Assembly: GCA_024734495.1 (NCBI GenBank)
Contig: JALMQS010000128.1
Span: 21,918,312 to 21,982,311, forward strand
Source of the DNA: Forficula auricularia
Lineage: Eukaryota; Arthropoda; Insecta; Dermaptera; Forficulidae
DNA: 64,000 nt
Reading direction: 5' to 3'
In this document: in pieces, positions 1 through 64,000 of the stretch
Layout of the letters: every line of letters begins with the position of its first letter
Numbering within the stretch: the first letter of the stretch is position 1
Made by a program: the position numbers and the translations under genes
The notes under the pieces: generated by a model
Database searches by the model: none
Seen by the model: only the letters and a program-made list of their open reading frames with translations
Told to the model about the DNA's origin: nothing

Positions 1-312
1 TGAGAGATTCTTAAATTCCAAATGATTCAAAATGAGATTCATTAACAAATTGTACAAAAAATATAAAATTTTAGGAATTCTCTCTATTTAAATTAAACAC
101 ATTTTTTTTATAATCAATATCATTAAGATTGCAACAAGTTACAAGGACACACTTATGTTTTAGGCTATTTTAGAAAAAATAGCCTTCTATCAAAATGTGC
201 ATACCACACTAACTGTGAAGAAGACTATATTAAATTCCTCGTTAATTAGGCAACGGGTCAAATTAGCAGCCACAACACTTATCAAAATAGATTTTGAATT
301 AAATGTATAAAA

Positions 313-335
313 TATAAATCTATCTATCTATCTAC
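313..335. repeat. (TCTA)n microsatellite
   Basis: Five CTAT units. Confidence 0.7.
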
Positions 336-460
336 TCTCATTAAACGTTTTTTTACTTAGAGAAAGTGGTGTAGGTTTTAGGTGAAACATGATATTAATT
401 AATAAAGTAAAGGGTGTGTAGTTTCACAGTGAATGAAATAAAACTCAAAGAGGTTTATAC

Positions 461-506
461 AAACTCAATATATTTCGGATTATTAGTCCATCATCAGGAG
501 TTTACA
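461..506 (-). ncRNA. Hammerhead ribozyme, family B, left arm
   Basis: On the minus strand the catalytic core CTGATGA (497-491) is followed by helix II GGA/TCC, GAAA (476-473), a minimal helix III of 2 bp with an AT loop, and a predicted cleavage site ATT|GAG between 467 and 466. Helix I pairs AAACTC with GAGTTT (498-503 with 461-466), six perfect pairs. One unpaired T sits between the core and helix II. Confidence 0.75.
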
Positions 507-527
507 GGATAAAACAGTTTTAACCTG

Positions 528-572
528 TAAATCCTGATGATGGACTAATAATCCGAAATATATTGAGTTTGT
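528..572 (+). ncRNA. Hammerhead ribozyme, family B, right arm
   Basis: Mirror copy of the motif at 461-506: CTGATGA at 534-540, helix II GGA/TCC, GAAA at 555-558, predicted cleavage after 564. Helix I is weakened by an A/G mismatch (upstream reads AAATC, not AAACTC), so this copy is probably slower or dead. Confidence 0.65.
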
Positions 573-707
573 ATAAACCTCTTTGAGTTTTATTTCATTC
601 TCTGTGAAACTACACACCCTTTACTTTATTAATTTTTTATTAAACGAGAAAAAATTGCTATATACACATAATCTGTGGGCCACTAGAAGGCTAAAAATGC
701 AAAAACT

Positions 708-805
708 GGGTGCGGGGTTAGAGTGGGGGTGGAAGTGGGGGTGGGATGGATGTGTGTAGGGGGGTGGGAGCGAACTGCGGGGTTTCGGGGAAGGGGTCCA
801 GGGGG
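708..805. repeat. G-rich low-complexity tract
   Basis: Runs such as GGGTGCGGGG, GAGTGGGGGTGG and GTGGGGGTGG. No gene. Confidence 0.6.
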
Positions 806-904
806 CGTGTACTATATATATTTGTATTTTTATCAGAATTTTAAATTAAAATTTTTTTTAACTTAAGCAAAAAGTTACCGAGTATCGCTCGGTGTCTCCA
901 GGTT

Positions 905-1280
905 CTATATTTTTATAATATAAAACTAAAGATTTGACCATCTTTTTTTGAAAATAGTTGGAATTTTTTTCAAAAAATCAGCTCGGGTTAAAATTAACCA
1001 ATGTATTTATATTAAAAGAGAAAGAATTTAATTTTTAGGACACATTCTAGAATTTTAGTAGAAATATTTTTTATATTGCGATATCAGAGGGGGTTCATCC
1101 CCTCAGGAGTCGAACCTCACACCCTCGAGATAAAAAACATCTCTCTGAGCTGATTGTTAGTTCTCAGGTTCGACTCCTGAGGGGATGAATCTCCTCTGAT
1201 ATCGCAATATAAAAATATTTCTACTAAAATCCTAGAATTTGACCTAAAAATTAAATTTTTTTCTCTTGATTTTTGAATAT
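905..1280. mobile_element. Foldback with tRNA T-arm-like core, copy 1
   Basis: Arms about 1005-1117 and 1157-1275. Each arm contains CTCAGG-TTCGACT-CCTGAG or a variant, a stem-loop like a tRNA T arm. The left side GAAAATAGTTGG recurs at 4240. Confidence 0.6.
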
Positions 1281-3445
1281 TAAAAAAAAATATTTTTACG
1301 AAATTTTTTGTGAAACTATTGAATTGGTTCTTATTTTCTCTTGTTGTTGAACACCATAACAACACAAATTATATTTTTTATTTTTTAAATTTTATTATCA
1401 TACTAGAGACGTTTCGAACACATATTTGTGTCAACATCAGCTTAAAATTTGTTTATTTAAAAAATCATACAATCGATCACATCTCAATCACTCATTTTTT
1501 TTTCATATTCTATTGAATGTTTTGTCTATGTTGCATGAAAACAACTTCTAAAAAATGATTACCTTAAGACCTCGTTTAGGGCTTTTTCGATTAACAATAA
1601 TTCAATATAACGCGGTCTGCTCGAAGATTTTCTCTAAATTTGGCAAAAAATAACTAATAAATGCACGAAGAAGGATGTAATTTCAACAAGATGTACCCAT
1701 TGTTGGCCAAATAGTCAATCTAATTGATGACAAGGGTACGCCAAGTCCCGTTTGCGCCGTCGTGCGAAATACTGATTAGCGCCTTTATGGTATATGCACT
1801 GAGTCTAAATTACTGGGTCCACAATATTTTTCACGTTTCAAGGTTTTTTTTTACAAAAATAACTAATAGAGCAGCATCAGCCTGGTCATTTAATAGCCAA
1901 TATCACGAGAGCCCCCTTGTATTTAGACAACTGAAATGCCAGATCGATTAAGGATATGCCTATCCTGCGAAAAAAGGCGTAAGAAGACAAAGTATTGGAT
2001 CGGTCAAAGGGTCCTCACGTAAAGACCACGGAAACCATGATCTCAAACAACGTCGGGCGTCCCTGCTAGGAGATGAAGATGAGTTGGATATTTAGGAGAT
2101 ATTGCATGTTTCTGGGGAGGTATTTACCATTTTGGTTTAGTAAATCGTCGTGAGTTTGCTTAACATTTTATTTATTTATTATCATTTTTTAAATTTCTTT
2201 GTGCTTGGCAATTTCTGAAATATGGAGAAAAATCTTTTCCATGATTCATTTCTGCCTGTTTGTGTCTAAATGTTGGATTCGAAAACCCACGATAATTAAA
2301 GAATAGAACGTCATCTAAAGTTTGTTCTAGTGCCAAAAGCTTATATTTTCAAAATGAAGAAATGATTAGAATTGGGCTTTCCAACTTTACTTTAAAAATG
2401 CCCGAAATTAGAAAATTATGAACACCAAAAATAAAATCATTATTTGAGAAGTCCTCAAACCACTGTAGCAAATTTGGCATAAAAATTCCATCAAGTTTTA
2501 TTTTCCTATCTCAATCTATTTGCTGACAAAAATTGTCAAATCTGCAAAATTTACAGAGAGAGTACTGAGTTTTGAATAAGTTTTGAATTTTTTTTTTCTT
2601 CTAATGTTTATTTTTATGCTTTATAAAAACTCATTTTTGTTTTCTTTGGCTAATTTCTAAAGCATTTTTTAATTGCAAAAACTTTCATCACAACACCTAT
2701 TTTTTACAAATCTTATATTTATAATTAATTGTTGGTAGAAGTTGATTTATTTAAGTTTTCTTTTCCCTTTTGAAGTTTTTCGTCCATTCTCAAATTTTTC
2801 GTTTTATGAATAAATATTCCCTAATTTCCACATTTCCGATACCTCTTTTTATAATGATTTTTTGTTAACTCTTTTGTTTATTTATCTCCCTTGTCTTTTG
2901 TTCTTCCTCAATTATTTATTTCGTCTGTCACTCGAGTGTCTATTTTGTCATGAAATATTATATAATCTTCCTGTTTGTTTAGTTGCTGTTTCACGTTTAA
3001 TAGTTATATTTATTTGTTTTGTTATTAATTTATTTTGGCACTTTTTCATAAGAATTAGAATTATTTCTTTGTTTTTCAAATCATCTGCGGTTCGCGTGGT
3101 TTTTTGATAGTGATTCAGAGATTGAGAATGCTGGTTTAGAGGGTTGAGTGATAAACTGTGAAGACTTGGATTCCCAAAGCACCAGTAATAAAAGAAAACT
3201 ATCAATTTCATGGCATGCGAGAGTAAATAATGCTGGCAGAACGTGAGGCTAAACATCCACATCAATAAATGAGCTTTGGTCCCGAAACTCTATCTTCTTT
3301 ACACCATAAACGTGTGTTAAGGGACAGACTTACAGATTTTATTTTATTCTTATTGCAGATGATTCCCTTGATTAAAATAACTAATCTAATAATATTCTAA
3401 TATCTAAATGTTAAATCGAGTATTATTACCCTTTTAAAACTGTTT
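1281..3445. other. No gene seen
   Basis: AT-rich with only short frames in T-rich sequence. A worn hammerhead-like string (CTGATGT ... CGAAACGTC, minus strand, about 1405-1442) is present but has a mutated core. Confidence 0.5.
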
Positions 3446-4058
3446 TAGTCCAAGAGCTGGTGATACATTTTGACTACGGATTTGACCCAACTAGAAATAA
3501 TGCGTAATAGTACCGTCTATGATGGTTGTACAGGGAATGGCCAGTCTTGCTGGCTGTAGCAGGTGGACCAGGTACTGCGCATGGTGTGAGTGCGGTAAAA
3601 AATACATATGTGTTATAAAAATTATAATTAATAGTCAATTATAAACATAATATATTCACTCCAGACTGTTTGAGTGGTGGAACGTGGAACCAGACCACCC
3701 AAAGTGTATTTTTACAACATGAAAAAATAGCATCAAAAATATTTTTTTTTCATGTTGTAAAAATACACTTTGGGGTGGTTTGGTTCCACGTTCCACCACT
3801 CAAATGGTCTTGAGTGAATATATTATGTTTATAATTGACTATAAATTATAATTTTTCTAATTTCATTCTGGATCAAAAATATTTTTTAACACATGTATTT
3901 TTTACCGCACTCACACCATGCGCAGTACCTGGTCGATCCACCTGCTACAGCCAGCCAGACTGGTCATTCCCTGTACAACTATCATAGACGGTACTATTAC
4001 GCATTATTTCTAGTTGGGTCAAATCCGTAGTCAAAATGTGTCACCAGCTCTTGGACTA
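3446..4058. mobile_element. Near-perfect 0.6-kb palindrome
   Basis: Two arms of about 300 bp start TAGTCCAAGAGCTGGTGA and meet at about 3747. Arms differ at scattered sites and by a small indel. No coding potential; a non-autonomous foldback transposon is likely. Confidence 0.75.
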
Positions 4059-4204
4059 TTTTAAATAAAAAGATCTGAAATTAACAAAGTCTATAGTCCT
4101 CAAAGGGTTGTACGCGTACCAATAGTGATAAGCAGGATGTCCCTGGTGGTCAGGGGCTTGGGGATGGTCAAACAAAAATAAATAAATAAATAAAATAAAT
4201 TTTT

Positions 4205-5275
4205 TTTTATAAAACTAAAGATTTCAGAATCTTTTTTTTGAAAATAGTTGGAATGTTTTTCAAAAAATTAAATGATTAATATAATAATAATTAAATAATT
4301 AATGTAAACTAAAATTAAATTAAAATTATATGATTAATATCAACTCAAAAATAAAATAAAATGCACTAAAAGGTATAAAATAATTATCTAATTTAGTAAC
4401 AACCAATCAATGAAATCACTTTTTGAAGTCGGTGCAAAACATATACATTTTATGAATCTCATTCGTCGGATCGTACTTAGTACGTTTGGCGGGTAATGAA
4501 GATAACATTGCGTAAGCTCGCTTATATAGCTTGTTTAGCACCGACTTCAAAAAGTTGTTACTAAAATTTTATACCTTTTGGTGCATTTTATTTGATTTTT
4601 GAGTTCATATTATTTTATTTGTTGCAATTAATTTTTTTGAAGTTTGTTTTAGCGGGTTTTAAATGAACGTTTTAAGATTTTTTTTAAATATTTTATTTAT
4701 TATAATTTCGATTATTTGCACATAAGAATTGGAGATTTCCGTTATTTTGTCATTGATTATATCATCAAAACTGGACCAAATTAATATGGGACTACCTCTA
4801 AGGTACTCCCTTTCTAATAAAAAATGAATTATCGAACTCGGTCCATAAACAAAGAAGTTATGCGTAAACATACATAACAAAAACGGTCCAATACCGATGA
4901 AATTTATACGGGACCAATCGGGAACTATACTGAACCCAATGAAAAAAAAATCGAAATCGGTCCACATGGTAAAGATAAATCAATGAACAAACACAAAAAA
5001 AGACATTCCGTTGAATTGATAACCTCCTCCTTTTTTTGAAGTCGGTTAAAAATCAGCTCAGGTTAAAAACCAATGTATATTAAAAGATAAAGAATTTAAT
5101 TTTTAGGACAAATTCTAGGATTTTAGTAGAAATATGTTTTTTGCCCAGAAAGCATGTAAGTTCTCAGATTCGACTCCTGAGGGGATGAATCCCTTCTGAT
5201 ATCGCAATATAAAAATATTTCTTTTAAAATCCTAGAATTTGTCCGAAAAATTAAATTCTTTCTCTTTTAAAAGTT
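4205..5275. mobile_element. Foldback family copy 2, split by an inserted element
   Basis: Left part 4205-4266 and right part 5048-5275 align with 905-1275. The 780 bp between them is a different element, so the break dates the insertion. Confidence 0.55.
4267..5047. mobile_element. GAAGTCGGTTAA element (U family)
   Basis: Holds the TTTTTTGAAGTCGGTTAA end shared by many arthropod repeats and an internal inverted repeat (about 4320-4440 with 4540-4615). A second copy lies at 43503-43863. The minus-strand frame at 4659-4967 has no recognisable domain and I do not call it a gene. Confidence 0.5.
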
Positions 5276-5996
5276 TTTTTTTTTTAATAAATTGTATTTA
5301 ACTTTTATTACGGACTTTTCGCTATATAAATTTCTTAATACAATTCTATTGTTTTTTTTAATCCCTCCTCTATAAAATTGAATTGCATTTCCCCACACTG
5401 TGCTTGAATAGATGTATTTATTTTTTTTTTTTTTGGAATTTAATTTGCTTCAAAAATTATTAGGTATTGTAAAAAGTAAAGGCATTCATTCTTGCAAGTC
5501 CAACAAGTAATAGATCAGAGTTCGGGCAATTTCTTCTGCATGCAAATCGCCTGGAGCTCTCACGTGGCATCCAAATCTGCATTTCATAATGTTGTTTTTA
5601 TTTAAGAGATTTTTCTACGCTCGCATGCCCATAGGCAAGAGATCAATACCAAAGAATATTTCGAATGAATTTGTACTAGATACATAAAAAATAGTTTATT
5701 CTAAATAAATATTCAAGAGAATGAGAGAAATCACAAAAATCAACCGGGACCACATTATTGAATTCATTAGTAAATTTTTTCTTATGCGGGTTTATGAATA
5801 TCTGAGAAATGGGTAAAAGAATCAATTTAAAAAAATTATTCCTATCTGTCCATGTTTGACTGGATTCCGATATTCTCGAAAAAAAGTTGTAGAATGTTCG
5901 TTCTGGACTTAAAATGATTGTATATCAGAAATTGAGGAAAATGTGACAACTTTTTCAAGACTTGGTAGCTTGGTACACATTTTTATACCTATGTTA

Positions 5997-6407
5997 TGCA
6001 ATGGCCTTAAAAACCCGTTTTTTATTAATAACGGGTTCTTACAAGTTAAAACGCTTTTCACTGAATACCTTTGTGGCAATTAGAGTATATTGATGCTGGT
6101 TGAGTTTGGTTCAACGATCTAGAATCTTCATTTTTGACCTTCCGCCTCATTTTGGGTGTTTATTTTCAAAAAATTTTAAACGAAAATGTCAAAAATTACA
6201 ACCTCTACAAATTTGCTTCTAATTTTTGACATTTTTGTTTAAAATTTTTTGAAAATAAACACCCAAAATAAGGCGAAAATTCTAGACCTTTGAAGCAAAC
6301 TCAACCAACATCAGTAAAAACTCTAGTTGCCACAAAGGTATTCAGTGAAACGCGTTTTAACTGGTAAGAACCCGTTCTTATAAAAAACAGGATTTTACAG
6401 CAACAGA
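5997..6407. mobile_element. 410-bp foldback, copy 1
   Basis: Inverted arms with AAACCCGTTTTTTATTAATA, GTTTCACTGAATACC-type and CATTTTGGGTGTTTATTTTC blocks. Closely related to 34262-34676. Confidence 0.7.
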
Positions 6408-8176
6408 TATATAACAGAAACTCACAGACAGAAAAAAAATACTTGGACATGACTTTTCTCAAAATTTTCGACAAATACGATAAAGAATAAAAAATCGAGT
6501 GAATTTAATATGACCCCTCACCCCCCACACCTTAGAGAGCTATCACTAAATCACTATTAATAAGCTGAAATTTTATACCAAGTTTCAGCTTAGTTGTTAA
6601 ACCATTCGCTGAAATGAAATTTAGAAATCACCACAATTTCCAGTGAGAGTCGTACTCAGACTAAAAAAAGTTTTTAATTATTCTTATAATTAAAACACAG
6701 TATATTTATTCTCACCGCGAAATGATACTAAAAAATTAAAAAATTGTTTTAAAGCGGTTTACTTGATTAATTGTTTCCATTTTTCATTTTTCAAAACCAA
6801 AGGATTATGACGAAAATAAACCAAAAGAATAATTTATGACCAGAACAGCCATGAGTGTTAATGAACTAAATGCATCATATCTTTTGTTGTTTGCTTGTGA
6901 CATCAAGTGGTAAAATATATATCGCTTTAATTCACTTAATTGTAAAATAAATGGAATGAAAGTGAATAAACCCCGATGTATACAAGATAGACACTTTTTG
7001 TTAAATAAATTTCTATTTATATATTTTAAGATCCCATATCTGAAAAAGTATTTTAAATTCTATAAGATCGTTCTGAAGTCGTGAATTTCATTAAGGTGGT
7101 GCACAATCCAGGTTATTAGATACAATAATTAGTGCATATACCAACAGCACATCGTCTCCCTTGTTTTTTAAGGCATTATTAGTGGCTAAAATAATTGATT
7201 AAATTATATTTGAAGTAAAAAATTAAGAATTCAACTGGTTAAATAAAATATTAATATAACTTACTGTTTTCAAATAGCATAACCTATTTAAAACAAAATA
7301 GTCAATAAAAATTATAGAAAGGTAGAAAAAATAATTTAATATAATTTAAATTAAAAAATAAACTATATAAAAAGGTTTTATTTTGGACGTTAGCTGTGGA
7401 AAATGAAATGAAATGAAATTTCAAACAAAAAGAACCAAGAATAGCTAATGGCTTCGGTCAGAAAGAACTGCCCGGTGACGTCAGAGCAGTTGAGCAAGTA
7501 AAAGTGAGCACCCCTTGGTGCACAATAAAGTTTTGTAAAAAAATTTAAAACATCTGAAATGACCTTAGGTACGGAAAAGTTGAATCACTTATTTTTGTTA
7601 AATTCTTGCATTACCTACCGATAAAAGATATATACCAATTGAAAAAGCAGAGACGAAGAAGTCTGAATACCCTTCAACGTCTTGATGACGTGGTTAAGAT
7701 TGAAGAAAAACTGAAAGAGGAGATCAGGAAGAGTTAGTCCCTAGAAGTCATGAGGATAAATGTATTGTTGAATCAATTGGTTTGGCTCTTCCTTCAACAT
7801 GATCATGAAGGGTTGTGAATTGCGTGTAGCATACTTTAGGGGGAATTTAATCTTATCGGAGCACATGTTGTGATAGTATTAATAATAGAGAGAGCGGAAA
7901 GGCTTCTACGATGGGCTTAGCAAGTCAAGATAGTCAATAGGAGTCGTATCGTCTATTGATGTATTGATTCTGAATTGTATCTAGTGTGGTAATATAATGC
8001 TTAAAGGCTCCTCTCTGCGCAAATACGAGGCATGGATGGATTTGTACCTTGTAGGGGGTGAGAAATTGCCAGGTCATAAAAAACACCTATATTTGAATAG
8101 GAAGCTAGAAGCTATAGATTCTCCCTCAGAAGAAATGTACTTTCCAGGCCTAGAAATTAGACGACATTAATTATCT
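6408..8176. other. No gene seen
   Basis: AT-rich. A GAAATGAAATGAAATG microsatellite at 7402-7417. From 7560 to 7860 there is weak similarity to 14.85-15.16 kb (AGAAGTCAT.GGGATAAA, TTAATCTTATC blocks), probably another old repeat. Confidence 0.45.
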
Positions 8177-8405
8177 CACGAGGGGGTGGGGGGTTATTAG
8201 GGGGCAAGGGGGGTGATTGTAACTTATATACGAGGGAATCCCAGCTTACGAACACCACACGAGGGGGTGGGGGGTTATTAGGGGGCAAGGGGGGGTGAAT
8301 GTAACTTATGTACGAGGGAATCCCAGCTTACGAACACCACACGAGGGGGTGGGGGGTTATTAGGGGGCAAGGGGGGGTGAATGTAACTTATGTACTAGGG
8401 AAATT
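8177..8405. repeat. Tandem array, 81-82 bp unit, 2.8 copies
   Basis: CACGAGGGGGTGGGGGGTTA starts each unit (8177, 8258, 8340), with TTACGAACAC at the unit end. Copies are nearly identical, G-rich on the + strand. Confidence 0.88.
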
Positions 8406-10668
8406 GGGCTTTATTTTATTACGTTATTGTTAAATTTATCTGCTTCGCTATTTATTAATGGGGTGGGTGTGTCCCTCAGTGACTGATCCAAGTGGCACGT
8501 CCCTGAAATGGAGAATGAAATTTGAGGTGATGCGTGAAGGATGTAGGGAAATGGGCTTCCTGGTACTAATGCTATAAATAATGTTATACAGACCAGCAAT
8601 TAATAGAGAGACTGAGATATTTATTTCTTGTATCGTTATAAATAAGAAAGGCGAGATAGAGAAGTGTTTCCTTTGTAGTTTCCCAGTTGCAGTGGAGAGG
8701 CGTGTTATTTTGCTTGTAGATGTCCCGATGGGGAAGAACGGCTGGTGAATGTAATATATATATATATATTAGGTTTGAGGACCGTATCCGAAGGTGTGCT
8801 TCTCTGGTGCTCAATGTATATAATTGTATATATATTAGCGGTGTGCGCTTCGTACGCCAGTACCTTTTCCTCAAGAAGAACGTATATCAAATAAAATGAA
8901 GTAACCGCCTTGTGCAACCTAGGTGCTCGATGAAGAAGGAACTTGTATATATAGAGAATTAGCAGTTTATGTGCTCACTCTCTCTCTGCACTCGTGTCAA
9001 AAACTGTGGAACTTGAATATAACAGTATTTGTGTAGGTTTATTCAGAGTCACTTCGATAGCAGTAGATATGCACACTCTCTCTCATGACATGTCAGTCAA
9101 TGACTGTCGAACTTGCTCAAGTCAATGCTCTTCTATATTTGTTAATCGTTGGTCATTTACTATGCTTTCCCAGAACTCATTGGTTTCCCTTGTTTGATGA
9201 TAAATTGATTGCCTCAATTAGACTTTAATTATGAATAAAAATAAGAAGTAATTAATTATTGAAATAAACTATGGTTCAATCCACAGGACCATTGCACCTC
9301 CGACGTTATGGTAAAGAAAAATGATTAATTATATTGAGATATTATAGGGATATTGATAGATATTTATTTATTTTTCTTTTGATACTTATTTATGGGGTAT
9401 TTATTGGGGACAAAAATGCTCGACTATTTATTTATGTATCGGGGTTGCGGACAGACGGACTCCAGACTCACCAGAACGCACGGTAACTCGAAAACGCATC
9501 GCCGAGACCTCACTCAATTCACCAGGGTATATTAATCGTCCCAGATTCAGGGTGGGAACAATCACACGACTAACATGTTTATTTAGAGTAATTTAGGCGT
9601 TAAGTGAAATATTGATTCATTTGCATCCACTTACCTCGAGACACACCTAGATTTTCGAGCAACAGGTAAAAAGGGTAGAAAATTATTTAATATGGAAGGG
9701 CAGAGGTGCTTAGGGTTACTATGGGGTTTGTGTTTATGGCACATGACACAAGGAATTAGGAATATCTTCTTTTATTCGAATAATATTGATATTTGGGTTG
9801 TTATGATTCTATGGGATTAGGGATTAATAAGTGAGTGACCTGAGTAGAGAAGATACAATGAAAATGCAAGCAGTAGCAGGCTCTGATAATGATAATTCGA
9901 GTTTGCAATTTATAATAGATGGCAAAAATATAAATGTATTATACTATGTAATTGATTTGATCACAATAGCATTGACAATCATAGCTTTTAATAATGACTG
10001 AACTAACAGGACAAATAACAGAATAAATGATATCACTGGGGTAGTTAAAATAAGGGACTAAAATATAATAATTATGTGTGGGAGGGTGAAGTGTAAATTT
10101 AATAGGGGATCTAAATTTTAGTTAATCGGGTTACGAAATAAAAATAAAAACAGATGGCGAAATATGCAAACGAAGGGCCAAATTTACAAATATTGGGGAG
10201 AAGAGAAAAAGGGCTGATTTTAAAAATAAGTAGATATAATTATTAAATTATTGTGGAAGTTCACATTTGTTTTTGTAAAGAAATACATTTAAATAGAATA
10301 GGATTAATATAATCATCTAATTATTGTTGCTAATCGGACAAAATAGATTAGTGATTTAATATTATGCAATTAAGAATCGATTTATTTAAACTATGGGAAA
10401 TAATATAATTAAGAATTTAATGGGGACTAGTAAATTTATATTTTTATAAGGTGGGGGCTATGAAATTTGTAAGAGTTAAGGCGGAGATTTTATTGAACAA
10501 ATTATATATACAACACATGAAAGTAATAAGAAATGAATATGATAATAGGGGAGAAATAAATGGAGCTTGGTTTGATTGTTATTTTTACATTTTTAAGGCG
10601 GATATCCGTGAGAAGACAATTTTCTTAGATTTCGCGTGGATCAACAAAATATTTTCTTTTCATTGATT
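8406..10668. other. Downstream flank of the gag-like frame, no pol seen
   Basis: Short frames only. On the minus strand there are two donor-like sites, CTCGAG|GTAAGT near 9639 and TTCTG|GTGAGT near 9472, in a moderately G+C-rich patch (9430-9650). (TA)n tract at 8754-8770. No reverse transcriptase, integrase or LTR pair is visible. Confidence 0.45.
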
Positions 10669-11643
10669 TTAGCGTGTATGATTTCGCGCGGCGTTACGAA
10701 CGATTTGTTCCAGCGCCACTGTTCCGGGGTGCATTTTATTTTGAAATATGTGGCTAATAAATATTATTAATGATTTTATTTTTATTAATTCTGAGCTTAA
10801 AAATGTTTTGAAGTACTCTTTATAATATGTATTCAAACCAAGTGAAATTTTAACAGTGGGGATGATTTCGATTAGGGGATTTGTATCGATTTTAACTAAG
10901 GGCGATGGGGACTTAATTTCAATAATTTGTGGCTTATTAATTGGTTCATTTATCTCTATGCCGGGTAGATAGGTTACTGACTTTAATTCGGTGGTGGGCT
11001 CTATGATGAAACTAATATTAACATTCTTAAAGGGGTCTGAATTGAGTTCTTGTGTGGTTTCGGTGAATTCGGCTGTGGATACCGTTGTTGCAAATTGAAA
11101 TTTTAATGGAGGGGTTTGAATGGTTGGGAGGGCAGTTACTACATCTTCATTCTTTCTGGGAGGATCATTAAATCGACTATCTGTCACATCGAGCTTGTTA
11201 TTTTTTACTTCAACTCCGCTATTCATGCTATCGAGTTTGCTAATGAAATTATCGAATCCCCTTTCAAATGTACGATTCATATTTTTAAAATTGCTAGTTA
11301 ACTTATCGAATCCACTATTCATATCGCTATTCAAACTTTCAAATTTACTATTCAAATTTATATTCATATTTTCCATCACAGTCATTATCTGCCTCAACAT
11401 TGCATTCGTATCATTATTATTGGGGATGGTGGGTTTAGTACTAGAGGGTGTGGAAGGGGTTGGGGGTGGCTTTTCTTTACCTGGCGCTCTGTCCAATGCG
11501 GCTCCGACTTCGGCTGTGGGAAAATGAATCATATTGTGAACATTATTCCCTGATTGACTGGAGTGAATTAGTCTCGAGGATGCGTCCCCGGTGCCCGCCG
11601 TCGGTCCAGAAAGCATAGAAAACGTCCCCCGCACGTCCGACAT
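10669..11643 (-). CDS. Gag-like coiled-coil protein, 324 aa, unassigned
   Basis: This is the longest reading frame in the window and I do not recognise the family. From the ATG at 11643 (two codons inside a longer TTG-started frame) the protein has a Ser/Thr/Gly-rich N-terminus, a proline-rich stretch at about residues 58-74, then a long helical, Asn/Met/Phe-spaced coiled coil at about 80-153 (repeats such as LNSKFESLN, MNSGFDKL, FERGFDNF). A Pro/Ile/Thr-rich middle follows, then a basic C-terminus containing KMHPGTVALEQIVRNA. There is no CCHC knuckle, protease or reverse transcriptase after it on the minus strand. The layout recalls gag or ORF1 proteins of retroelements, but it could also be a lone gene or a domesticated gag. 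The DNA around the frame is AT-rich and shows no paired LTRs that I could find. Real coding status is likely because 324 codons without a stop is improbable at this base composition. Confidence 0.55.
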   Translation of the reverse strand: MSDVRGTFSMLSGPTAGTGDASSRLIHSSQSGNNVHNMIHFPTAEVGAALDRAPGKEKPPPTPSTPSSTKPTIPNNNDTNAMLRQIMTVMENMNINLNSKFESLNSDMNSGFDKLTSNFKNMNRTFERGFDNFISKLDSMNSGVEVKNNKLDVTDSRFNDPPRKNEDVVTALPTIQTPPLKFQFATTVSTAEFTETTQELNSDPFKNVNISFIIEPTTELKSVTYLPGIEINEPINKPQIIEIKSPSPLVKIDTNPLIEIIPTVKISLGLNTYYKEYFKTFLSSELIKIKSLIIFISHIFQNKMHPGTVALEQIVRNAARNHTR

Positions 11644-12070
11644 CGACAATTAATTTCGAAAGAAAAAAACAAGAGGCAAATAAATAAATAAATATTTGAA
11701 TTTAAAATTATAATTAGTAGATGGAAGTGTCAATGGCCCTTGGTTATCTACTTATTTTTAATTCAGGCAAATATAAATATAGAATAATTTTTTTTGTAAA
11801 TTTTTTTTTCAATATAATAATTTTTCTTTTCTTTTCAAACAAGGGAACCTGCTAATCTCTGGGTAAACGTAGATATTTTCAAATATTTTCAGAATTATAG
11901 TACCAGGAAATTGTGAGATGAAATGATTTTTTTTTTGAAAATGAATAGGGATTGTCACCTGGATATCTCGATTCACGGCTTTTTGTGCGCTGAGGGTTCT
12001 TACATACATTAATTAAAAGGCTTATTTTTCAGCAGTTTTTTAATTTTAAATGGTGTTTTTTTTTTAATTT

Positions 12071-12118
12071 ACCCACATATTTCGGAAATTTTGTATAATA
12101 TTCCTTCTTCAGTGAACC
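12071..12118 (-). ncRNA. Hammerhead-like motif with G at the cleavage position
   Basis: CTGAAGA (12112-12106), helix II GGAA/TTCC with a long loop, GAAA (12083-12080). The residue at the cleavage site would be G, which hammerheads do not tolerate. Probably a relic. Confidence 0.35.
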
Positions 12119-12428
12119 TCACCCAAAAAATCACTGTATTTGCTGAGTCTTCACAAAAATTCGAACACAGAGACATTTCATTTTGTTATTCTTAATTCTG
12201 CCCTCAAAAAACTCTACTAATGATTTTTTTTTTTTATAAATCGTCCCCTAGAGTGTAAACTTGCTAACTCACAAAAGAGAAAATTTTACAGGGCAGAGAA
12301 AAAACAATTAGGAAAGAAACTATTTTTCAATTTTTTTTCTACAACTTACGATCGTAGTTTTAAGTAGCAGTTTTACTTGGACGATGCTGCATCTGTATTT
12401 CTTACTTTTTCTATTAATATTTTTCTTC

Positions 12429-12640
12429 ACAAAGAGAAAGAAAGAGGTTGTCCTCTGCTTGATGCAAATAAACATGCATTGACATATATATCGAAATTAT
12501 ATATCTGTAAATATAGTATATATTATTTCTTTCTTTGAGACTATAGTTTCGAAGACTTGGTGTTCATCATCAGTCTTTTTTAATTATAAATATTATTCAT
12601 GGAGTCAATACCGTATGGATATTGAAATTTTTTAAATCGT
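12429..12640 (-). mobile_element. Family A hammerhead element (single arm)
   Basis: Runs from CACAAAGAGAAAG through GGTTGTCCTCTGCTTGATGC, an AT-rich centre, the ribozyme and TTCATGGAGTCAATACCGTA. Other copies are at 25196-25425, 46163-46700, 48585-48753 and (decayed) 31680-31850. No protein is encoded. Confidence 0.7.
12536..12582 (-). ncRNA. Hammerhead ribozyme, family A
   Basis: Core CTGATGA (12573-12567), unpaired T, helix II GAACAC/GTCTTC with one C/C mismatch and CAA loop, GAAA (12550-12547), helix III AC/GT with a TATA loop, cleavage predicted after C (12539). It is part of a family-A element copy spanning about 12429-12640. Confidence 0.65.
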
Positions 12641-13292
12641 CCGATTTGGTCTGGAATGCCTCAATATAATAAAAATATTTCAAAGTGTCTCACTTGCATT
12701 TCTTTGAGTTTCTTTATAATAATGAACTTTATATATTACCTACCTACAAGTAATGTTATAACTTATAACTTGCTCTGAGTTTCCATACCTATAAACTAGA
12801 ATTAGCTCGCGAATATTTAAAAAACGATAAATTTGATTATATACTAGTACGTTTAAGTTTAAATAAAATATCTTTAGATTATTAGATTTATATGTTGATT
12901 TAAGATTTGCAAAGTGAAATTACCATAAAATTAATATCAAATAGAGATACAGATAAATTCTCTTGTGAGAGTTAGAAAGGAGTCTGTTTATTTTGGAAAG
13001 AATCTCTACTTCTCCCTTTCAAACTCTGAATTTAATTCCGTTTGGATTTATTCTAAACAGAATATACGGATAAGTTTAAAACAATAGATAAACAAATATA
13101 TATGCAAAATCGATGCCTTCAAAAGAATGAATTATATAAAGAGAGAAATTATAAGAAAGTATATAATATTGAGAAATAAGCTAATAAATATAAAGGATAG
13201 GTTAAAGATTAAAGCTAACCAAAATCCGCTTTTAGACTTCATTAGCCAAGTCCAAAGGAATTTAATTCTAGTATGTTTTAGACCATACAGAT

Positions 13293-14226
13293 TATGGTGC
13301 TCCTTATTTTGGATATTTTCGAATATTTGCGCTGACAGGGGCTCATATGGTTAGAAATAAATAAAAAAATATCCGCACAAGTTTCAAGTCTCTATCACAA
13401 TTTTAATCCCAGTGCTAGACAGCGTTTAAAGTTTCCCATCTAAATAACATGGGGTTTTTAGCATTGAACGATCAATTTTTTATTCCGGCCAAAGTAATGG
13501 TTCAAAAAATTTGAAACTCTGTAGACTTGATCCTTATAATAGTAGCTATCCTTAAGAATTTTTACAGATTTTCAGCTATTACAATTTTGGATCTACATCT
13601 AGAAAAAATACTGCTATATCTTAGGATTAGTAAGTTATGGACTCCAAAATTATAATAGCTAAAAATCTGTAAAAATTCTGAGGATTAGCTACTATTATAA
13701 GGATCAAGTTTACAGAGTTTCAAATTTTTGGAACCATTTCTCTGACCTGAATAAAAAATTGATCGTTCAATGCTAAAAATCTCATGTTATTTAGATGAAA
13801 ATTTAATCGCTGTGTAGAGATCCACATAGTAGCTATCCTTAAGAATTTTTACAGATTTTCAGCTATTACAATTTTGGATCTACATCTAGAAAAATACTGC
13901 TATATCTTAGGATTAGTAAGTTATGGACTCCAAAATTATAATAGCTAAAAATCTGTAAAAATTCTGAGGATTAGACTACTATTATAAGGATCAAGTTCAG
14001 AGTTTCAAATTTTTGGAACCATTTCTTTGGCCGGAATAAAAAATTGATCGTTCAATGCTAAAAATCTCATGTTATTTAGATGAAAAATTTAATCGCTGTG
14101 TAGCACTAGGTTAAAATTGAGATAGAGACTTGAAACTTAGGGAATATTTTTTTTTTATTTTTTTCTAACCATAAGAGCCCCTGTCAGCATAAATATTCAA
14201 AAATATCCAAAATTAGGAGCACCCTA
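13293..14226. mobile_element. hAT-like palindromic MITE, long copy
   Basis: Ends are TATGGTGCTCC and GGAGCACCCTA (consensus TAGGGTGCTCC). Flanks ATACAGAT (13285-13292) and ATACAGAC (14227-14234) form an 8-bp duplication with one change. The body is an inverted repeat whose centre (the AGTAGCTATCCTTAAGAATT block) has been duplicated head-to-tail, making it about 290 bp longer than the copy at 58.6 kb. No transposase is present. Confidence 0.8.
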
Positions 14227-14234
14227 ATACAGAC

Positions 14235-15165
14235 AATATATAGATTAACTTTAAAAGCTGTCATAAGAGATTCATTCTTCATATGCTTTTTTATAAAAGA
14301 GATGTATTTAATTCGATACACATCTAATGTATTGCTAGAATAATTGATATCGTGTTGGGAAACATGTAGAACGAGTATAGGTACTATAAGTAAGATGAAT
14401 AAAATATATTAAACAGTGCATAATGAAGTTAATTTTTAAAAAAGTTCTAATAATCTTGTTATCTATTGGATATAAAAAATTTTATTACTTTTTTGCGCTT
14501 TAAAGGAGCAAATCGGCACAATTCATGTCCAACTGAACAATAACTAAGCTGTGAACCCATTTCATTGAGTGAAAATATTTCCCAGCGTGGGTCTTCTACA
14601 AATGTGTAACCACCCTTTAATACCAAAGAAATTATGTTATTGAAAGCAATTTTGATAAAGATAAATCTTTTTTTACGTTCATTGAAAGGGATAATTCACC
14701 TGGAAAGAAGAAAATTTATATTAATCTTTGATGTTCCTTCACGAGTTATAGAGTTAAGTTGAAAATGAAGTGAGTTAGAACAGATGCCAGTTATGTCATA
14801 ACTTTTATTATAGTTGAACTTACAATGCATGCTTTTTTTATAATCATATTAAGGCAAGAAGAAGCTGTACCATAAAGGTGGATCCTTTTATCGTGAAAAG
14901 AATATAAAAATTCACGAATTTTGGGTCTGAGGTTAAAGTATCTGAAAGTGTGGGTCTTGAGAGACCGAAGGTTATATGTAGCTGGAAGAGGGACCGAGGA
15001 ACTGAGTTCCAGTCTCTAGAAGTCATAGGGATAAAAGAATTGTAAATGCGTTTATTCGGTTAAAATTCAATTTAATCACTAAGGGATGTTGAATGGTAGA
15101 ACATCGTGTATTTTGCGCAAATGAAGCTTTTGGAGGGATTATTGATCTTATCTCGTCAGAACAAA
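14235..15165. other. No clear gene
   Basis: The minus-strand frame 14844-15026 (contains RDWNSVPRSLFQ) faintly resembles the WNxLP motif near LINE protein ends. Too short to assign. Confidence 0.3.
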
Positions 15166-15169
15166 GGGC

Positions 15170-15690
15170 AGTAAGGGTACAAAAAGAAACTTTTTTCCAG
15201 TTTCTTTGACGAAATTATAATTTTATATACCTTTCTAAAAATACTCTACTAGAAATAAGTATAATCCCTTCGAAATTCAAATATTTATTTAAAAAAAAAA
15301 TGGAAAACTTATGATAGGGGGGGGACCCTTATCAACTTTAACCTAAAATTTTAGAGTACAAAAAGAAACTTTTTTCGAATTTCTTTGACGAAATTATAAT
15401 TTTCTATATCTTTATAAAATACTCTACTAGAAATAAGTATAATCCCTTCGAAATTCAAATATTTATTTTCAAAAAAAAATGGAAAACTTATGATAGGGGG
15501 GGACCCTTATCAACTTTAACCTAAAATTTTAGAGTACAAAAAGAAACTTTTTTCGAGTTTCTTTGACGAAATTATAATTTTCTATATCTTTATAAAATAC
15601 TCTACTAGAAATAAGTATAATCGCTTCGAAATTCAAATATTTATTTTCTAAAAATTTTGGAAAACTGATGATAAGGGGGGACAGAGGCGT
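15170..15690. repeat. Tandem array, about 180-bp unit, segmental copy 1
   Basis: Three units, each GTACAAAAAGAAACTTTTTT, AATACTCTACTAGAAATAAG, AATATTTATTT and a GATAGGGGGG-type end. Confidence 0.8.
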
Positions 15691-16289
15691 AGCCATGAGT
15701 GGGGATTAGGGGTCACAACCCCCCAAGAGCAGGGTTCATTAATTGATTAACGTCAACGACAAACCGTTTCTTATGGCAAACTAACCGTAATTAAATATAT
15801 TTCATTTTATGTTTAATCAAGAAATACTAGTATGTTCTTTTTACTTTATCCAATGCGAAGCATGGGGTCTCGTCCAGAGGCAAAAAAATGTGAATTTTTC
15901 AGGAAGTGCGTGTGGATCTATGTAATCGTTTTTTCGTACACGATTTTTTCCACACCGTATAACCGATTAAAATGAAATTAAAAACCTACCATTAGTTTAA
16001 CAAAATGAAGCTGATTAGTTTTTGGTACATATCAGGCCACAAAATTAGTAGGTACTTTATTTCAGTACTTTTTTAGTTTTTCTTAAATATTTTGAAAATT
16101 ACTTAACCAATTTTGATTAAATTTAATATTGTAATTAACTAGCTTGAGGACCACAAAAAAGGTCATGTAAAGTTTTTTATAAAATTATGTTTTAAAGAAC
16201 TTTACCCACTGACGGATTAAGACAATATAAGGCCCTAGGCGCAAAAAAAAAATTAGGCCCCGGATAACAAAAATGTCTTTGGAAATTAA

Positions 16290-16470
16290 TTAATAGGATT
16301 AAGTGGATATCGATGAGGCAGTCAAAAAAAAAGAAGAATATAATTTACACGATCTTTTTATTCATAAAACCGATGTTTCGGAGGCTATTCCCTCCTTCTT
16401 CAGGGTTTATGAAAAGTCAGTGAAGGAAATCCAATGCGACATTCCCCTCCGTCTCCTCTTTCAGTGTTAA
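16290..16470 (-). mobile_element. Family C hammerhead element nested in a hAT
   Basis: Begins near AAGTGGATATCGATGAGGCA and continues through an A-rich run and AATTTACAC into the ribozyme. The same terminal block appears at 59843-59962, which has the arms without the ribozyme. A worn relative lies at 26190-26290. Confidence 0.55.
16361..16413 (-). ncRNA. Hammerhead ribozyme, family C
   Basis: Core CTGAAGA (16403-16397), unpaired A, helix II GGAGG/CCTCC (5 perfect pairs, loop GAATAG), GAAA (16379-16376), then CATC with predicted cleavage after C at 16372. Helix I pairs TTCATAAACC with GGTTTTATGAA, ten pairs with a single bulged T. Helix III is only A-T. Helices I and II are the most convincing of any copy. 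Confidence 0.75.
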
Positions 16471-17232
16471 TTTTAATTACTTACATGTAGTTTTTTAATC
16501 TTATTTTTATTTTTCAACAATTTATAATACTATATATTATAATATAATAATTATTACATTAACATTATAATTATATGTGTTTTTTTCTAGATTTTTCTTG
16601 AGCAAATTTCTCAATAATAAGCTCGAAATTCAAACTATTTAATAGTTCGTTTTCAATATAAATAGTAGATAATAAAAAGTAGATAATTAATTTAATTTGT
16701 CTTTTTACATAAAATAGATAGCTACACCTAATATGAAAGGAAATATAATGTTAGAGGAAACATTAAAATAATGATTGAATTTCATAAGTCAATTGATAAA
16801 TTTTTTATAAAAATGAAATGAAATTTTATATCACGATCAAAATTAATATGATAATCAATTTTTGGGGCCCCCATATTCGAGAGCCTTGCTTATGATCCGC
16901 CACTGACTTTACCCCGCTAGAATAATACAGTACATTGGATAAAGTTTAGCAACGATCCGTTGCAGTTTATTTAATTTCTTGAACACTGGATTTCCTATTA
17001 TTCTGAGAGCTCGTCTCTGAATTGCATCCAACCCTTATTAATCCAGTCAATGTTCATCAATAATGTAAAAGGGATTGGGATTGTGATCGGGGCTGGAGCG
17101 CATTCTTCCGCCTTGAATTAAGCCAATTGTCTGTTTGCTTTGCTCAAGCTAAAATGTATCTATAATTTGGTGTGATTGTAGTTGGACGTGGATCTCTGAA
17201 TGTCTGTTTATTTGTCGGCTTGTCTGCACGCA

Positions 17233-17745
17233 TCAACTTTTACCTAAAATTTTAGAGTACAAAAAGAAACTTTTTTCGAGTTTCTTTGACGAAATTAAAT
17301 TTCTTATATCTTTATAAAATACTCTAGTATAAATAAGTATAATCAGTTCGAAATTAAAACATTTATTTTCTAAAAAAATTGGAAAACTGATGATAAAGGG
17401 GTCAACTTTGACCTAAAATTTAAGAGTACAAAAAGAAATATTTTTCGAGTTTCTTTGATGAAATAATAATTTCTTATATTTTTATAAAATACTCTACTAG
17501 AAATAAGTTCAAATTCAAATATTTATTTTCTAAAAAAATTGGAAAACTGATGATAAGGACCCTCGTCAACTTTAACCTAAAATTTAAGGGTACAAAATGA
17601 AACTTTTTTTGAGTTTCTTTGGCGAAATAATAATTTCTTATATTTTTATAAAATACTCTACTAGAAATAAATATAATCCCTTCAAAATTCAAATATTTAT
17701 TTCCTAAAAAAATTGGAAAACTGATGATAAGGGGGGACAGAGGCG
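17233..17745. repeat. Tandem array, about 170-bp unit, segmental copy 2
   Basis: Same unit family as 15.2-15.7 kb, three units, followed by the same GACAGAGGCGTA block. Confidence 0.8.
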
Positions 17746-18723
17746 TAACCACGAAGGGGAGGGGGTAGAGGTCAGAACTCCGCCAAGGGCAGGGCTCATG
17801 GGTTGAGTTACGGCAACGACAAACCGTTTCTTATGGCAAACTAACCGTAATTAAATATATTTTATATTATGTTTAATTAAGAAATATGTTCTTTTTACTT
17901 TATTCAATGCATGAGTAAAATATTGTAATCGGTCTCGTGGCAGGCGCGACTTCAAAGGGTCTTCAGGTTAAGACTACTGAACCCATGGTCTCAATTAAAG
18001 TCACAAATTGTAGTATTCAAGTAGGTTGAATTTTAGCACTTGACGGTTTTGTCAAAAATTACATGAAGTCTCGTTAAAAGGGCGATTTTTTCATTTAGTG
18101 CGTGCGGATGTATGGATGGATGTTATCGTTTTTTTCCGTCCACGATTTTTTCCACCCCGTTGCACCAATTGAAATGAAATTGAAAACCTACGATTACTTT
18201 AACAAAATGAAGTGCTGATTAATTTTTGGTACATATCGGCTCACAAACATGAATACTTTATTCCAGTACTTTGTTAGTTTTTTCTAAATATTTTGTAAAT
18301 GACTCAATTTTGATATAATTTAATATTGTAATTAAGTAACTTAAGGACCACAAAAAAGCTCATATAAAGTTTTTTGTAAAATTATATTTTAAAGTATTTT
18401 ATCCTAGAATAAGATAGTACCTATACATTGAATAAAGTTTAGCAACGATCCGTTGGAGTTTATTTAATTTCTTGAACGCTGGATTTCCTATTATTCTGAG
18501 ACCTCGCCTCTGTTGCATCCAACCCTTATTAATCCAGTCAATGTTCATCAATAATGTAAAAGGGATTGGGATTGTGATCGGGGCTGGAGCGCATTCTTCC
18601 GCCTTGAATTAAGCCAATTGTCTGTTTGCTTTGCTCAAGCTAAAATGTATCTATAATTTGGTGTGATTGTAGTTGGACGTGGATCTCTGAATGTCTGTTT
18701 ATTTGTCGGCTTGTCTGCACGCA
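17233..18723 (+). repeat. Head-to-tail segmental duplication, copy 2
   Basis: Same order of blocks as copy 1. The last 180 nt (from about TAATCCAGTCAATGTTCATC to the end) are identical in both copies, while earlier parts differ at scattered sites. Confidence 0.8.
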
Positions 18724-19180
18724 AGAGTGGCCGGTTGCCTCATCGGCGGTTTGTCGTAATTCTCTATCCTCCCCCGCACCTCTTCTTCAGCCACCCACTC
18801 ACTGAGGATTATTCTGCACACAACACCCATTAAAGCAGAAATGTCCGAATGGAATCCAAAGAGAGCTATTTATCATTCTCAATCATTTTCTGGAATTATT
18901 TCACCAGCGAGGTGTCAGAAATGATTTCTTTTTGAAGGAATAACAAATCGATCACTTCAGTGAATGTTGACCAAACGATCAACTTTTTTTCTCAACAAAA
19001 CTTATAAAACAATACTCATATTTCGTTATTTTTAAAAAAATGAGAACATGTGAGAAGTTTATTACCCCTTCCTGCATATTAATATAATTATATTTCCATT
19101 ACCAAATTACTGCATAACTAGTATGTATTAAATGTACATAAGTAATTGAAAATTTTATTTTGCCGAGAGTAGTTGAGTTT

Positions 19181-19913
19181 TTTACTTTACCATACAGGGT
19201 ATGGTCAAGTATTGTAATAGTGCATGAAAATGGTTTTTTCCTTCTTTTTTTCAAAATATCTCAAAAACGGCTGAAACTATTTCGAATTTTTTTTTAAAAT
19301 TGAGCGAAACCATGGCATTTTGCTCTACAAAAAAGCTCTAATAAGTGAACATCGAAAAAATTATATTTTTTGAGATAATAATTTTTTTGTCTAAATGTCT
19401 GTTAGTTAGTTAGTTAGTTAGTCTGTGCGTTACCAAATTTTTTTGGACGAGCTAGCTCAAAAACTAGTGTGAATATCGAAACCAAATTTCACACGTAGTT
19501 TTGGTCCATTGAGATTAAGAGCTGAACAGATTTTGGTGCATATCGACCCAAAATTAAGGGGGCGGAGGGGGAGGGGTTAAAAATTAAAAATCTTGGTCGT
19601 TTGGGCAAACTCAACCAAATTTTGTATAGATAATCAGTAGACACCCTGAAGTCTAAAAATGCAAAAACTAACCGCCCAAAACGGGGGGGGGGGGGGGGGG
19701 TGGAGTGTCAAAAAATGAAAATCTTGGCCATTGACCAAACTCAACCAAATTTTGTATACATAATCAGTGTGCCCCTAGGAGTCTGAAAATGCAAAAACTA
19801 ACCCCCCTCCCCTACATGATTATAAATAATTTTATTAAATATTAATGTAAGTGAGGGGCTAGGTTGTATGGTAAAGTCAAGTGGATGGCCACATTAGAAC
19901 ACGTCAGCTTATT
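19181..19913 (+). mobile_element. T-family repeat, copy 1
   Basis: Begins ACTTTACCATACAGGGTATG and ends TGTATGGTAAAGT ... ACGTCAGCTTA. The body has GCGAAACCATGGCATTT-like, AATGTCTGTTAG and two or more units of CTCAACCAAATTTTGTATAC. It has a (G)n run at 19683-19700 and no coding sequence. Confidence 0.7.
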
Positions 19914-20090
19914 TTTTTATTTTTTTGGCTTTTCTACCTTTCCAGCCATCAGCCAATTTACGATACTATTATTTTTTAAATTTCGCCTTCTATCTAAGGA
20001 TCAGATTTTAGCCGGTTGTCGCGAGTCGGATTCGAACCCGGGTCGATTAGCAGGCTTGTACGCTATCCTCTCGGCCAACCCGACCCCCCA
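19914..20090 (-). mobile_element. tRNA-derived SINE, family 1
   Basis: Minus strand: GTCGGGTTGGCCGAGAGGAT (A box), GGGTTCGAATCCGAC (perfect B box), then the same tail as at 39.5 kb (AAAATCTGA, ATAGTATCGTAAAT) and an A-run. It immediately follows T-family copy 1. Confidence 0.75.
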
Positions 20091-20160
20091 AGTAGCTGAG
20101 TTGATGTATCCATCTGACATGTCGTACATCTGCTTAGCTATGATTTTCCTTCTTGTTTAA

Positions 20161-22040
20161 TCCAATATATCCATGATAATTGAAAAATAGAAGCTCATAG
20201 AAAATTAGTTCTAATATATTTATTTCTATTTCAAATGACTGATTTAGATTTTAAATTCACTTGTCAGTCCAGAAATATAAAAAAAATTTCAAAATTTTCT
20301 TTACTTTATTTAAAATGTTCACCAAGAACCCACACCATTTTCTCTTTAAAATTACGAGAGATTGTCAACTACTAAATCCGAGGAGTTATAGATAAGGGTT
20401 GTATACAACAGTTTTGTTTCATTTCGAAAAATTAAATTTGGGTTGCTAAAGTTCGTAATCCGGTCCTGACTTAGACGTTTTTTTTCTTTAAAACCTGAAT
20501 CATATTCAAAAGAATTAATAATATAAAAACAATGTTCTCTAAAGAACCCTAGGCGAATTTCATTATTGAGATCAATATTTATATGATTTTTCTATAATAA
20601 AACTGGGTGGCACCCAAAATACCGACAGCTAAAATCCCGAAAATTCAAAATCCCGACAAAAAATTCCGATTACCCAAAACACCAACATGTGAAATTCAGG
20701 CTTAATTTTGATTTTTTTATTAACCTTTTTGATATTTGCACAAATATATATATATATACTATCTAAATGTATTTGACTGTATTAACTTAATTAAGACAAA
20801 GAGTACATATCAAATATCAAAATAATAAATAAATTAAATAAATTTTATCAATCTTTTTAATACATATTAAAAAAAATATATTTAACATAATTAACCTAAT
20901 AAAATATAAAGAGTACATAATTGAAATATCAAAATTACAATTAAATAAATGAAATTTTATTAAATATGTAAAAATACAATCCCCCCCATAAGAAGATTTT
21001 GGGGTGAACCCAATAAAACTATATGTCATATACAAACAATCTTTAACGTTATACGTAAGTAAATAAAAAATTACACGGTAATTTTAATATCAAATTTGAA
21101 AATTTTGAAATAGATCATATCTAAATTTGTTTATAGTTATGTATATAATAATAGTTATATGTATAATCTATAGGAATATTAAAGAAAAAAAATCAAAAAT
21201 TTTAACTTTTTTTTTTAATATATACACACTTATGCAAACCGTAAAGAGAAAGGGCAGAGATCAATGGAAAGTTTTTAAAACGATTATGAATTTGTTATTG
21301 ACTCCAAACTCATTTTAATCTTATGACATTTTATATAGAAATTGGAATTTTCCAACCGGATTCATGGAAAAACACATAATGTGAGACAATAAAAATTGTC
21401 CAGAAATATAATTTAGTACATTAAATATTTAAGTAAATACAAAATATTTTTATCTATTTGTTAATTATTTGTAGTCAAGCTCCAAGAGCCTCCTGAGTGA
21501 AAGTCCAGAAGAATGTCATTTTATTACCTACATGAGATAATAGATTAATATACACTGAATTCAATTTCTTTACACACCTTATATACAAGTAAGTATGCCT
21601 TTTCACTAGTATAGATATCTGTAAATCACTTTCTTGAAGGAAATGATACAAAAAAATTCACTTAAGGTGTAGGTAAATTGTGTAAAGTCTCCCATTTTTT
21701 TAATACAAAGAAAAAAGAGACAAAGGTTGAGAAAAAAGTCAAAGTTACTGGGAAATCCTTTGTTAAAGCCGTTTTAAAAGGTTGACTGGAAGCCTAGCTT
21801 TATTTAACCCACATGATAAGATTGACCTCAAATGCGTAAAATTGAAGGAGTATATTTGACACATGTCTACTCTTTTCAAAGTATTCTTAAAACCCCTAAC
21901 TTTTGGCAAAAACATTGCCCGGTGGAAATTTTTATTTGACCGCGCAGTCTTCAAACTAAATATTTGACATTTTTCTAGTAAACACTTCATATTTCTTTCA
22001 ATGAATAAAAATCTTATAAATTTTCCCAGGAATGTGAATA
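20161..22040. other. AT-rich, no gene seen
   Basis: Very AT-rich with a family B end near 20305-20350 (AATGTTCACCAAGAACCCAC). Frames here are by-products of A/T runs. Confidence 0.5.
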
Positions 22041-22046
22041 AAATAA

Positions 22047-22973
22047 AATAAATTGACACGTTCTGATGTGGCCATCCACTTGACTTTACTATACATTTCT
22101 GGTTGAGTTTGGTACAAGGGCCTAGATTTTAATGTTTTGACTTTACAACCCCCCCCCCATTTTGGGTCGTTTGTTTTTGCATTTTTAGTGTTCTGGGACC
22201 CCACTGATTATGTATACACAACTTGGTTGAGTTTGCTCAAAAAGCCTAGATTTTTATTTTTTGACCCCTCCCCCTAATTTTGGCTCCAGAAAAAAATATT
22301 TTCGTTATTATAGGTTCATTTTATAGTATATTTCAGTTTTCTTGTTTTTTTAATTTGAAAATATTATAATTTTAAATTTTAACCCCCCCCCCCCCAATAT
22401 GGGTCAATATACACCGAAATATAATCAGCTCTTAATCCCAATGCACCAAAACTACGTGTGAAATTTGGTTTTGATATTCACACTAGCTTTTGAGATAGCT
22501 TGTCTACAACATTTGGTAACGCACAGACTAACTAACAGACTAAGGGTCAATTGTATGTCGGTTGGTGGAGTCTTTGTAAAAGTTGACAAAGGGTAAAACC
22601 TTAGAATTCACCTTGTGCCCGGCGGGATGGCCAATCAGATGAAAGTGCGTGTCATCTGATTGGCAATCCGGCCGAGCACAAGGTGAATTCTAAGGTTTTA
22701 CCCTTCGTCAACTTTTTACAAAGACTTTAACAATCCACATACAACTGGCTCTAACAGACTAATAGACAAACAGACATTTTGACAAAACAGTTATTATCTC
22801 GAAAAATATTATTTTTGCGATGTACACTTATTAGGGCTTTTTTGTAGACCGAAATGCCATGGTTCCGCCCAATTTTTTTAATCAAAATAGTTTTAAATAT
22901 TTCGAAAAAAAGAAGCAAAATAACGACTTTTTTCATGCACGATTACAATACTTGACCATGTATGGTAAAGTAA
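22047..22973 (-). mobile_element. T-family repeat, copy 2
   Basis: Inverted orientation, from GACACGTTCTGATGTGGCCA to CTTGACCATGTATGGTAAAG. Carries the nested MITE 22544-22751. Confidence 0.7.
22544..22751. mobile_element. PIF/Harbinger-like palindromic MITE in a T-family repeat
   Basis: GGGTCAATTGTATG ... CATACAACTGGCTC with TAA on both sides (22541-22543, 22752-22754). Nearly the whole 208 bp is an inverted repeat. It interrupts the CAGACTAACAGAC stretch of the T-family copy. Confidence 0.65.
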
Positions 22974-22997
22974 TTAAACAATTACTTAATTTTAGTC

Positions 22998-23042
22998 GAA
23001 CGTTTCGTCAATTTGATTTCGACTTCTTCATCAACTTTAAAT
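22998..23042 (-). ncRNA. Hammerhead with mutated first core residue
   Basis: Minus strand has ATGAAGA (C to A at the first core position), helix II GTCGA/TTGAC, GAAA (23006-23003), ACGTT and a 5-bp helix I (AGTTG/CGACT with one wobble). Everything else fits, so this is a recent loss of function. Confidence 0.55.
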
Positions 23043-23294
23043 ATACGAGTATATTACAAAAATTATAACATAAAATCACTTAACTGATATTAATACGATA
23101 AATCAACTGAAAAGCTTCATGTATTGTACAAATGTAGATTCATATTTCGAAAAAGGGAATAAATATATCTCTACATATAAATCTCAATGTTTTAAGGAAG
23201 TTTATGATTTTATGTTGGGCCACACTCATTGTAGTGCTGGGACGCATGCGGACCGCGGGCCACGGGATGAACAGCCTGACTTAAAGTAGCTAAA

Positions 23295-23405
23295 AAAGTT
23301 AAAAGAGACAATTCAAGAGTGTGTCTTCTGCTGACTATAGTATAAAATTAAAAAATGTATTTTCCAACAGAAGACACTCTTTTATTGTCTCCTTTAATTT
23401 ATAAA
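23295..23405. repeat. Short foldback, sister of 45.9 kb
   Basis: GAGACAATTCAAGAGTGTGT and ACACTCTTTTATTGTCTCCT arms, followed by CTGCTACTCTCGGCAAAA. Confidence 0.65.
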
Positions 23406-23612
23406 AAATCTGCTACTCTCGGCAAAAAAAACTTTTTAATTTAAGCTAAAAAATGTTTAAAAAATTGAATTAAAATATTGAAATTTCCTATTCAGAAGCT
23501 CTTTTACCCTTCTTTGAAATCTCAACACTAGTGAAGGCTAAAAAAAAATCGAAAATATTATTTTATTTGGAAATATGAATTTTGTCTTTTTGAATTTTTG
23601 TTCGTTTCTGAT

Positions 23613-24466
23613 TTTTACTTTACCATATAGGTTATGGTCAAGTATTGTAATCGTGCATGTAAAGAAGTGTTTTTTCCTTCTTTTTTTCGAAATATCTCAA
23701 AAACGGCTGAAACTATTTTGATTAAAAAAATTGAGCGAAACCATGGCATTTCGGTCTACAAAAAAATCCAAATAAGTGAACATCGAAAAAATTACATTTT
23801 TTGAGATAATAATTGTTTTGTCAAAATGTCTGTTAATCTAGTTATCCGGCTGTCCGTTAGTCCGTGCGTTACCAAATTTTTGTAGACGAGCTAGCTCAAA
23901 AACTAGTCTGAATATCGAAACCAAATTTCACGCGTAGTTTTGGTCCATTGAGATTAAGAGCTGATTAGATTTTGGTGCATATCGACCCAAAATTCAAGGG
24001 GGTGGAGGAGGGGTTAAAAATTAAAAATCTAAGCCATTTGAGAAAACTCAACCAAATTTTGTATACATAATCAGTGGGACCCCAGAAGTCTAAAAATGCA
24101 AAAACTAACCGCCCAAAATAGTGTGTGTGGGGGGGGGGGGGGGTCAAAAAATGAAAATATTAGGCCCTTGCACCAAACTCAACCAAATTTTGTTTACATA
24201 ATCAGTGGGATCCCAGAAGTCTAAAAGTGCAAAAACTAACCGCCGAAATGGGGGGTACAAAAAATTAAAATATAGGCTCTTGTACCAAACTCAACCAAAT
24301 TTTGTATACATAATCAGTGGACCCACAGGAGTCTAAAAATGCAAAAACTAACCCCTTACCACTACATGATTATAAATAATTTTATTAAATATTAAATATA
24401 AGTGAGGGGCCAGGTTGAATGGTAAAGTCGGGTGGATGGCCTCATCAGAGCACGTCAGCTTATTTT
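23613..24466 (+). mobile_element. T-family repeat, copy 3
   Basis: The most complete internal repeat structure: three CAACCAAATTTTGT.TACAT units about 100-120 bp apart, each followed by a G-rich run, then the common TGGATGGCCTCATCAGAGCA end. Confidence 0.7.
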
Positions 24467-25195
24467 ATTTTATCTTGGTATTTATGTATCACAATTTTTT
24501 TATCTTATTTATATACTCTCAAAAATATTGGCCCCAGGGTTCTATTAAGGCGAAGGCCTAACGTTACTTGCAATTTGTTTTTATTTTCAATCTCGAAGAT
24601 ATAATAGCTATACCAAGTGTTTATACGGCAAGGCATTTTTGATTCTCACTGTTGCGTAAAATCATAGGTTGAAGCGTTTTAGTCTCATATACATTCTATT
24701 TATTTTTTCTGAATATCTCTAATAGAGATATTATTTTCATTAATCGACCTCTGTATTATACTCTCCTGAATGATGAATCAATTTCGATTCTCTCTTAAGA
24801 AATCAATTTCAAATTAGTAGATTTCAAGAACAGGATATCACATTTTAAATTGGTAAATAGAAATTTAGACGTTTTTATTTCCGTTTAATGCCATAATTTG
24901 TCGTTTCATGGTTGATCTAGATTTTTTCAAAAATTGTACAATTTGTAATGATAACCGGAAACCTGTTCCAAATAAAAGTGCACAGCGGAGCAATTTATTT
25001 ATTTTTTAAGACCATAAATTAGATTGAAATTTTTCATTACAATTTTAAAAATTCTTTTTACAAATAAAAGTAAAAACTTTAGGAAAAAGTGAAAAATTTT
25101 CAATTTTGATACACACTGCTAATTTTAGCGATTTGGCAATTTTTCAGGGTTCCTTTCGAAAGTAATTCCTATTAGTAGGTCCTATTATTGTCCAC

Positions 25196-25282
25196 AAAGA
25201 GAAACAAAGAGGTTGTCCTCTGCTTGATGTAAATAAACATACACACATATATATCGAAATGATATATCTGTATATATATATA

Positions 25283-25321
<39 letters not shown>

Positions 25322-25425
25322 TATTTGTTTGAGACTATAGTTTCTAAGACTTGGTCTTCATCATCAGTCTTTTTTAATTATAAATATTGTTTTTCATGGA
25401 GTCAATACCGTATAGATATAGACAA
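25196..25425 (-). mobile_element. Family A hammerhead element (single arm)
   Basis: Same order of blocks as at 12.4 kb. The AT-rich centre has grown into a (TA)n tract at about 25268-25318. Confidence 0.65.
25330..25372 (-). ncRNA. Hammerhead ribozyme, family A, helix II closing pair lost
   Basis: CTGATGA (25367-25361), helix II GAAGAC/GTCTTA with loop CAA, GAAA (25344-25341), helix III AC/GT, cleavage after C at 25333. The C before GAAA has become A, breaking the pair nearest the core. Confidence 0.6.
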
Positions 25426-26209
25426 TTTTTTTTTGACTTTTTTTTAGCTGAGAGCCAGTTAGAACTCTATTACTTAGCCAGTTAGAACTCCTATTATTGT
25501 CGCTACACTAATGTCTGGCTGTCTGTTTATCTGTCTGAGCATTGTAGCTCGTAAATTAAATAAACCACAAACTTGAGATTTACAAGTTATATGGTGATGT
25601 GTAGAGTTCGGATTTTGAATATAAAGCAAGTTTTTTCCCTTGATTGCTATCCTTCTCTAATCTTTTGTATCTGGGCATTTTAGGGTATTAGAACCCAACC
25701 AGAGAAATCTTATTTTGCATATAAATGCATATTTTGGAGTTTTAGTGCATATTTTGCATATTTAGTGATTTAAGATATATTTTGCATTTTTGTCCCTCGT
25801 TTGTTGGCAAATCAGAAAAATTATTGAAGAAAATTTTAATGTCAGATATGGTAGGCCACAGGTTTCAAACCTTTTTTGATGGTAAAAAATATTTTACCAA
25901 ATATGCGAAAAAGAGATAGGTCTTTATAAAATATTTCTATGTGATCTTAACTCATAAATAATGCATATTTTAAGTACATATTTTCTTTTAAAATGCATAT
26001 TTGCATATTTCGGCCTTTTTAACGCATATTTTGCTGTTTTTTAGTGCATATCGATCCGAACGCTAGTGATGTAATTCTCTTTTATCGAAATCCAACATTT
26101 TTTTTAAAATTTTAATCGAATGATTACTTTAGGGAAGGTCGAAATATCAAGGATAATGAAAACCACAAATTCCAAATAAAATAATTTATTAAAATGTAAT
26201 TTTAATCCT

Positions 26210-26275
26210 TCTAAAAAACACGACGATTCGGAGAATTGTCCCTTCTACTTCAGGATTTAAAAGTATCAACAAAGC
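26210..26275 (-). ncRNA. Decayed hammerhead, family C-like
   Basis: Minus strand reads CTGAAGT ... CTCCGAATCG where an intact copy has CTGAAGA ... CTCCGAAAC. Both catalytic boxes are mutated, so it is a relic only. Confidence 0.4.
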
Positions 26276-26539
26276 AACCTTGGAGTATATTAATATTATT
26301 TTTATTTGCAATTAAGTTCAAAACTTTGTGTACAGCGATAAGTTGATGATGGCCAGAGCGGGTCAAAACATTGAAAAAAATAAATTAAATTTCCTTTAAA
26401 TTTTATTTACTTCTGTCAGAAAATGAAAATTGACCTTTTTACCTGAATTTAAAATTAAAAATAATATTAATATATCGCTTTTAACGAAAGCAAAAAATTA
26501 CCGAACAACGCTCGGTCCTCTAGATAGTGATTAATAACA

Positions 26540-27660
26540 CTAGGACTTTTTTTAATTGCGGGCCTTTTTGAATTCAAGTTGACTCAATAATTCCAGGAGA
26601 AAGCTATGGGAAACCACCCCTGTGATAAATTTCCCCCAAGAAAATTACAATGGTGAGAATACTCTCCATAGTAATTGCCACGCTCAGAATCGAGTATGGC
26701 GCTTGAAAAAGAGAAAATATTTAAATAGGAAAACTTTTTCCAAACTTTGTACCCTTTTCTCAATTTTAAGTAAGTGTGAAATTTTTTGTCAGCGAAGGAT
26801 TTTAGCTTAAGATTAGGAACTTAGCAGATAACTCAAACATAGGTATATGATAAATTTTAGCTCATTAATTACATACCTTCCCATATAACAATTCATTTTT
26901 TTTTTTTTATTTAAATTTAAAATCTCAAATGACCAAGAATCAAATCAGTTCTTCTTTTTGGAAATATAAACATCTTGGTACCAGATAAAATTTTATACTA
27001 GTTTTCTTAAAATATTTCATGTGGTTACTGGAAATCCAGAAACAGATACCTACATAAACGAAAAAAATTCTTGAAAATGATTTTTCCCTATGTTTCAGAC
27101 ATTTATAAACACAATAATAATAAAAAAACCATTTTGATTTACTGTTAAATCCCCACCAAGTAATAACAAAAGTTTAACTAAATCCACCACTAGTGTTTGA
27201 AACTACTAAAAAGGTTTTAATCTTCGAGCTTTTTTAATTTTAATAGTTTGAATCTCAATAAAATAAAAATAAAACCTTTAGGAAGTAAATATCGTCATTA
27301 CGTAAAAAATAAAATTTCAATTATATAATTAAATTTTTATCCAAGTTGCGATAGGTCAGGTTTTGCCAATTGTACTTGGTACATTTATCCTTGAGAGGAC
27401 CATAATCAGAAGATTTTCCGGGTATGTGTAATGTATGTACATGCTTTTAAAGCTGTTATTATTAATACATATAATTTCCTAAAATAATGCACTTTAAGAT
27501 AAATTATTATACAAAATTATTTTCGTTAAAATAAGCAAAAATTAAAAAATTAAGTTTTTGAAAATTCTATTTATTATATTTAACTACTATTTTAAAAATT
27601 TAATTTCTTAAATATTAAAGCCTCTCTAAAAAATTGCTTTAGCTAGAACATTTTTACTGG
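26540..27660. other. No gene seen
   Basis: AT-rich unique-looking sequence. A short frame at 26622-26810 has no domain signature. Confidence 0.45.
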
Positions 27661-27679
27661 GTGCGTTCAATGGGCGAAG

Positions 27680-27915
27680 TTCGATTATTGATGGGGGGGG
27701 GGGTCAATCCACAAAGGAAAATATTTAGTGGGAATTTTTTTTCATTAAAACAAATAGGTACTTCAAGAAATCAAAAAAGAATATAATTCTTGATTAAACA
27801 TATAAAATATACTTAATTACCGTTAGTTTGCCATAAGAAACTGTTTGTCGTTGCCGTTACTCATCCCATGGGGTCTGTACTTGGGGGGGGATTCTAACCC
27901 TCCCCCCGTGACTAC
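27680..27915 (-). repeat. GGCGTAGCC-type interspersed repeat
   Basis: Contains TTAATTACCGTTAGTTTGCC and GTGACTACGCC, matching (inverted) the blocks at 15688-15860, 17744-17915 and 37208-37365. Confidence 0.65.
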
Positions 27916-28339
27916 GCCGCTTGTTCCTTAATTGAGTTCAGGCCCGTGGAGAGCTCTTACGGACCCTGGGGCAAATTCAAACCAGCGGGCCCCTCAATGA
28001 TGGGATAAATAAAAGTACTACATTTTTCAATTTGTAAAATAAAATAAATCCCTAACTTAATATGCTTTGTTTTTATATTTTTATTTATAACAAGTAATAT
28101 ATTTTAGTAGTACAAAAATTAATTTAACAGTAGTACTGCCGGGCTCTTTCGAGCCCTGGCCCGGGGTAACTACCACCCCTACCCTCCCCAGCCCCACTGC
28201 CCCCCCCCCTCGCCGAGGCTGATTGAGTTTTTCATATTTATATAGTAAGCTTATAATTAAATTATTCATATATAGTAATATGATATTACTATAATAAAGC
28301 TGGAGAGTTTGAATATGCGTATGTTTGAACGCGCTAATC

Positions 28340-28450
28340 TCAGGGAATACTAATCCGATTTGAATTTGATCTTACAAAATTAAAAAAAAATTGAAAATCA
28401 TTTGGGGGGGAGGGTCATCACCCCCATGCCCCCTGGATCTGCCACTGGTT
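28340..28450. mobile_element. Fragment of common arthropod repeat and hAT-type end
   Basis: TTGAACGCGCTAATCTCAGG at 28325-28344 is a segment I know from many insect interspersed repeats. CCTGGATCTGCCACTG near 28434-28449 is the typical right end of a hAT MITE. No left end was identified with certainty (perhaps CAGGCCCGTGGAGAGC near 27940). Confidence 0.4.
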
Positions 28451-28616
28451 GAAACAGGAATCGGGACGGAAGTCATGTAATGGCGGATAATTTGAATGGC
28501 TTTATAAAGCCTACTTGTATGCATAACGAGTACATCCATAGATTTTTCTTTAATTGTTATAGTTATTGTCTATCCATTTACTACTTGAAACAGCGTTTCT
28601 ATTTTTTAAATATAGA

Positions 28617-28810
28617 ACAGTGAACATCAAATTACTCAGATCGCTTTCGAGGATGTCCTTCCTCACTGTCAGTGTGAAACCGGAAGATGTCCTTTGCGCT
28701 TGTTCCTGTTAATTACCTGCACGTGAGCTTGGCTCCAAGGACCCCAGCATCCAACTTGAGAGATCTCCCTGGCCTTGAGACCACACCACTCCTTCTCTTT
28801 CGAACCAGCG
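28617..28810. other. G+C-richer island, possible exon
   Basis: Non-repetitive and richer in G+C than its surroundings. The minus strand has an open frame ending at a donor-like ACGTGCAG|GTAATT near 28720 and the plus strand a 78-codon frame. No recognised protein. Confidence 0.25.
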
Positions 28811-29768
28811 TTGTTCCTTTTTTTATTTTTAACCTACTTCCGTCTTTCTATTCTTTTTTTCTTCTCCTGTGTAATGACTTTTTAAGATCCCTTGTTTCCC
28901 ACCTTATTCTTATTTCTCTTTAAATTAATACATGTTATATAAGAGTATAATAATGACAAAATAGATCAACATTAAGCATTATACTTTAGACTTTTACTTT
29001 CAATTTTATTAAATGAAATTTATAAGTAAAGGAAATTTTGAAATAAGGTAATCCTATTTAGTTTATTAACAGTAAAATAAATTATTTTAGATTAAGTAAA
29101 AGAGATATTTTTCAAGAAATAGGAGATTTTATCTTCTGCACTGCCGCATGTGCACAAAAGTTTTTCCGGGGTGGGGGTCCAAAAAAAATACATTTTCTTT
29201 TTCAAATATGTTATATATAGTATTATCAAAAATATTGTATTATAATTAAAGCAATATAAATACAAAATTTTAAAAATTTTATATTTGTGGCCCTATTTTG
29301 GGGCTTATGTTACTTTTCGATATGATGAGTGATTATCTTTTTAAAACAAACAACATTTTGAATGCAGTTATTTTAGTAAAAAAAAGACCATTTCTTTTGG
29401 AAACATAAGTGTCATCAAACGATAGTACAATTATTAAGCTTGAGAAATGTATTATTTTGCAGAATAATCCAATCACGTTTTTTTAAGGTTCCGTTTAAAA
29501 GTAAAACAGGATCCTTTTAGTGTTTTTTCAATGTCTGTCTGTCTTTCTTTCAGAGCAGTGTAAGCTAAATAATTCGAAACACGCAAAAAGGAACAATCGA
29601 TCTCATCATCCTGTATATAAGGGGTCGTCCATTATATACGCCACACAAAGGGGGGTGGGGGGGACATCTCAGATTTATAACAAAATGTGAAAGGGGGGCA
29701 CGGGATATATTTTTTATTAATAATGAAAATTTATTTCTAATGAAATAATACTAATATATTCCATAGTA

Positions 29769-29790
29769 ATAATAATAATAATAATAATAG
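29769..29790. repeat. (AAT)n microsatellite
   Basis: Seven or so AAT units inside the GGGGCCGTCCAT-ended MITE. Confidence 0.7.
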
Positions 29791-29928
29791 TAATAGTGAA
29801 TAATGTGTTAAATCGTCAGATGATAAGAATAATAAATTATTATTATCATTTCCTTCCATAATTTGTATTAATTTGAAAGTTTTTAATAGGAAAATTAGAC
29901 AAGTTTTTATGTGTGACTTTTTTATTTA

Positions 29929-29972
29929 TCAACCAACGTTTCGTTGACTTTGCCGACTTCTTCAGGGCTTCA
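29929..29972 (-). ncRNA. Hammerhead ribozyme, left arm of foldback
   Basis: CTGAAGA (29965-29959), unpaired A, helix II GTCGG/TCAAC with one C/A mismatch, GAAA (29942-29939), ACGT helix III without loop, cleavage after T at 29935. Helix I AGCC/GGTT (with one wobble). The CGAAACGTT box is the form I associate with Penelope-like element ribozymes. Confidence 0.75.
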
Positions 29973-30026
29973 AATAATCATGCCACACATTAGTCTAAAT
30001 TTTACGAATGTGTGGCATTACTATTT

Positions 30027-30068
30027 GAAGCCCTGAAGAAGTCGGCAAAGTCAACGAAACGTTCGTTT
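30027..30068 (+). ncRNA. Hammerhead ribozyme, right arm of foldback
   Basis: CTGAAGA at 30033-30039 and GAAA at 30056-30059 with the same helix II. After the cleavage site the first helix I base is C rather than G, so helix I cannot start properly. Likely impaired relative to its partner. Confidence 0.6.
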
Positions 30069-31034
30069 ATAAATAAATAAGTCACACATAAAAACTTGTC
30101 CTTATTTTCCTATTATAAACTTTCAAATTAATAATAATAAAGTTAAACTTAAAATATATTAAATCACTTTAGTTGTTTTTAATTTATAAAAAAAAATTCT
30201 ACAATTTAATAGGGTAAAAGTGATAGTGTGACGTCACAATACAGGAAGGGCTCAATGAAATGTGACAGAATGTGTCACATGGGAAGGGGGGTCTAAAAAT
30301 CTTGAAATTCGTGTGACGTAATTTATGGACGGCCCCTAAAAAAGTCTTAAATCTATATAATTGCATCTGAAAGTTTTTTATAGCTCTCATGGATAGATAG
30401 ATTGCTTTTTTTGAGGCACTTGGGTTAGACCATATTCAGGTGTCACAATATTTTAAATGAATTTCCTATTAACTCTGGGTATTCTGGTTCCAATATCCAA
30501 CGCCGATATCAGTGGTTGATTGATAAAGTGAGAATCATTTGAAAGCATGTTGACTCATCAACTTTTGTGATAATCAATACATGGTAACGTGGTAACCCTC
30601 CTTTATCAAGTGTTTATTAATTAACTGATAATCATTTCAGCTAGAGCATCTCTACTATGGATGCCTGGTAAACAATAGAAGAGAACACTCGCGGAACTAT
30701 GAAATAGGCGTCAAATAGTAAATAAATGTACACACGGAACTAAACAGAAATTTTATTCAATTATTCACTCTATATAATAAAAGAAACCTTGATGTTTTAA
30801 AACAATTATCTACTGTCTAAAGCTTTAACATACTGTCATCCCGAAAAGTAATTCATTTGCTGAGAACATTGTTTTACGACTCGGATTTCTTTTTTATGGT
30901 TCAATTCATAAGTAAAATGGGTTGGTCTAATGTACACAATCTAATATACAATATTTGTTTTTCTAACCATTGTAGCTCGTAATTTTACTTGGTCCGTTCT
31001 GTGGGCTTCATTGTTATTGTTTTGCATTTTCATG

Positions 31035-31257
31035 TTTTGTTTTGTTTTTTATTTTTTTAATGTCACCGGGAACAAAGCCCATTTAGACAGCACATAAGTA
31101 GAGTGTTAGTAGGGTTAGTGAGGGAGCCGAGTTTTCAGCCGGTAGAAATTTATATTTGCCAGCCAGGATCGAACCCCGGACCTCCACTCCAACATCGTCA
31201 TAATCGATCGATGCCGAAGCGAGGCCAGTACGTTAGCTGACTGAGCTACCCGACTCC
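31035..31257 (-). mobile_element. tRNA-derived SINE, family 2, with 11-bp duplication
   Basis: Minus strand: GTCGGGTAGCTCAGTCAGCT (A box), GGGGTTCGATCCTGG (B box), long tail and an AAAACAAAAC 3' end. Flanked by GCATTTTCATG at 31024-31034 and 31258-31268, exact. Confidence 0.88.
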
Positions 31258-31679
31258 GCATTTTCATGCTTAAATGTTGAGAAAAATAATTTTCAAGCAT
31301 GATTTTTTCTATCTATCTATCTGAATTTGGAAACCTTAAATGATAGCTCAAGAAGAGAAAGTCGTAGAAAGTTTGTTCTATTCTAAAATGATTTTGATTC
31401 TAAATCAAAGAACTGTTTAGATTATGAACTTTCTAGTTAAAATCGTTAAATTGAGATCGAAAGGTTAATTGTAGATAATGAGATCAAATTTTCCTCACAA
31501 GCTTGTATTAATAAACTGCACATTTCCTAAAAGTTTCCGCTCCAACTAAATTAACTGAGAAAGAAATTGCTGATTTTCCAAAATTCGCTGAAAGCTTACT
31601 GAGATTTGGAAAAAGTTTATACTTTGTTCTCAAATTGTATTCAATTCTTTGTGGTCGAAGGTTTCTTAAAGATAAATCA

Positions 31680-31850
31680 ATGTGGTTGTTCTCTCCTTGA
31701 TGCAAATAAATTTGTTTGTGACTATGTATAGTTACGAAGATTTGACCTTCATCATCATTCTTTTTAACTAGAAATATTTTATTTGTTATTTCTACATTAT
31801 GTTATTCTGGGGATTCATTTACCAGTTGGATATAGAAAATTTCGGTTTCT
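31680..31850 (-). mobile_element. Decayed family A hammerhead element
   Basis: Recognisable by TTGATGCAAATAAA, GACTATGTATAGTTACGAAG and ACCTTCATCATCATTC. The core has become ATGATGA and the GAAA has become GTAA, so the ribozyme is dead. Confidence 0.5.
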
Positions 31851-32659
31851 TGTTATAGGAAGCAACTGAACTCTTTATGAATCAACATCCCTGCTACTGT
31901 AAGCAAAACGATATCTTTTCAATGGAAGGTTTCTGTTGAAACAGGTCTTGAACAATGGAAGGAAACAAATAAAGTAAAAAATGTGATCTCTTGCTTAACT
32001 TGCTTTACTATGTTAGTACTTTTAATTATTTTTAATAATCTTCTCTTTTTATTTTCACATTTATATTCTATAGAATATAGTAATGTGAAGTATTGCGATC
32101 GCCTGCCTGGGTTCTGTGACTTTAAAAGCTCTCAGAGATGAAAAATGTCTAGGTAGAAGGAATCGATGCCCTTAATAGTTGGAATCCGGATTTAGGACAT
32201 AAAACCGGATATTGTGGTCCCCATAGGCCAAAAAGTGTCCAAAAATCCATTGGTCAGTGCGTATGTACCCCTCTGCGTTTCTCAACCATAAGTCTCAGAG
32301 CTACGAAATTCAAAACTTAGGCTCGCTATAGGCTAGAAGGAGTATAGCAAGCTTTTACTTTTAAGTAATAAAATGGGAACAACAGAAGCTGACATTTACA
32401 AGAAAAGAATTTTTTTTATTTACTCAAAAACGGCTCAACGATTTTTTTAAAAAATTGGTGTACTTATCAAGTGTCATGAGTTATTAGTCGTGTATAAATT
32501 TTAATTTAGTTGAAATAAAGCAAAGGGTGTAAATTAGAAGTGTCGCGATGATTTCAAATAAGTGAGAATATGAAAGACGTGTGGTGATTAAACCAGTTGA
32601 TTTATAAAATTTCCCGACTTTCTACCAATAACTGCTGATTGTAAAAAAAGTATTTCACA

Positions 32660-32815
32660 CTGAGACCCCTATGGACCGGGGGTAGAATAGGTCCATAGTA
32701 TCCTCTGCTTGTCGTAAAAGGCGACTAAAAGGGGTTGGACGTGAGGCTAACAAGCTCACTCCGTAAAAAACTCCCAGTCATGGAAGCAAGCATTTGCTTC
32801 CATTCAACAGGGAGA
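32660..32815 (+). mobile_element. Retroelement fragment with CTTGTCGTAAAAGGCGACTA motif
   Basis: Contains the CTCTGCTTGTCGTAAAAGG / GGCGACTAAAAGGGG segment that recurs in many insect and crustacean genomes in the untranslated part of a non-LTR retroelement. The GTCG...CGAC pairing makes a small hairpin. There is no coding remnant. The family assignment is from memory of the motif, not from an alignment. Confidence 0.35.
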
Positions 32816-33779
32816 AGAATATTAAGACACCTACTAGATAATAACAAAAATAATAAATTAAGATTCTAAAGAAAAAAAGAAGCACATTTCTTCTTTGAGA
32901 AGCTTCTCGTATAAGAAACTTGGATTATATGTTTACTTGGCTGCGAAGCAAGCAAGATTGATTTGTTTAATTATTATTTCAACTCTATTACCACAAGTAT
33001 TTCGATTATTCAAATAAATTTTAGTTAAAATATATATTTTGACTGATGATAAGGCGAACCTTTTTGATATATAAATGTGTACACACTTAGCGTGCTTTAC
33101 GTATATTACCCATGATTTCATGATTGCCTGCGACATCGGCAACCTTGAGTACTCTTATTTATTTATGCGAGTTGTATTTTCGGGTTTCTACGTTAAATTA
33201 AACATAAGAATAATTTTTAAATCAAGTGCTAAAAAGAGACTTTTTTAATATCTGGTGAACAAGAGATAACTTTTAAAACAAAACGTCACGAGTTATTAGT
33301 CGTATATAAATTTTCATCCGATTGAAATAAAGGAAGGGGGTGTAAATTAGGAGTGTCACGATCAGTTGATTTATATGCCTAATTTTTGCTTTTATCCAAA
33401 ATAATTTGCCCAGACCATATTACTCTTAATAGAATACATTTTCAGGTCTACATTTTGCTTTTTTCAACCGCAAGTAAGGAAACTGAAAAAAAACAACATA
33501 CAATCTATTGACAGAACAAACTTTCTACGAATTTTCATTCTTTAGTTTTCGTGGGTATCGGAATCAAGACAGACACCCAGATATACACACAGATCTGTTA
33601 ATTATGTAAATTTCATTGTCTGGCCTACTCGAGGAGTAAAATATTCCAGCCGCCCGGTGAGATTTACTTGCTTATTAACGACATCTGGTAGGAAATTTAA
33701 GAATGAATCGAAAAATTTCTCTAGGGTCTTTAGAATACAAGCTAGTAGGTGGCTCTATTCAATTTTGGAAAGATCATAA

Positions 33780-34255
33780 ATAATTGATTATTCTATAAAG
33801 ATATGGAGGAAGATAAGTATGTCGCCCACGCGGTGGATATTAATAGATTCGTGTGTCCAGAAATAGCCGTCCTTCAGAATCCTGAATGAGTCAGTGATGC
33901 CGCCGGGCATCGAAGCCCAGCCCCGCGGCACACGACCTTGACACTTGCACACATACACATACACATACACAGGCACAAGCACAGGTCCATACAGAAGTGG
34001 TCCTCTACTTCTACTCCACACACTTTCCCGACCCGGATCAACCAGCGGACAGCCGTTCGCTCCCGAAGACTTTCTTTTCTTCTTTTTGGTTTAATTAGTC
34101 TTGTATCGAGAGATCAGATGATCAGCCTCCGGGATAATTCAAATACAAAATTAAAAAAAAAATCAAACTCAACAATAAGTATGGTGATCTATAATGATCT
34201 ACAATACCAATTCGCTACGCTCGGCGAGCGAAGTTCACTAGGCCAGCTCAAGTAG
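33780..34255. other. G+C-richer patch, no assigned gene
   Basis: Includes CACATACACATACACATACA and a GGCATCGAAGCCC hairpin-like segment. Two opposing frames (77 and 105 codons) overlap here and neither shows a domain. Confidence 0.35.
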
Positions 34256-34261
34256 TTTATT

Positions 34262-34676
34262 TGTTGCAGTAAAAACCCGTTTTTAATAAGAACGGGTTCT
34301 TACTAGATAAAACGCGTTTCACTGAATACCTTTGTGGCAACTAGAGTTTACTGATGTTGGTTGAGTTTGGTTCAAATGTCTAGAATCTTCATTTTTGACC
34401 TTCCGCCTCATTTTGGGTGTTTCAAAAATTTTTAAACGAAAATGTCAAAAATTAGAAGCAAATTTGTAGAGGATGTAATTTTTGACATTTTCGTTTAAAA
34501 TTTTTTTAAAATAAACACCCAAAATGAGTCGGAAGGTCAAAACTGAAGATTCTAGACCTTTGAACTAAACTCAACCAACATCAGTAAACTCTAGTTGCCA
34601 CAAAGGTATTCGGTGAAAAGCGTTTTGACTAGTAAGAACCCGTTCTTAAAACGGATTTTTACTACAACATATTTAC
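34262..34676. mobile_element. 410-bp foldback, copy 2
   Basis: Same family and layout as 5997-6407: AACCCGTTTTTAATAAGAAC at one end and its complement at the other. A plus-strand frame runs into it but is not a gene. Confidence 0.7.
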
Positions 34677-34710
34677 TCGAATAAAGTAATGATAATTAAA
34701 AAAAATAAAA

Positions 34711-34925
34711 CTTCTAGGTAGGTTTCACAAAAATAAGACAAGATGCTTGCTTGTTAGCATGATTCTATATATATTTCGGAGTAGGAGCCCATCTTCAGGA
34801 GTATGAAACCTACCTAGAATTCTAATTTTTAAAATTTTTAAATGTTGTTTTTTAAATTTTCGTTACTTTATTAAAATATGTTTCACCAATAACCTACACC
34901 ATTCTCCCTTAACAAAATATTATAT
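34711..34925. mobile_element. Family B hammerhead element
   Basis: Short inverted arms (CTAGGTAGGTTTCA at 34713-34726 and TGAAACCTACCTAG at 34804-34817) bracket the ribozyme. The right side ends in the family B end, GTTTCACCAATAACCTACAC. Confidence 0.55.
34763..34804 (-). ncRNA. Hammerhead ribozyme, family B
   Basis: CTGAAGA (34798-34792), unpaired T, helix II GGG/TCC, GAAA (34777-34774), helix III AT/AT with loop ATAT, cleavage after A at 34766, helix I CT/GA then one mismatch. The same layout as the copy at 51.6 kb. Confidence 0.6.
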
Positions 34926-36445
34926 TAACTCGAAAAAAAATTCTGCTTATCCTGCTAAGAAATGTCTAAAACTTGGAAGAAAACATCTTCAACCATAGTT
35001 CGTTTTTGGTCTATGTGACTATTTGAATTAAAAGATACCCAGGATAGGTAAAAAAATCAAATCAAATCAATAGTCGTAGAAAGTTAGTTCTGGTGTAAAA
35101 AGGATTATATCTTATTATATTAAACGAGCAAAGTTTATAAATATAGCATCGCTCGGAGGCCCAGGTACTGTATTTCTAAAAAAAGAGAATTGTTCAGATT
35201 TTAGAATTTTAATTTCAGAATTTTCAATAAATTTTCAAATAATAATTAAATTAAAAAAATGATTTCTAATTTGAACCACTAAGATATATTTGTATTAATA
35301 ACTGCTGTTCCAAGTTACAATTTTCTAGCTCAAAGCGTTCAGTGACAATTCCCAAAAAACTAAAATTAGCGGACTGCATACAGAGTCTTGAGTTTTTTTT
35401 TGTGATACTACTAGAAAAAGAGGCTAAGCCTGGTAATCAGATCGACATAGCTTATAGTCTAAGCTATGTCGATCTGATACCTAGACTGTTTCTAATTCTT
35501 CAAAATAAAAACCTGATTGAATTTTAGGCTTTCCAATCTAAAAACTTTCATAGTTTTTAGGAATTTGGTGTTGGTACTTGGTGAAACATTTTTTAAAATT
35601 ATTGGATAAAAATACTTGGTAGGTTTCACATTAAGATATAAAAAATAAATTCGTTTTATTTTTTTATCTTATGTAGCTACCAAATGATTATCAATATTTA
35701 AAAACTTTCAGATTAAAGTATAGGGGAAAAATATAATAATAAATTGAATCGTCTATGGGAATCTTTTCAACGTTTATACCTATATAAGTTTAATTCGACG
35801 GACAAGTTTGTATTAATAATCTACACTTTTGATCCAAGATTCAACTTAGTAGGTCAAACAGCTCTCAGAAAAAAAAATTACCAAAATTTGAATCCAGAAA
35901 TTTAAAAAAATCTGACCTTTTCCTTCAATAATTTGTTTACAAACAATTTTTTTGATATAATTTCTTTTTTAAACTATCTTAAATTTATCAATGACTTTGC
36001 ATCAATCCTTGCTTTCTAGAATTAATTTTTTCTTATAGTAAAAAATAAATAAATAAATAAACTAAAACTATAATATTATATATTATAATTTTTGTTTGAT
36101 TTTCAAATTAAACACACATAGTTAAAAATTTTATATAATATGTTAAATGTTTCCTTAAAAAAAATAAATAAAAATAAAGCTGAATCATGTAAAATTGTTG
36201 ACGAAATTTTGTGTTCTTTTAATTGATGAATATCGTATTATGATGAAACTTGATTAGTCGGACTTTTTTAAATTAGGTCACATCCGATATAAAAGAGCAA
36301 ACTATTCATGAAAATTAAATGAGTAGATAGGATTCTTAATGAGGAAGTTCTCAATAAAATTAGTTACGGAAAATATAACTTTGTGGAAGAGTTAGGTGAA
36401 GAGAACAAACAACCCAGATGATGCTGGCCACACATTTAGAAAGAT

Positions 36446-37105
36446 TCCGAGACATTTCATCCCCCGACAAAATATCCCCGACAAAACATCCCCCTACAGA
36501 ATATCCTTCAGACAAAATATCTCATGACAAAATAACCCTTCCCCGCGTGAATCTTATGAGTAATGCTTATCGACTCCGGTTCGGTTAATATATATTCAGT
36601 TCGACTCGGTTGGGTTTGTATAGCTCCTTTTCGGGCTGGTTTTTAGACGGTTCGGTTGGCGTCAGCCGAACTGAATATATATTAACCGAACCTCCGAAAG
36701 TTTAGTCCGGGCGGGGTGTGTTTCGGCCTCCCATTTTTTTTTCTAATCAAACACACATTGAAAACCGAACCAGCCAATCGTCGGGTGGGGTGTGTTTGGG
36801 GCTCCCATTTTTTTTCTAATCAAACACACATTGAAAACCGAACCAGCCAATCGTCGGGTGGGGTGTGTTTGGGGCTCCCATTTTTTTTTATAATCAAACA
36901 CACATTGAAAACCGAACCAGCCAATCGTCGGGTGGGGTGTGTTTGGGGCTCCCATTTTTCCTAATCAAACACACATTGAAAACCGAACAGCCAATCGTCG
37001 GGCAGGGTGTCTCTTTTGTATTCTCCCTTATACTGGGGGATATTTTGTCCTTTGTATATTTTGTCGGGGGATGTTTTGTCGGGGGCTGAAATGTCGCGGT
37101 ACCTT
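36446..37105. mobile_element. Foldback with internal 73-bp tandem array
   Basis: Terminal CGACATTTCAGCCCCCGACA (complement of the right end) matches the left GAGACATTTCATCCCCCGAC. Inside are a palindrome centred near 36634 (GGTTCGGTTAATATATATTC arms) and the tandem array. Confidence 0.65.
36704..37012. repeat. Five-copy tandem array, 70-74 bp unit
   Basis: Each unit holds GGGGTGTGTTTGGGGCTCCC, a T-run and CAAACACACATTGAAAACCG. Unit starts fall near 36708, 36781, 36854, 36928 and 36998. Open frames on both strands here are by-products of the repeat. Confidence 0.85.
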
Positions 37106-37207
37106 TAGAAATTGAAAAGATATTTTGGAGATACAAATAGAAAAGAAAAGGATACGATTTACCTTCCTAGTTTATAATAAATTCTCCAGATTATAGAACA
37201 TATGGGA

Positions 37208-37370
37208 TCAGAGGCGTAGCCACAGTGGGTTTTGGGGGACAGAACCCCCACCCCCACCCCAAGGGCAGGGCTCATGAGATGAGTAACGGCAACGTGAAAC
37301 CCTTTATTATTGCAAACTAACCGTAATTAAATATATTTCTTATGTTTAATCAAGCATTATGTTCTTTTTT
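37208..37370 (+). repeat. GGCGTAGCC-type interspersed repeat
   Basis: AGAGGCGTAGCCACAGTGGG then GCAAACTAACCGTAATTAAA. Fourth copy of the block in the window. Confidence 0.65.
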
Positions 37371-38218
37371 AATTCCTTGACGTACCTAGTCTAGTTTAAT
37401 TGTTCTCTAAAGGGTCCCTCGCTGGAAAATTTTGGGGTAGTTTTGATTTCTTGATTCTATTTATTTTTTGGTGTGCTGAATCCGAATCTGAGGTTCGCTA
37501 AAAAAAATTCGTGACGGAACATTGTCAAAATGCAAAAAAGGTAAAAAAAAATCTCATTTTTTGGCGGTTTTTTGCTTCTTATAACTTAAAAACCATCAAC
37601 TTTTTGTAAATAACCTTTCTATTCAAAATGAAAGTTCATAAAATTTCATTATTTAGGTTTTTTTCTCCGACCAACCGTTCAGATTGAAGCGCTAGTTGTT
37701 TCCGGAAATCCCAAAAACTCGCACTTTTTTCGATTTTTTCCCATTTTAACCATAAAAGACCACTCTATACATTTTTAAACTAGATTAAATTTGCTACAAT
37801 TCAAACAAAGTTTCATCTTAATTGGATAATAGTAACACGTGCCGCAATGAGGTTGAAGTTTTTAAAAACTGCAATTTTTTTGCAAAAAATCGCAGCTTTT
37901 CCTTCATAAGATGAAAATTGCTCATCCTAGAAACTTGATTCCCGACTCATTCTTTAGGAAATTTTATTTACTTGAACGTTTACTTGGACAAGATTTTTGA
38001 TAAAACTTAGATTTATAGATATTCATCATTTTCCATGACACTTTTGAGGATTCATATCCTGTCATGAAAAATGCTAGATCTATAAATCTAAGAGTTTTAT
38101 CAAAAAACTGGTCCATGTAAACGTTCAAGTCAATAAAATTTCCTAGAGAATGATATAGGAATCATGATTGGTTTTCATTTTATGAAAGAAAAACTGCGAT
38201 TTTTTGCAAAAAAATTTC

Positions 38219-38697
38219 TTCTTCTTCTTCTTCTTCTAGTGCCTCGTCCGTTACCGGACGTTGGCGATCATTCTGGCAATTATAATTTTGTTTACAGAGG
38301 CTCTAAATAGACCCGTAGTGGAAGTAGCAAACCGAGTTCTTAGGTCTTTTAAGCCAAGAGATGCGTCTTCTGCCCGGTCCTCTCCTTCCCATTACCTTCC
38401 CCTGTAGTACAAGCTGAAGGAGCCCTTATCGTTCTTTATTTCTCATTATGTGTCCCAAATATTCCAGTCTTCTTGCCTTGATTGTAGTCATGATTTCCAT
38501 TTCTTTGTTTAGGCGTTGCAACACATTTCTACTTGGCCCATGGGCTGTCCAAGGGATTCTCAGAATTCTTCGATATAGCCACATTTCAAATGCGTCCAAT
38601 CTTTTACTAGCTGCTTCTTGTAACCGTCCATGTCTCAGCTCCGCACAGAAGCACAGGGAACACGTAGCATCGGAGGAGTCGTACTCTAGTTGGCAAA
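38219..38697 (-). mobile_element. 5'-truncated LINE insertion with (GAA)n tail
   Basis: The insert is flanked by near-identical direct repeats (TGCAAAAAAATTTC at 38205-38218 and TGCAAAAAATTTC at 38698-38710). Read on the minus strand it ends in a GAA microsatellite tail next to the first repeat, as expected for a non-LTR retrotransposon 3' end. It lands inside the right arm of a large foldback (about 37830-38745), whose arm sequence resumes after the insertion. Confidence 0.8.
38250..38697 (-). pseudogene. Decayed LINE reverse transcriptase C-terminus
   Basis: Translated on the minus strand with frame changes, this gives GAETWTVT, then SKRLDAFEMWLYRRILRIPW, LEYLGHIMRN, GRRGPGRRRISWL and a final FRASVNKIIIARMIANV before a TAA. 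These are the very common C-terminal motifs of an insect/crustacean LINE protein that follow the RT domain. I see at least two frameshifts (one extra A after the SWLK codons, one near the AETWTVT segment) and one in-frame TAA in the NKER-GLLQ stretch, so it is a pseudogene. Its family differs from the LINE at 60-61 kb. Confidence 0.8.
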
Positions 38698-39472
38698 TGC
38701 AAAAAATTTCAGTTTTTCAAAACTTCAACTTCATTGTGGCACGGGTTCAGCACACTACTCTAAAACTTTCCGGGTAAAAACACAATTTAATTGGACTATT
38801 TGTTTTAATAAAAAAAAAATTCTTACTAAATATTTTGCTTTGTGGATTGACCCCCCCCCCCCCCATGAAAATTTTCTAGCTACGCCACTGTACGGGATAT
38901 ACTTATTATTTTTATTTCCATAATAAAACAATACTATTGATGGTTAAATAGTTTAATAGAACTTTTTGAAATAAACCACATTATGGACTGTTTACTATTT
39001 TGGTATATAATGGTATATAATGGTCATTACAGAGAGAGTCTACTCGATGATTTCTTTTAAATTTCTTACTTAGGTACAACTTTCTTTCTATTGATGATCG
39101 ATCTTGTGTTTTCAGTTATGACTACCTCTTACGTAATCCCGAAATTCCAGTAGCCTTGTGATTCAATCTTCGCTTGACCTTTGTATTTCGTGATCAAAAC
39201 ACATTAAATTTTTTTGACTTATATTGATTAATGGAACTATTTAAGAACGTCTGCACATCATGGTCTCAAGATATAATTGATTGATTTTAAATTATATAAT
39301 TACTGAATCCACATTTTCATCATAATTAATTCAAAAAATCCGAGCAGGATAGATGTCAACGATCATAATAATTATTTTATATATTGTTGATGATTATGGT
39401 TAACCAGAGGTGTTATTTTAGTTTAGTCCGCATTATTGTAGTATAATATAAGATTTATTTATCTTTTAGTTG

Positions 39473-39671
39473 GGGGGTCGGGTAGGCTAGGCGGTAGCAT
39501 GTCAGCCAGCTAACCAAGAGGACCCGAGTTCGAATCCGGCTCGAGGCCTCCGGCTAAAATCTGACCCCCGAGGTAGAGACAAATTTAAAAATAAAAATAA
39601 ATAGTATCGTAAATGGCTTATAGCTACCATGGCCGAAAAGCCAAAAAAAAAAAAATAAAAATAAAAAATAA
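39473..39671 (+). mobile_element. tRNA-derived SINE, family 1, with 14-bp duplication
   Basis: A box GGCTAGGCGGTAGCATG, B box GAGTTCGAATCC, tail ending GCCGAAAAGCC plus A-rich run. Flanked by TTATCTTTTAGTTG on both sides (39459-39472, 39672-39685), exact. Confidence 0.88.
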
Positions 39672-39689
39672 TTATCTTTTAGTTGTGTA

Positions 39690-41305
39690 TGAGTCTTTGT
39701 TTCCATTGCAACACTATTAGCATTGTAGTACATATATAATACTTATAGGTATGTACTTTATACTTTAGTAATAAGAAAATAAAATTTTTAGTGATTTATG
39801 GAGACCCACCAAAAAAATTTCCCTGTCCCGTGTAAAGAATCACTGCTTTAGACTATACCATTAATTGTAATGTCCATTAAAATAGATATCATATGAGATT
39901 ATTTAAGCTCTTTAACCTGGAATATATGGGTATACCTACTACATTTTAAATCAAAGATAGACAAATAAAGAATAAAGATAATTTAATAAAAAATAATTAA
40001 AAGTATGAATGTTTCTAAAATTCAGTCGAAACGATGTAAAAAACGTGCTAGTCGAACGATATAGATCCACATGTTCACTCTAATGCCTCAGAAAGAAGAT
40101 GAAGAAATGAGTATTAGTTAGCAGAGGAAATAAAATATTAAATATAAGTAAAATTTTTTTAATATATAGTATGTATACATTTAGGTGTACTATGCCATAA
40201 TTCAGACTATCGTGTTGACTAGGGTGGACCTTAGCTGTATACTCGGTGAATTTTTTTTCCGGAAAAGTTTTCGAGACAGAAGCTCAAATTAGGAGGCTAA
40301 GTAAAAAAATAATTTGTACAAAATTTGAGATCGATCGGAAAACGCGAAGAGTTGAAAATATGAAATTTGTTACTATATTTTTTTGTTATACGTCGTTAAA
40401 TTGAAACAAAGAATAAAAATATCGATGACCATGAAATTAATAAACATTATGTTCTGAAATCCAACCCTTACTTTCATTCAACCATTATTATACACATAGA
40501 GCAAAAGAAAAAAAAATCAAGTGAATTCAATATTATGCCTACCTCCTAGGCGTACATCGAGAAACCGATTTATATGAGTAATATAAGCTCTAATGTACCG
40601 AGTCTTGAAAAAGTTTTTATTTTTTTATTATTTAACGTGTGGGTGTGTGGGTGAACGATTCTTTCATTAGAATCTGATCGATGAAAATAACGACAATCAG
40701 CGTGGATAGAATGATCTCTCTTTAGAGCTAAGGTGTATTGCGAGGATGCCTAAAACAGGTCTCAGCTTACAAGTTGAGACATGTTTCAAACTATTAGAGA
40801 TTAATTTCTTAATTTCTATTATTCTAGGAATGGTCTTTTGCACTCGGTTCAAAACGATACTCGTTACAGAGAGAGAGAATATTCAATTGGACTTTATTAA
40901 ATCAAATACTTTTGTCCAAACATCTTTTAGTTAATCTTTCACGATTAATTTTTTTAATGGAATTTATAGATTTTAAATGAAAGCCATGGGACGAATATAT
41001 ACATGTAAATTAATTTACTTTTTAACCTCATAAAATCAAAGTATTTTCCACAAGATAGCTGAAGTGATTAAAATAGGAAATCTGGAATATTTTTTTCATA
41101 CTCTTTAAATTCGCTAACGTTAAAAAGCTCCGTAAATTTAAAATTTTTTATAACTTTAAATGAATTAGTTGTATAGTATTTATTGAATGTTTTTAAAATT
41201 TTACAAATTTTCAAATATAACACGGATGAAAATAATCTTGACATTTTTGAATTTGCGGGATGTTGTGCATCCACAGCATCCATGGACCGCACGCCACGCA
41301 GATAT
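39690..41305. other. No gene seen
   Basis: AT-rich, short frames only, no repeat family recognised. Confidence 0.45.
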
Positions 41306-41307
41306 AT

Positions 41308-41950
41308 ATGTATATTAGACTGGTCGTTAAAAAAAAAATTTTCCGACCCCCCTCCCCACCCCTAAAAATCTTCCTTTTGATGAAAAAACGAGCGGTAAAA
41401 TTTTTTTTATTACAAAAAGACGTGCCCAGGCAAGACGATTTAAGTTCATTTTTTGGTAAAATCATGTTTTTTTTTGGAAATTTCTTATCACAAATAGTAT
41501 TTTTTCTGAAATATAATATAATAATAAATTCAATGATTTGTACAGTACAACTAAGAAAAATTTCGAGACATATTTTTTATAGAAACTATAGACGTATGAA
41601 ATCATCAGTAATTTAATAAATATAGATAATGATTGTACATTAACCTGCTAGCTAACTCACTGATAGGAAATTTACTTGGGAAATTAGTACAAATTTATTG
41701 ATGAAAATAATGAAAACGTAACATTGTTAATAATATCCAATTATCAAAAAATATTTGGTTATATATTTCATGAGAAATTTCCAAAAGGACATGATTTTAC
41801 CAAAAAATGAACTGAGATCGTCTTGCGTGGCACGTATTGTTTTTAATAATAATAATAGTAATAAAAAAAATTACTTCGCATTTTTTCATCAAAAAGAAGG
41901 TTTTTAGGGGGCGTCGGAAAAAATTAATTTTTAACAACCAGTCTAATACT
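41308..41950. mobile_element. 640-bp foldback, TTAGACTGGTCGTTAA ends
   Basis: Left TTAGACTGGTCGTTAAAAAA and right TTAACAACCAGTCTAA with a CCCCTCCCC-type subterminal tract. TA on both sides is compatible with a Tc1/mariner-type duplication. Overlapping frames on both strands are by-products. Confidence 0.6.
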
Positions 41951-41954
41951 ATAT

Positions 41955-42083
41955 ATATTTATCTAGATTAATTTGTAACAACGCTTAGAGAAATTTCTCT
42001 AAAAAAATTACCCTCTTGCCTAGAATCGAACCGACGAACTCTTGAACTATGGTCATCAGCTCTAACCACTAGACCAATGTCAT
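41955..42083 (-). mobile_element. tRNA-like SINE, family 3
   Basis: Minus strand: GGTCTAGTGGTTAGAGCTG (A box) and CGTCGGTTCGATTCTAGG (B box). The acceptor stem is not conserved, so it is not a tRNA gene. The tail resembles 63400-63460. Confidence 0.6.
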
Positions 42084-42229
42084 ATTAATATTTATATCTT
42101 GATTTCTTTTACTAAAACTATATATTTTTGATTTAGACTTTGTGTCTAGATAATATTGTATTCATTTGAACTCGAATGAAAATGAAAAAACACCAATAGA
42201 TTTTAAATTAAGAAACATTAAATATATAT

Positions 42230-42420
42230 TAATTAAAGAGGCAAATTTGAAATATAATTCTCAGCTCGGATTTTAAACTGATGGCTCCAATCGATTTTCA
42301 TTAACCAGGCAAATTTGAAATATATATATTCGAATTTTGAAATGAAAGACTCCAATTCATTTTATTTAATTAAGAAACATTAAATATATTGATAATTGTT
42401 CCTCCCCCCCCCATGCGAAA
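42230..42420. repeat. GGCAAATTTGAAATATA repeat with internal tandem units
   Basis: The block ACTCCAATT...AATTAAGAAACATTA and TTGATAATTGTTCCTCCCCC is shared with 63480-63600. Three partial units are present in a row here. Confidence 0.6.
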
Positions 42421-43302
42421 CTTTTAAGAGACGATGTATTTTCGGTAGTTTACGGGTATACATTTGGAGTGTGGTTTTTTAAGAGGAATAAAATTTTTGG
42501 ACCGAGACGCTGCCCGCCAGGGCACTAGCCCAGAGGGCCGAGCTTCGAGGGCGTGCCGAATATATATAAAGAAGGGATTTAGCATTCTCAAAATGTAGAC
42601 TTTACTTTGTGGTCTATTTAATTATATAGGAAAAGATAATTGATATATCTAATTGAATATATAGATGATAAATAAATAATGTTAACATCTCAGATTAAGC
42701 AGAGAACATCGCTTTGATTGTATTTTTTTATATGTTTTATTTTTTATTTATCAATTAATTATACATTATTGATATTACTACGCCAAGCATTCAACAGGAT
42801 GCTATTCAAATCAGTTTCTTTAAGAGATTTTTTTTCGGTTGTCGAAATTTGACCAAAAGAGATTGATATATTCTCTGATGCAATTTCATTCTCTGCCGCC
42901 AATGAAATCCAATCTAACATCCTTATTCGAAAATGACGTAAGAGTCGCATCAGTAGCCAGTGAAGAGTGTGATGGAATTTTATTTGCAATTTTTATACCT
43001 CTTTACGGTAGTTAAAAGTATTTTTTAGGATGCAATTTACGAAAGTTGAAAAGAAAAAGAAAGAGAGAGGCACACAATCAACGAAAAATGAAAAAATAGA
43101 GATACGATATTATTCAATACACACCTGAGAGAAGAATAGGAGGCTGAAAAGAAGATAATTTTATCCAAGTCATTGAACTGAATCGAAAAAGAAAATATTT
43201 CCTTGGGAGTTGAAGTGTCAAGTATAATCTAAATGTATTGTACTTCAGTTTTGAGAGGGAAATTAAAAATCAATTATATTTTTAACCGACTTCAAAAAAG
43301 GA

Positions 43303-43505
43303 CGAGGTTTCCAATTCGACTGAATTTTTTTACTTTACCATACAGGGTATGGTCAAGTATTGTAATCGTGCATGAAAAAAATAATTTTTAAGAAAAAAAT
43401 AAAAGGGTTTCCAATTCGACTGAATTTTTTTACTTTACCATACAGGGTATGGTCAAGTATTGTAATCGTGCATGAAAAAAATAATTTTTAAGAAAAAAAT
43501 AAAAA
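43303..43505 (+). repeat. Recent 103-bp tandem duplication
   Basis: The segment GGTTTCCAATTCGACTGAAT through ACTTTACCATACAGGG to AAGAAAAAAATAAAA occurs twice in a row with essentially no differences. It spans the junction between a U-family end and a T-family start. Confidence 0.8.
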
Positions 43506-44530
43506 CCGAGTTCAAAAAAATTAAATGCAACAAATAAAATACACTAAAACGTATAAAATAATTATTATCTTATTTAGTTACAAGTAAACTACGAAATATT
43601 AACATGAAAATACTTTTTGAAGTCGGTGCCAAACAAACCATACCTATAAGCGAGCGTACCCACCAAACGTACTAAGTAAGATCTGTCGAGTGCGAAAAAG
43701 GTCTAATACCTATGAAAAAAATATGGGACCAATAGGAAAGTAGACTGAACACAATTCAATTTTTTTTTCAAAATTGGTTCACAATTGGCGGAAATATGAG
43801 GAAACATAGGAAAAAAAAAAATCAGTCGAATAGAGAACCTCCTCCTTTTTTGAAGTCGGTTAAAAAGAGGTTTTTTTCTTTCTTTTTTTGGAAATATCTC
43901 AAAAATGGCAGAAACTGTTTTGATTAAAAAAATTGAGCGAAACCATGGCATTTCGCTTTATAAAAAAGCTCTAATAAGTGAACATCGAAAAAATTATATT
44001 TTTTCGAGATAATAATTGTTTTGACAAAATGTCTGGTAGTCTGTCTGTTAGTCTGTGAGTTACAAAATTTTTGAGTACGAGCTAGCTCAAAGACTAGTGT
44101 GAATATCGAAACCAAATTTCACACGTAGTTTTGGTCCATCGAGATTAAGAGTTGATTAGATTTTGGTGCATATCGACCTAAAATTAAGGGGGTGGAAGGG
44201 GGGGGGTTAAAAATAAGAAATCTAGGCCACTTGAGCAAACTCAACCAAATTTTGTGTACATAATCAGCGGGACCCCAGAAGTCTAAATATGCAAAAACTA
44301 ATGGCCAAAAATCTGGGGGGGGGGGGTCAAAAAATTAAAATCTAGGCCTTCGTACCAAACTCAACCAAATTTTGTATACATGATGAGTGGGCCCCCAGGA
44401 GTCTAATCAAAACTAGCCCCCCTCCCCTATATGATTATAAATAATTTTATTAAATATTTAATATAAGTGAGGGGCCAGGTTGTATGGTAAAGTCAAGTAG
44501 ATTGCCACATCAGAACACGTCAGCTTATTT
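43328..44530 (+). mobile_element. T-family repeat, copy 4, disrupted
   Basis: Start duplicated (43328 and 43431), body resumes at about 43864 after the U-family insertion and ends at CACGTCAGCTTA near 44527. Confidence 0.65.
43503..43863. mobile_element. U-family element inserted in a T-family repeat
   Basis: Starts ACCGAGTTCAAAAAAATTA and ends TTTTGAAGTCGGTTAAAAA, with ACACTAAAACGTATAAAATA as in the 4.5-kb copy. Another end of the same family (AACCGACTTCAAAAAAGGAC) is just upstream at 43285. Confidence 0.5.
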
Positions 44531-44941
44531 TTTTGTGTGTCTATGTTACTCGATTTCTTCGCCAATTTGAACCGATTTTGATGGGTTTTTTTGCATTGGG
44601 TTCAGTATAGTTTCCGATTGGTACTATATTAATTTGGTCAAGTTTTGATGATATGATCAATGACAAAATAGCGGAAATCTCCAATTCATGTACATCCATT
44701 CAGTGTTACAATCAAGAATATTTTAATTTTAGATATTCTTTTAGAGTGGATTTTTTTTTTTTTAATTATATTGATGTGAGAATGAGATATACAAGAAAGT
44801 CCATTCCCTATATTTATGAATGGGTTTTTTCCCCACTTCTAACCATCCTATTGAATGATAATTCATTCAAGATCACACAAGCACACTGCCAAAAAATAAA
44901 CAATTTTCCGTTTTCTTCAAGTTATCTTTTATAGTTGATGA

Positions 44942-44982
44942 ATTCCTGATGATGTGCTAACAACCCGAAATATATTGAGAAA
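44942..44982 (+). ncRNA. Hammerhead ribozyme, family B, degenerate helix II
   Basis: CTGATGA at 44946-44952 and GAAA at 44967-44970 with TATATT|GAG. Helix II has become GTG/CCC with a mismatch and helix I keeps only CT/GA plus one wobble. It is followed by a family B end (CTCTTTGTGAAAACCACCAA). Confidence 0.5.
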
Positions 44983-45179
44983 TTAAAAAAAAAAAATTTT
45001 CCTCTTTGTGAAAACCACCAACTCTAACCTAATATAATTTAAATTAATCTTAAGTGGGAGATAAATTTTAAGTGGGAAATAAATTTGAAAACCTAATTTA
45101 TCGATCGAAGAATTTACCACTCCTCGAAGCCCCTAAAAACATAGTAAATTGGATATTGGATTGTATCTAACTTTCTGAG

Positions 45180-45325
45180 ATTTGGCTCGTGATCCCGGCT
45201 TCTTTCCTCCTACTCATGTTCTTTTCACGATGGAGGTGCCAGCCCATACAGGCCTTTAGGGGATGGACCTTCTGGTGTATCTCCTTCTCAAATCAATATC
45301 ATTAAAATAAATAAATAAATAAATA
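45180..45325 (+). mobile_element. LINE 3' UTR fragment, same family as 53.4 kb
   Basis: Shares CTTTTCACGATGGAGG, a CCAGCCCATACAGGCCTTTA-like segment, CTCCTTCTC and a terminal ATCATTA followed by an (AAAT)n tail with the copy near 53.5 kb. No coding motif is left. Confidence 0.55.
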
Positions 45326-45448
45326 TCGTTTTACCCTACTTTTTAAATAGTTCAATAATAAATATCGTGTGAAATATTTCTTTGTAAGGGAAAAATTTAA
45401 TTTCAGTTATTTAATTTTTTATATTTTTACTATACTATAAAAAAATAA

Positions 45449-45690
45449 GAATGTGACGATACTTGGCGAGACCAAAAGAGACCAAACAGAGTGCAAACGA
45501 GACTAAACGAGACCCGACGAGACCAGACGAGACCAGACGAGACCAGACGAGACCAAACGAGACCAAATGAGACTAGCCCTGACGAGACAAGACCGAGACT
45601 GAGACGATACTGTCTTTTTTGATAATTGACGAGACCGAGAGATATTTTCTCAAGTCTCGTCTCGTCTCGTCTCGTCTCGTGTGAAGCCCT
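45449..45690. repeat. GAGACCAGAC minisatellite in a TE-like unit
   Basis: About a dozen imperfect 10-nt GAGACCAGAC/GAGACCAAAC units, then CTCGTCTCGTCTCGTCTCGT and GTGAAGCCCTAC. The right end (complement TAGGGCTTCACACGAGAC) looks like a hAT terminus. The minus-strand frame of 95 codons is a by-product. Confidence 0.75.
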
Positions 45691-45867
45691 ACCCTTGTGA
45701 TGTAAAAAATTCAGCAAGTGTGAGATTATTTAAAATTAATTTGAGGAAATATATGAGGGAAAACTGAAAAATGTTACATAAACATTAGAACTTATATTGT
45801 AAATTGTAATTATGTATTATAGTAAATTGAATGTTTTTGTGCCGAGGGTAGCAGAATTTTTATATAT

Positions 45868-45997
45868 TGAAGGAGACAATAAAAGAGTGTGTCTTCTGCT
45901 GGAATTAAAAATTTTATTTATAACGAAACTATAGTTTCGTTATAAATAAAATTTATAATTCCAGCAGAAGCACACTCTTTTATTGTCTCCTTCAATA
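45868..45997. repeat. Short foldback, GAGACAATAAAAGAGTGTG family
   Basis: A near-perfect hairpin with arms AAGGAGACAATAAAAGAGTG and its complement, centred on ACTATAGT. A sister copy is at 23295-23405. Both sit beside a CCGAG.GTAGCAGA sequence. Confidence 0.7.
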
Positions 45998-46300
45998 TGT
46001 ATTATAGTGTAATATATTTGTATGTAAATACATTTAAATAAGTAATTAAATAAATAAAAGAGAGAAAAAGCTTTGTCTAATTAAGTGACATTTTATTCGA
46101 TATAATTTCTCTTGTATTGAATCTGGACTGCCTCATCCAATCCTTCCATATCATTGAAAAGTTTTTGTTTTGCCGAGAGTAGCAGAGCTGTTGATTCATA
46201 AAGAGAAACAAAGAGGTTGTCCTCTGCTTGATGCAAGTGGGCATACACACATATATATCGAGATGAGATATCTGTATATATATATATTATTTATTTGTTT

Positions 46301-46341
46301 GAGACTATAGTTTCGAAGATTTGGTCTTCATCATCAGTCTT
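46301..46341 (-). ncRNA. Hammerhead ribozyme, family A, left arm
   Basis: CTGATGA (46337-46331), unpaired T, helix II GAAGA/TCTTC, GAAA (46314-46311), helix III AC/GT with loop TATA, cleavage after C at 46303. It is on the antisense strand relative to DUOXA. Confidence 0.75.
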
Positions 46342-46550
46342 TTTTAATTATAAATGTTTGTTTTTCATGGAGTCAATATCGTATGGATATTGAAAATTTG
46401 GAGTCAATATCGTATGGATATTGAAAATTTGGTGTTCCTTCTTCACTGGTGTTATTAGTTCTAAGCTGACCACCAGTGAAGAAGGAACACCAAATTTTCA
46501 ATATCCATACGATATTGACTCCATGAAAAACAAACATTTATAATTAAAAA

Positions 46551-46590
46551 AGACTGATGATGAAGACCAAGTCTTCGAAACTATAGTCTC
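46551..46590 (+). ncRNA. Hammerhead ribozyme, family A, intact core
   Basis: CTGATGA at 46554-46560, unpaired T, helix II GAAGAC/GTCTTC (six perfect pairs, loop CAA), GAAA at 46577-46580, helix III AC/GT with loop TATA, cleavage predicted after C at 46588. Helix I starts GA/TC; a second helix ATTTATA (46537-46543) with TATAAAT (46609-46615) is possible beyond an internal loop. It lies on the sense strand, 265 nt upstream of the DUOXA exon. Confidence 0.8.
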
Positions 46591-46830
46591 AAACAAATAA
46601 ATAATATATATAAATATATATACAGATATATCATCTCGATATATATGTGTGTATGTTTATTTGCATCAATCAGAGGACAACCTCTTTGTTTCTCTTTGCC
46701 TTCCATATCAATTTACCAGTCCATCTCTGAAAACTATTTTAATCTTCTTATTAATTGGATCCATTGATCATTGAGATTGAAGAATAATTTAGAAGAGATA
46801 CCTATCGTATGATAATAAAACTAATGTGTT

Positions 46831-46861
46831 TTCTGTTTTTGTTTCTGTTTTAGGCGCTGCG
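46831..46861 (+). promoter_or_regulatory. 3' splice site and 5' UTR remnant of the DUOXA exon
   Basis: A T-rich tract (TTCTGTTTTTGTTTCTG) runs into TTTTAG at 46848-46853, followed by 8 nt of leader (GCGCTGCG) and the ATG. This is a textbook acceptor. It rules out the in-frame upstream GTG as a start and means transcription begins in a separate non-coding exon that I cannot locate. Confidence 0.75.
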
Positions 46862-47026
46862 ATGCGTGGGTGGTTCGATGCCTTTCGTTCCGAGGGTGGT
46901 CCCACCCTCTATAGCAACTCGAACCGCACTCCGGTTACGGGGGACGTGCAGACAGCATCCCTTGCGCTCATTTTTGCAACCCTTTTCATCGCCTTCCTAC
47001 TTATTTTCCCCGGAGTAAGGAAAGAG
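46862..47026 (+). CDS. DUOXA (mol): Dual oxidase maturation factor, first coding exon
   Basis: This exon encodes the first 55 residues of a dual oxidase maturation factor, an ER membrane partner that DUOX NADPH oxidases need to leave the ER. The translation starts MRGWFDAFRSEGGPTLY, continues through an NRTPVTGDV motif (an N-glycosylation sequon, NRT, at residues 21-23) and enters a first hydrophobic segment at about residues 31-51 ending in the family-typical FPGVRKE. I recognise this N-terminus from arthropod mol/NIP and vertebrate DUOXA proteins. The frame is open upstream to a GTG, but a polypyrimidine tract and AG at 46852-46853 place the acceptor 8 nt before the ATG, so a non-coding upstream exon is implied. 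The ATG has G at -3. The donor GAG|GTAAAC at 47026/47027 falls after a whole codon (phase 0). I see no further exon downstream. Base composition is clearly richer in G+C than the surroundings, as expected of real coding sequence. Identification is strong; the complete gene is not in view. Confidence 0.85.
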
Positions 47027-47032
47027 GTAAAC
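47027..47032 (+). promoter_or_regulatory. 5' splice donor after DUOXA exon
   Basis: GAG|GTAAAC matches the donor consensus and interrupts the reading frame exactly between codons. Read-through would add a short VNNNIFL tail and a stop that are not part of the protein family. Confidence 0.75.
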
Positions 47033-47189
47033 AACAACATTTTTCTCTAGAAGGAATATTTTAAATTTATTTCATTTTTGACAAACATCCATTTATCTAA
47101 GATTTTTATTGTTATTAGCGTATGCTTAATGAAAAAAACAAATGAAGAATTTGAAAATATTTTCCTTATAATGTTATATCATTCGTATC

Positions 47190-47860
47190 CTTATTAAAAT
47201 TGATAGAAGAAATTCTAGGGAACTGGATAAAGATTTTAAATGAAAACACAGAGCTTTTATTAAATAAGCCAGACGTTTCGTCAATTTATTTTAACTTCCT
47301 CAGTGGCTCATTTCATCATTCCTTGTCAAAAACAGTTTTACTAAAAGACAAAACATCATATGGTTTACTTTCTTTCAATACATTCATGGCTTACATGGCT
47401 TATCTTGGATACGATTTTCATTTGAACAACTAAAAATTGTGGCCGTTTCACACGAAAATAACATATATAAACCAGAAACTATATCATCCATCCATTATCA
47501 ATGTAAAGTAAAGAAAAATTTTGAAAATTTTTTAGAAACTTTTTAAAATTTAAAATACTAGATATGTTTTACATAAATTTAAATTATTTATGTGAAACCT
47601 ACCTAGTATTTTATATTTTAAATTTTAAAAAGTTTCTAATAAAATTTTCTTTACTTTATTTAAAATGTTTCACCAAGAACCACACCATTCTCATAACATT
47701 ACCAATGTGGTAGCGTCATCGCCTCTATTCATTTATAAGGGGGAACCATTTGTATCTATATATAATCTGGCTTATTTAATAAAAGCTCTGTGTTTTAATT
47801 TCAAAATCCTTATCCAGTTCCCTACTCCCTTCTATGAATTTTTCCTTATAGTCTGTGAAA
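47190..47860. mobile_element. Family D Penelope-like foldback with nested family B
   Basis: GGGAACTGGATAAAG ... CAGAGCTTTTATTAAATAAG on the left (47218-47268) is repeated inverted at about 47770-47825. Between them, 47480-47700 is a separate foldback of family B. The right arm lost its ribozyme. It is the nearest element downstream of the DUOXA exon. Confidence 0.65.
47266..47309 (-). ncRNA. Hammerhead ribozyme, family D, canonical
   Basis: CTGAGGA (47303-47297; position 7 is free to vary), unpaired A, helix II GTTA/TGAC, GAAA (47279-47276), ACGT then C, cleavage after C at 47272. Helix I AGCCA/TGGCT has five perfect pairs plus a wobble. This copy satisfies every sequence rule of the core with the preferred C at the cleavage site. 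Confidence 0.78.
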
Positions 47861-48024
47861 ATTTGACTATTAAATTTTGTTATAATTTGAGGAATGTTTT
47901 AAAAGTTACATACTATTTATGTTTAAAAGAAAAAAAGACCTTTCATTTAATGATTGAAAATATGGTAATTAATGATTAATGAGTTTATTAATTAAACATA
48001 AATATATTTTTCATTCCTCTATAA

Positions 48025-48290
48025 AATCTGGGGGCTCGGCAGTGCCCCAGCCAAGTTCGATTCGAGCGCGGATGTGTGCACTGCCAGACTACCCTTTACA
48101 GGAAACAACTCAGGCAATTTGACGCCTCTGTAACTTCGTAATGGAAACCTCTACATGGCTGAATTTTTTTCCAGAATACTGGTCTATAAGCTTAACTAAA
48201 TTACAAAATTTCATATTTCTACTGTTTATAACATCCAAGTTACAAGAAGCCAAAGATAGGCGTTTTCGTCACTGACTGACTCACTCACTC
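48025..48290 (+). repeat. G+C-rich repeat leading into tandem array
   Basis: Contains GGGGGCTCGGCAGTGCCCCA and AAGTTCGATTCGAGC (B-box-like), then a TCACTGACTGACTCACTCAC microsatellite. It is a header of the array that follows. Confidence 0.4.
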
Positions 48291-48930
48291 ACTCATCAAA
48301 ATTCTAGAGTACTTCCGCTAACCCTGGAATGCTGAAATTTGGCAGGCAGGTAGAGTTTGGGGTTCAATTAATGGGAAAAATCCAAAAATCTAAACTTTCC
48401 TTCTTCAGGGCCTAAAATGAAGGGGTGAAAGTTATAGACTTAATTAACATATACTAAAAATTCAATGAACCTAGAATGCTGAAATGTGGCATACTGGTAT
48501 AGCTTGGCACATTAATAAAGGAGGAAATTGATACAGCGAAACTTTTTCTTTTTCAAGCTCCGAAATGAAGGGGTGAAAGTCATAATTGAAAAGTTTTTGT
48601 TTTGCCGAGAGTAGCAGAGTTGTTGATTCACAAAGAGAAACAAAGAGGTTGTCCTCTAGCTTGATGCAAATAAACATACACATATATATCGAGATGATAT
48701 ATGAGTGTATGTTTATTTGCATCAAGCAGAGGACAACCTCTTTGTTTCCCTTTGTGAAAGTTATAGGCTTAATTAACATAAACTAAAAATTAAATGAACC
48801 TAGAATGCTGAAATTTGGCATACTGGTAAAGCTTCACAAATTAATAAAGGACGAAATTGAAAAATCGAAACTTTTCCTTCTTCTGGGCCCGAAATGAAGG
48901 GGTTAAATTTATAAGATAAATCCAACTTAC
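48291..48930 (+). repeat. Tandem array, GAATGCTGAAATTTGGCA units
   Basis: Three diverged units, each with a CTGAAATTTGGCA-like block, a TCAATTAATGG/CATTAATAAAG-like block and GAAATGAAGGGGT(G/T)AAA. The last two are separated by the family A foldback insertion. Confidence 0.65.
48585..48753. mobile_element. Family A foldback lacking the ribozyme, with duplication
   Basis: Inverted AACAAAGAGGTTGTCCTCT arms close on an AT centre. It is flanked by GTGAAAGTCATA (48573-48584) and GTGAAAGTTATA (48754-48765), a 12-bp near-perfect target-site duplication inside the host repeat array, which fits retrotransposition of a short RNA. Confidence 0.65.
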
Positions 48931-48941
48931 AAAAAGAAGTG

Positions 48942-49463
48942 AAATCTCAACAAAAACACTTGTGTAAACAAACCCCCAAGTTCGATTAATAAAATCCGTT
49001 TGCCAAAAAAGTAGTGAGATCTAATGTGCTGCCAAGTTCAACATCATCAATTGTCCCTCTATATTTTTTATTGATTTCACATTTTTAGTTGAAATTATTT
49101 TCATAAAACTTGGCTTTTACGCATTATTATGTATGTCACGAATTACTAGTTACGATATCATGGGATCTTAATAAGAGGGAGTGGTGGAGGCCCTATCAAA
49201 CAATAATAATAATAATTTAATGAGTAAAAGCCAAGTTTTATGAAAATAATTTCAACTAAAAATGTGAAATCAATAAAAAATATAGAGGGACATGTGAAAT
49301 GAAAAACATGCGTTTTAATTGAAGTTACTAATATATTCTCGACTCATTTAATAAATTGATGATGTTGAACTTGGCAGCACATTAGACCTCACTACATTTT
49401 TGGCAAACGGATTTTATTAATCGAACTTGGCCTTTTTTTACACAAGTGTTTTTGTTGAGATAT
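48942..49463. mobile_element. 520-bp foldback
   Basis: Left AATCTCAACAAAAACACTTG and right CAAGTGTTTTTGTTGAGATA with long matching arms (CCAAGTTCGATTAATAAAAT, AATTGTCCCTCTATATTTTT) and a unique centre near 49150. Confidence 0.7.
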
Positions 49464-49879
49464 AATATTAACAATACTTCACGTGATATTTTGATAGTTA
49501 TATGACATGAATTTCACCTAAAGATATCTATTATATTTATTCTATAGAACTGAGAAACACTCTGGGTGAATCGAATAATTCATAAAGACCCCTTGCCTCT
49601 CATAAATTACCACCATTCACTTACAATCCAAATATAATTGAATGTTTCTATTAATTGCCTCTTGAGACATTTTCGATGACACCATTATCAAGATGAATAT
49701 TATTTTTTTGTATAACTTAAAATCTTAGCTAGGGTATAAGTAGAATTTGACAAGAGAAAAAAGTTGTAATAAACTTTGACCTCTCTGAGAATGACCATAT
49801 TTCCTTTCTAGCGAAATCCACTGCATCTTATTCAGTTACAGGCGTTTTTTTACCTCCCCCTATACAAGCTCAAAACCGC

Positions 49880-50250
49880 CCCTGTTTCAAATATCTGTTA
49901 GGATTTCTAAGGCATTCTCTTGCCAACATGAATTGAATTCAGAAACGAGATATTCGATTAGTAGACCTGTTCTTAAAGACTCTCTTGATTCGTTGTTCCA
50001 TTGAAAAGATCCTCTCGACTTTTTCCCTATTTTATTCATAGATACTATCACAAATTCTCTTCGATGAGATAGAATCAACAATTTCCCGAAATCTTGCTTT
50101 GCATGTAGTATATGATTCTACAACTCCCAACTCTCGTTTAGAGTCAAATTGTAAAACTGCCAACATCTTTATTTTAATAATAATGTATTTATCAGCAATG
50201 TAAGGGTCTTTCGAGATCCATAGAGGCTGCATCTTACTTTGCATTCGATT
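49880..50250 (-). pseudogene. Unrecognised possible coding relic
   Basis: Two overlapping minus-strand frames (50032-50244 and 49887-50081) would together read as about 120 residues without low-complexity bias, joined only by a frameshift. I cannot place the sequence in a family. It could be a decayed transposase or host exon, or simply chance. The higher G+C than the flanks and the absence of repeats are the only reasons to keep it. Confidence 0.2.
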
Positions 50251-50420
50251 GCCTTAAAAAATAAAATTGACCTCTAAGGGGGTTGAACACTTTCCCACCA
50301 CTTAAACAACTTTCCCTTCTCTTCGGTAATGCAAGGGTCTTTTCGAGATCCATAGGGGCTACATCTTTACTGGTGCACCCCTTTCTTGCATTCGATTGCA
50401 TTAAAAAAAAAAAAAAAAAA
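50198..50420. repeat. Direct duplication, 130-bp unit
   Basis: AAGGGTCTTTCGAGATCCAT ... GCATTCGATTGCCTTAAAAA occurs at 50198 and again at 50328 with small differences. Confidence 0.7.
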
Positions 50421-50448
50421 ACCTCTTTTCAAAATAGTATGCTGTTAA

Positions 50449-51160
50449 AAATAAATTGACACTTTTTGATGTGGCCATCCACTTGACTTTGCCATATACT
50501 TTTGGCTAGAATTTGGTCTAAGGGCCTAGATTTTAATTTTTTGACCCCCCCCCATTTTGGGCAGTTTATTTTTGCATTTTTAGTGTCCTGGTGGTCCACT
50601 GATTATGTATACAAAATATCGTTGAGTTTGCTCAAATGGCCTAGATTTTTATTTTTTGACCCCCCCCCCCCTAATTTTGGCGCCAGAAAAAAAATATTTT
50701 CGTTATTATAGGTTCTTTTTATAGTATATTTCATTTTTCCTGTTTTTTTAGTTTGAAAATATTATAATTTTAAATTTTAACCCCCTCCACAGTTTTTATT
50801 TTGGGGCGATATGCAACAAAATCTAATCGGCTCTTAATCTCAATGCACCAAATGCACTACGTGTGAAATTTGGTTTTGATATTCACACTAGTTTTTGAGC
50901 TAGCTCGTCCACAAAATTTGGTAACTCACAGACTAACAGACATTTCGTCAAAACAGTAATTATCTCGAAAAATATAATTTTTTTCGATGTTCACTTATTA
51001 GAGATTTTTTGTAGAGCGAAATGTCATGGTTTTGCCCAATTTTTTTTATCAAAATAGTTTGAGCCGTTTTTGAGATATTTTGAAAAAAAAGAAGTAAAAA
51101 AAAACACTTTTTTCATTCACGATTACAATACTTGACCATACCCTGTATGGTAATGTAAAA
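50449..51160 (-). mobile_element. T-family repeat, copy 5
   Basis: From TTTTTGATGTGGCCATCCAC to ACCATACCCTGTATGGTAAT on the + strand, missing part of the internal units. Confidence 0.7.
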
Positions 51161-51378
51161 GTTATAAATTTATTATACGTTTACATACAAATAGATAGGA
51201 AATTTACAAGATTGCATATGGCAAAAAAATAATATATTATATTCGTTAAATCACATTAAATCGTTGCAAAAATACAAAAATAAATTGTATCTTCATTTTT
51301 TTTTTTTTTTTATTTAAAAAGGTCGTAGGGAATTGGACCAGAATATAAATCAAACGCAAAGTTTTTTAATTAAATGGG

Positions 51379-51418
51379 TCAAACGTTTTTTCACTGATTA
51401 GCTATTTCCTCAGTGGGC
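51379..51418 (-). ncRNA. Decayed hammerhead, family D, left arm
   Basis: Counterpart of the copy at 52.66 kb. CTGAGGA is kept (from TCCTCAG at 51408-51414), but the residues ahead of AAACG have become A-rich and the G of GAAA is lost, so it should not cleave. Confidence 0.5.
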
Positions 51419-51477
51419 CATTTTATAAACTTTTTGTCAGGTGTTATAACTACTAGAAAAAATTTAGGGAAAGCGGT

Positions 51478-51760
51478 GTTTGTTTATAGTGAAACAAATT
51501 AAACACAGTTTTTTAAAAAGATTATAGTGGTGTTTCACAAATAAAATAAAAATAATTTTTTTTTAAATTATATTTTTAGAGTTTTATTTTAAATACTTTA
51601 TACATATGTCTCTCAGTCTTTTGTAAGCTCAAACTCCTGATGATGGGCTAAAAACCCGAAATGTCTATAGAGTATTTAAAATAAAACTCCAAAATATAAT
51701 TAAATTTTTTAATTTTATTTTTACTTGTGAAACACCACTATAATCTTTTTAAATAAGCTG
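51478..51760. mobile_element. Family B foldback inside a family D element
   Basis: Inverted arms (AAAAAGATTATAGTGGTGTT at 51515-51534 versus its complement at about 51732-51751) surround the ribozyme at 51.65 kb. Nested within the family D element 51312-52756. Confidence 0.65.
51632..51676 (+). ncRNA. Hammerhead ribozyme, family B, good helices
   Basis: CTGATGA at 51637-51643, unpaired T, helix II GGG/CCC, GAAA at 51658-51661, helix III AT/AT with loop GTCT, cleavage after A at 51669 (ATA|GAG). Helix I ACTC/GAGT, four perfect pairs. Confidence 0.72.
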
Positions 51761-52471
51761 ACGTGTTCTGATGTGGCCATCCACTTGACTTTACCATACA
51801 ACCTGGGCCCTCACTTATATTTAATATTTAATAAAATTATTTATAATCATGTAGGGTAGGGGTTAGCTTTTGCATTTTTAGACTTCTGGGGGTCCACTGA
51901 TTATGTATTCAAAATTTGGTTGAGTTTGGTACAAGGGCCTAAATTTTCATTTTTTGACCCCCCCCCCATTTTGGGCGGTTAATTTTTCATTTTTAGACTT
52001 CTGGGGGTCCACTGATTATGTATACAAAATTTGGTTGAGTTTGGTACAAGGGCCTAGATTTTCATTTTTTGACCCTACGCCCCCCCCCCCCCCCATTTTG
52101 AGCGGTTAGTTGTGTATACAAAATTTGGTTGAGTTTGTTCAAATGGCCTAGATTTTTAATTTTTAATCCCCCTTCACTCCCGCCACCACCCCATTTTTGG
52201 CGGCTAGTTTTTGCATTTTTATATTTCCGGGTCCCACTGATTGTGTATACAAAATTTGATTGAGTTTGCTCAAATGGCCTAGATTTTTAATTTTTAATCC
52301 CCCTCCTCCCCCTCACCCTACACTCCATTAATTTTGGGTCGATATGCACCAAAATCTAATCAGTTCTTAATCTCAATGCACCAAAACTATTTTGAAAAAA
52401 AAGAAGGAAAAAACCCACTTTTTTCATGCACGATTACAATACTTGACCATACCCTGTTTGGTAAAGTAAAA
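51751..52471 (-). mobile_element. T-family repeat, copy 6
   Basis: From AAATAAGCTGACGTGTTCTG to CCATACCCTGTTTGGTAAAG. It lies within the family D element and abuts the family B foldback. It lacks the outer body but has four CAAAATTTGGTTGAGTTT units. Confidence 0.7.
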
Positions 52472-52650
52472 ACTCCTGTACTAGAAAAAACATTCCAAAG
52501 AGTATGTCTTCACCGAATCATTCAATTTGTTATCAAGACAATATAAAACATTAAAAAAAACAATTGTAATTGTTCTTCGTTATAATAATTATATAAAAAA
52601 ATCAAAATTGAATAAAATCTTTCATCAACCATTAAATCTATTGTCAAGAA

Positions 52651-52694
52651 ACGCTACTGATGAAGTCGCAAATCAGTGACGAAACGTTTGGCCC
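52651..52694 (+). ncRNA. Hammerhead ribozyme, family D
   Basis: CTGATGA at 52657-52663, unpaired A, helix II GTCGC/GTGAC (five pairs with one wobble, loop AAATCA), GAAA at 52681-52684, ACGT, cleavage after T at 52688. Helix I GCTA/TGGC. Confidence 0.75.
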
Positions 52695-53141
52695 ATTTAA
52701 AACTTTGCGTTTGATTTAAATTCTGGTCCAAAACTCCCTACGATTCTTTTAAATATTTGATTATGGATGCGAACAATGAAATTTGTAACTTCACTTTTTT
52801 CTTGTATTAATTAGATACTTATTAGTAAAAAAATATGTTGTAAGATTACAATACTGGTAGGTATATAGTATTACTAAAAAGTTTTGTGGTCGGGCTTCTC
52901 ATTTTTTATAGTAAAATTAGATTATAAATTTTTAACAGTGGTATACAATCTTCACTCAGAGACTTTGGACTTCACCCTTAAACTCGATCACTTTATTTTC
53001 TTCGGTAATTCAAGAACCTGTCAAGAATTACCAAAAACGAGTTGCATCTTCTCAGTGCGCTCCTTGCGATCCCTTTAAAGAAAATATGCTGTCCAAACGC
53101 AAGTTGGTCTCGTTTACTGAGGGGTATTTACCCCTTATATC

Positions 53142-54108
53142 TTCCGAAATACAGGGTGGGGTATAAAGATCTACTACATTTTGAAGAGGTAAAAAAAAAA
53201 ATGAAAAAATTTAACTAGAAAAAAACTGAATATATTTTTGAAAAGAACATGATTTTTTTTTAAATGTGTTTTAAACATTATATTAGTTTAAAAAAAGGGG
53301 GAGGGGGCTCAAAAATGAAAATTCTAGCTCTTTCGAACAAACTCAGCCAAATTTTGTATAAATATTCTGTGTACCCCAGAAGGCTAGAAATACAAAAACT
53401 AACCAAAAACTAACCTGTCACCATCTTTCCCGCGACTTATAACCTTCAGGTTTTTAAGACCCGTATCCACAGATACCTTCGACCTCCGCCCAACCCATAA
53501 AATTCTTTCTTCTTCTTTTCACGATGGAGGGGCCAACCCTGGCCTTAAGGGGTTGCACCTTTTTGGTGTAACTCCTTCTCTCATCATTATCATAAAAAAA
53601 CACCCAAAATGGGGAGGAGGGTCAAAAATGGAAATTCTAGCCCTTTCGACCAAACTCAACCAAATTTTGTGTACATATTCTGTGGACCCCAGAAGGCTAG
53701 AAATGCAAAAACTAACCACCCAAAATGGGGGTTGTCAAAAATGAAAATTATAACTCTTTCGAACAAATTCATTCAAATTTTCTATACACAGTTTGGTCGA
53801 AAGGGCTAGAATTTTCATTTTTAACTCCCCCCTCCATTTGGGATGCCTAGTTTTTTATTTCTAGTCTTCTGGAGGTCCACAGAATATGTTTACAAAATTT
53901 GGTTGAGTTTAGTTAAAATGGCTAGAATTTTCATTTTTGACCCCCCCTTCCCCCCTTTTTTTGTTTGATATAAAGTTTAAAACACATTTAAAAATAATTT
54001 ATTTTACGTTCTTTTAAAAAATCTTTTCAGTTTTTTTTCTAGTTAAATTTTTTCATTTTTTTATACTTCTTCAAAATGTGGAAGATCTATCTTTATGCCC
54101 CACCTTTA
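53142..54108. mobile_element. Large inverted repeat built from T-like units
   Basis: Arms 53150-53400 and about 53780-54108 (GTGGGGTATAAAGAT on one side, its counterpart near 54095). The centre carries units similar to the T family and the LINE 3' end. Confidence 0.6.
53411..53597 (+). mobile_element. LINE 3' end inserted inside a foldback
   Basis: One frame reads VFKTRIHRYLRPPPNP and then a stop (TAA near 53498), a typical LINE protein ending, followed by a 3' UTR with CTTTTCACGATGGAGG and an A/T-rich tail ATCATTATCATAAAA. The same UTR occurs at 45225-45325. It interrupts the left arm of the inverted repeat at 53142-54108. Confidence 0.6.
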
Positions 54109-54966
54109 CTTGAGGTATCGAATTCATTCTTTGTCGTTATTAAGGCAGGGATGCCCATTTCCCCTAGCTTCAAGACTCCCCCCCCCCCCCATTTTCATGA
54201 CCCCCCAGTTTCATGAATTGTAACACTTGATCGATTTTATTTTTAGCAAATAATGCTATTTTGCAACAATTTTCCCCCACCAAAAATTTCAATTCCGCAT
54301 TTTGCGTCTTAACCCCCCCCCTGCCGTGGGCACCCTTGAGATGAAGTAATTTTTGAAATTTTATCATAATTTTAAGTTAAACTTCGTCTGAACCTCGACA
54401 GGTAGAAAACTGATTGCGCTGTATATACTAAATGAATCGATATCTTTCCGTTAAATCATCAAGTCGTTAAATAAATAAATTTTTAGGGTGCAATTTAATT
54501 TAATTCTATATCTATTTGTCATTAATAAAAAAATCTCTGCTGACGCCACTTTCTATCGCATTCAGGCCCCACTATATATCTGAAACGATGACATATTGAA
54601 ATTGTTTTTGTGACGTCAATATTTGATTTCATTCTGTCCCGTCAGAATCAGAATTGCGACAAATCATTTCTCTAGAATGGGAACATTTCATTTGATTCTG
54701 AATAGAATTTATGTTGCATATTGTCAACTATAATAAAATAAATTCAATATTTTCCCATCTGTATACACCTATGCTTTTATTCATCCTGTTTTTTCTTCTG
54801 CTGCCATCTGATTGGTGTAAAATCAAGTAATCGAGTTTTTATCTAATTCTAGTGTCAATTTTCTTGAAATGTTGCTCAAATAGTATTCGCGATGATATTC
54901 CAAAATTTCTTAAATTCCAGAATTAACACTTTAAAAAATTTAATACACACATTTTAACGGTTATAA

Positions 54967-55075
54967 GCAGGGCTGTGTAGTCGGAGTCTTGAACTCAGAG
55001 TCGGAGTTGGGAGGAATTTTTGGCTCGTGGATTCGGATTCGGAAAAAATGTGTCGACTCCGACTCCGGGATTTCT
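54967..55075 (+). mobile_element. hAT-type end with GTCGGAGTC motif
   Basis: CAGGGCTGTGTAGTCGGAGT then repeated GGAGTCGG/CGACTCCG words, the well-known end of a widespread MITE. A second, shorter piece is at 56888-56915. Confidence 0.45.
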
Positions 55076-55350
55076 CTCTTTATCTTTTCAAATTTTTTTT
55101 TTCAAGTTTAATATTGGAAATTGGCAAAATGCTTTTTCTTAGTATGAAGACTCACTTATATGAAATGGGGTTCATTTCGTTTTCCAAATTTAACTGCCAA
55201 ATTGCTAGGCGAACCCCCTGGGGTTTCATACCTAGTATATAAAAAAAGTTTTCTACTTGTTCTGTGTTAAAATTTGAAAATAAAACAATAATGTAATTAA
55301 ATAATTGTAATTTAAAAATTTGCAAAATTAAATTTTAGATGATAATTCAC

Positions 55351-55985
55351 ATTTAATCTCTTTTATTGGGTAAAATATTAACTTAATAGAATAAACCTAA
55401 ATAGAAAATTTGTATAAATATAATTCTCTAAAAAAAGTTCTTGGAATAAAATATCTCTGATTTATGATTTTCAAGATAGAGGGGTTTAAAGATTTATCAA
55501 CATAAAAATGTCTGTTATTGGCTAAAATATTAACTTAATCGAATAAAGCTAAAGAAAAAATTTGTGGAAAATTTGTTTCTCTACAAAAAAGCTCTTTTGA
55601 ATAAAATCTCCCCGATTAATGGTTTTCAAGATAGAGGGGTTTAAAGATTTATCAACATAAAAAAATTTCTCTTATTGGCTAAAAATATTAACTTAATCGA
55701 ATAAAGCTAAAGAGAACATTTGTAGAAAATTTATTTCTCTACAAAAAAGCTCCTTAGAATAAAATCTCCCCGATTAATGGTTTTCAAGATAGAGGGGTTT
55801 AAATATTTCCAAACATAAAAAAAATTCTCTTATTGGCTAAAAATATTAACTTAATCGAATAAACCTAAAGAGAAAATTTGTAGAAAATTTATTTCTCTAC
55901 AAAAAAGCTCCTTTGAATAAAATCTCTCGGATTAGTGGTTTTCAAGATATAGGGTTTTAAAGATATTTCACCTTAAAAAATTCAA
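55351..55985. repeat. Tandem array, about 157-bp unit, four copies
   Basis: TTTTCAAGATAGAGGGGTTT recurs near 55468, 55623, 55780 and 55938, with CTTATTGGCTAAAAATATTA and TTTCTCTACAAAAAAGCTC in each unit. Confidence 0.85.
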
Positions 55986-56036
55986 AGTCCAGATCCACTG
56001 CTTGTTTGAATGAATAGACAAAGTGGATTCTTCATT

Positions 56037-56096
56037 TCTCGGTTCGCATCGGTTAAGAGTTAAACCGAACCGGACCGAACCGAAGCGAACCGAGAA
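56037..56096. repeat. Small G+C-rich hairpin
   Basis: TTCTCGGTTCGCATCGGTT pairs with AACCGAAGCGAACCGAGAA. Confidence 0.7.
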
Positions 56097-56369
56097 TCAC
56101 AGGGCAATAGAAATCAATCCAAAATATAGGATGTATATTTCAATGTTAAAAAATGAATTCTTTTTTATTAATAATCCAATGCATGTAGAAAGCACTAAAC
56201 GATCAGAGATGTTAAGCGACATGATTTATGACTAATTCTTGGATGGGTGACCCCCAAGGAAATTTTTTTAATAATTAATAGACACAGGTATCTGGGCGAT
56301 TTTCCTTAACATCCCTTAAATAGCTTAAAAGGGTAGCCTCCCTTAGTAAAATATTTCTCGTTAATAAAT

Positions 56370-56885
56370 GGTTTCAGGATGATTCTAGAACAATTTTAAT
56401 TCATCAACTATATATATGGCATGAATTAATTTTTATCATCAACCCTTCTTTCCCTAAAGGAATGACTACCCTTAATTTATAATTCCATAAAAGAAATTAT
56501 TTCTTTTAGATTCTAGATCAATTGTAAATATAGATTGAAATAAATTTCCTGATCAACCCCTTCATCCTTTAATTGAAGTGAATACCCTTAATTTAAAATT
56601 TCATAAAAATGTAGTTTCTAATAGATTTTAGAGCAATTCCAAATCACTAAGTATCAATATGGCCTGAAATAAGTTTACTGATCAACCCTTCATCCTCTAA
56701 AGGGGGTGACTACCCTTAATTTAAAATTTCACTAAAAATGGTTTTACTAGATTATAAAGAAATTCCAAATCACTGAGTGTAAATATGACTCGAAATAAGT
56801 TTTCTGATCAACTCTTCATCCCCTAAAGTGGGTGACTACACTTAATTTAGAATTTTGCAAAAAAATAATTTCTGCTAAATGTTAT
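56370..56885. repeat. Tandem array, 117-127 bp unit, four copies
   Basis: GACTACCCTTAATTTA-like blocks at 56464, 56581, 56708 and 56834, each followed by CATAAAAA and preceded by GATCAACCCTTCATCC. Confidence 0.8.
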
Positions 56886-57479
56886 TTTAGGCTGGGCTGT
56901 GGAGTCGGAGTACTGGTACTGTTTTCCTTCTGACATAATAAAAAAATCTATAACATCTCGTATTTAGTATTTGGACACCTCACTTGATTTTCTATAAAAA
57001 ATTTTACCCCACTTACACTATCGTGATTTGTCTTTAAAATTTAAATTAAAAAAACCATAAAAACTTGAAATTGACAACTTATATTTATTCATTTTCCACA
57101 AAATCGAAAACTACTAAAATCTTAATTGAATTATTATTTTTCGGAGTGCCTAATCATTTGTGGGGCCGAAAATGAACAATATTTGTTTATCCTGGTGTGT
57201 AAGCTATCTCTGTTATACATTAAAATGGCGGTGTAAGAGAGAGGCCCAAAATTGAGAATTTTATGTGATTTTTGAACCTGTCAGCGTTTAGAAATGGCTT
57301 GACTTAAAATTCTAAAAAAAATCCACAAATTAGCTCATTTGATCCTCATTATATATATATCGGCTTATTTAAAGTGTCTAACTTTTGAACTGGTTACCTT
57401 ACCTCTAACTGATGGACTTCTTAACTCATCCTTCATATTTTCCTGAATTATGGCATTTTGATTGACCTTTTTCTTCTTT

Positions 57480-57775
57480 AAGTGCCATATCAGGTCTCCC
57501 TTACGTTTCGGCACCTCTCCACATAAACCTGTGCTGAGTGTGTTTAGCTGTTTAACACAGATATACGGGAACTAGTTTTTAACGCTGGATCTGAACGGCT
57601 AGTTTGGAGAGGTTGACTAGGCAATTATATTCTTAGTAGTTTGTCATTGGTTTCCAAGAGGAGGCGACTGCAAATATCTGCCGAGACTCAGGGTTGAACC
57701 AGCATACTTCAGGACAGCGGCCCGACACTCTGAACACTGATTGTCCACTAGGCTTAAATTTGCCTATGAAGAAAT
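57480..57775 (-). mobile_element. Possible tRNA-derived SINE, family 4
   Basis: Minus strand: CCTAGTGGACAATCAGTG (A-box-like), GCTGGTTCAACCCTGAG (B-box-like), followed by about 200 nt of richer G+C composition. No duplication found. Confidence 0.4.
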
Positions 57776-58642
57776 GGTCGATTCTTTCACCCATGAAGAA
57801 ATTTATGGAATTAAAGAAAAAATTAAATAAAATAAATCTCCAAAAGCTTGCCTTATGTAATTATTATTGAATATTTTATGAGAAATTGTAGCACACTATA
57901 AATTCACATTTTTAAAAATGAAATCTTTCCTAATCTAAAGTATATTAAAAAAAAAAATCATATTAATTTTCTTGTGCAATCTCGAGAACTATATTTTTAA
58001 GCAATCGTTTCAGAAAAATAAATAAAAACATCTTATAATTTGAGGGTTAAAATGTCAAAGATAATTGGCGCACGTTGTGTTTGATTATAATTTTTTCTCT
58101 TTCTTTTGTAATAATTTCATTAAATAGAAATCAGAAAGAACGCGAACGTAATTGTTAAATTAAATTGATGTTTTGTTTTCAACTTTACTATTTTTTTTTT
58201 TTTGTTATTATACATTTACTATTATTAAATGACAATTTTTATTTCATCACACCTTTTCGTAACCATTAATTAATAAATCATTCATAATTCTATTCCGCAT
58301 TAGAATAATAATTATTATTATACATAAAAATGTGTTTTCTATTTTAAAGAGAATAAAACTTTAATTATATGGTTTTAAATTGGAATTCTTATATTAATAA
58401 CGATAATTAAATACGGTTAATAAAAATATACATATAAATTCAATTTTTATAAAATTTATACACTACCTTATTGCATTATGAGTTTTCCTCTCATCTTGTG
58501 AAGGATTAGAGCAGTGATTATCAACCTTTTTTTCTCTCGCGACACACTTTTAACAATTTAAACATATGGCCCCCAACACTCACACATTTTGGGTGGCTAG
58601 TTTTTGCATTTCTAGTCTTCTGGGAGCCTACAGATTATGTAT

Positions 58643-59285
58643 TAGAGTGCTCCTTATTTTGGATATTTACTAATATTTACGAGGACAGGGGCTCATATGG
58701 TTCTAAATAAATAAAAAAATATCCCCCAAGTTTCTAGTCTCTATCTCAATTTTAACCTAGTGCCACACAGCGATTAAGTTCCCCATCTAAATAACATGGT
58801 GTTTTTGGTATTGAACGATCAATTTTTTATTCCGGTCAAAATAATAGTTCACAAAATTTGAAACTCTGTAGACTTTATCCTTATAATACTAACTATCCTT
58901 CGGAATTTTTACAGATTTTTAGCTATTATAATTTTGGAGTCTATAACTTACTACTACGATATAGCAGTATTTTATCTAGATGTAACTCCAAAATTGTAGT
59001 AGCTAAAAATCTTTAAAAATTCTAAAGGGTAGCTACTATTATAAGAATAAAGTCTACAGAGTTTCAAATTTTTTGAACTGCTACTTTGGCCGGAATAAAA
59101 AATTGATCCTTCAATGCTAAAAACCCCATGTTATTTAGATGGGAAACTTAAACGCTGTGTAGCACTAGGTTAAAATTGAGATAGAGACTTGAAACTTGGA
59201 GAATATTTTTTTTTTATTTATTTAGAACCATACGAGGCCCTATCCGCGTAAATATTCGAAAATATACAAAATAAGGAGCACCCTA
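58643..59285. mobile_element. hAT-like palindromic MITE, standard copy
   Basis: Ends TAGAGTGCTCC and GGAGCACCCTA, flanked on both sides by TTATGTAT (58635-58642, 59286-59293), a perfect 8-bp duplication. It splits a T-like repeat segment (CAGATTATGTA ... TACAAAACTTGG), so that repeat is older. Confidence 0.88.
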
Positions 59286-59620
59286 TTATGTATACAAAAC
59301 TTGGTTGAGTTTGGTCTAAAGCAGTGATTCCCAATATTTTCTGGACCATCGTTCTCTTTAGAAGAGAACGAAAATTTCAACGACCCCCCTAGTCCATAAT
59401 TGTTAATTTTATATTAAATATTAAAATATCAAAAAATTATATTATAAAAAATATTAAATATAATAAATTTATTTATTTATTTGACCTCCCCTCTTGATTA
59501 CCTTAACTACCCCCATTTGCCCCTAGATCCGCTACCGCCCTCATGGAAGACTCCAGTGCGATTATCGCCCCAATTGGGGACCTATGTTCTAAAGGCTTGG
59601 AATTTTTATTTGTTGATGTT

Positions 59621-59659
59621 GGGGGGGGGGGGGGGGGGGGGGGGACCCCCCCCCCCCCC
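59621..59659. repeat. G24-A-C14 run
   Basis: Twenty-four G then one A then fourteen C, a homopolymer palindrome able to form a G-quadruplex or hairpin. It lies in a TE-like segment that starts GCAGTGATTCCCAA (59323). The exact length is likely an assembly estimate. Confidence 0.8.
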
Positions 59660-59842
59660 TCTGAACCCGATTATAGCCGGTTAAATTTTTCCCTTAGGCG
59701 AGACTCGAAATGGAGACCCCTCGCTTTATCATCGTGATGAGCATGATGAAGCAGGCACGTTATACGCTGGACCGACCCTATACTCTATTCTGAAAACTAA
59801 ATATAATAATAAGATTGGAGTAATTTTTTTGGAGACGGAAAA

Positions 59843-59962
59843 GTGAATTAAGTGGATATCGATAAGACAGTCCAAAAAAAAGAAGATAATTTACACTTAA
59901 TAAAAAGATAGTGTAAATTATCTTCTTCTTTTTTTTGGACTGCCTCATTGATATCCACTAAA
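59843..59962. repeat. Family C foldback without ribozyme
   Basis: AAGTGGATATCGATAAGACA and the complementary TGCCTCATTGATATCCACT close on a short centre. The ends match the hammerhead element at 16.3 kb. Confidence 0.65.
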
Positions 59963-59999
59963 AAATAATAATAGTAATAACAAATAAATAAATAATAAA

Positions 60000-61084
60000 T
60001 AAATCTTTATTCCTCGACCTGCTTAGAGGCACAAGTCCTCGGTGGCTAGGTCCTCCAAACATCAATACAATCTAGCTACAATACATTAATAAACATCAAT
60101 ACAAATTAATTAAAACAATTTAACAAAAAAAAAAAAAAAAATAGAAATGTATGCTCATTAACAAATAACATGACCATAGATTTCCATCAAAAAACAAAAG
60201 TAATTTAAAAATTCCGCGCAAAAACCCGATACCAGGAGCAAGCGACGCATTAGCCATCCCGGCATTTGCCATAAGTTGTTAAGGAAACCTGGTCAAAACC
60301 TTAACAAGAATGGTATGACCTTTCTCTACCTCACCTAATCTCTGCTTGTGAGAACTAAATACAATTTTGCACAACTCTAGGACATTAGGACTTGACAAAA
60401 TTTATAATTGATTTAATCATAGGGGGCAGAGGACTATAATCGCAAGTATTAACAGACAGACTGTTCCACAAATCAATGCCAGATCCTACAAATGAATGTA
60501 AACCGATATTTTTCAAGAATCTTGGCTTACGAATCTTTTTTCTATGATCAGCTCTACCTAAATAATTTGGTTCCTGAAATCTATTCGTTATTTCCTCCCA
60601 ACTCCTAAAACCCTTATAGGCTTTGAAAATCACTTTCAATTTAGCCCATTCCCTTCTCTCCAATAAGCTAGACCATCCTAATTCATTAATCATTGAAGTG
60701 ACACTACTAAATCTATCAGATTTACCAAAAACAAATCTAGCCGCCCTCCTTTGTACCATGTCAATTTTTCTCTCTAATCGTTGTGGATGTTTGTCCCAAA
60801 CCACAGAACAATACTCTAAATTAGGTCTTACATAAGTTAAATAAACTTTTGACTTAACTTCTCTAGATGTACCCTTCAAAATTCTACCAAACATCCCCAA
60901 TTTCCTATAAGCCTTATTGACTATATAACTAATATGCATATCCCACTTTAAATTTGCCTGAATATGTATGCCTAAATATTTATAAAATTTAGATTCATTT
61001 ATAATATTTCCACCAATGTAATAATTTTGAGGACTAACCAGATTTCTAGTAAACAAAACTTTATTTATTTTAAGCTGTTAAAAA
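60000..61084 (-). mobile_element. 5'-truncated non-LTR retrotransposon insertion (CR1/L2/Jockey-like)
   Basis: The insertion is delimited by an 18-bp A/T direct repeat, 59982-59999 and 61085-61102, that fits a target-site duplication although it is low in complexity. On the minus strand it holds the end of an RT reading frame, a 3' UTR of about 385 nt and an AATAAA signal near the 3' end (complement of about 60007-60012). Only the last third of the RT polypeptide is present, typical of incomplete target-primed reverse transcription. It lies directly beside a short foldback at 59843-59962. Confidence 0.8.
60385..61080 (-). pseudogene. Reverse transcriptase C-terminal end of a LINE
   Basis: The frame is open from just after a TAA at the truncation point (61080) to the stop at 60385. 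The first ATG-like start is a TTG at 61056, so it has no authentic start. Numbering from that TTG, the product shows the KYLGI motif (residues 26-30), the thumb-like KAYRKLGMFGRIL region (48-60), VRPNLEYCSVVWD (76-88), VQRRAARFVF (101-110), LGWSSLLERREWAKL (126-140) and the closing DLWNSLS motif near 197. This is the hallmark C-terminal half of CR1/L2/Jockey-group reverse transcriptases. The catalytic FADD region and the endonuclease are missing. It has no internal stops, so the insertion is fairly young. It is dead on its own because of the truncation. Confidence 0.85.
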
Positions 61085-61102
61085 AAATAAATAAATAATA
61101 AA

Positions 61103-63409
61103 AACTAGAGGCACCTGACGAACTAAAAGGACATTTAGAACAGATGTCAAATTTAATTTCTTTATTATTTTATTTTATTTATTTATTTTTTTATTATTAT
61201 ACAATACATTCACTATTATTAAATGACAATTTTTTTATACTCCCTTTTCGTAATCTTTAATTAATAGCTTATTCATAACTATATTCTCCATCAATGGGTC
61301 TAAAAGAATAATAATCATTATTTTATAAATAAAAATGTTTCTTTTTTTTTAATAAAAATTTAATCACCTGTATTACAATCTCGCTGAAATTCCAATAATA
61401 ATACTCCAAGATAACAATTTGAAACATACATACATACATCATAATAATTAAAAGAAAATACACTTAATGAAAATATACATATAAATTTCAATTAAAATCT
61501 ATTTTATTGACATGCATTTTGCCAGTGAGAGGATCTTTCTTAATGAACCTGTCATTAAGAACGAAAGAAGTAAAATGGAAACCAAAGCCTGTATATTAAT
61601 TAGCTAAGAAGAGTTTATTAACTAAGTAGAAATAAATTTCGAAAACTTTCAACAGTATTTACTACTTCTCTTGGTTAATTAACTTCAGCGATTAAATGAT
61701 TAATGCGATATTAATATTATCTTCCATTAACACAATTTAAGTAATCCTTGGTATATGTAAGAATTTCTATCTACATATTTATAAACCATATTGTCTATAT
61801 GAAATCATTATGATGTCAATCCGTGCAGATGTTTGTACTTGTGATTTTCACTAACTTACTAATAATTTCAACAAATTCTGTCAGAGTAGAACTTATATCG
61901 TGTCCAGATTTTGTTTTAAATTTTCAATCAATAAAAATGAAGCTAGGAAGCTAAAATTTTCAGATGATTTAAGATAAAGTTCAATGTTTTTGTTCATGGG
62001 GTAAAATTATTATTTTATTATTTTTTTTAACTTTTCATTCTTTCCCAAAAAATATAATATTTTTATAGGAATCTCAATATAAATTAATTATCACCATTTT
62101 TCAATTTTAAAGTGAAAAATTCAGAATAAATATAATACTAGTTCAACCCTCTTAAGGAGGTTGGGGACAGCAACTCTATGTGGTGATCTACGAAAAAATA
62201 TTTTGTATTTCTGCAGAGTGACAACTTCTGCTTACTAAGTACTGGCAAAAAAATTGTTAATAATGAAATTAATTTCGAATATAATCTTTGTTTTGATAAT
62301 ATTGTTAAAGAATATTGAGATAATTTTTTCTCATTATAAGAAACATTTTTTTTAGTTGGAATTCTACGCTAGTGCTTTTGTTATATAATGTTGGCTGCAA
62401 ATAACTTTTTATTTTTTCCACCATTTTATGAATAACTAATTAATTAGTCTGTCAAATCTATTGAAAAATGTATCAATCGATTCATAAAAGTTGAATTATT
62501 GATCTGTATAACTTTGTTGAAAATGGTATGATGTGTATAGAAGATATAGCCCTTTTTAAGCTCGGTCCATTTACTTAAAAGGACAATTTTCAATAATTTA
62601 TTTCTCGGTAATGGGACAGACGATCAAATTCAAATTTCGTGAATATATATTTAATACATCAATGATTCGATGGTAGAATTTGAGAATTTTCTTATAAAAA
62701 TGATAAACAGTTCGAACCTCCTTAAATATTGACTTATGATTTTGGAAAACCTACAACTTCATCCTTTATTCTACTCGACGACTGACTTTATTTGAACAAA
62801 CTTTGAATGGTTCCTTCCATTAAAACCGTCGGAATCCGTAACCTTCTGGGAAGATCCACTTCTCTTAATTTTCCATTTCTCACAAGGAAAATGTTTTTCA
62901 AGTGCAAATCGACTGGACTATACCTACATTGCATTAAACACTATCTCTGATCATCCTCTCAGCCCTGGGAGAGGTCCTATGTTCTATTTGCCTTTTAATT
63001 CATTGCAATTTGATACTAGAAAAAACTTTAATTTTCGGGCTTTCTAGCCATAAGTCAATTTACTTACTTTTCTATTATGTGAAGTGTGAATATTGCCACC
63101 AATTGTATAGACCCCAATTTTATCAATTACTTAAATCTTTTGTGAAGGAGACCCCCCTCCTGCGAGGCCAAATAAATAATATATAGTAGGGCGCCATGTA
63201 AAAAATTTTAATTGAAAAAAGGTGCAAGCCGATTCGGAAGAGTTTTCGCCTCTGGTCTATAGTATAAGATGATTTTAAGCTTGGTAGAACAGCTTGACAA
63301 TCAATTTCACTGATATTTTAATCAAGGCATAACTGAGAACGCGCTGAAAAATTGACAAAATTACAGTATTTTGATTGGTAACACTTCGAGTGCGGATATA
63401 TATACTATA
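61103..63409. other. No gene seen
   Basis: AT-rich sequence without recognised coding or repeat motifs. Segment 61180-61470 resembles 58180-58440 (TTCACTATTATTAAATGACA, CATAAAAATGT blocks), an old duplicate or repeat. Confidence 0.45.
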
Positions 63410-63600
63410 TATAATATCCTAGATTAATTTACAGCAGCGCTCAGAGAATGTGGCCGACAGGGAGCGCTGATGCCGTCAGCCTACTTGCGGCAAATTTGAA
63501 ATATAATTATAATTTGAATTTGAATTTCGAAATAGACTCCAATTAATTAAATTAAGAAACATTACATATATTGATAATTATTACCTCCCCCACTCACCAT
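63410..63600. repeat. Second copy of the 42.2-kb repeat
   Basis: GGCAAATTTGAAATATAATT and AAGAAACATTACATATATTG blocks, preceded by CTAGATTAATTTACAGCAGC, which resembles the tail of the SINE at 42.0 kb. Confidence 0.6.
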
Positions 63601-64000
63601 TTAAATAAATATTCAATTCGCTTTTCTTTGCACGAAATTTAATCACATCTTATTTGATTTATATTTTATATATTATTTGTTTATTTTTTTAATAATTGGC
63701 CTCTTTTTTATAATTTTTTAAAAATCTAAATTTTGTTATTCTTATTTTTGATTTTTACAATTGAACGTAGCTTAAAACCACATGCCCAAAAGTTTCTCAT
63801 GGCAATACTGGAGCAGCCTATCATAGAAACAACACCTGATCTCTTTTTAAATATTTTGAGCCTTATATCGATTTTCGATCCCAAATTTAAAAAATGATAT
63901 AATATAATTCTCCTTCTCACACGATTCGACTTATTTAAATAAATCTATTTCCACAAAAAATATCTGAAAAATACCTTAGATTATAGAAAAAAAAATACTT

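Follow-up and report, generated by a model that had tools for sequence, protein, structure and literature searches.

Hammerhead motifs and insertions in the window

The window analysed here is a 64,000-nucleotide stretch of the Forficula auricularia genome (contig JALMQS010000128.1, positions 21,918,312 to 21,982,311). It contains hammerhead motifs of several families, among them F1, F2 and F3, within 5'-truncated solo or head-to-head pseudo-LTRs (pLTRs), several of which have one-sided tails and target duplications of 8-13 bp. The features are, by position:

340..347 and 639-646: target duplication ATTAAACG of insertion A (8 bp, weak alone)
348..638: insertion A, head-to-head pLTRs with a 97% palindrome at 397-634 and a left-hand tail from 348 to about 392
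458..506, minus strand: F1 hammerhead (AUAUAU replacing helix III), left arm of pair A, score 30
529..569, plus strand: F1 hammerhead, right arm of pair A, score 19
12537..12575, minus strand: F2 hammerhead (ACUAUAGU), solo, no sure target duplication, score 19
16367..16408, minus strand: F3-like hammerhead, GGAGGG helix II, non-palindromic ACAU, score 26
23299..23428: inverted fragment of a Penelope-like element (PLE) without hammerhead
25193..25488, minus strand: insertion with F2 hammerhead; 13-bp duplications TCCTATTATTGTC at 25180-25192 and 25489-25501
25331..25369, minus strand: F2 hammerhead, solo pLTR, score 19
29861..30138: palindrome B, head-to-head (90%, centre 29999.5), with neither a sure target duplication nor a sure tail
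29931..29969, minus strand: F3 hammerhead (ACGU), left arm of pair B, score 23
30028..30068, plus strand: F3 hammerhead, right arm of pair B, score 20
31711..31778, minus strand: decayed F2 copy, 78-82% to other F2 copies
34762..34804, minus strand: F1 hammerhead, score 16; truncated inverted arm and AC-rich tail at the high-coordinate side
44943..44979, plus strand: F1 hammerhead, score 14
45804..46059: head-to-head PLE fragment, both arms' matches starting 13 nt before the cleavage site
46142-46153 and 46699-46710: 12-bp duplications CCTTCCATATCA flanking insertion C
46154..46698: insertion C, head-to-head F2 pLTRs; tail on the left only, 46154-46196
46301..46339, minus strand: F2 hammerhead, left arm of pair C, score 21
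46552..46590, plus strand: F2 hammerhead, right arm of pair C, score 24
47160-47170 and 47840-47850: 11-bp duplications TTTTCCTTATA flanking the next insertion
47171..47839: insertion that includes the 47263 hammerhead and has an inverted second arm starting at 47766
47263..47312, minus strand: F3 hammerhead, score 34
about 47493-47705: F1 head-to-head fragment without hammerhead, inside the 47171..47839 insertion
48573-48580 and 48754-48761: GTGAAAGT flanking insertion E (8 bp, weak alone)
48581..48753: insertion E, two F2 ends head to head, both cut short before the hammerhead; left-hand tail
51373..51422, minus strand: decayed F3 hammerhead, score 17; 81% to 52656-52755
51509-51756: palindrome D (75%), tail on the left
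51633..51673, plus strand: F1 hammerhead, right side of palindrome D, score 19
52653..52692, plus strand: F3 hammerhead, score 25
59793..59959: inverted PLE fragment without hammerhead

All 14 CUGANGA/GAAA motifs listed in the initial annotation, which had claimed at least that number, are present at their positions and on their strands, each with helices I and II, the hammerhead core (C3 U4 G5 A6 N7 G8 A9 and G12 A13 A14) and an NUH cleavage site. A scored descriptor (CUGANGA, 0 or 1 inserted nucleotide, helix II, GAAA, NUH and helix I) accepts all 14, and the fifteenth motif, 51373-51422, reaches its score only if GAAA is shifted; scores in the window range from 14 to 34. Fifteen window matches score at least 14, compared with 24 in total in 200 whole-window dinucleotide shuffles (0.12 per window), and 12 score at least 18, compared with 3 in total in 200 shuffles, while a strict descriptor gives 5 matches, where 100 shuffles average 0.06. 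The strict descriptor had no match in 109 IMG/VR stretches (968,710 bp) or 106 prokaryote stretches (801,406 bp), both sets having been chosen for containing a similar core string; the looser score of at least 14 was reached 12 times in the former (best 22) and 50 times in the latter (best 24), and among the 12 best prokaryote matches shown, 6 are without insert and 4 more have a one-pair helix II. An Rfam covariance search, one of the checks proposed in the initial annotation, returned no hammerhead in the window at the gathering score or at E 10, nor at E 10 in 6 other hammerhead-bearing loci, in runs without a positive control for the models. Judged by core and helices, the window motifs are minimal type I-like hammerhead ribozymes, for which self-cleavage is predicted. 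The decayed copies that had also been listed fared unevenly: the one at 31.7 kb is an F2 relative and that at 51.4 kb is a decayed hammerhead with a score of 17, whereas the copy at 12.1 kb has the core string but passed neither descriptor, and that at 23.0 kb aligns with F3 but has T for C3.

A core variant with maintained helices

In a standard hammerhead the core directly abuts helix II. Here, an extra nucleotide between A9 and helix II is the best fit in 151 of the 155 cores checked, including 15/15 in the window, 22/22 in a sample from the same contig, 18/18 of the motifs in PLE flanks, and 96 of the first 100 listed genome places (with 3 ties and 1 without insert). The inserted nucleotide is A or U in all 141 cores with a clear helix II. 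We read it as a variant rather than as grounds for exclusion because it is tolerated in one viroid ribozyme, the plus-strand hammerhead of Chrysanthemum chlorotic mottle viroid, described as having an extra A10 between A9 and G10.1, where in trans assays A and U work at position 10 and C and G are harmful (excerpts of PMC3705267); position and letters agree with those found here. A stable helix III is likewise absent from the monomer, its place being taken in 12 of the 15 window motifs by one of the palindromes ACGU, AUAUAU or ACUAUAGU. Since the replacing sequence is self-complementary, cleavage would be expected to occur in a dimer or with the assistance of the PLE protein, and the palindromes suggest dimers. 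Neither the extra core nucleotide nor the self-complementary replacement of helix III appeared in the initial annotation.

Helices I and II are maintained by compensatory change. Among 37 motifs (25 distinct), helix II has 45 two-sided changes against 12.6 after shuffling, a number reached in 0 of 1000 shuffles, which ignore the relatedness of the motifs. F3 alone has 16 against 6.5 (reached in 0 of 500), its covariation covering helices I and II, with two of five measures weaker, being attained in 22 and 27 of 500 shuffles. The proposal of several families that keep structure over sequence, with compensatory helix II changes as its check, thus holds for the motifs taken together; in F1 alone, covariation is not significant. 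F2 copies differ from each other by decay only and have just two helix I pairs adjoining the core. Several motifs, as monomers, are predicted to adopt a fold other than the hammerhead, and many genomic copies are probably inactive because head-to-head RNAs are predicted to fold as long hairpins.

Linkage to Penelope-like elements

PLE hammerheads are already known to occur in massive number in animals, and minimal versions were reportedly described by Cervera and de la Pena in 2014 and by Lunse et al. in 2017. An autonomous element (locus L245) carries hammerheads at 900-938 and 3809-3847, 2,909 bp apart, one on each side of a frame at 1040-3613 (858 codons from stop to stop, with codon 32 as the first ATG), all on one strand. 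The frame encodes RVT_1 (E 1.6e-16) and GIY-YIG (E 8e-6) domains, so that the locus has both the single reverse transcriptase (RT) and GIY-YIG ORF of an endonuclease-containing PLE and the surrounding pLTRs with a hammerhead; among the named relatives of the protein, those from insects are closest. The five window F2 arms or solo copies tested are 77-97% similar to the L245 pLTR, the copy at 12537..12575 has an 87.6% alignment to the autonomous PLE, and the F2 tails align into the L245 open frame.

Twenty GIY-YIG 3' flanks were picked among 150 listed matches before their sequence was viewed. A sense hammerhead lies within 1.2 kb in 16 and an antisense one in 1, where about 1.3 of 20 would be expected on each strand from the sample density; the 16 flanks are not independent, because 8 of their 17 sense hammerheads are one identical motif, and 4 of the 20 flanks are without hammerhead. 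The PLE link put forward in the initial annotation is borne out by L245 and these flanks. The families attached to PLE genes in the 20 flanks are the F2 type (ACUAUAGU) and another ACGU type only, the window's F1 and F3 subfamilies not being seen there. Within the window, a scan of 10 of the 165 ORF fragments yielded no PLE coding sequence, and a motif scan of all frames gave no GIY-YIG.

Orientation, tails and target duplications

Insertions A, C, D and E and those at 34763 and 47171-47839 are head-to-head with a one-sided tail, and B is head-to-head with no tail seen. In the first 100 places listed, on contigs C1-C4, neighbours at most 1 kb apart comprise 23 head-to-head, 3 tail-to-tail and 2 same-strand pairs, at least 2 of the 23 joining unlike families; the window has four minus-plus pairs (one of unlike families) and one plus-minus pair, and the sample 3, 1 and 1. 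Five insertions have flush target duplications of variable length, as in PLEs (8, 12, 8, 13 and 11 bp), the boundaries having been picked after the repeat search; the 8-bp cases (A and E) are weak alone, and among 20,000 random pairs, 9 had a flush duplication of at least 11 bp. At B, D, 12536, 34763, 16361, 44942, 52651 and 51377 the search gave no sure duplication. From the predicted cleavage site to the insertion end there are 72, 74, 110 and 140 nt without a tail and 101, 119 and 149 nt with one, and the 5' ends of truncated copies show no visible enrichment at the cleavage site. Head-to-head insertions with tails and target duplications were also absent from the initial annotation.

Abundance across the genome

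Exact cores of one form number 104,305 (52,175 + 52,130) in the 1.06-Gb genome, against 392 (205 + 187) for a reversed-pattern control. In a sample of 200 kb of the same contig, taken without selection, there are 22 matches, about 110 per Mb. The window, which had been singled out for its density, does have about 234 per Mb, about twice the sample mean, but a high hammerhead density is a property of the whole genome and not a local oddity. It would be explained if insertions, even short ones, end just beyond the ribozyme and so keep it.

Proposed mechanism and alternatives

The motifs are very probably pLTR hammerheads of several endonuclease-containing PLE lineages, left behind in truncated, often head-to-head insertions. 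In the model we propose, the full element would be pLTR(hammerhead)-ORF(RT + GIY-YIG)-pLTR(hammerhead), partly arranged in tandem. There would be two alternative starts for reverse transcription, one lying about 70-140 nt and the other about 100-150 nt downstream of the cleavage site; the second, inside the open frame, would give rise to the tail. Synthesis would usually halt early, hence most insertions would be 5'-truncated pLTR pieces with a fixed end just 3' of the hammerhead, which they would often retain. Many insertions would consist of two cDNAs head to head, their hammerheads pointing outwards, because both target strands are extended, as we infer from published work on an Anolis element. 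The ribozyme, with its extra A/U and palindrome, may cleave in dimeric form or with help from the element's protein. Whatever role cleavage may have, truncated insertions would carry the ribozyme, helpful or not, because it lies just upstream of the RT start.

Head-to-head copies might instead form by self-priming of the cDNA on the antisense template, as has been suggested for inverted-junction palindromes in Adineta vaga (excerpts of PMC3846280) and as the near symmetry of A and B would allow. The two arms of an insertion can, however, be shortened to different extents and separated by unlike sequence: in 47171-47839 one arm has the whole hammerhead and the other's match begins about 2 nt before the cleavage site. 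The tail is one-sided, as expected for two separate RT starts, and the Anolis protein extends both strands in vitro (excerpts of PMC11167929). We regard self-priming as a credible, if less than probable, alternative to extension of both target strands.

Metazoan retrozymes are a very unlikely source. These small, non-autonomous repeats lie in tandem, carry type I hammerheads and are copied via circular RNA. They resemble the window copies in being mobile and non-coding, some having a weak helix III and a palindromic loop, and animals are known to have retrozymes of about 170-400 nt (excerpts of PMC7229834); the window hammerheads likewise sit in short AT-rich non-coding repeats without genes. 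Retrozymes, in contrast, form tandem arrays and circular RNAs (PMC7229834, in part), and no such array exists in the window, where 0 of 34 tandem-repeat rows overlap a hammerhead and the copies occur singly or head to head, several bearing tails and target duplications; for F2 the retrozyme reading is refuted, since the element whose pLTR it is encodes RT and endonuclease itself. Still less likely are foldback or MITE-like DNA transposons with a hammerhead by chance in their inverted repeats: they would account for the long palindromes A, B, C and E and the short duplications at A, C and E, but not for the duplication at the solo, non-palindromic 25193-25488 or the one-sided tails, variable centres and fixed outer ends, and the direct similarity to a PLE pLTR refutes them for F2. 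That the cores are chance or merely inherited sequence under no structural constraint, as the decay of single copies and F1 taken alone might hint, deserves almost no credence given the shuffle controls, the genome-wide excess over the reversed pattern and the two-sided helix II changes between families.

If the PLE model is correct, the ribozyme's place just upstream of the RT start would readily account for the abundance of hammerheads in animal genomes, and the copies would form a large natural set for testing PLE insertion by two-sided extension against self-priming. The core variant was missed by the RNA-family models tried here. More tentatively, and with some doubt, PLE hammerheads as a class, or at least in this lineage, may use a conserved extra-A/U core that descriptors and covariance models requiring an unbroken core undercount, with head-to-head pLTRs recording two-sided target-primed synthesis by the PLE protein; the more than 100,000 copies would then be a fossil record of the points at which that protein starts and stops reverse transcription.

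Relation to known systems

Like the PLE minimal hammerheads covered by two reviews (PMC6155905, PMC7761336), those described here are type I-like with helix III absent or tiny, lie in PLE pLTRs, are dispersed through an animal genome in many copies (thousands in the known cases) and have a proposed dimer action; they differ in the extra A/U after A9 in nearly every core checked, and have a core density of about 100 per Mb. Poseidon PAc of Anolis carolinensis, as excerpted from PMC11167929, shares the RT and GIY-YIG ORF, a hammerhead at the 5' end of the ORF and a tail between two RT start sites; its RT starts internally, and both strands are cut and extended. Its hammerhead cuts 26 nt into the ORF and RT starts about 85-92 nt past the cleavage site (26 to 111-118), compared with 72-140 and 101-149 nt here. 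Unlike in Poseidon PAc, the unspliced F2 ORF must start further down, because the hammerhead ATG meets an in-frame TAG. Penelope of Adineta vaga, in a paper that does not contain the word hammerhead (PMC3846280), has pLTRs of 193-218 bp, an inverted head-to-head pLTR, a 31-bp one-sided tail and 8-10-bp duplications. The window copies are pLTR-only remnants with duplications of 8-13 bp, but the pLTR length of about 200 bp, the head-to-head arrangement and the one-sided tail are common to both, and the Adineta ORF of about 830-842 aa (PMC3846280, in part) resembles the one found here.

Hammerhead motifs and their controls

Taken as a whole, the hammerheads of the window are best explained, with high confidence, as well-anchored hammerheads of Penelope-like elements (PLEs). 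All 14 motifs listed in the initial annotation were found at their positions, each with CUGANGA, helix II, GAAA and a NUH aligned with helix I. A scored descriptor gave 15 matches (scores 14 to 34), namely these 14 and a decayed one (51373-51422), against 0.12 per window in 200 dinucleotide shuffles, and a descriptor with strict helices gave 5 against 0.06. As controls, 109 phage (IMG/VR) and 106 prokaryote (GTDB) stretches, chosen for a similar core string (the former by a pattern scan with an F3-type core), were all scanned: there was no strict hammerhead in either set, and the looser score of at least 14 was reached by 12 and 50 matches, respectively. Exact F1- and F2-type patterns were absent from the IMG/VR pattern scan and, as a further control, blastn of head-to-head pair C against plasmids returned no match. 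The Rfam hammerhead models, suggested earlier as a check, recognised none of the tested motifs from the window and other hammerhead-bearing loci.

The motifs group into families F1, F2 and F3 (in place of helix III, F1 has AUAUAU and F3 mostly ACGU), which, with the subfamilies of F3, agrees with the earlier count of at least four. A self-complementary ACGU, AUAUAU or ACUAUAGU takes this place in 12 of the 15 window matches, as would be expected for dimers, the mode of action described for hammerheads of this kind (PMC7761336, PMC7229834, PMC3088659). The proposal that structure is kept while letters change is borne out in F3 (6 sequences), with 16 two-sided changes versus 6.5 in shuffles, a value reached by none of 500, and in helix II across 37 motifs of window and sample, 25 of them distinct (the sample is an unselected 200 kb of the same contig), with 45 compensatory changes versus 12.6 (none of 1000); in both cases the shuffles ignore relatedness. 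Slid F3 structures score far below the true register, and on two of the five F3 measures 22 and 27 of the 500 shuffles did as well. For F1 alone, with only 5 sequences, 87 of 500 shuffles reach the observed covariation.

Insertions and their link to PLE genes

Several window hammerheads sit near the centre of long inverted repeats and are directed outwards, within or beside the following features.

Inverted repeats and insertions in the window
397-634: inverted repeat A, hammerhead in both arms
29861-30138: inverted repeat B, hammerhead in both arms
46200-46697: inverted repeat C, hammerhead in both arms
51509-51756: inverted repeat D, hammerhead on the right side only
46154 to 46698: insertion C, flanked by 12-bp duplications
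25193-25488: solo copy, 13-bp duplication
47171-47839: insertion, 11-bp duplication
Insertions A and E: 8-bp duplications

Among 20,000 random pairs, flush repeats of at least 11 bp occurred in 9 and of at least 8 bp in 64, and the 8-bp duplications count little because the boundaries were picked after a repeat search; at eight other window places checked, there was no sure target duplication. Insertion C carries a 43-nt extension (46154-46196) on its left arm only, common to the shorter head-to-head copy E (48581-48753). These insertions share the hallmarks published for endonuclease-containing Penelope elements, which include pseudo-LTRs (pLTRs) of ~200 bp in inverted, head-to-head arrangement, a one-sided tail of ~31 bp and duplications of 8-10 bp (PMC3846280).

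Such elements are present in the genome (1,061,512,967 bp, 845 contigs). One locus, L245, holds on a single strand a hammerhead (900-938), then an 858-codon frame (1040-3613, stop to stop, its first ATG at 1133) that encodes RVT_1 and GIY-YIG domains, and after it another hammerhead (3809-3847), in a unit of 2,909 bp. Five F2 arms or solo copies of the window align to its pLTR with 77-97% identity, and for C and E the alignment of the tail reaches 1081-1084, inside the open frame and upstream of the first ATG. Within 1.2 kb downstream of 20 GIY-YIG matches (picked from 150 listed, out of 3,423 first-look candidates), a sense hammerhead was present in 16 and an antisense one in 1, where the sample density predicts ~1.3 per strand; the very same F2 motif recurs in 8 of the 17 sense hammerheads, so that the 16 loci do not count as independent cases. 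This, and the position of the tail before the first ATG, slightly lowers our confidence in the PLE assignment. ACGU-type hammerheads occur at 5 of these loci, and in the flanks examined no gene had F1 or one of the window's exact F3 subfamilies attached. Scoring, which covered the 7,994 candidates with the most words in common, placed Parnassius, Diabrotica and Bemisia nearest among the named relatives of the PLE protein; fish, frogs, flukes and Hydra ranked lower. As to protein remains in the window, Pfam gave no family over cut-off for the 10 ORF fragments searched out of 165, and a six-frame motif scan turned up two YxDD-like strings, put down to chance, and no GIY-YIG. At another locus (C57:1700300-1704000), a PLE RT/GIY-YIG frame has a rearranged 5' end, being fused on its upstream side to a reversed piece of tail and other sequence.

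An extra nucleotide in the core

With a descriptor that permitted 0 or 1 nucleotide between A9 and helix II, one was present in 15/15 window motifs, 22/22 in the unselected sample and 18/18 beside PLE genes, and all 55 of these extra nucleotides are A or U (for window and sample together, 23 A and 14 U). Among the first 100 genome places listed, 96 fit best with the extra nucleotide, 3 tie and 1 is better without; the 86 places with a helix II of at least 3 pairs all have A or U there (63 A, 23 U). A10 of the chrysanthemum chlorotic mottle viroid hammerhead lies at the same place, and there a change to U gives 3-4-fold faster trans cleavage, C or G being harmful (PMC3705267). That the extra U provides a PLE start codon (A9-U-G10.1 read as AUG) was considered and rejected for F2, where, barring splicing, this ATG is followed in frame by a TAG still inside the hammerhead; the window F3 motifs carry A. 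A literature search, with Cervera and de la Pena 2014 and Lunse 2017 outside its reach, found no account of the extra nucleotide in PLE hammerheads. One published screen, as described, discarded matches with any core change or 10.1-11.1 mispair and would thus likely have lost hammerheads of the present type (PMC3088659). The near-uniform extra A/U is something that a specialist might find new.

Density of hammerheads

Minimal hammerheads are reportedly of massive occurrence in animal PLEs (Cervera and de la Pena 2014, Lunse 2017). Reviews, too, describe them as abundant there (PMC6155905, PMC7761336), and more than 6,000 motifs are given for Acropora millepora and 126,247 for axolotl (PMC7229834); the present case is of this established kind. 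The density singled out by the initial annotation is real, with 15 motifs in 64 kb being about twice the density of the sample, and is not specific to the window, the sample having 22 in 200 kb. Exact cores ending in CGAAAC number 52,175 + 52,130 in the genome versus 205 + 187 for the reversed pattern, with GAAAU-ending forms left out of this count. In insertions with duplications, the predicted cleavage site lies 72-140 nt from the insertion end without tail and 101-149 nt with tail. In PAc, the Poseidon element of Anolis carolinensis, reverse transcription starts internally at ORF +111-118 and the hammerhead cut is at +26 (PMC11167929). Should reverse transcription here likewise start downstream of the cleavage site and mostly stop early, every insertion above roughly 120-200 nt would retain the ribozyme. 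The high density, too, might be new to a specialist.

Head-to-head copies and cleavage

Among the first 100 listed places (four contigs), neighbours less than 1 kb apart are head-to-head in 23 cases, tail-to-tail in 3 and on the same strand in 2, and at least 2 of the 23 head-to-head pairs combine unlike families. PAc is reported to cut and extend both target strands (PMC11167929). Two cDNAs begun at the two target ends and then joined would give a head-to-head copy whose outer ends are fixed and whose inner ends are free, and this reading as two-sided insertions may likewise be new to a specialist. A possible if somewhat doubtful other source of such copies is the self-priming on an antisense template proposed in PMC3846280, and the unequal arms at 47171-47839 count against it for that insertion.

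Head-to-head copies should fold as long hairpins (-91 to -365 kcal/mol predicted for five insertions), so that many genomic hammerhead copies are likely silent. Cleavage by PAc depends on its protein, and PAc inserts without cleavage in vitro (PMC11167929). The 5' ends of truncated copies form no sharp peak at the cleavage site (299,543 bp with 112 places, a number in which some loci that overlap are included twice); a few lie at -3 to +5, in a picture blurred by spurious AT-rich matches, one query having a TA repeat.

Other features of the window

Three stretches match Rfam microRNA families with low E-values but under gathering scores (3679-3794, 34364-34571 and 48639-48746); all are long hairpin-like palindromes, the last being the truncated PLE head-to-head copy. 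A 230-nt segment (6025-6254) has an inverted copy (93%) at 34420-34649, within a 406-nt palindrome (34263-34668), which resembles a foldback family of its own. Another family, at 13426-14229 and 58705-59288, has long copies, both inverted and in tandem, with units of ~230-290 nt and without a listed hammerhead. A 230-aa frame at 60388-61077 (-), presumably the C-terminal part of a LINE reverse transcriptase, has 23 relatives, some with RVT_1; neither it nor a 326-aa open frame at 10672-11649 (-) has a Pfam family over cut-off. Tandem arrays without hammerheads occupy 8177-8402 (82-bp units), 36708-37010 (74-bp) and 15177-15682 (178-bp). A dispersed 72-nt repeat (22208-22279, 50488-50674, 51901-52312, 53884-53955 and others) is present in 10 copies with 61-100% identity, several of which terminate in long C runs.
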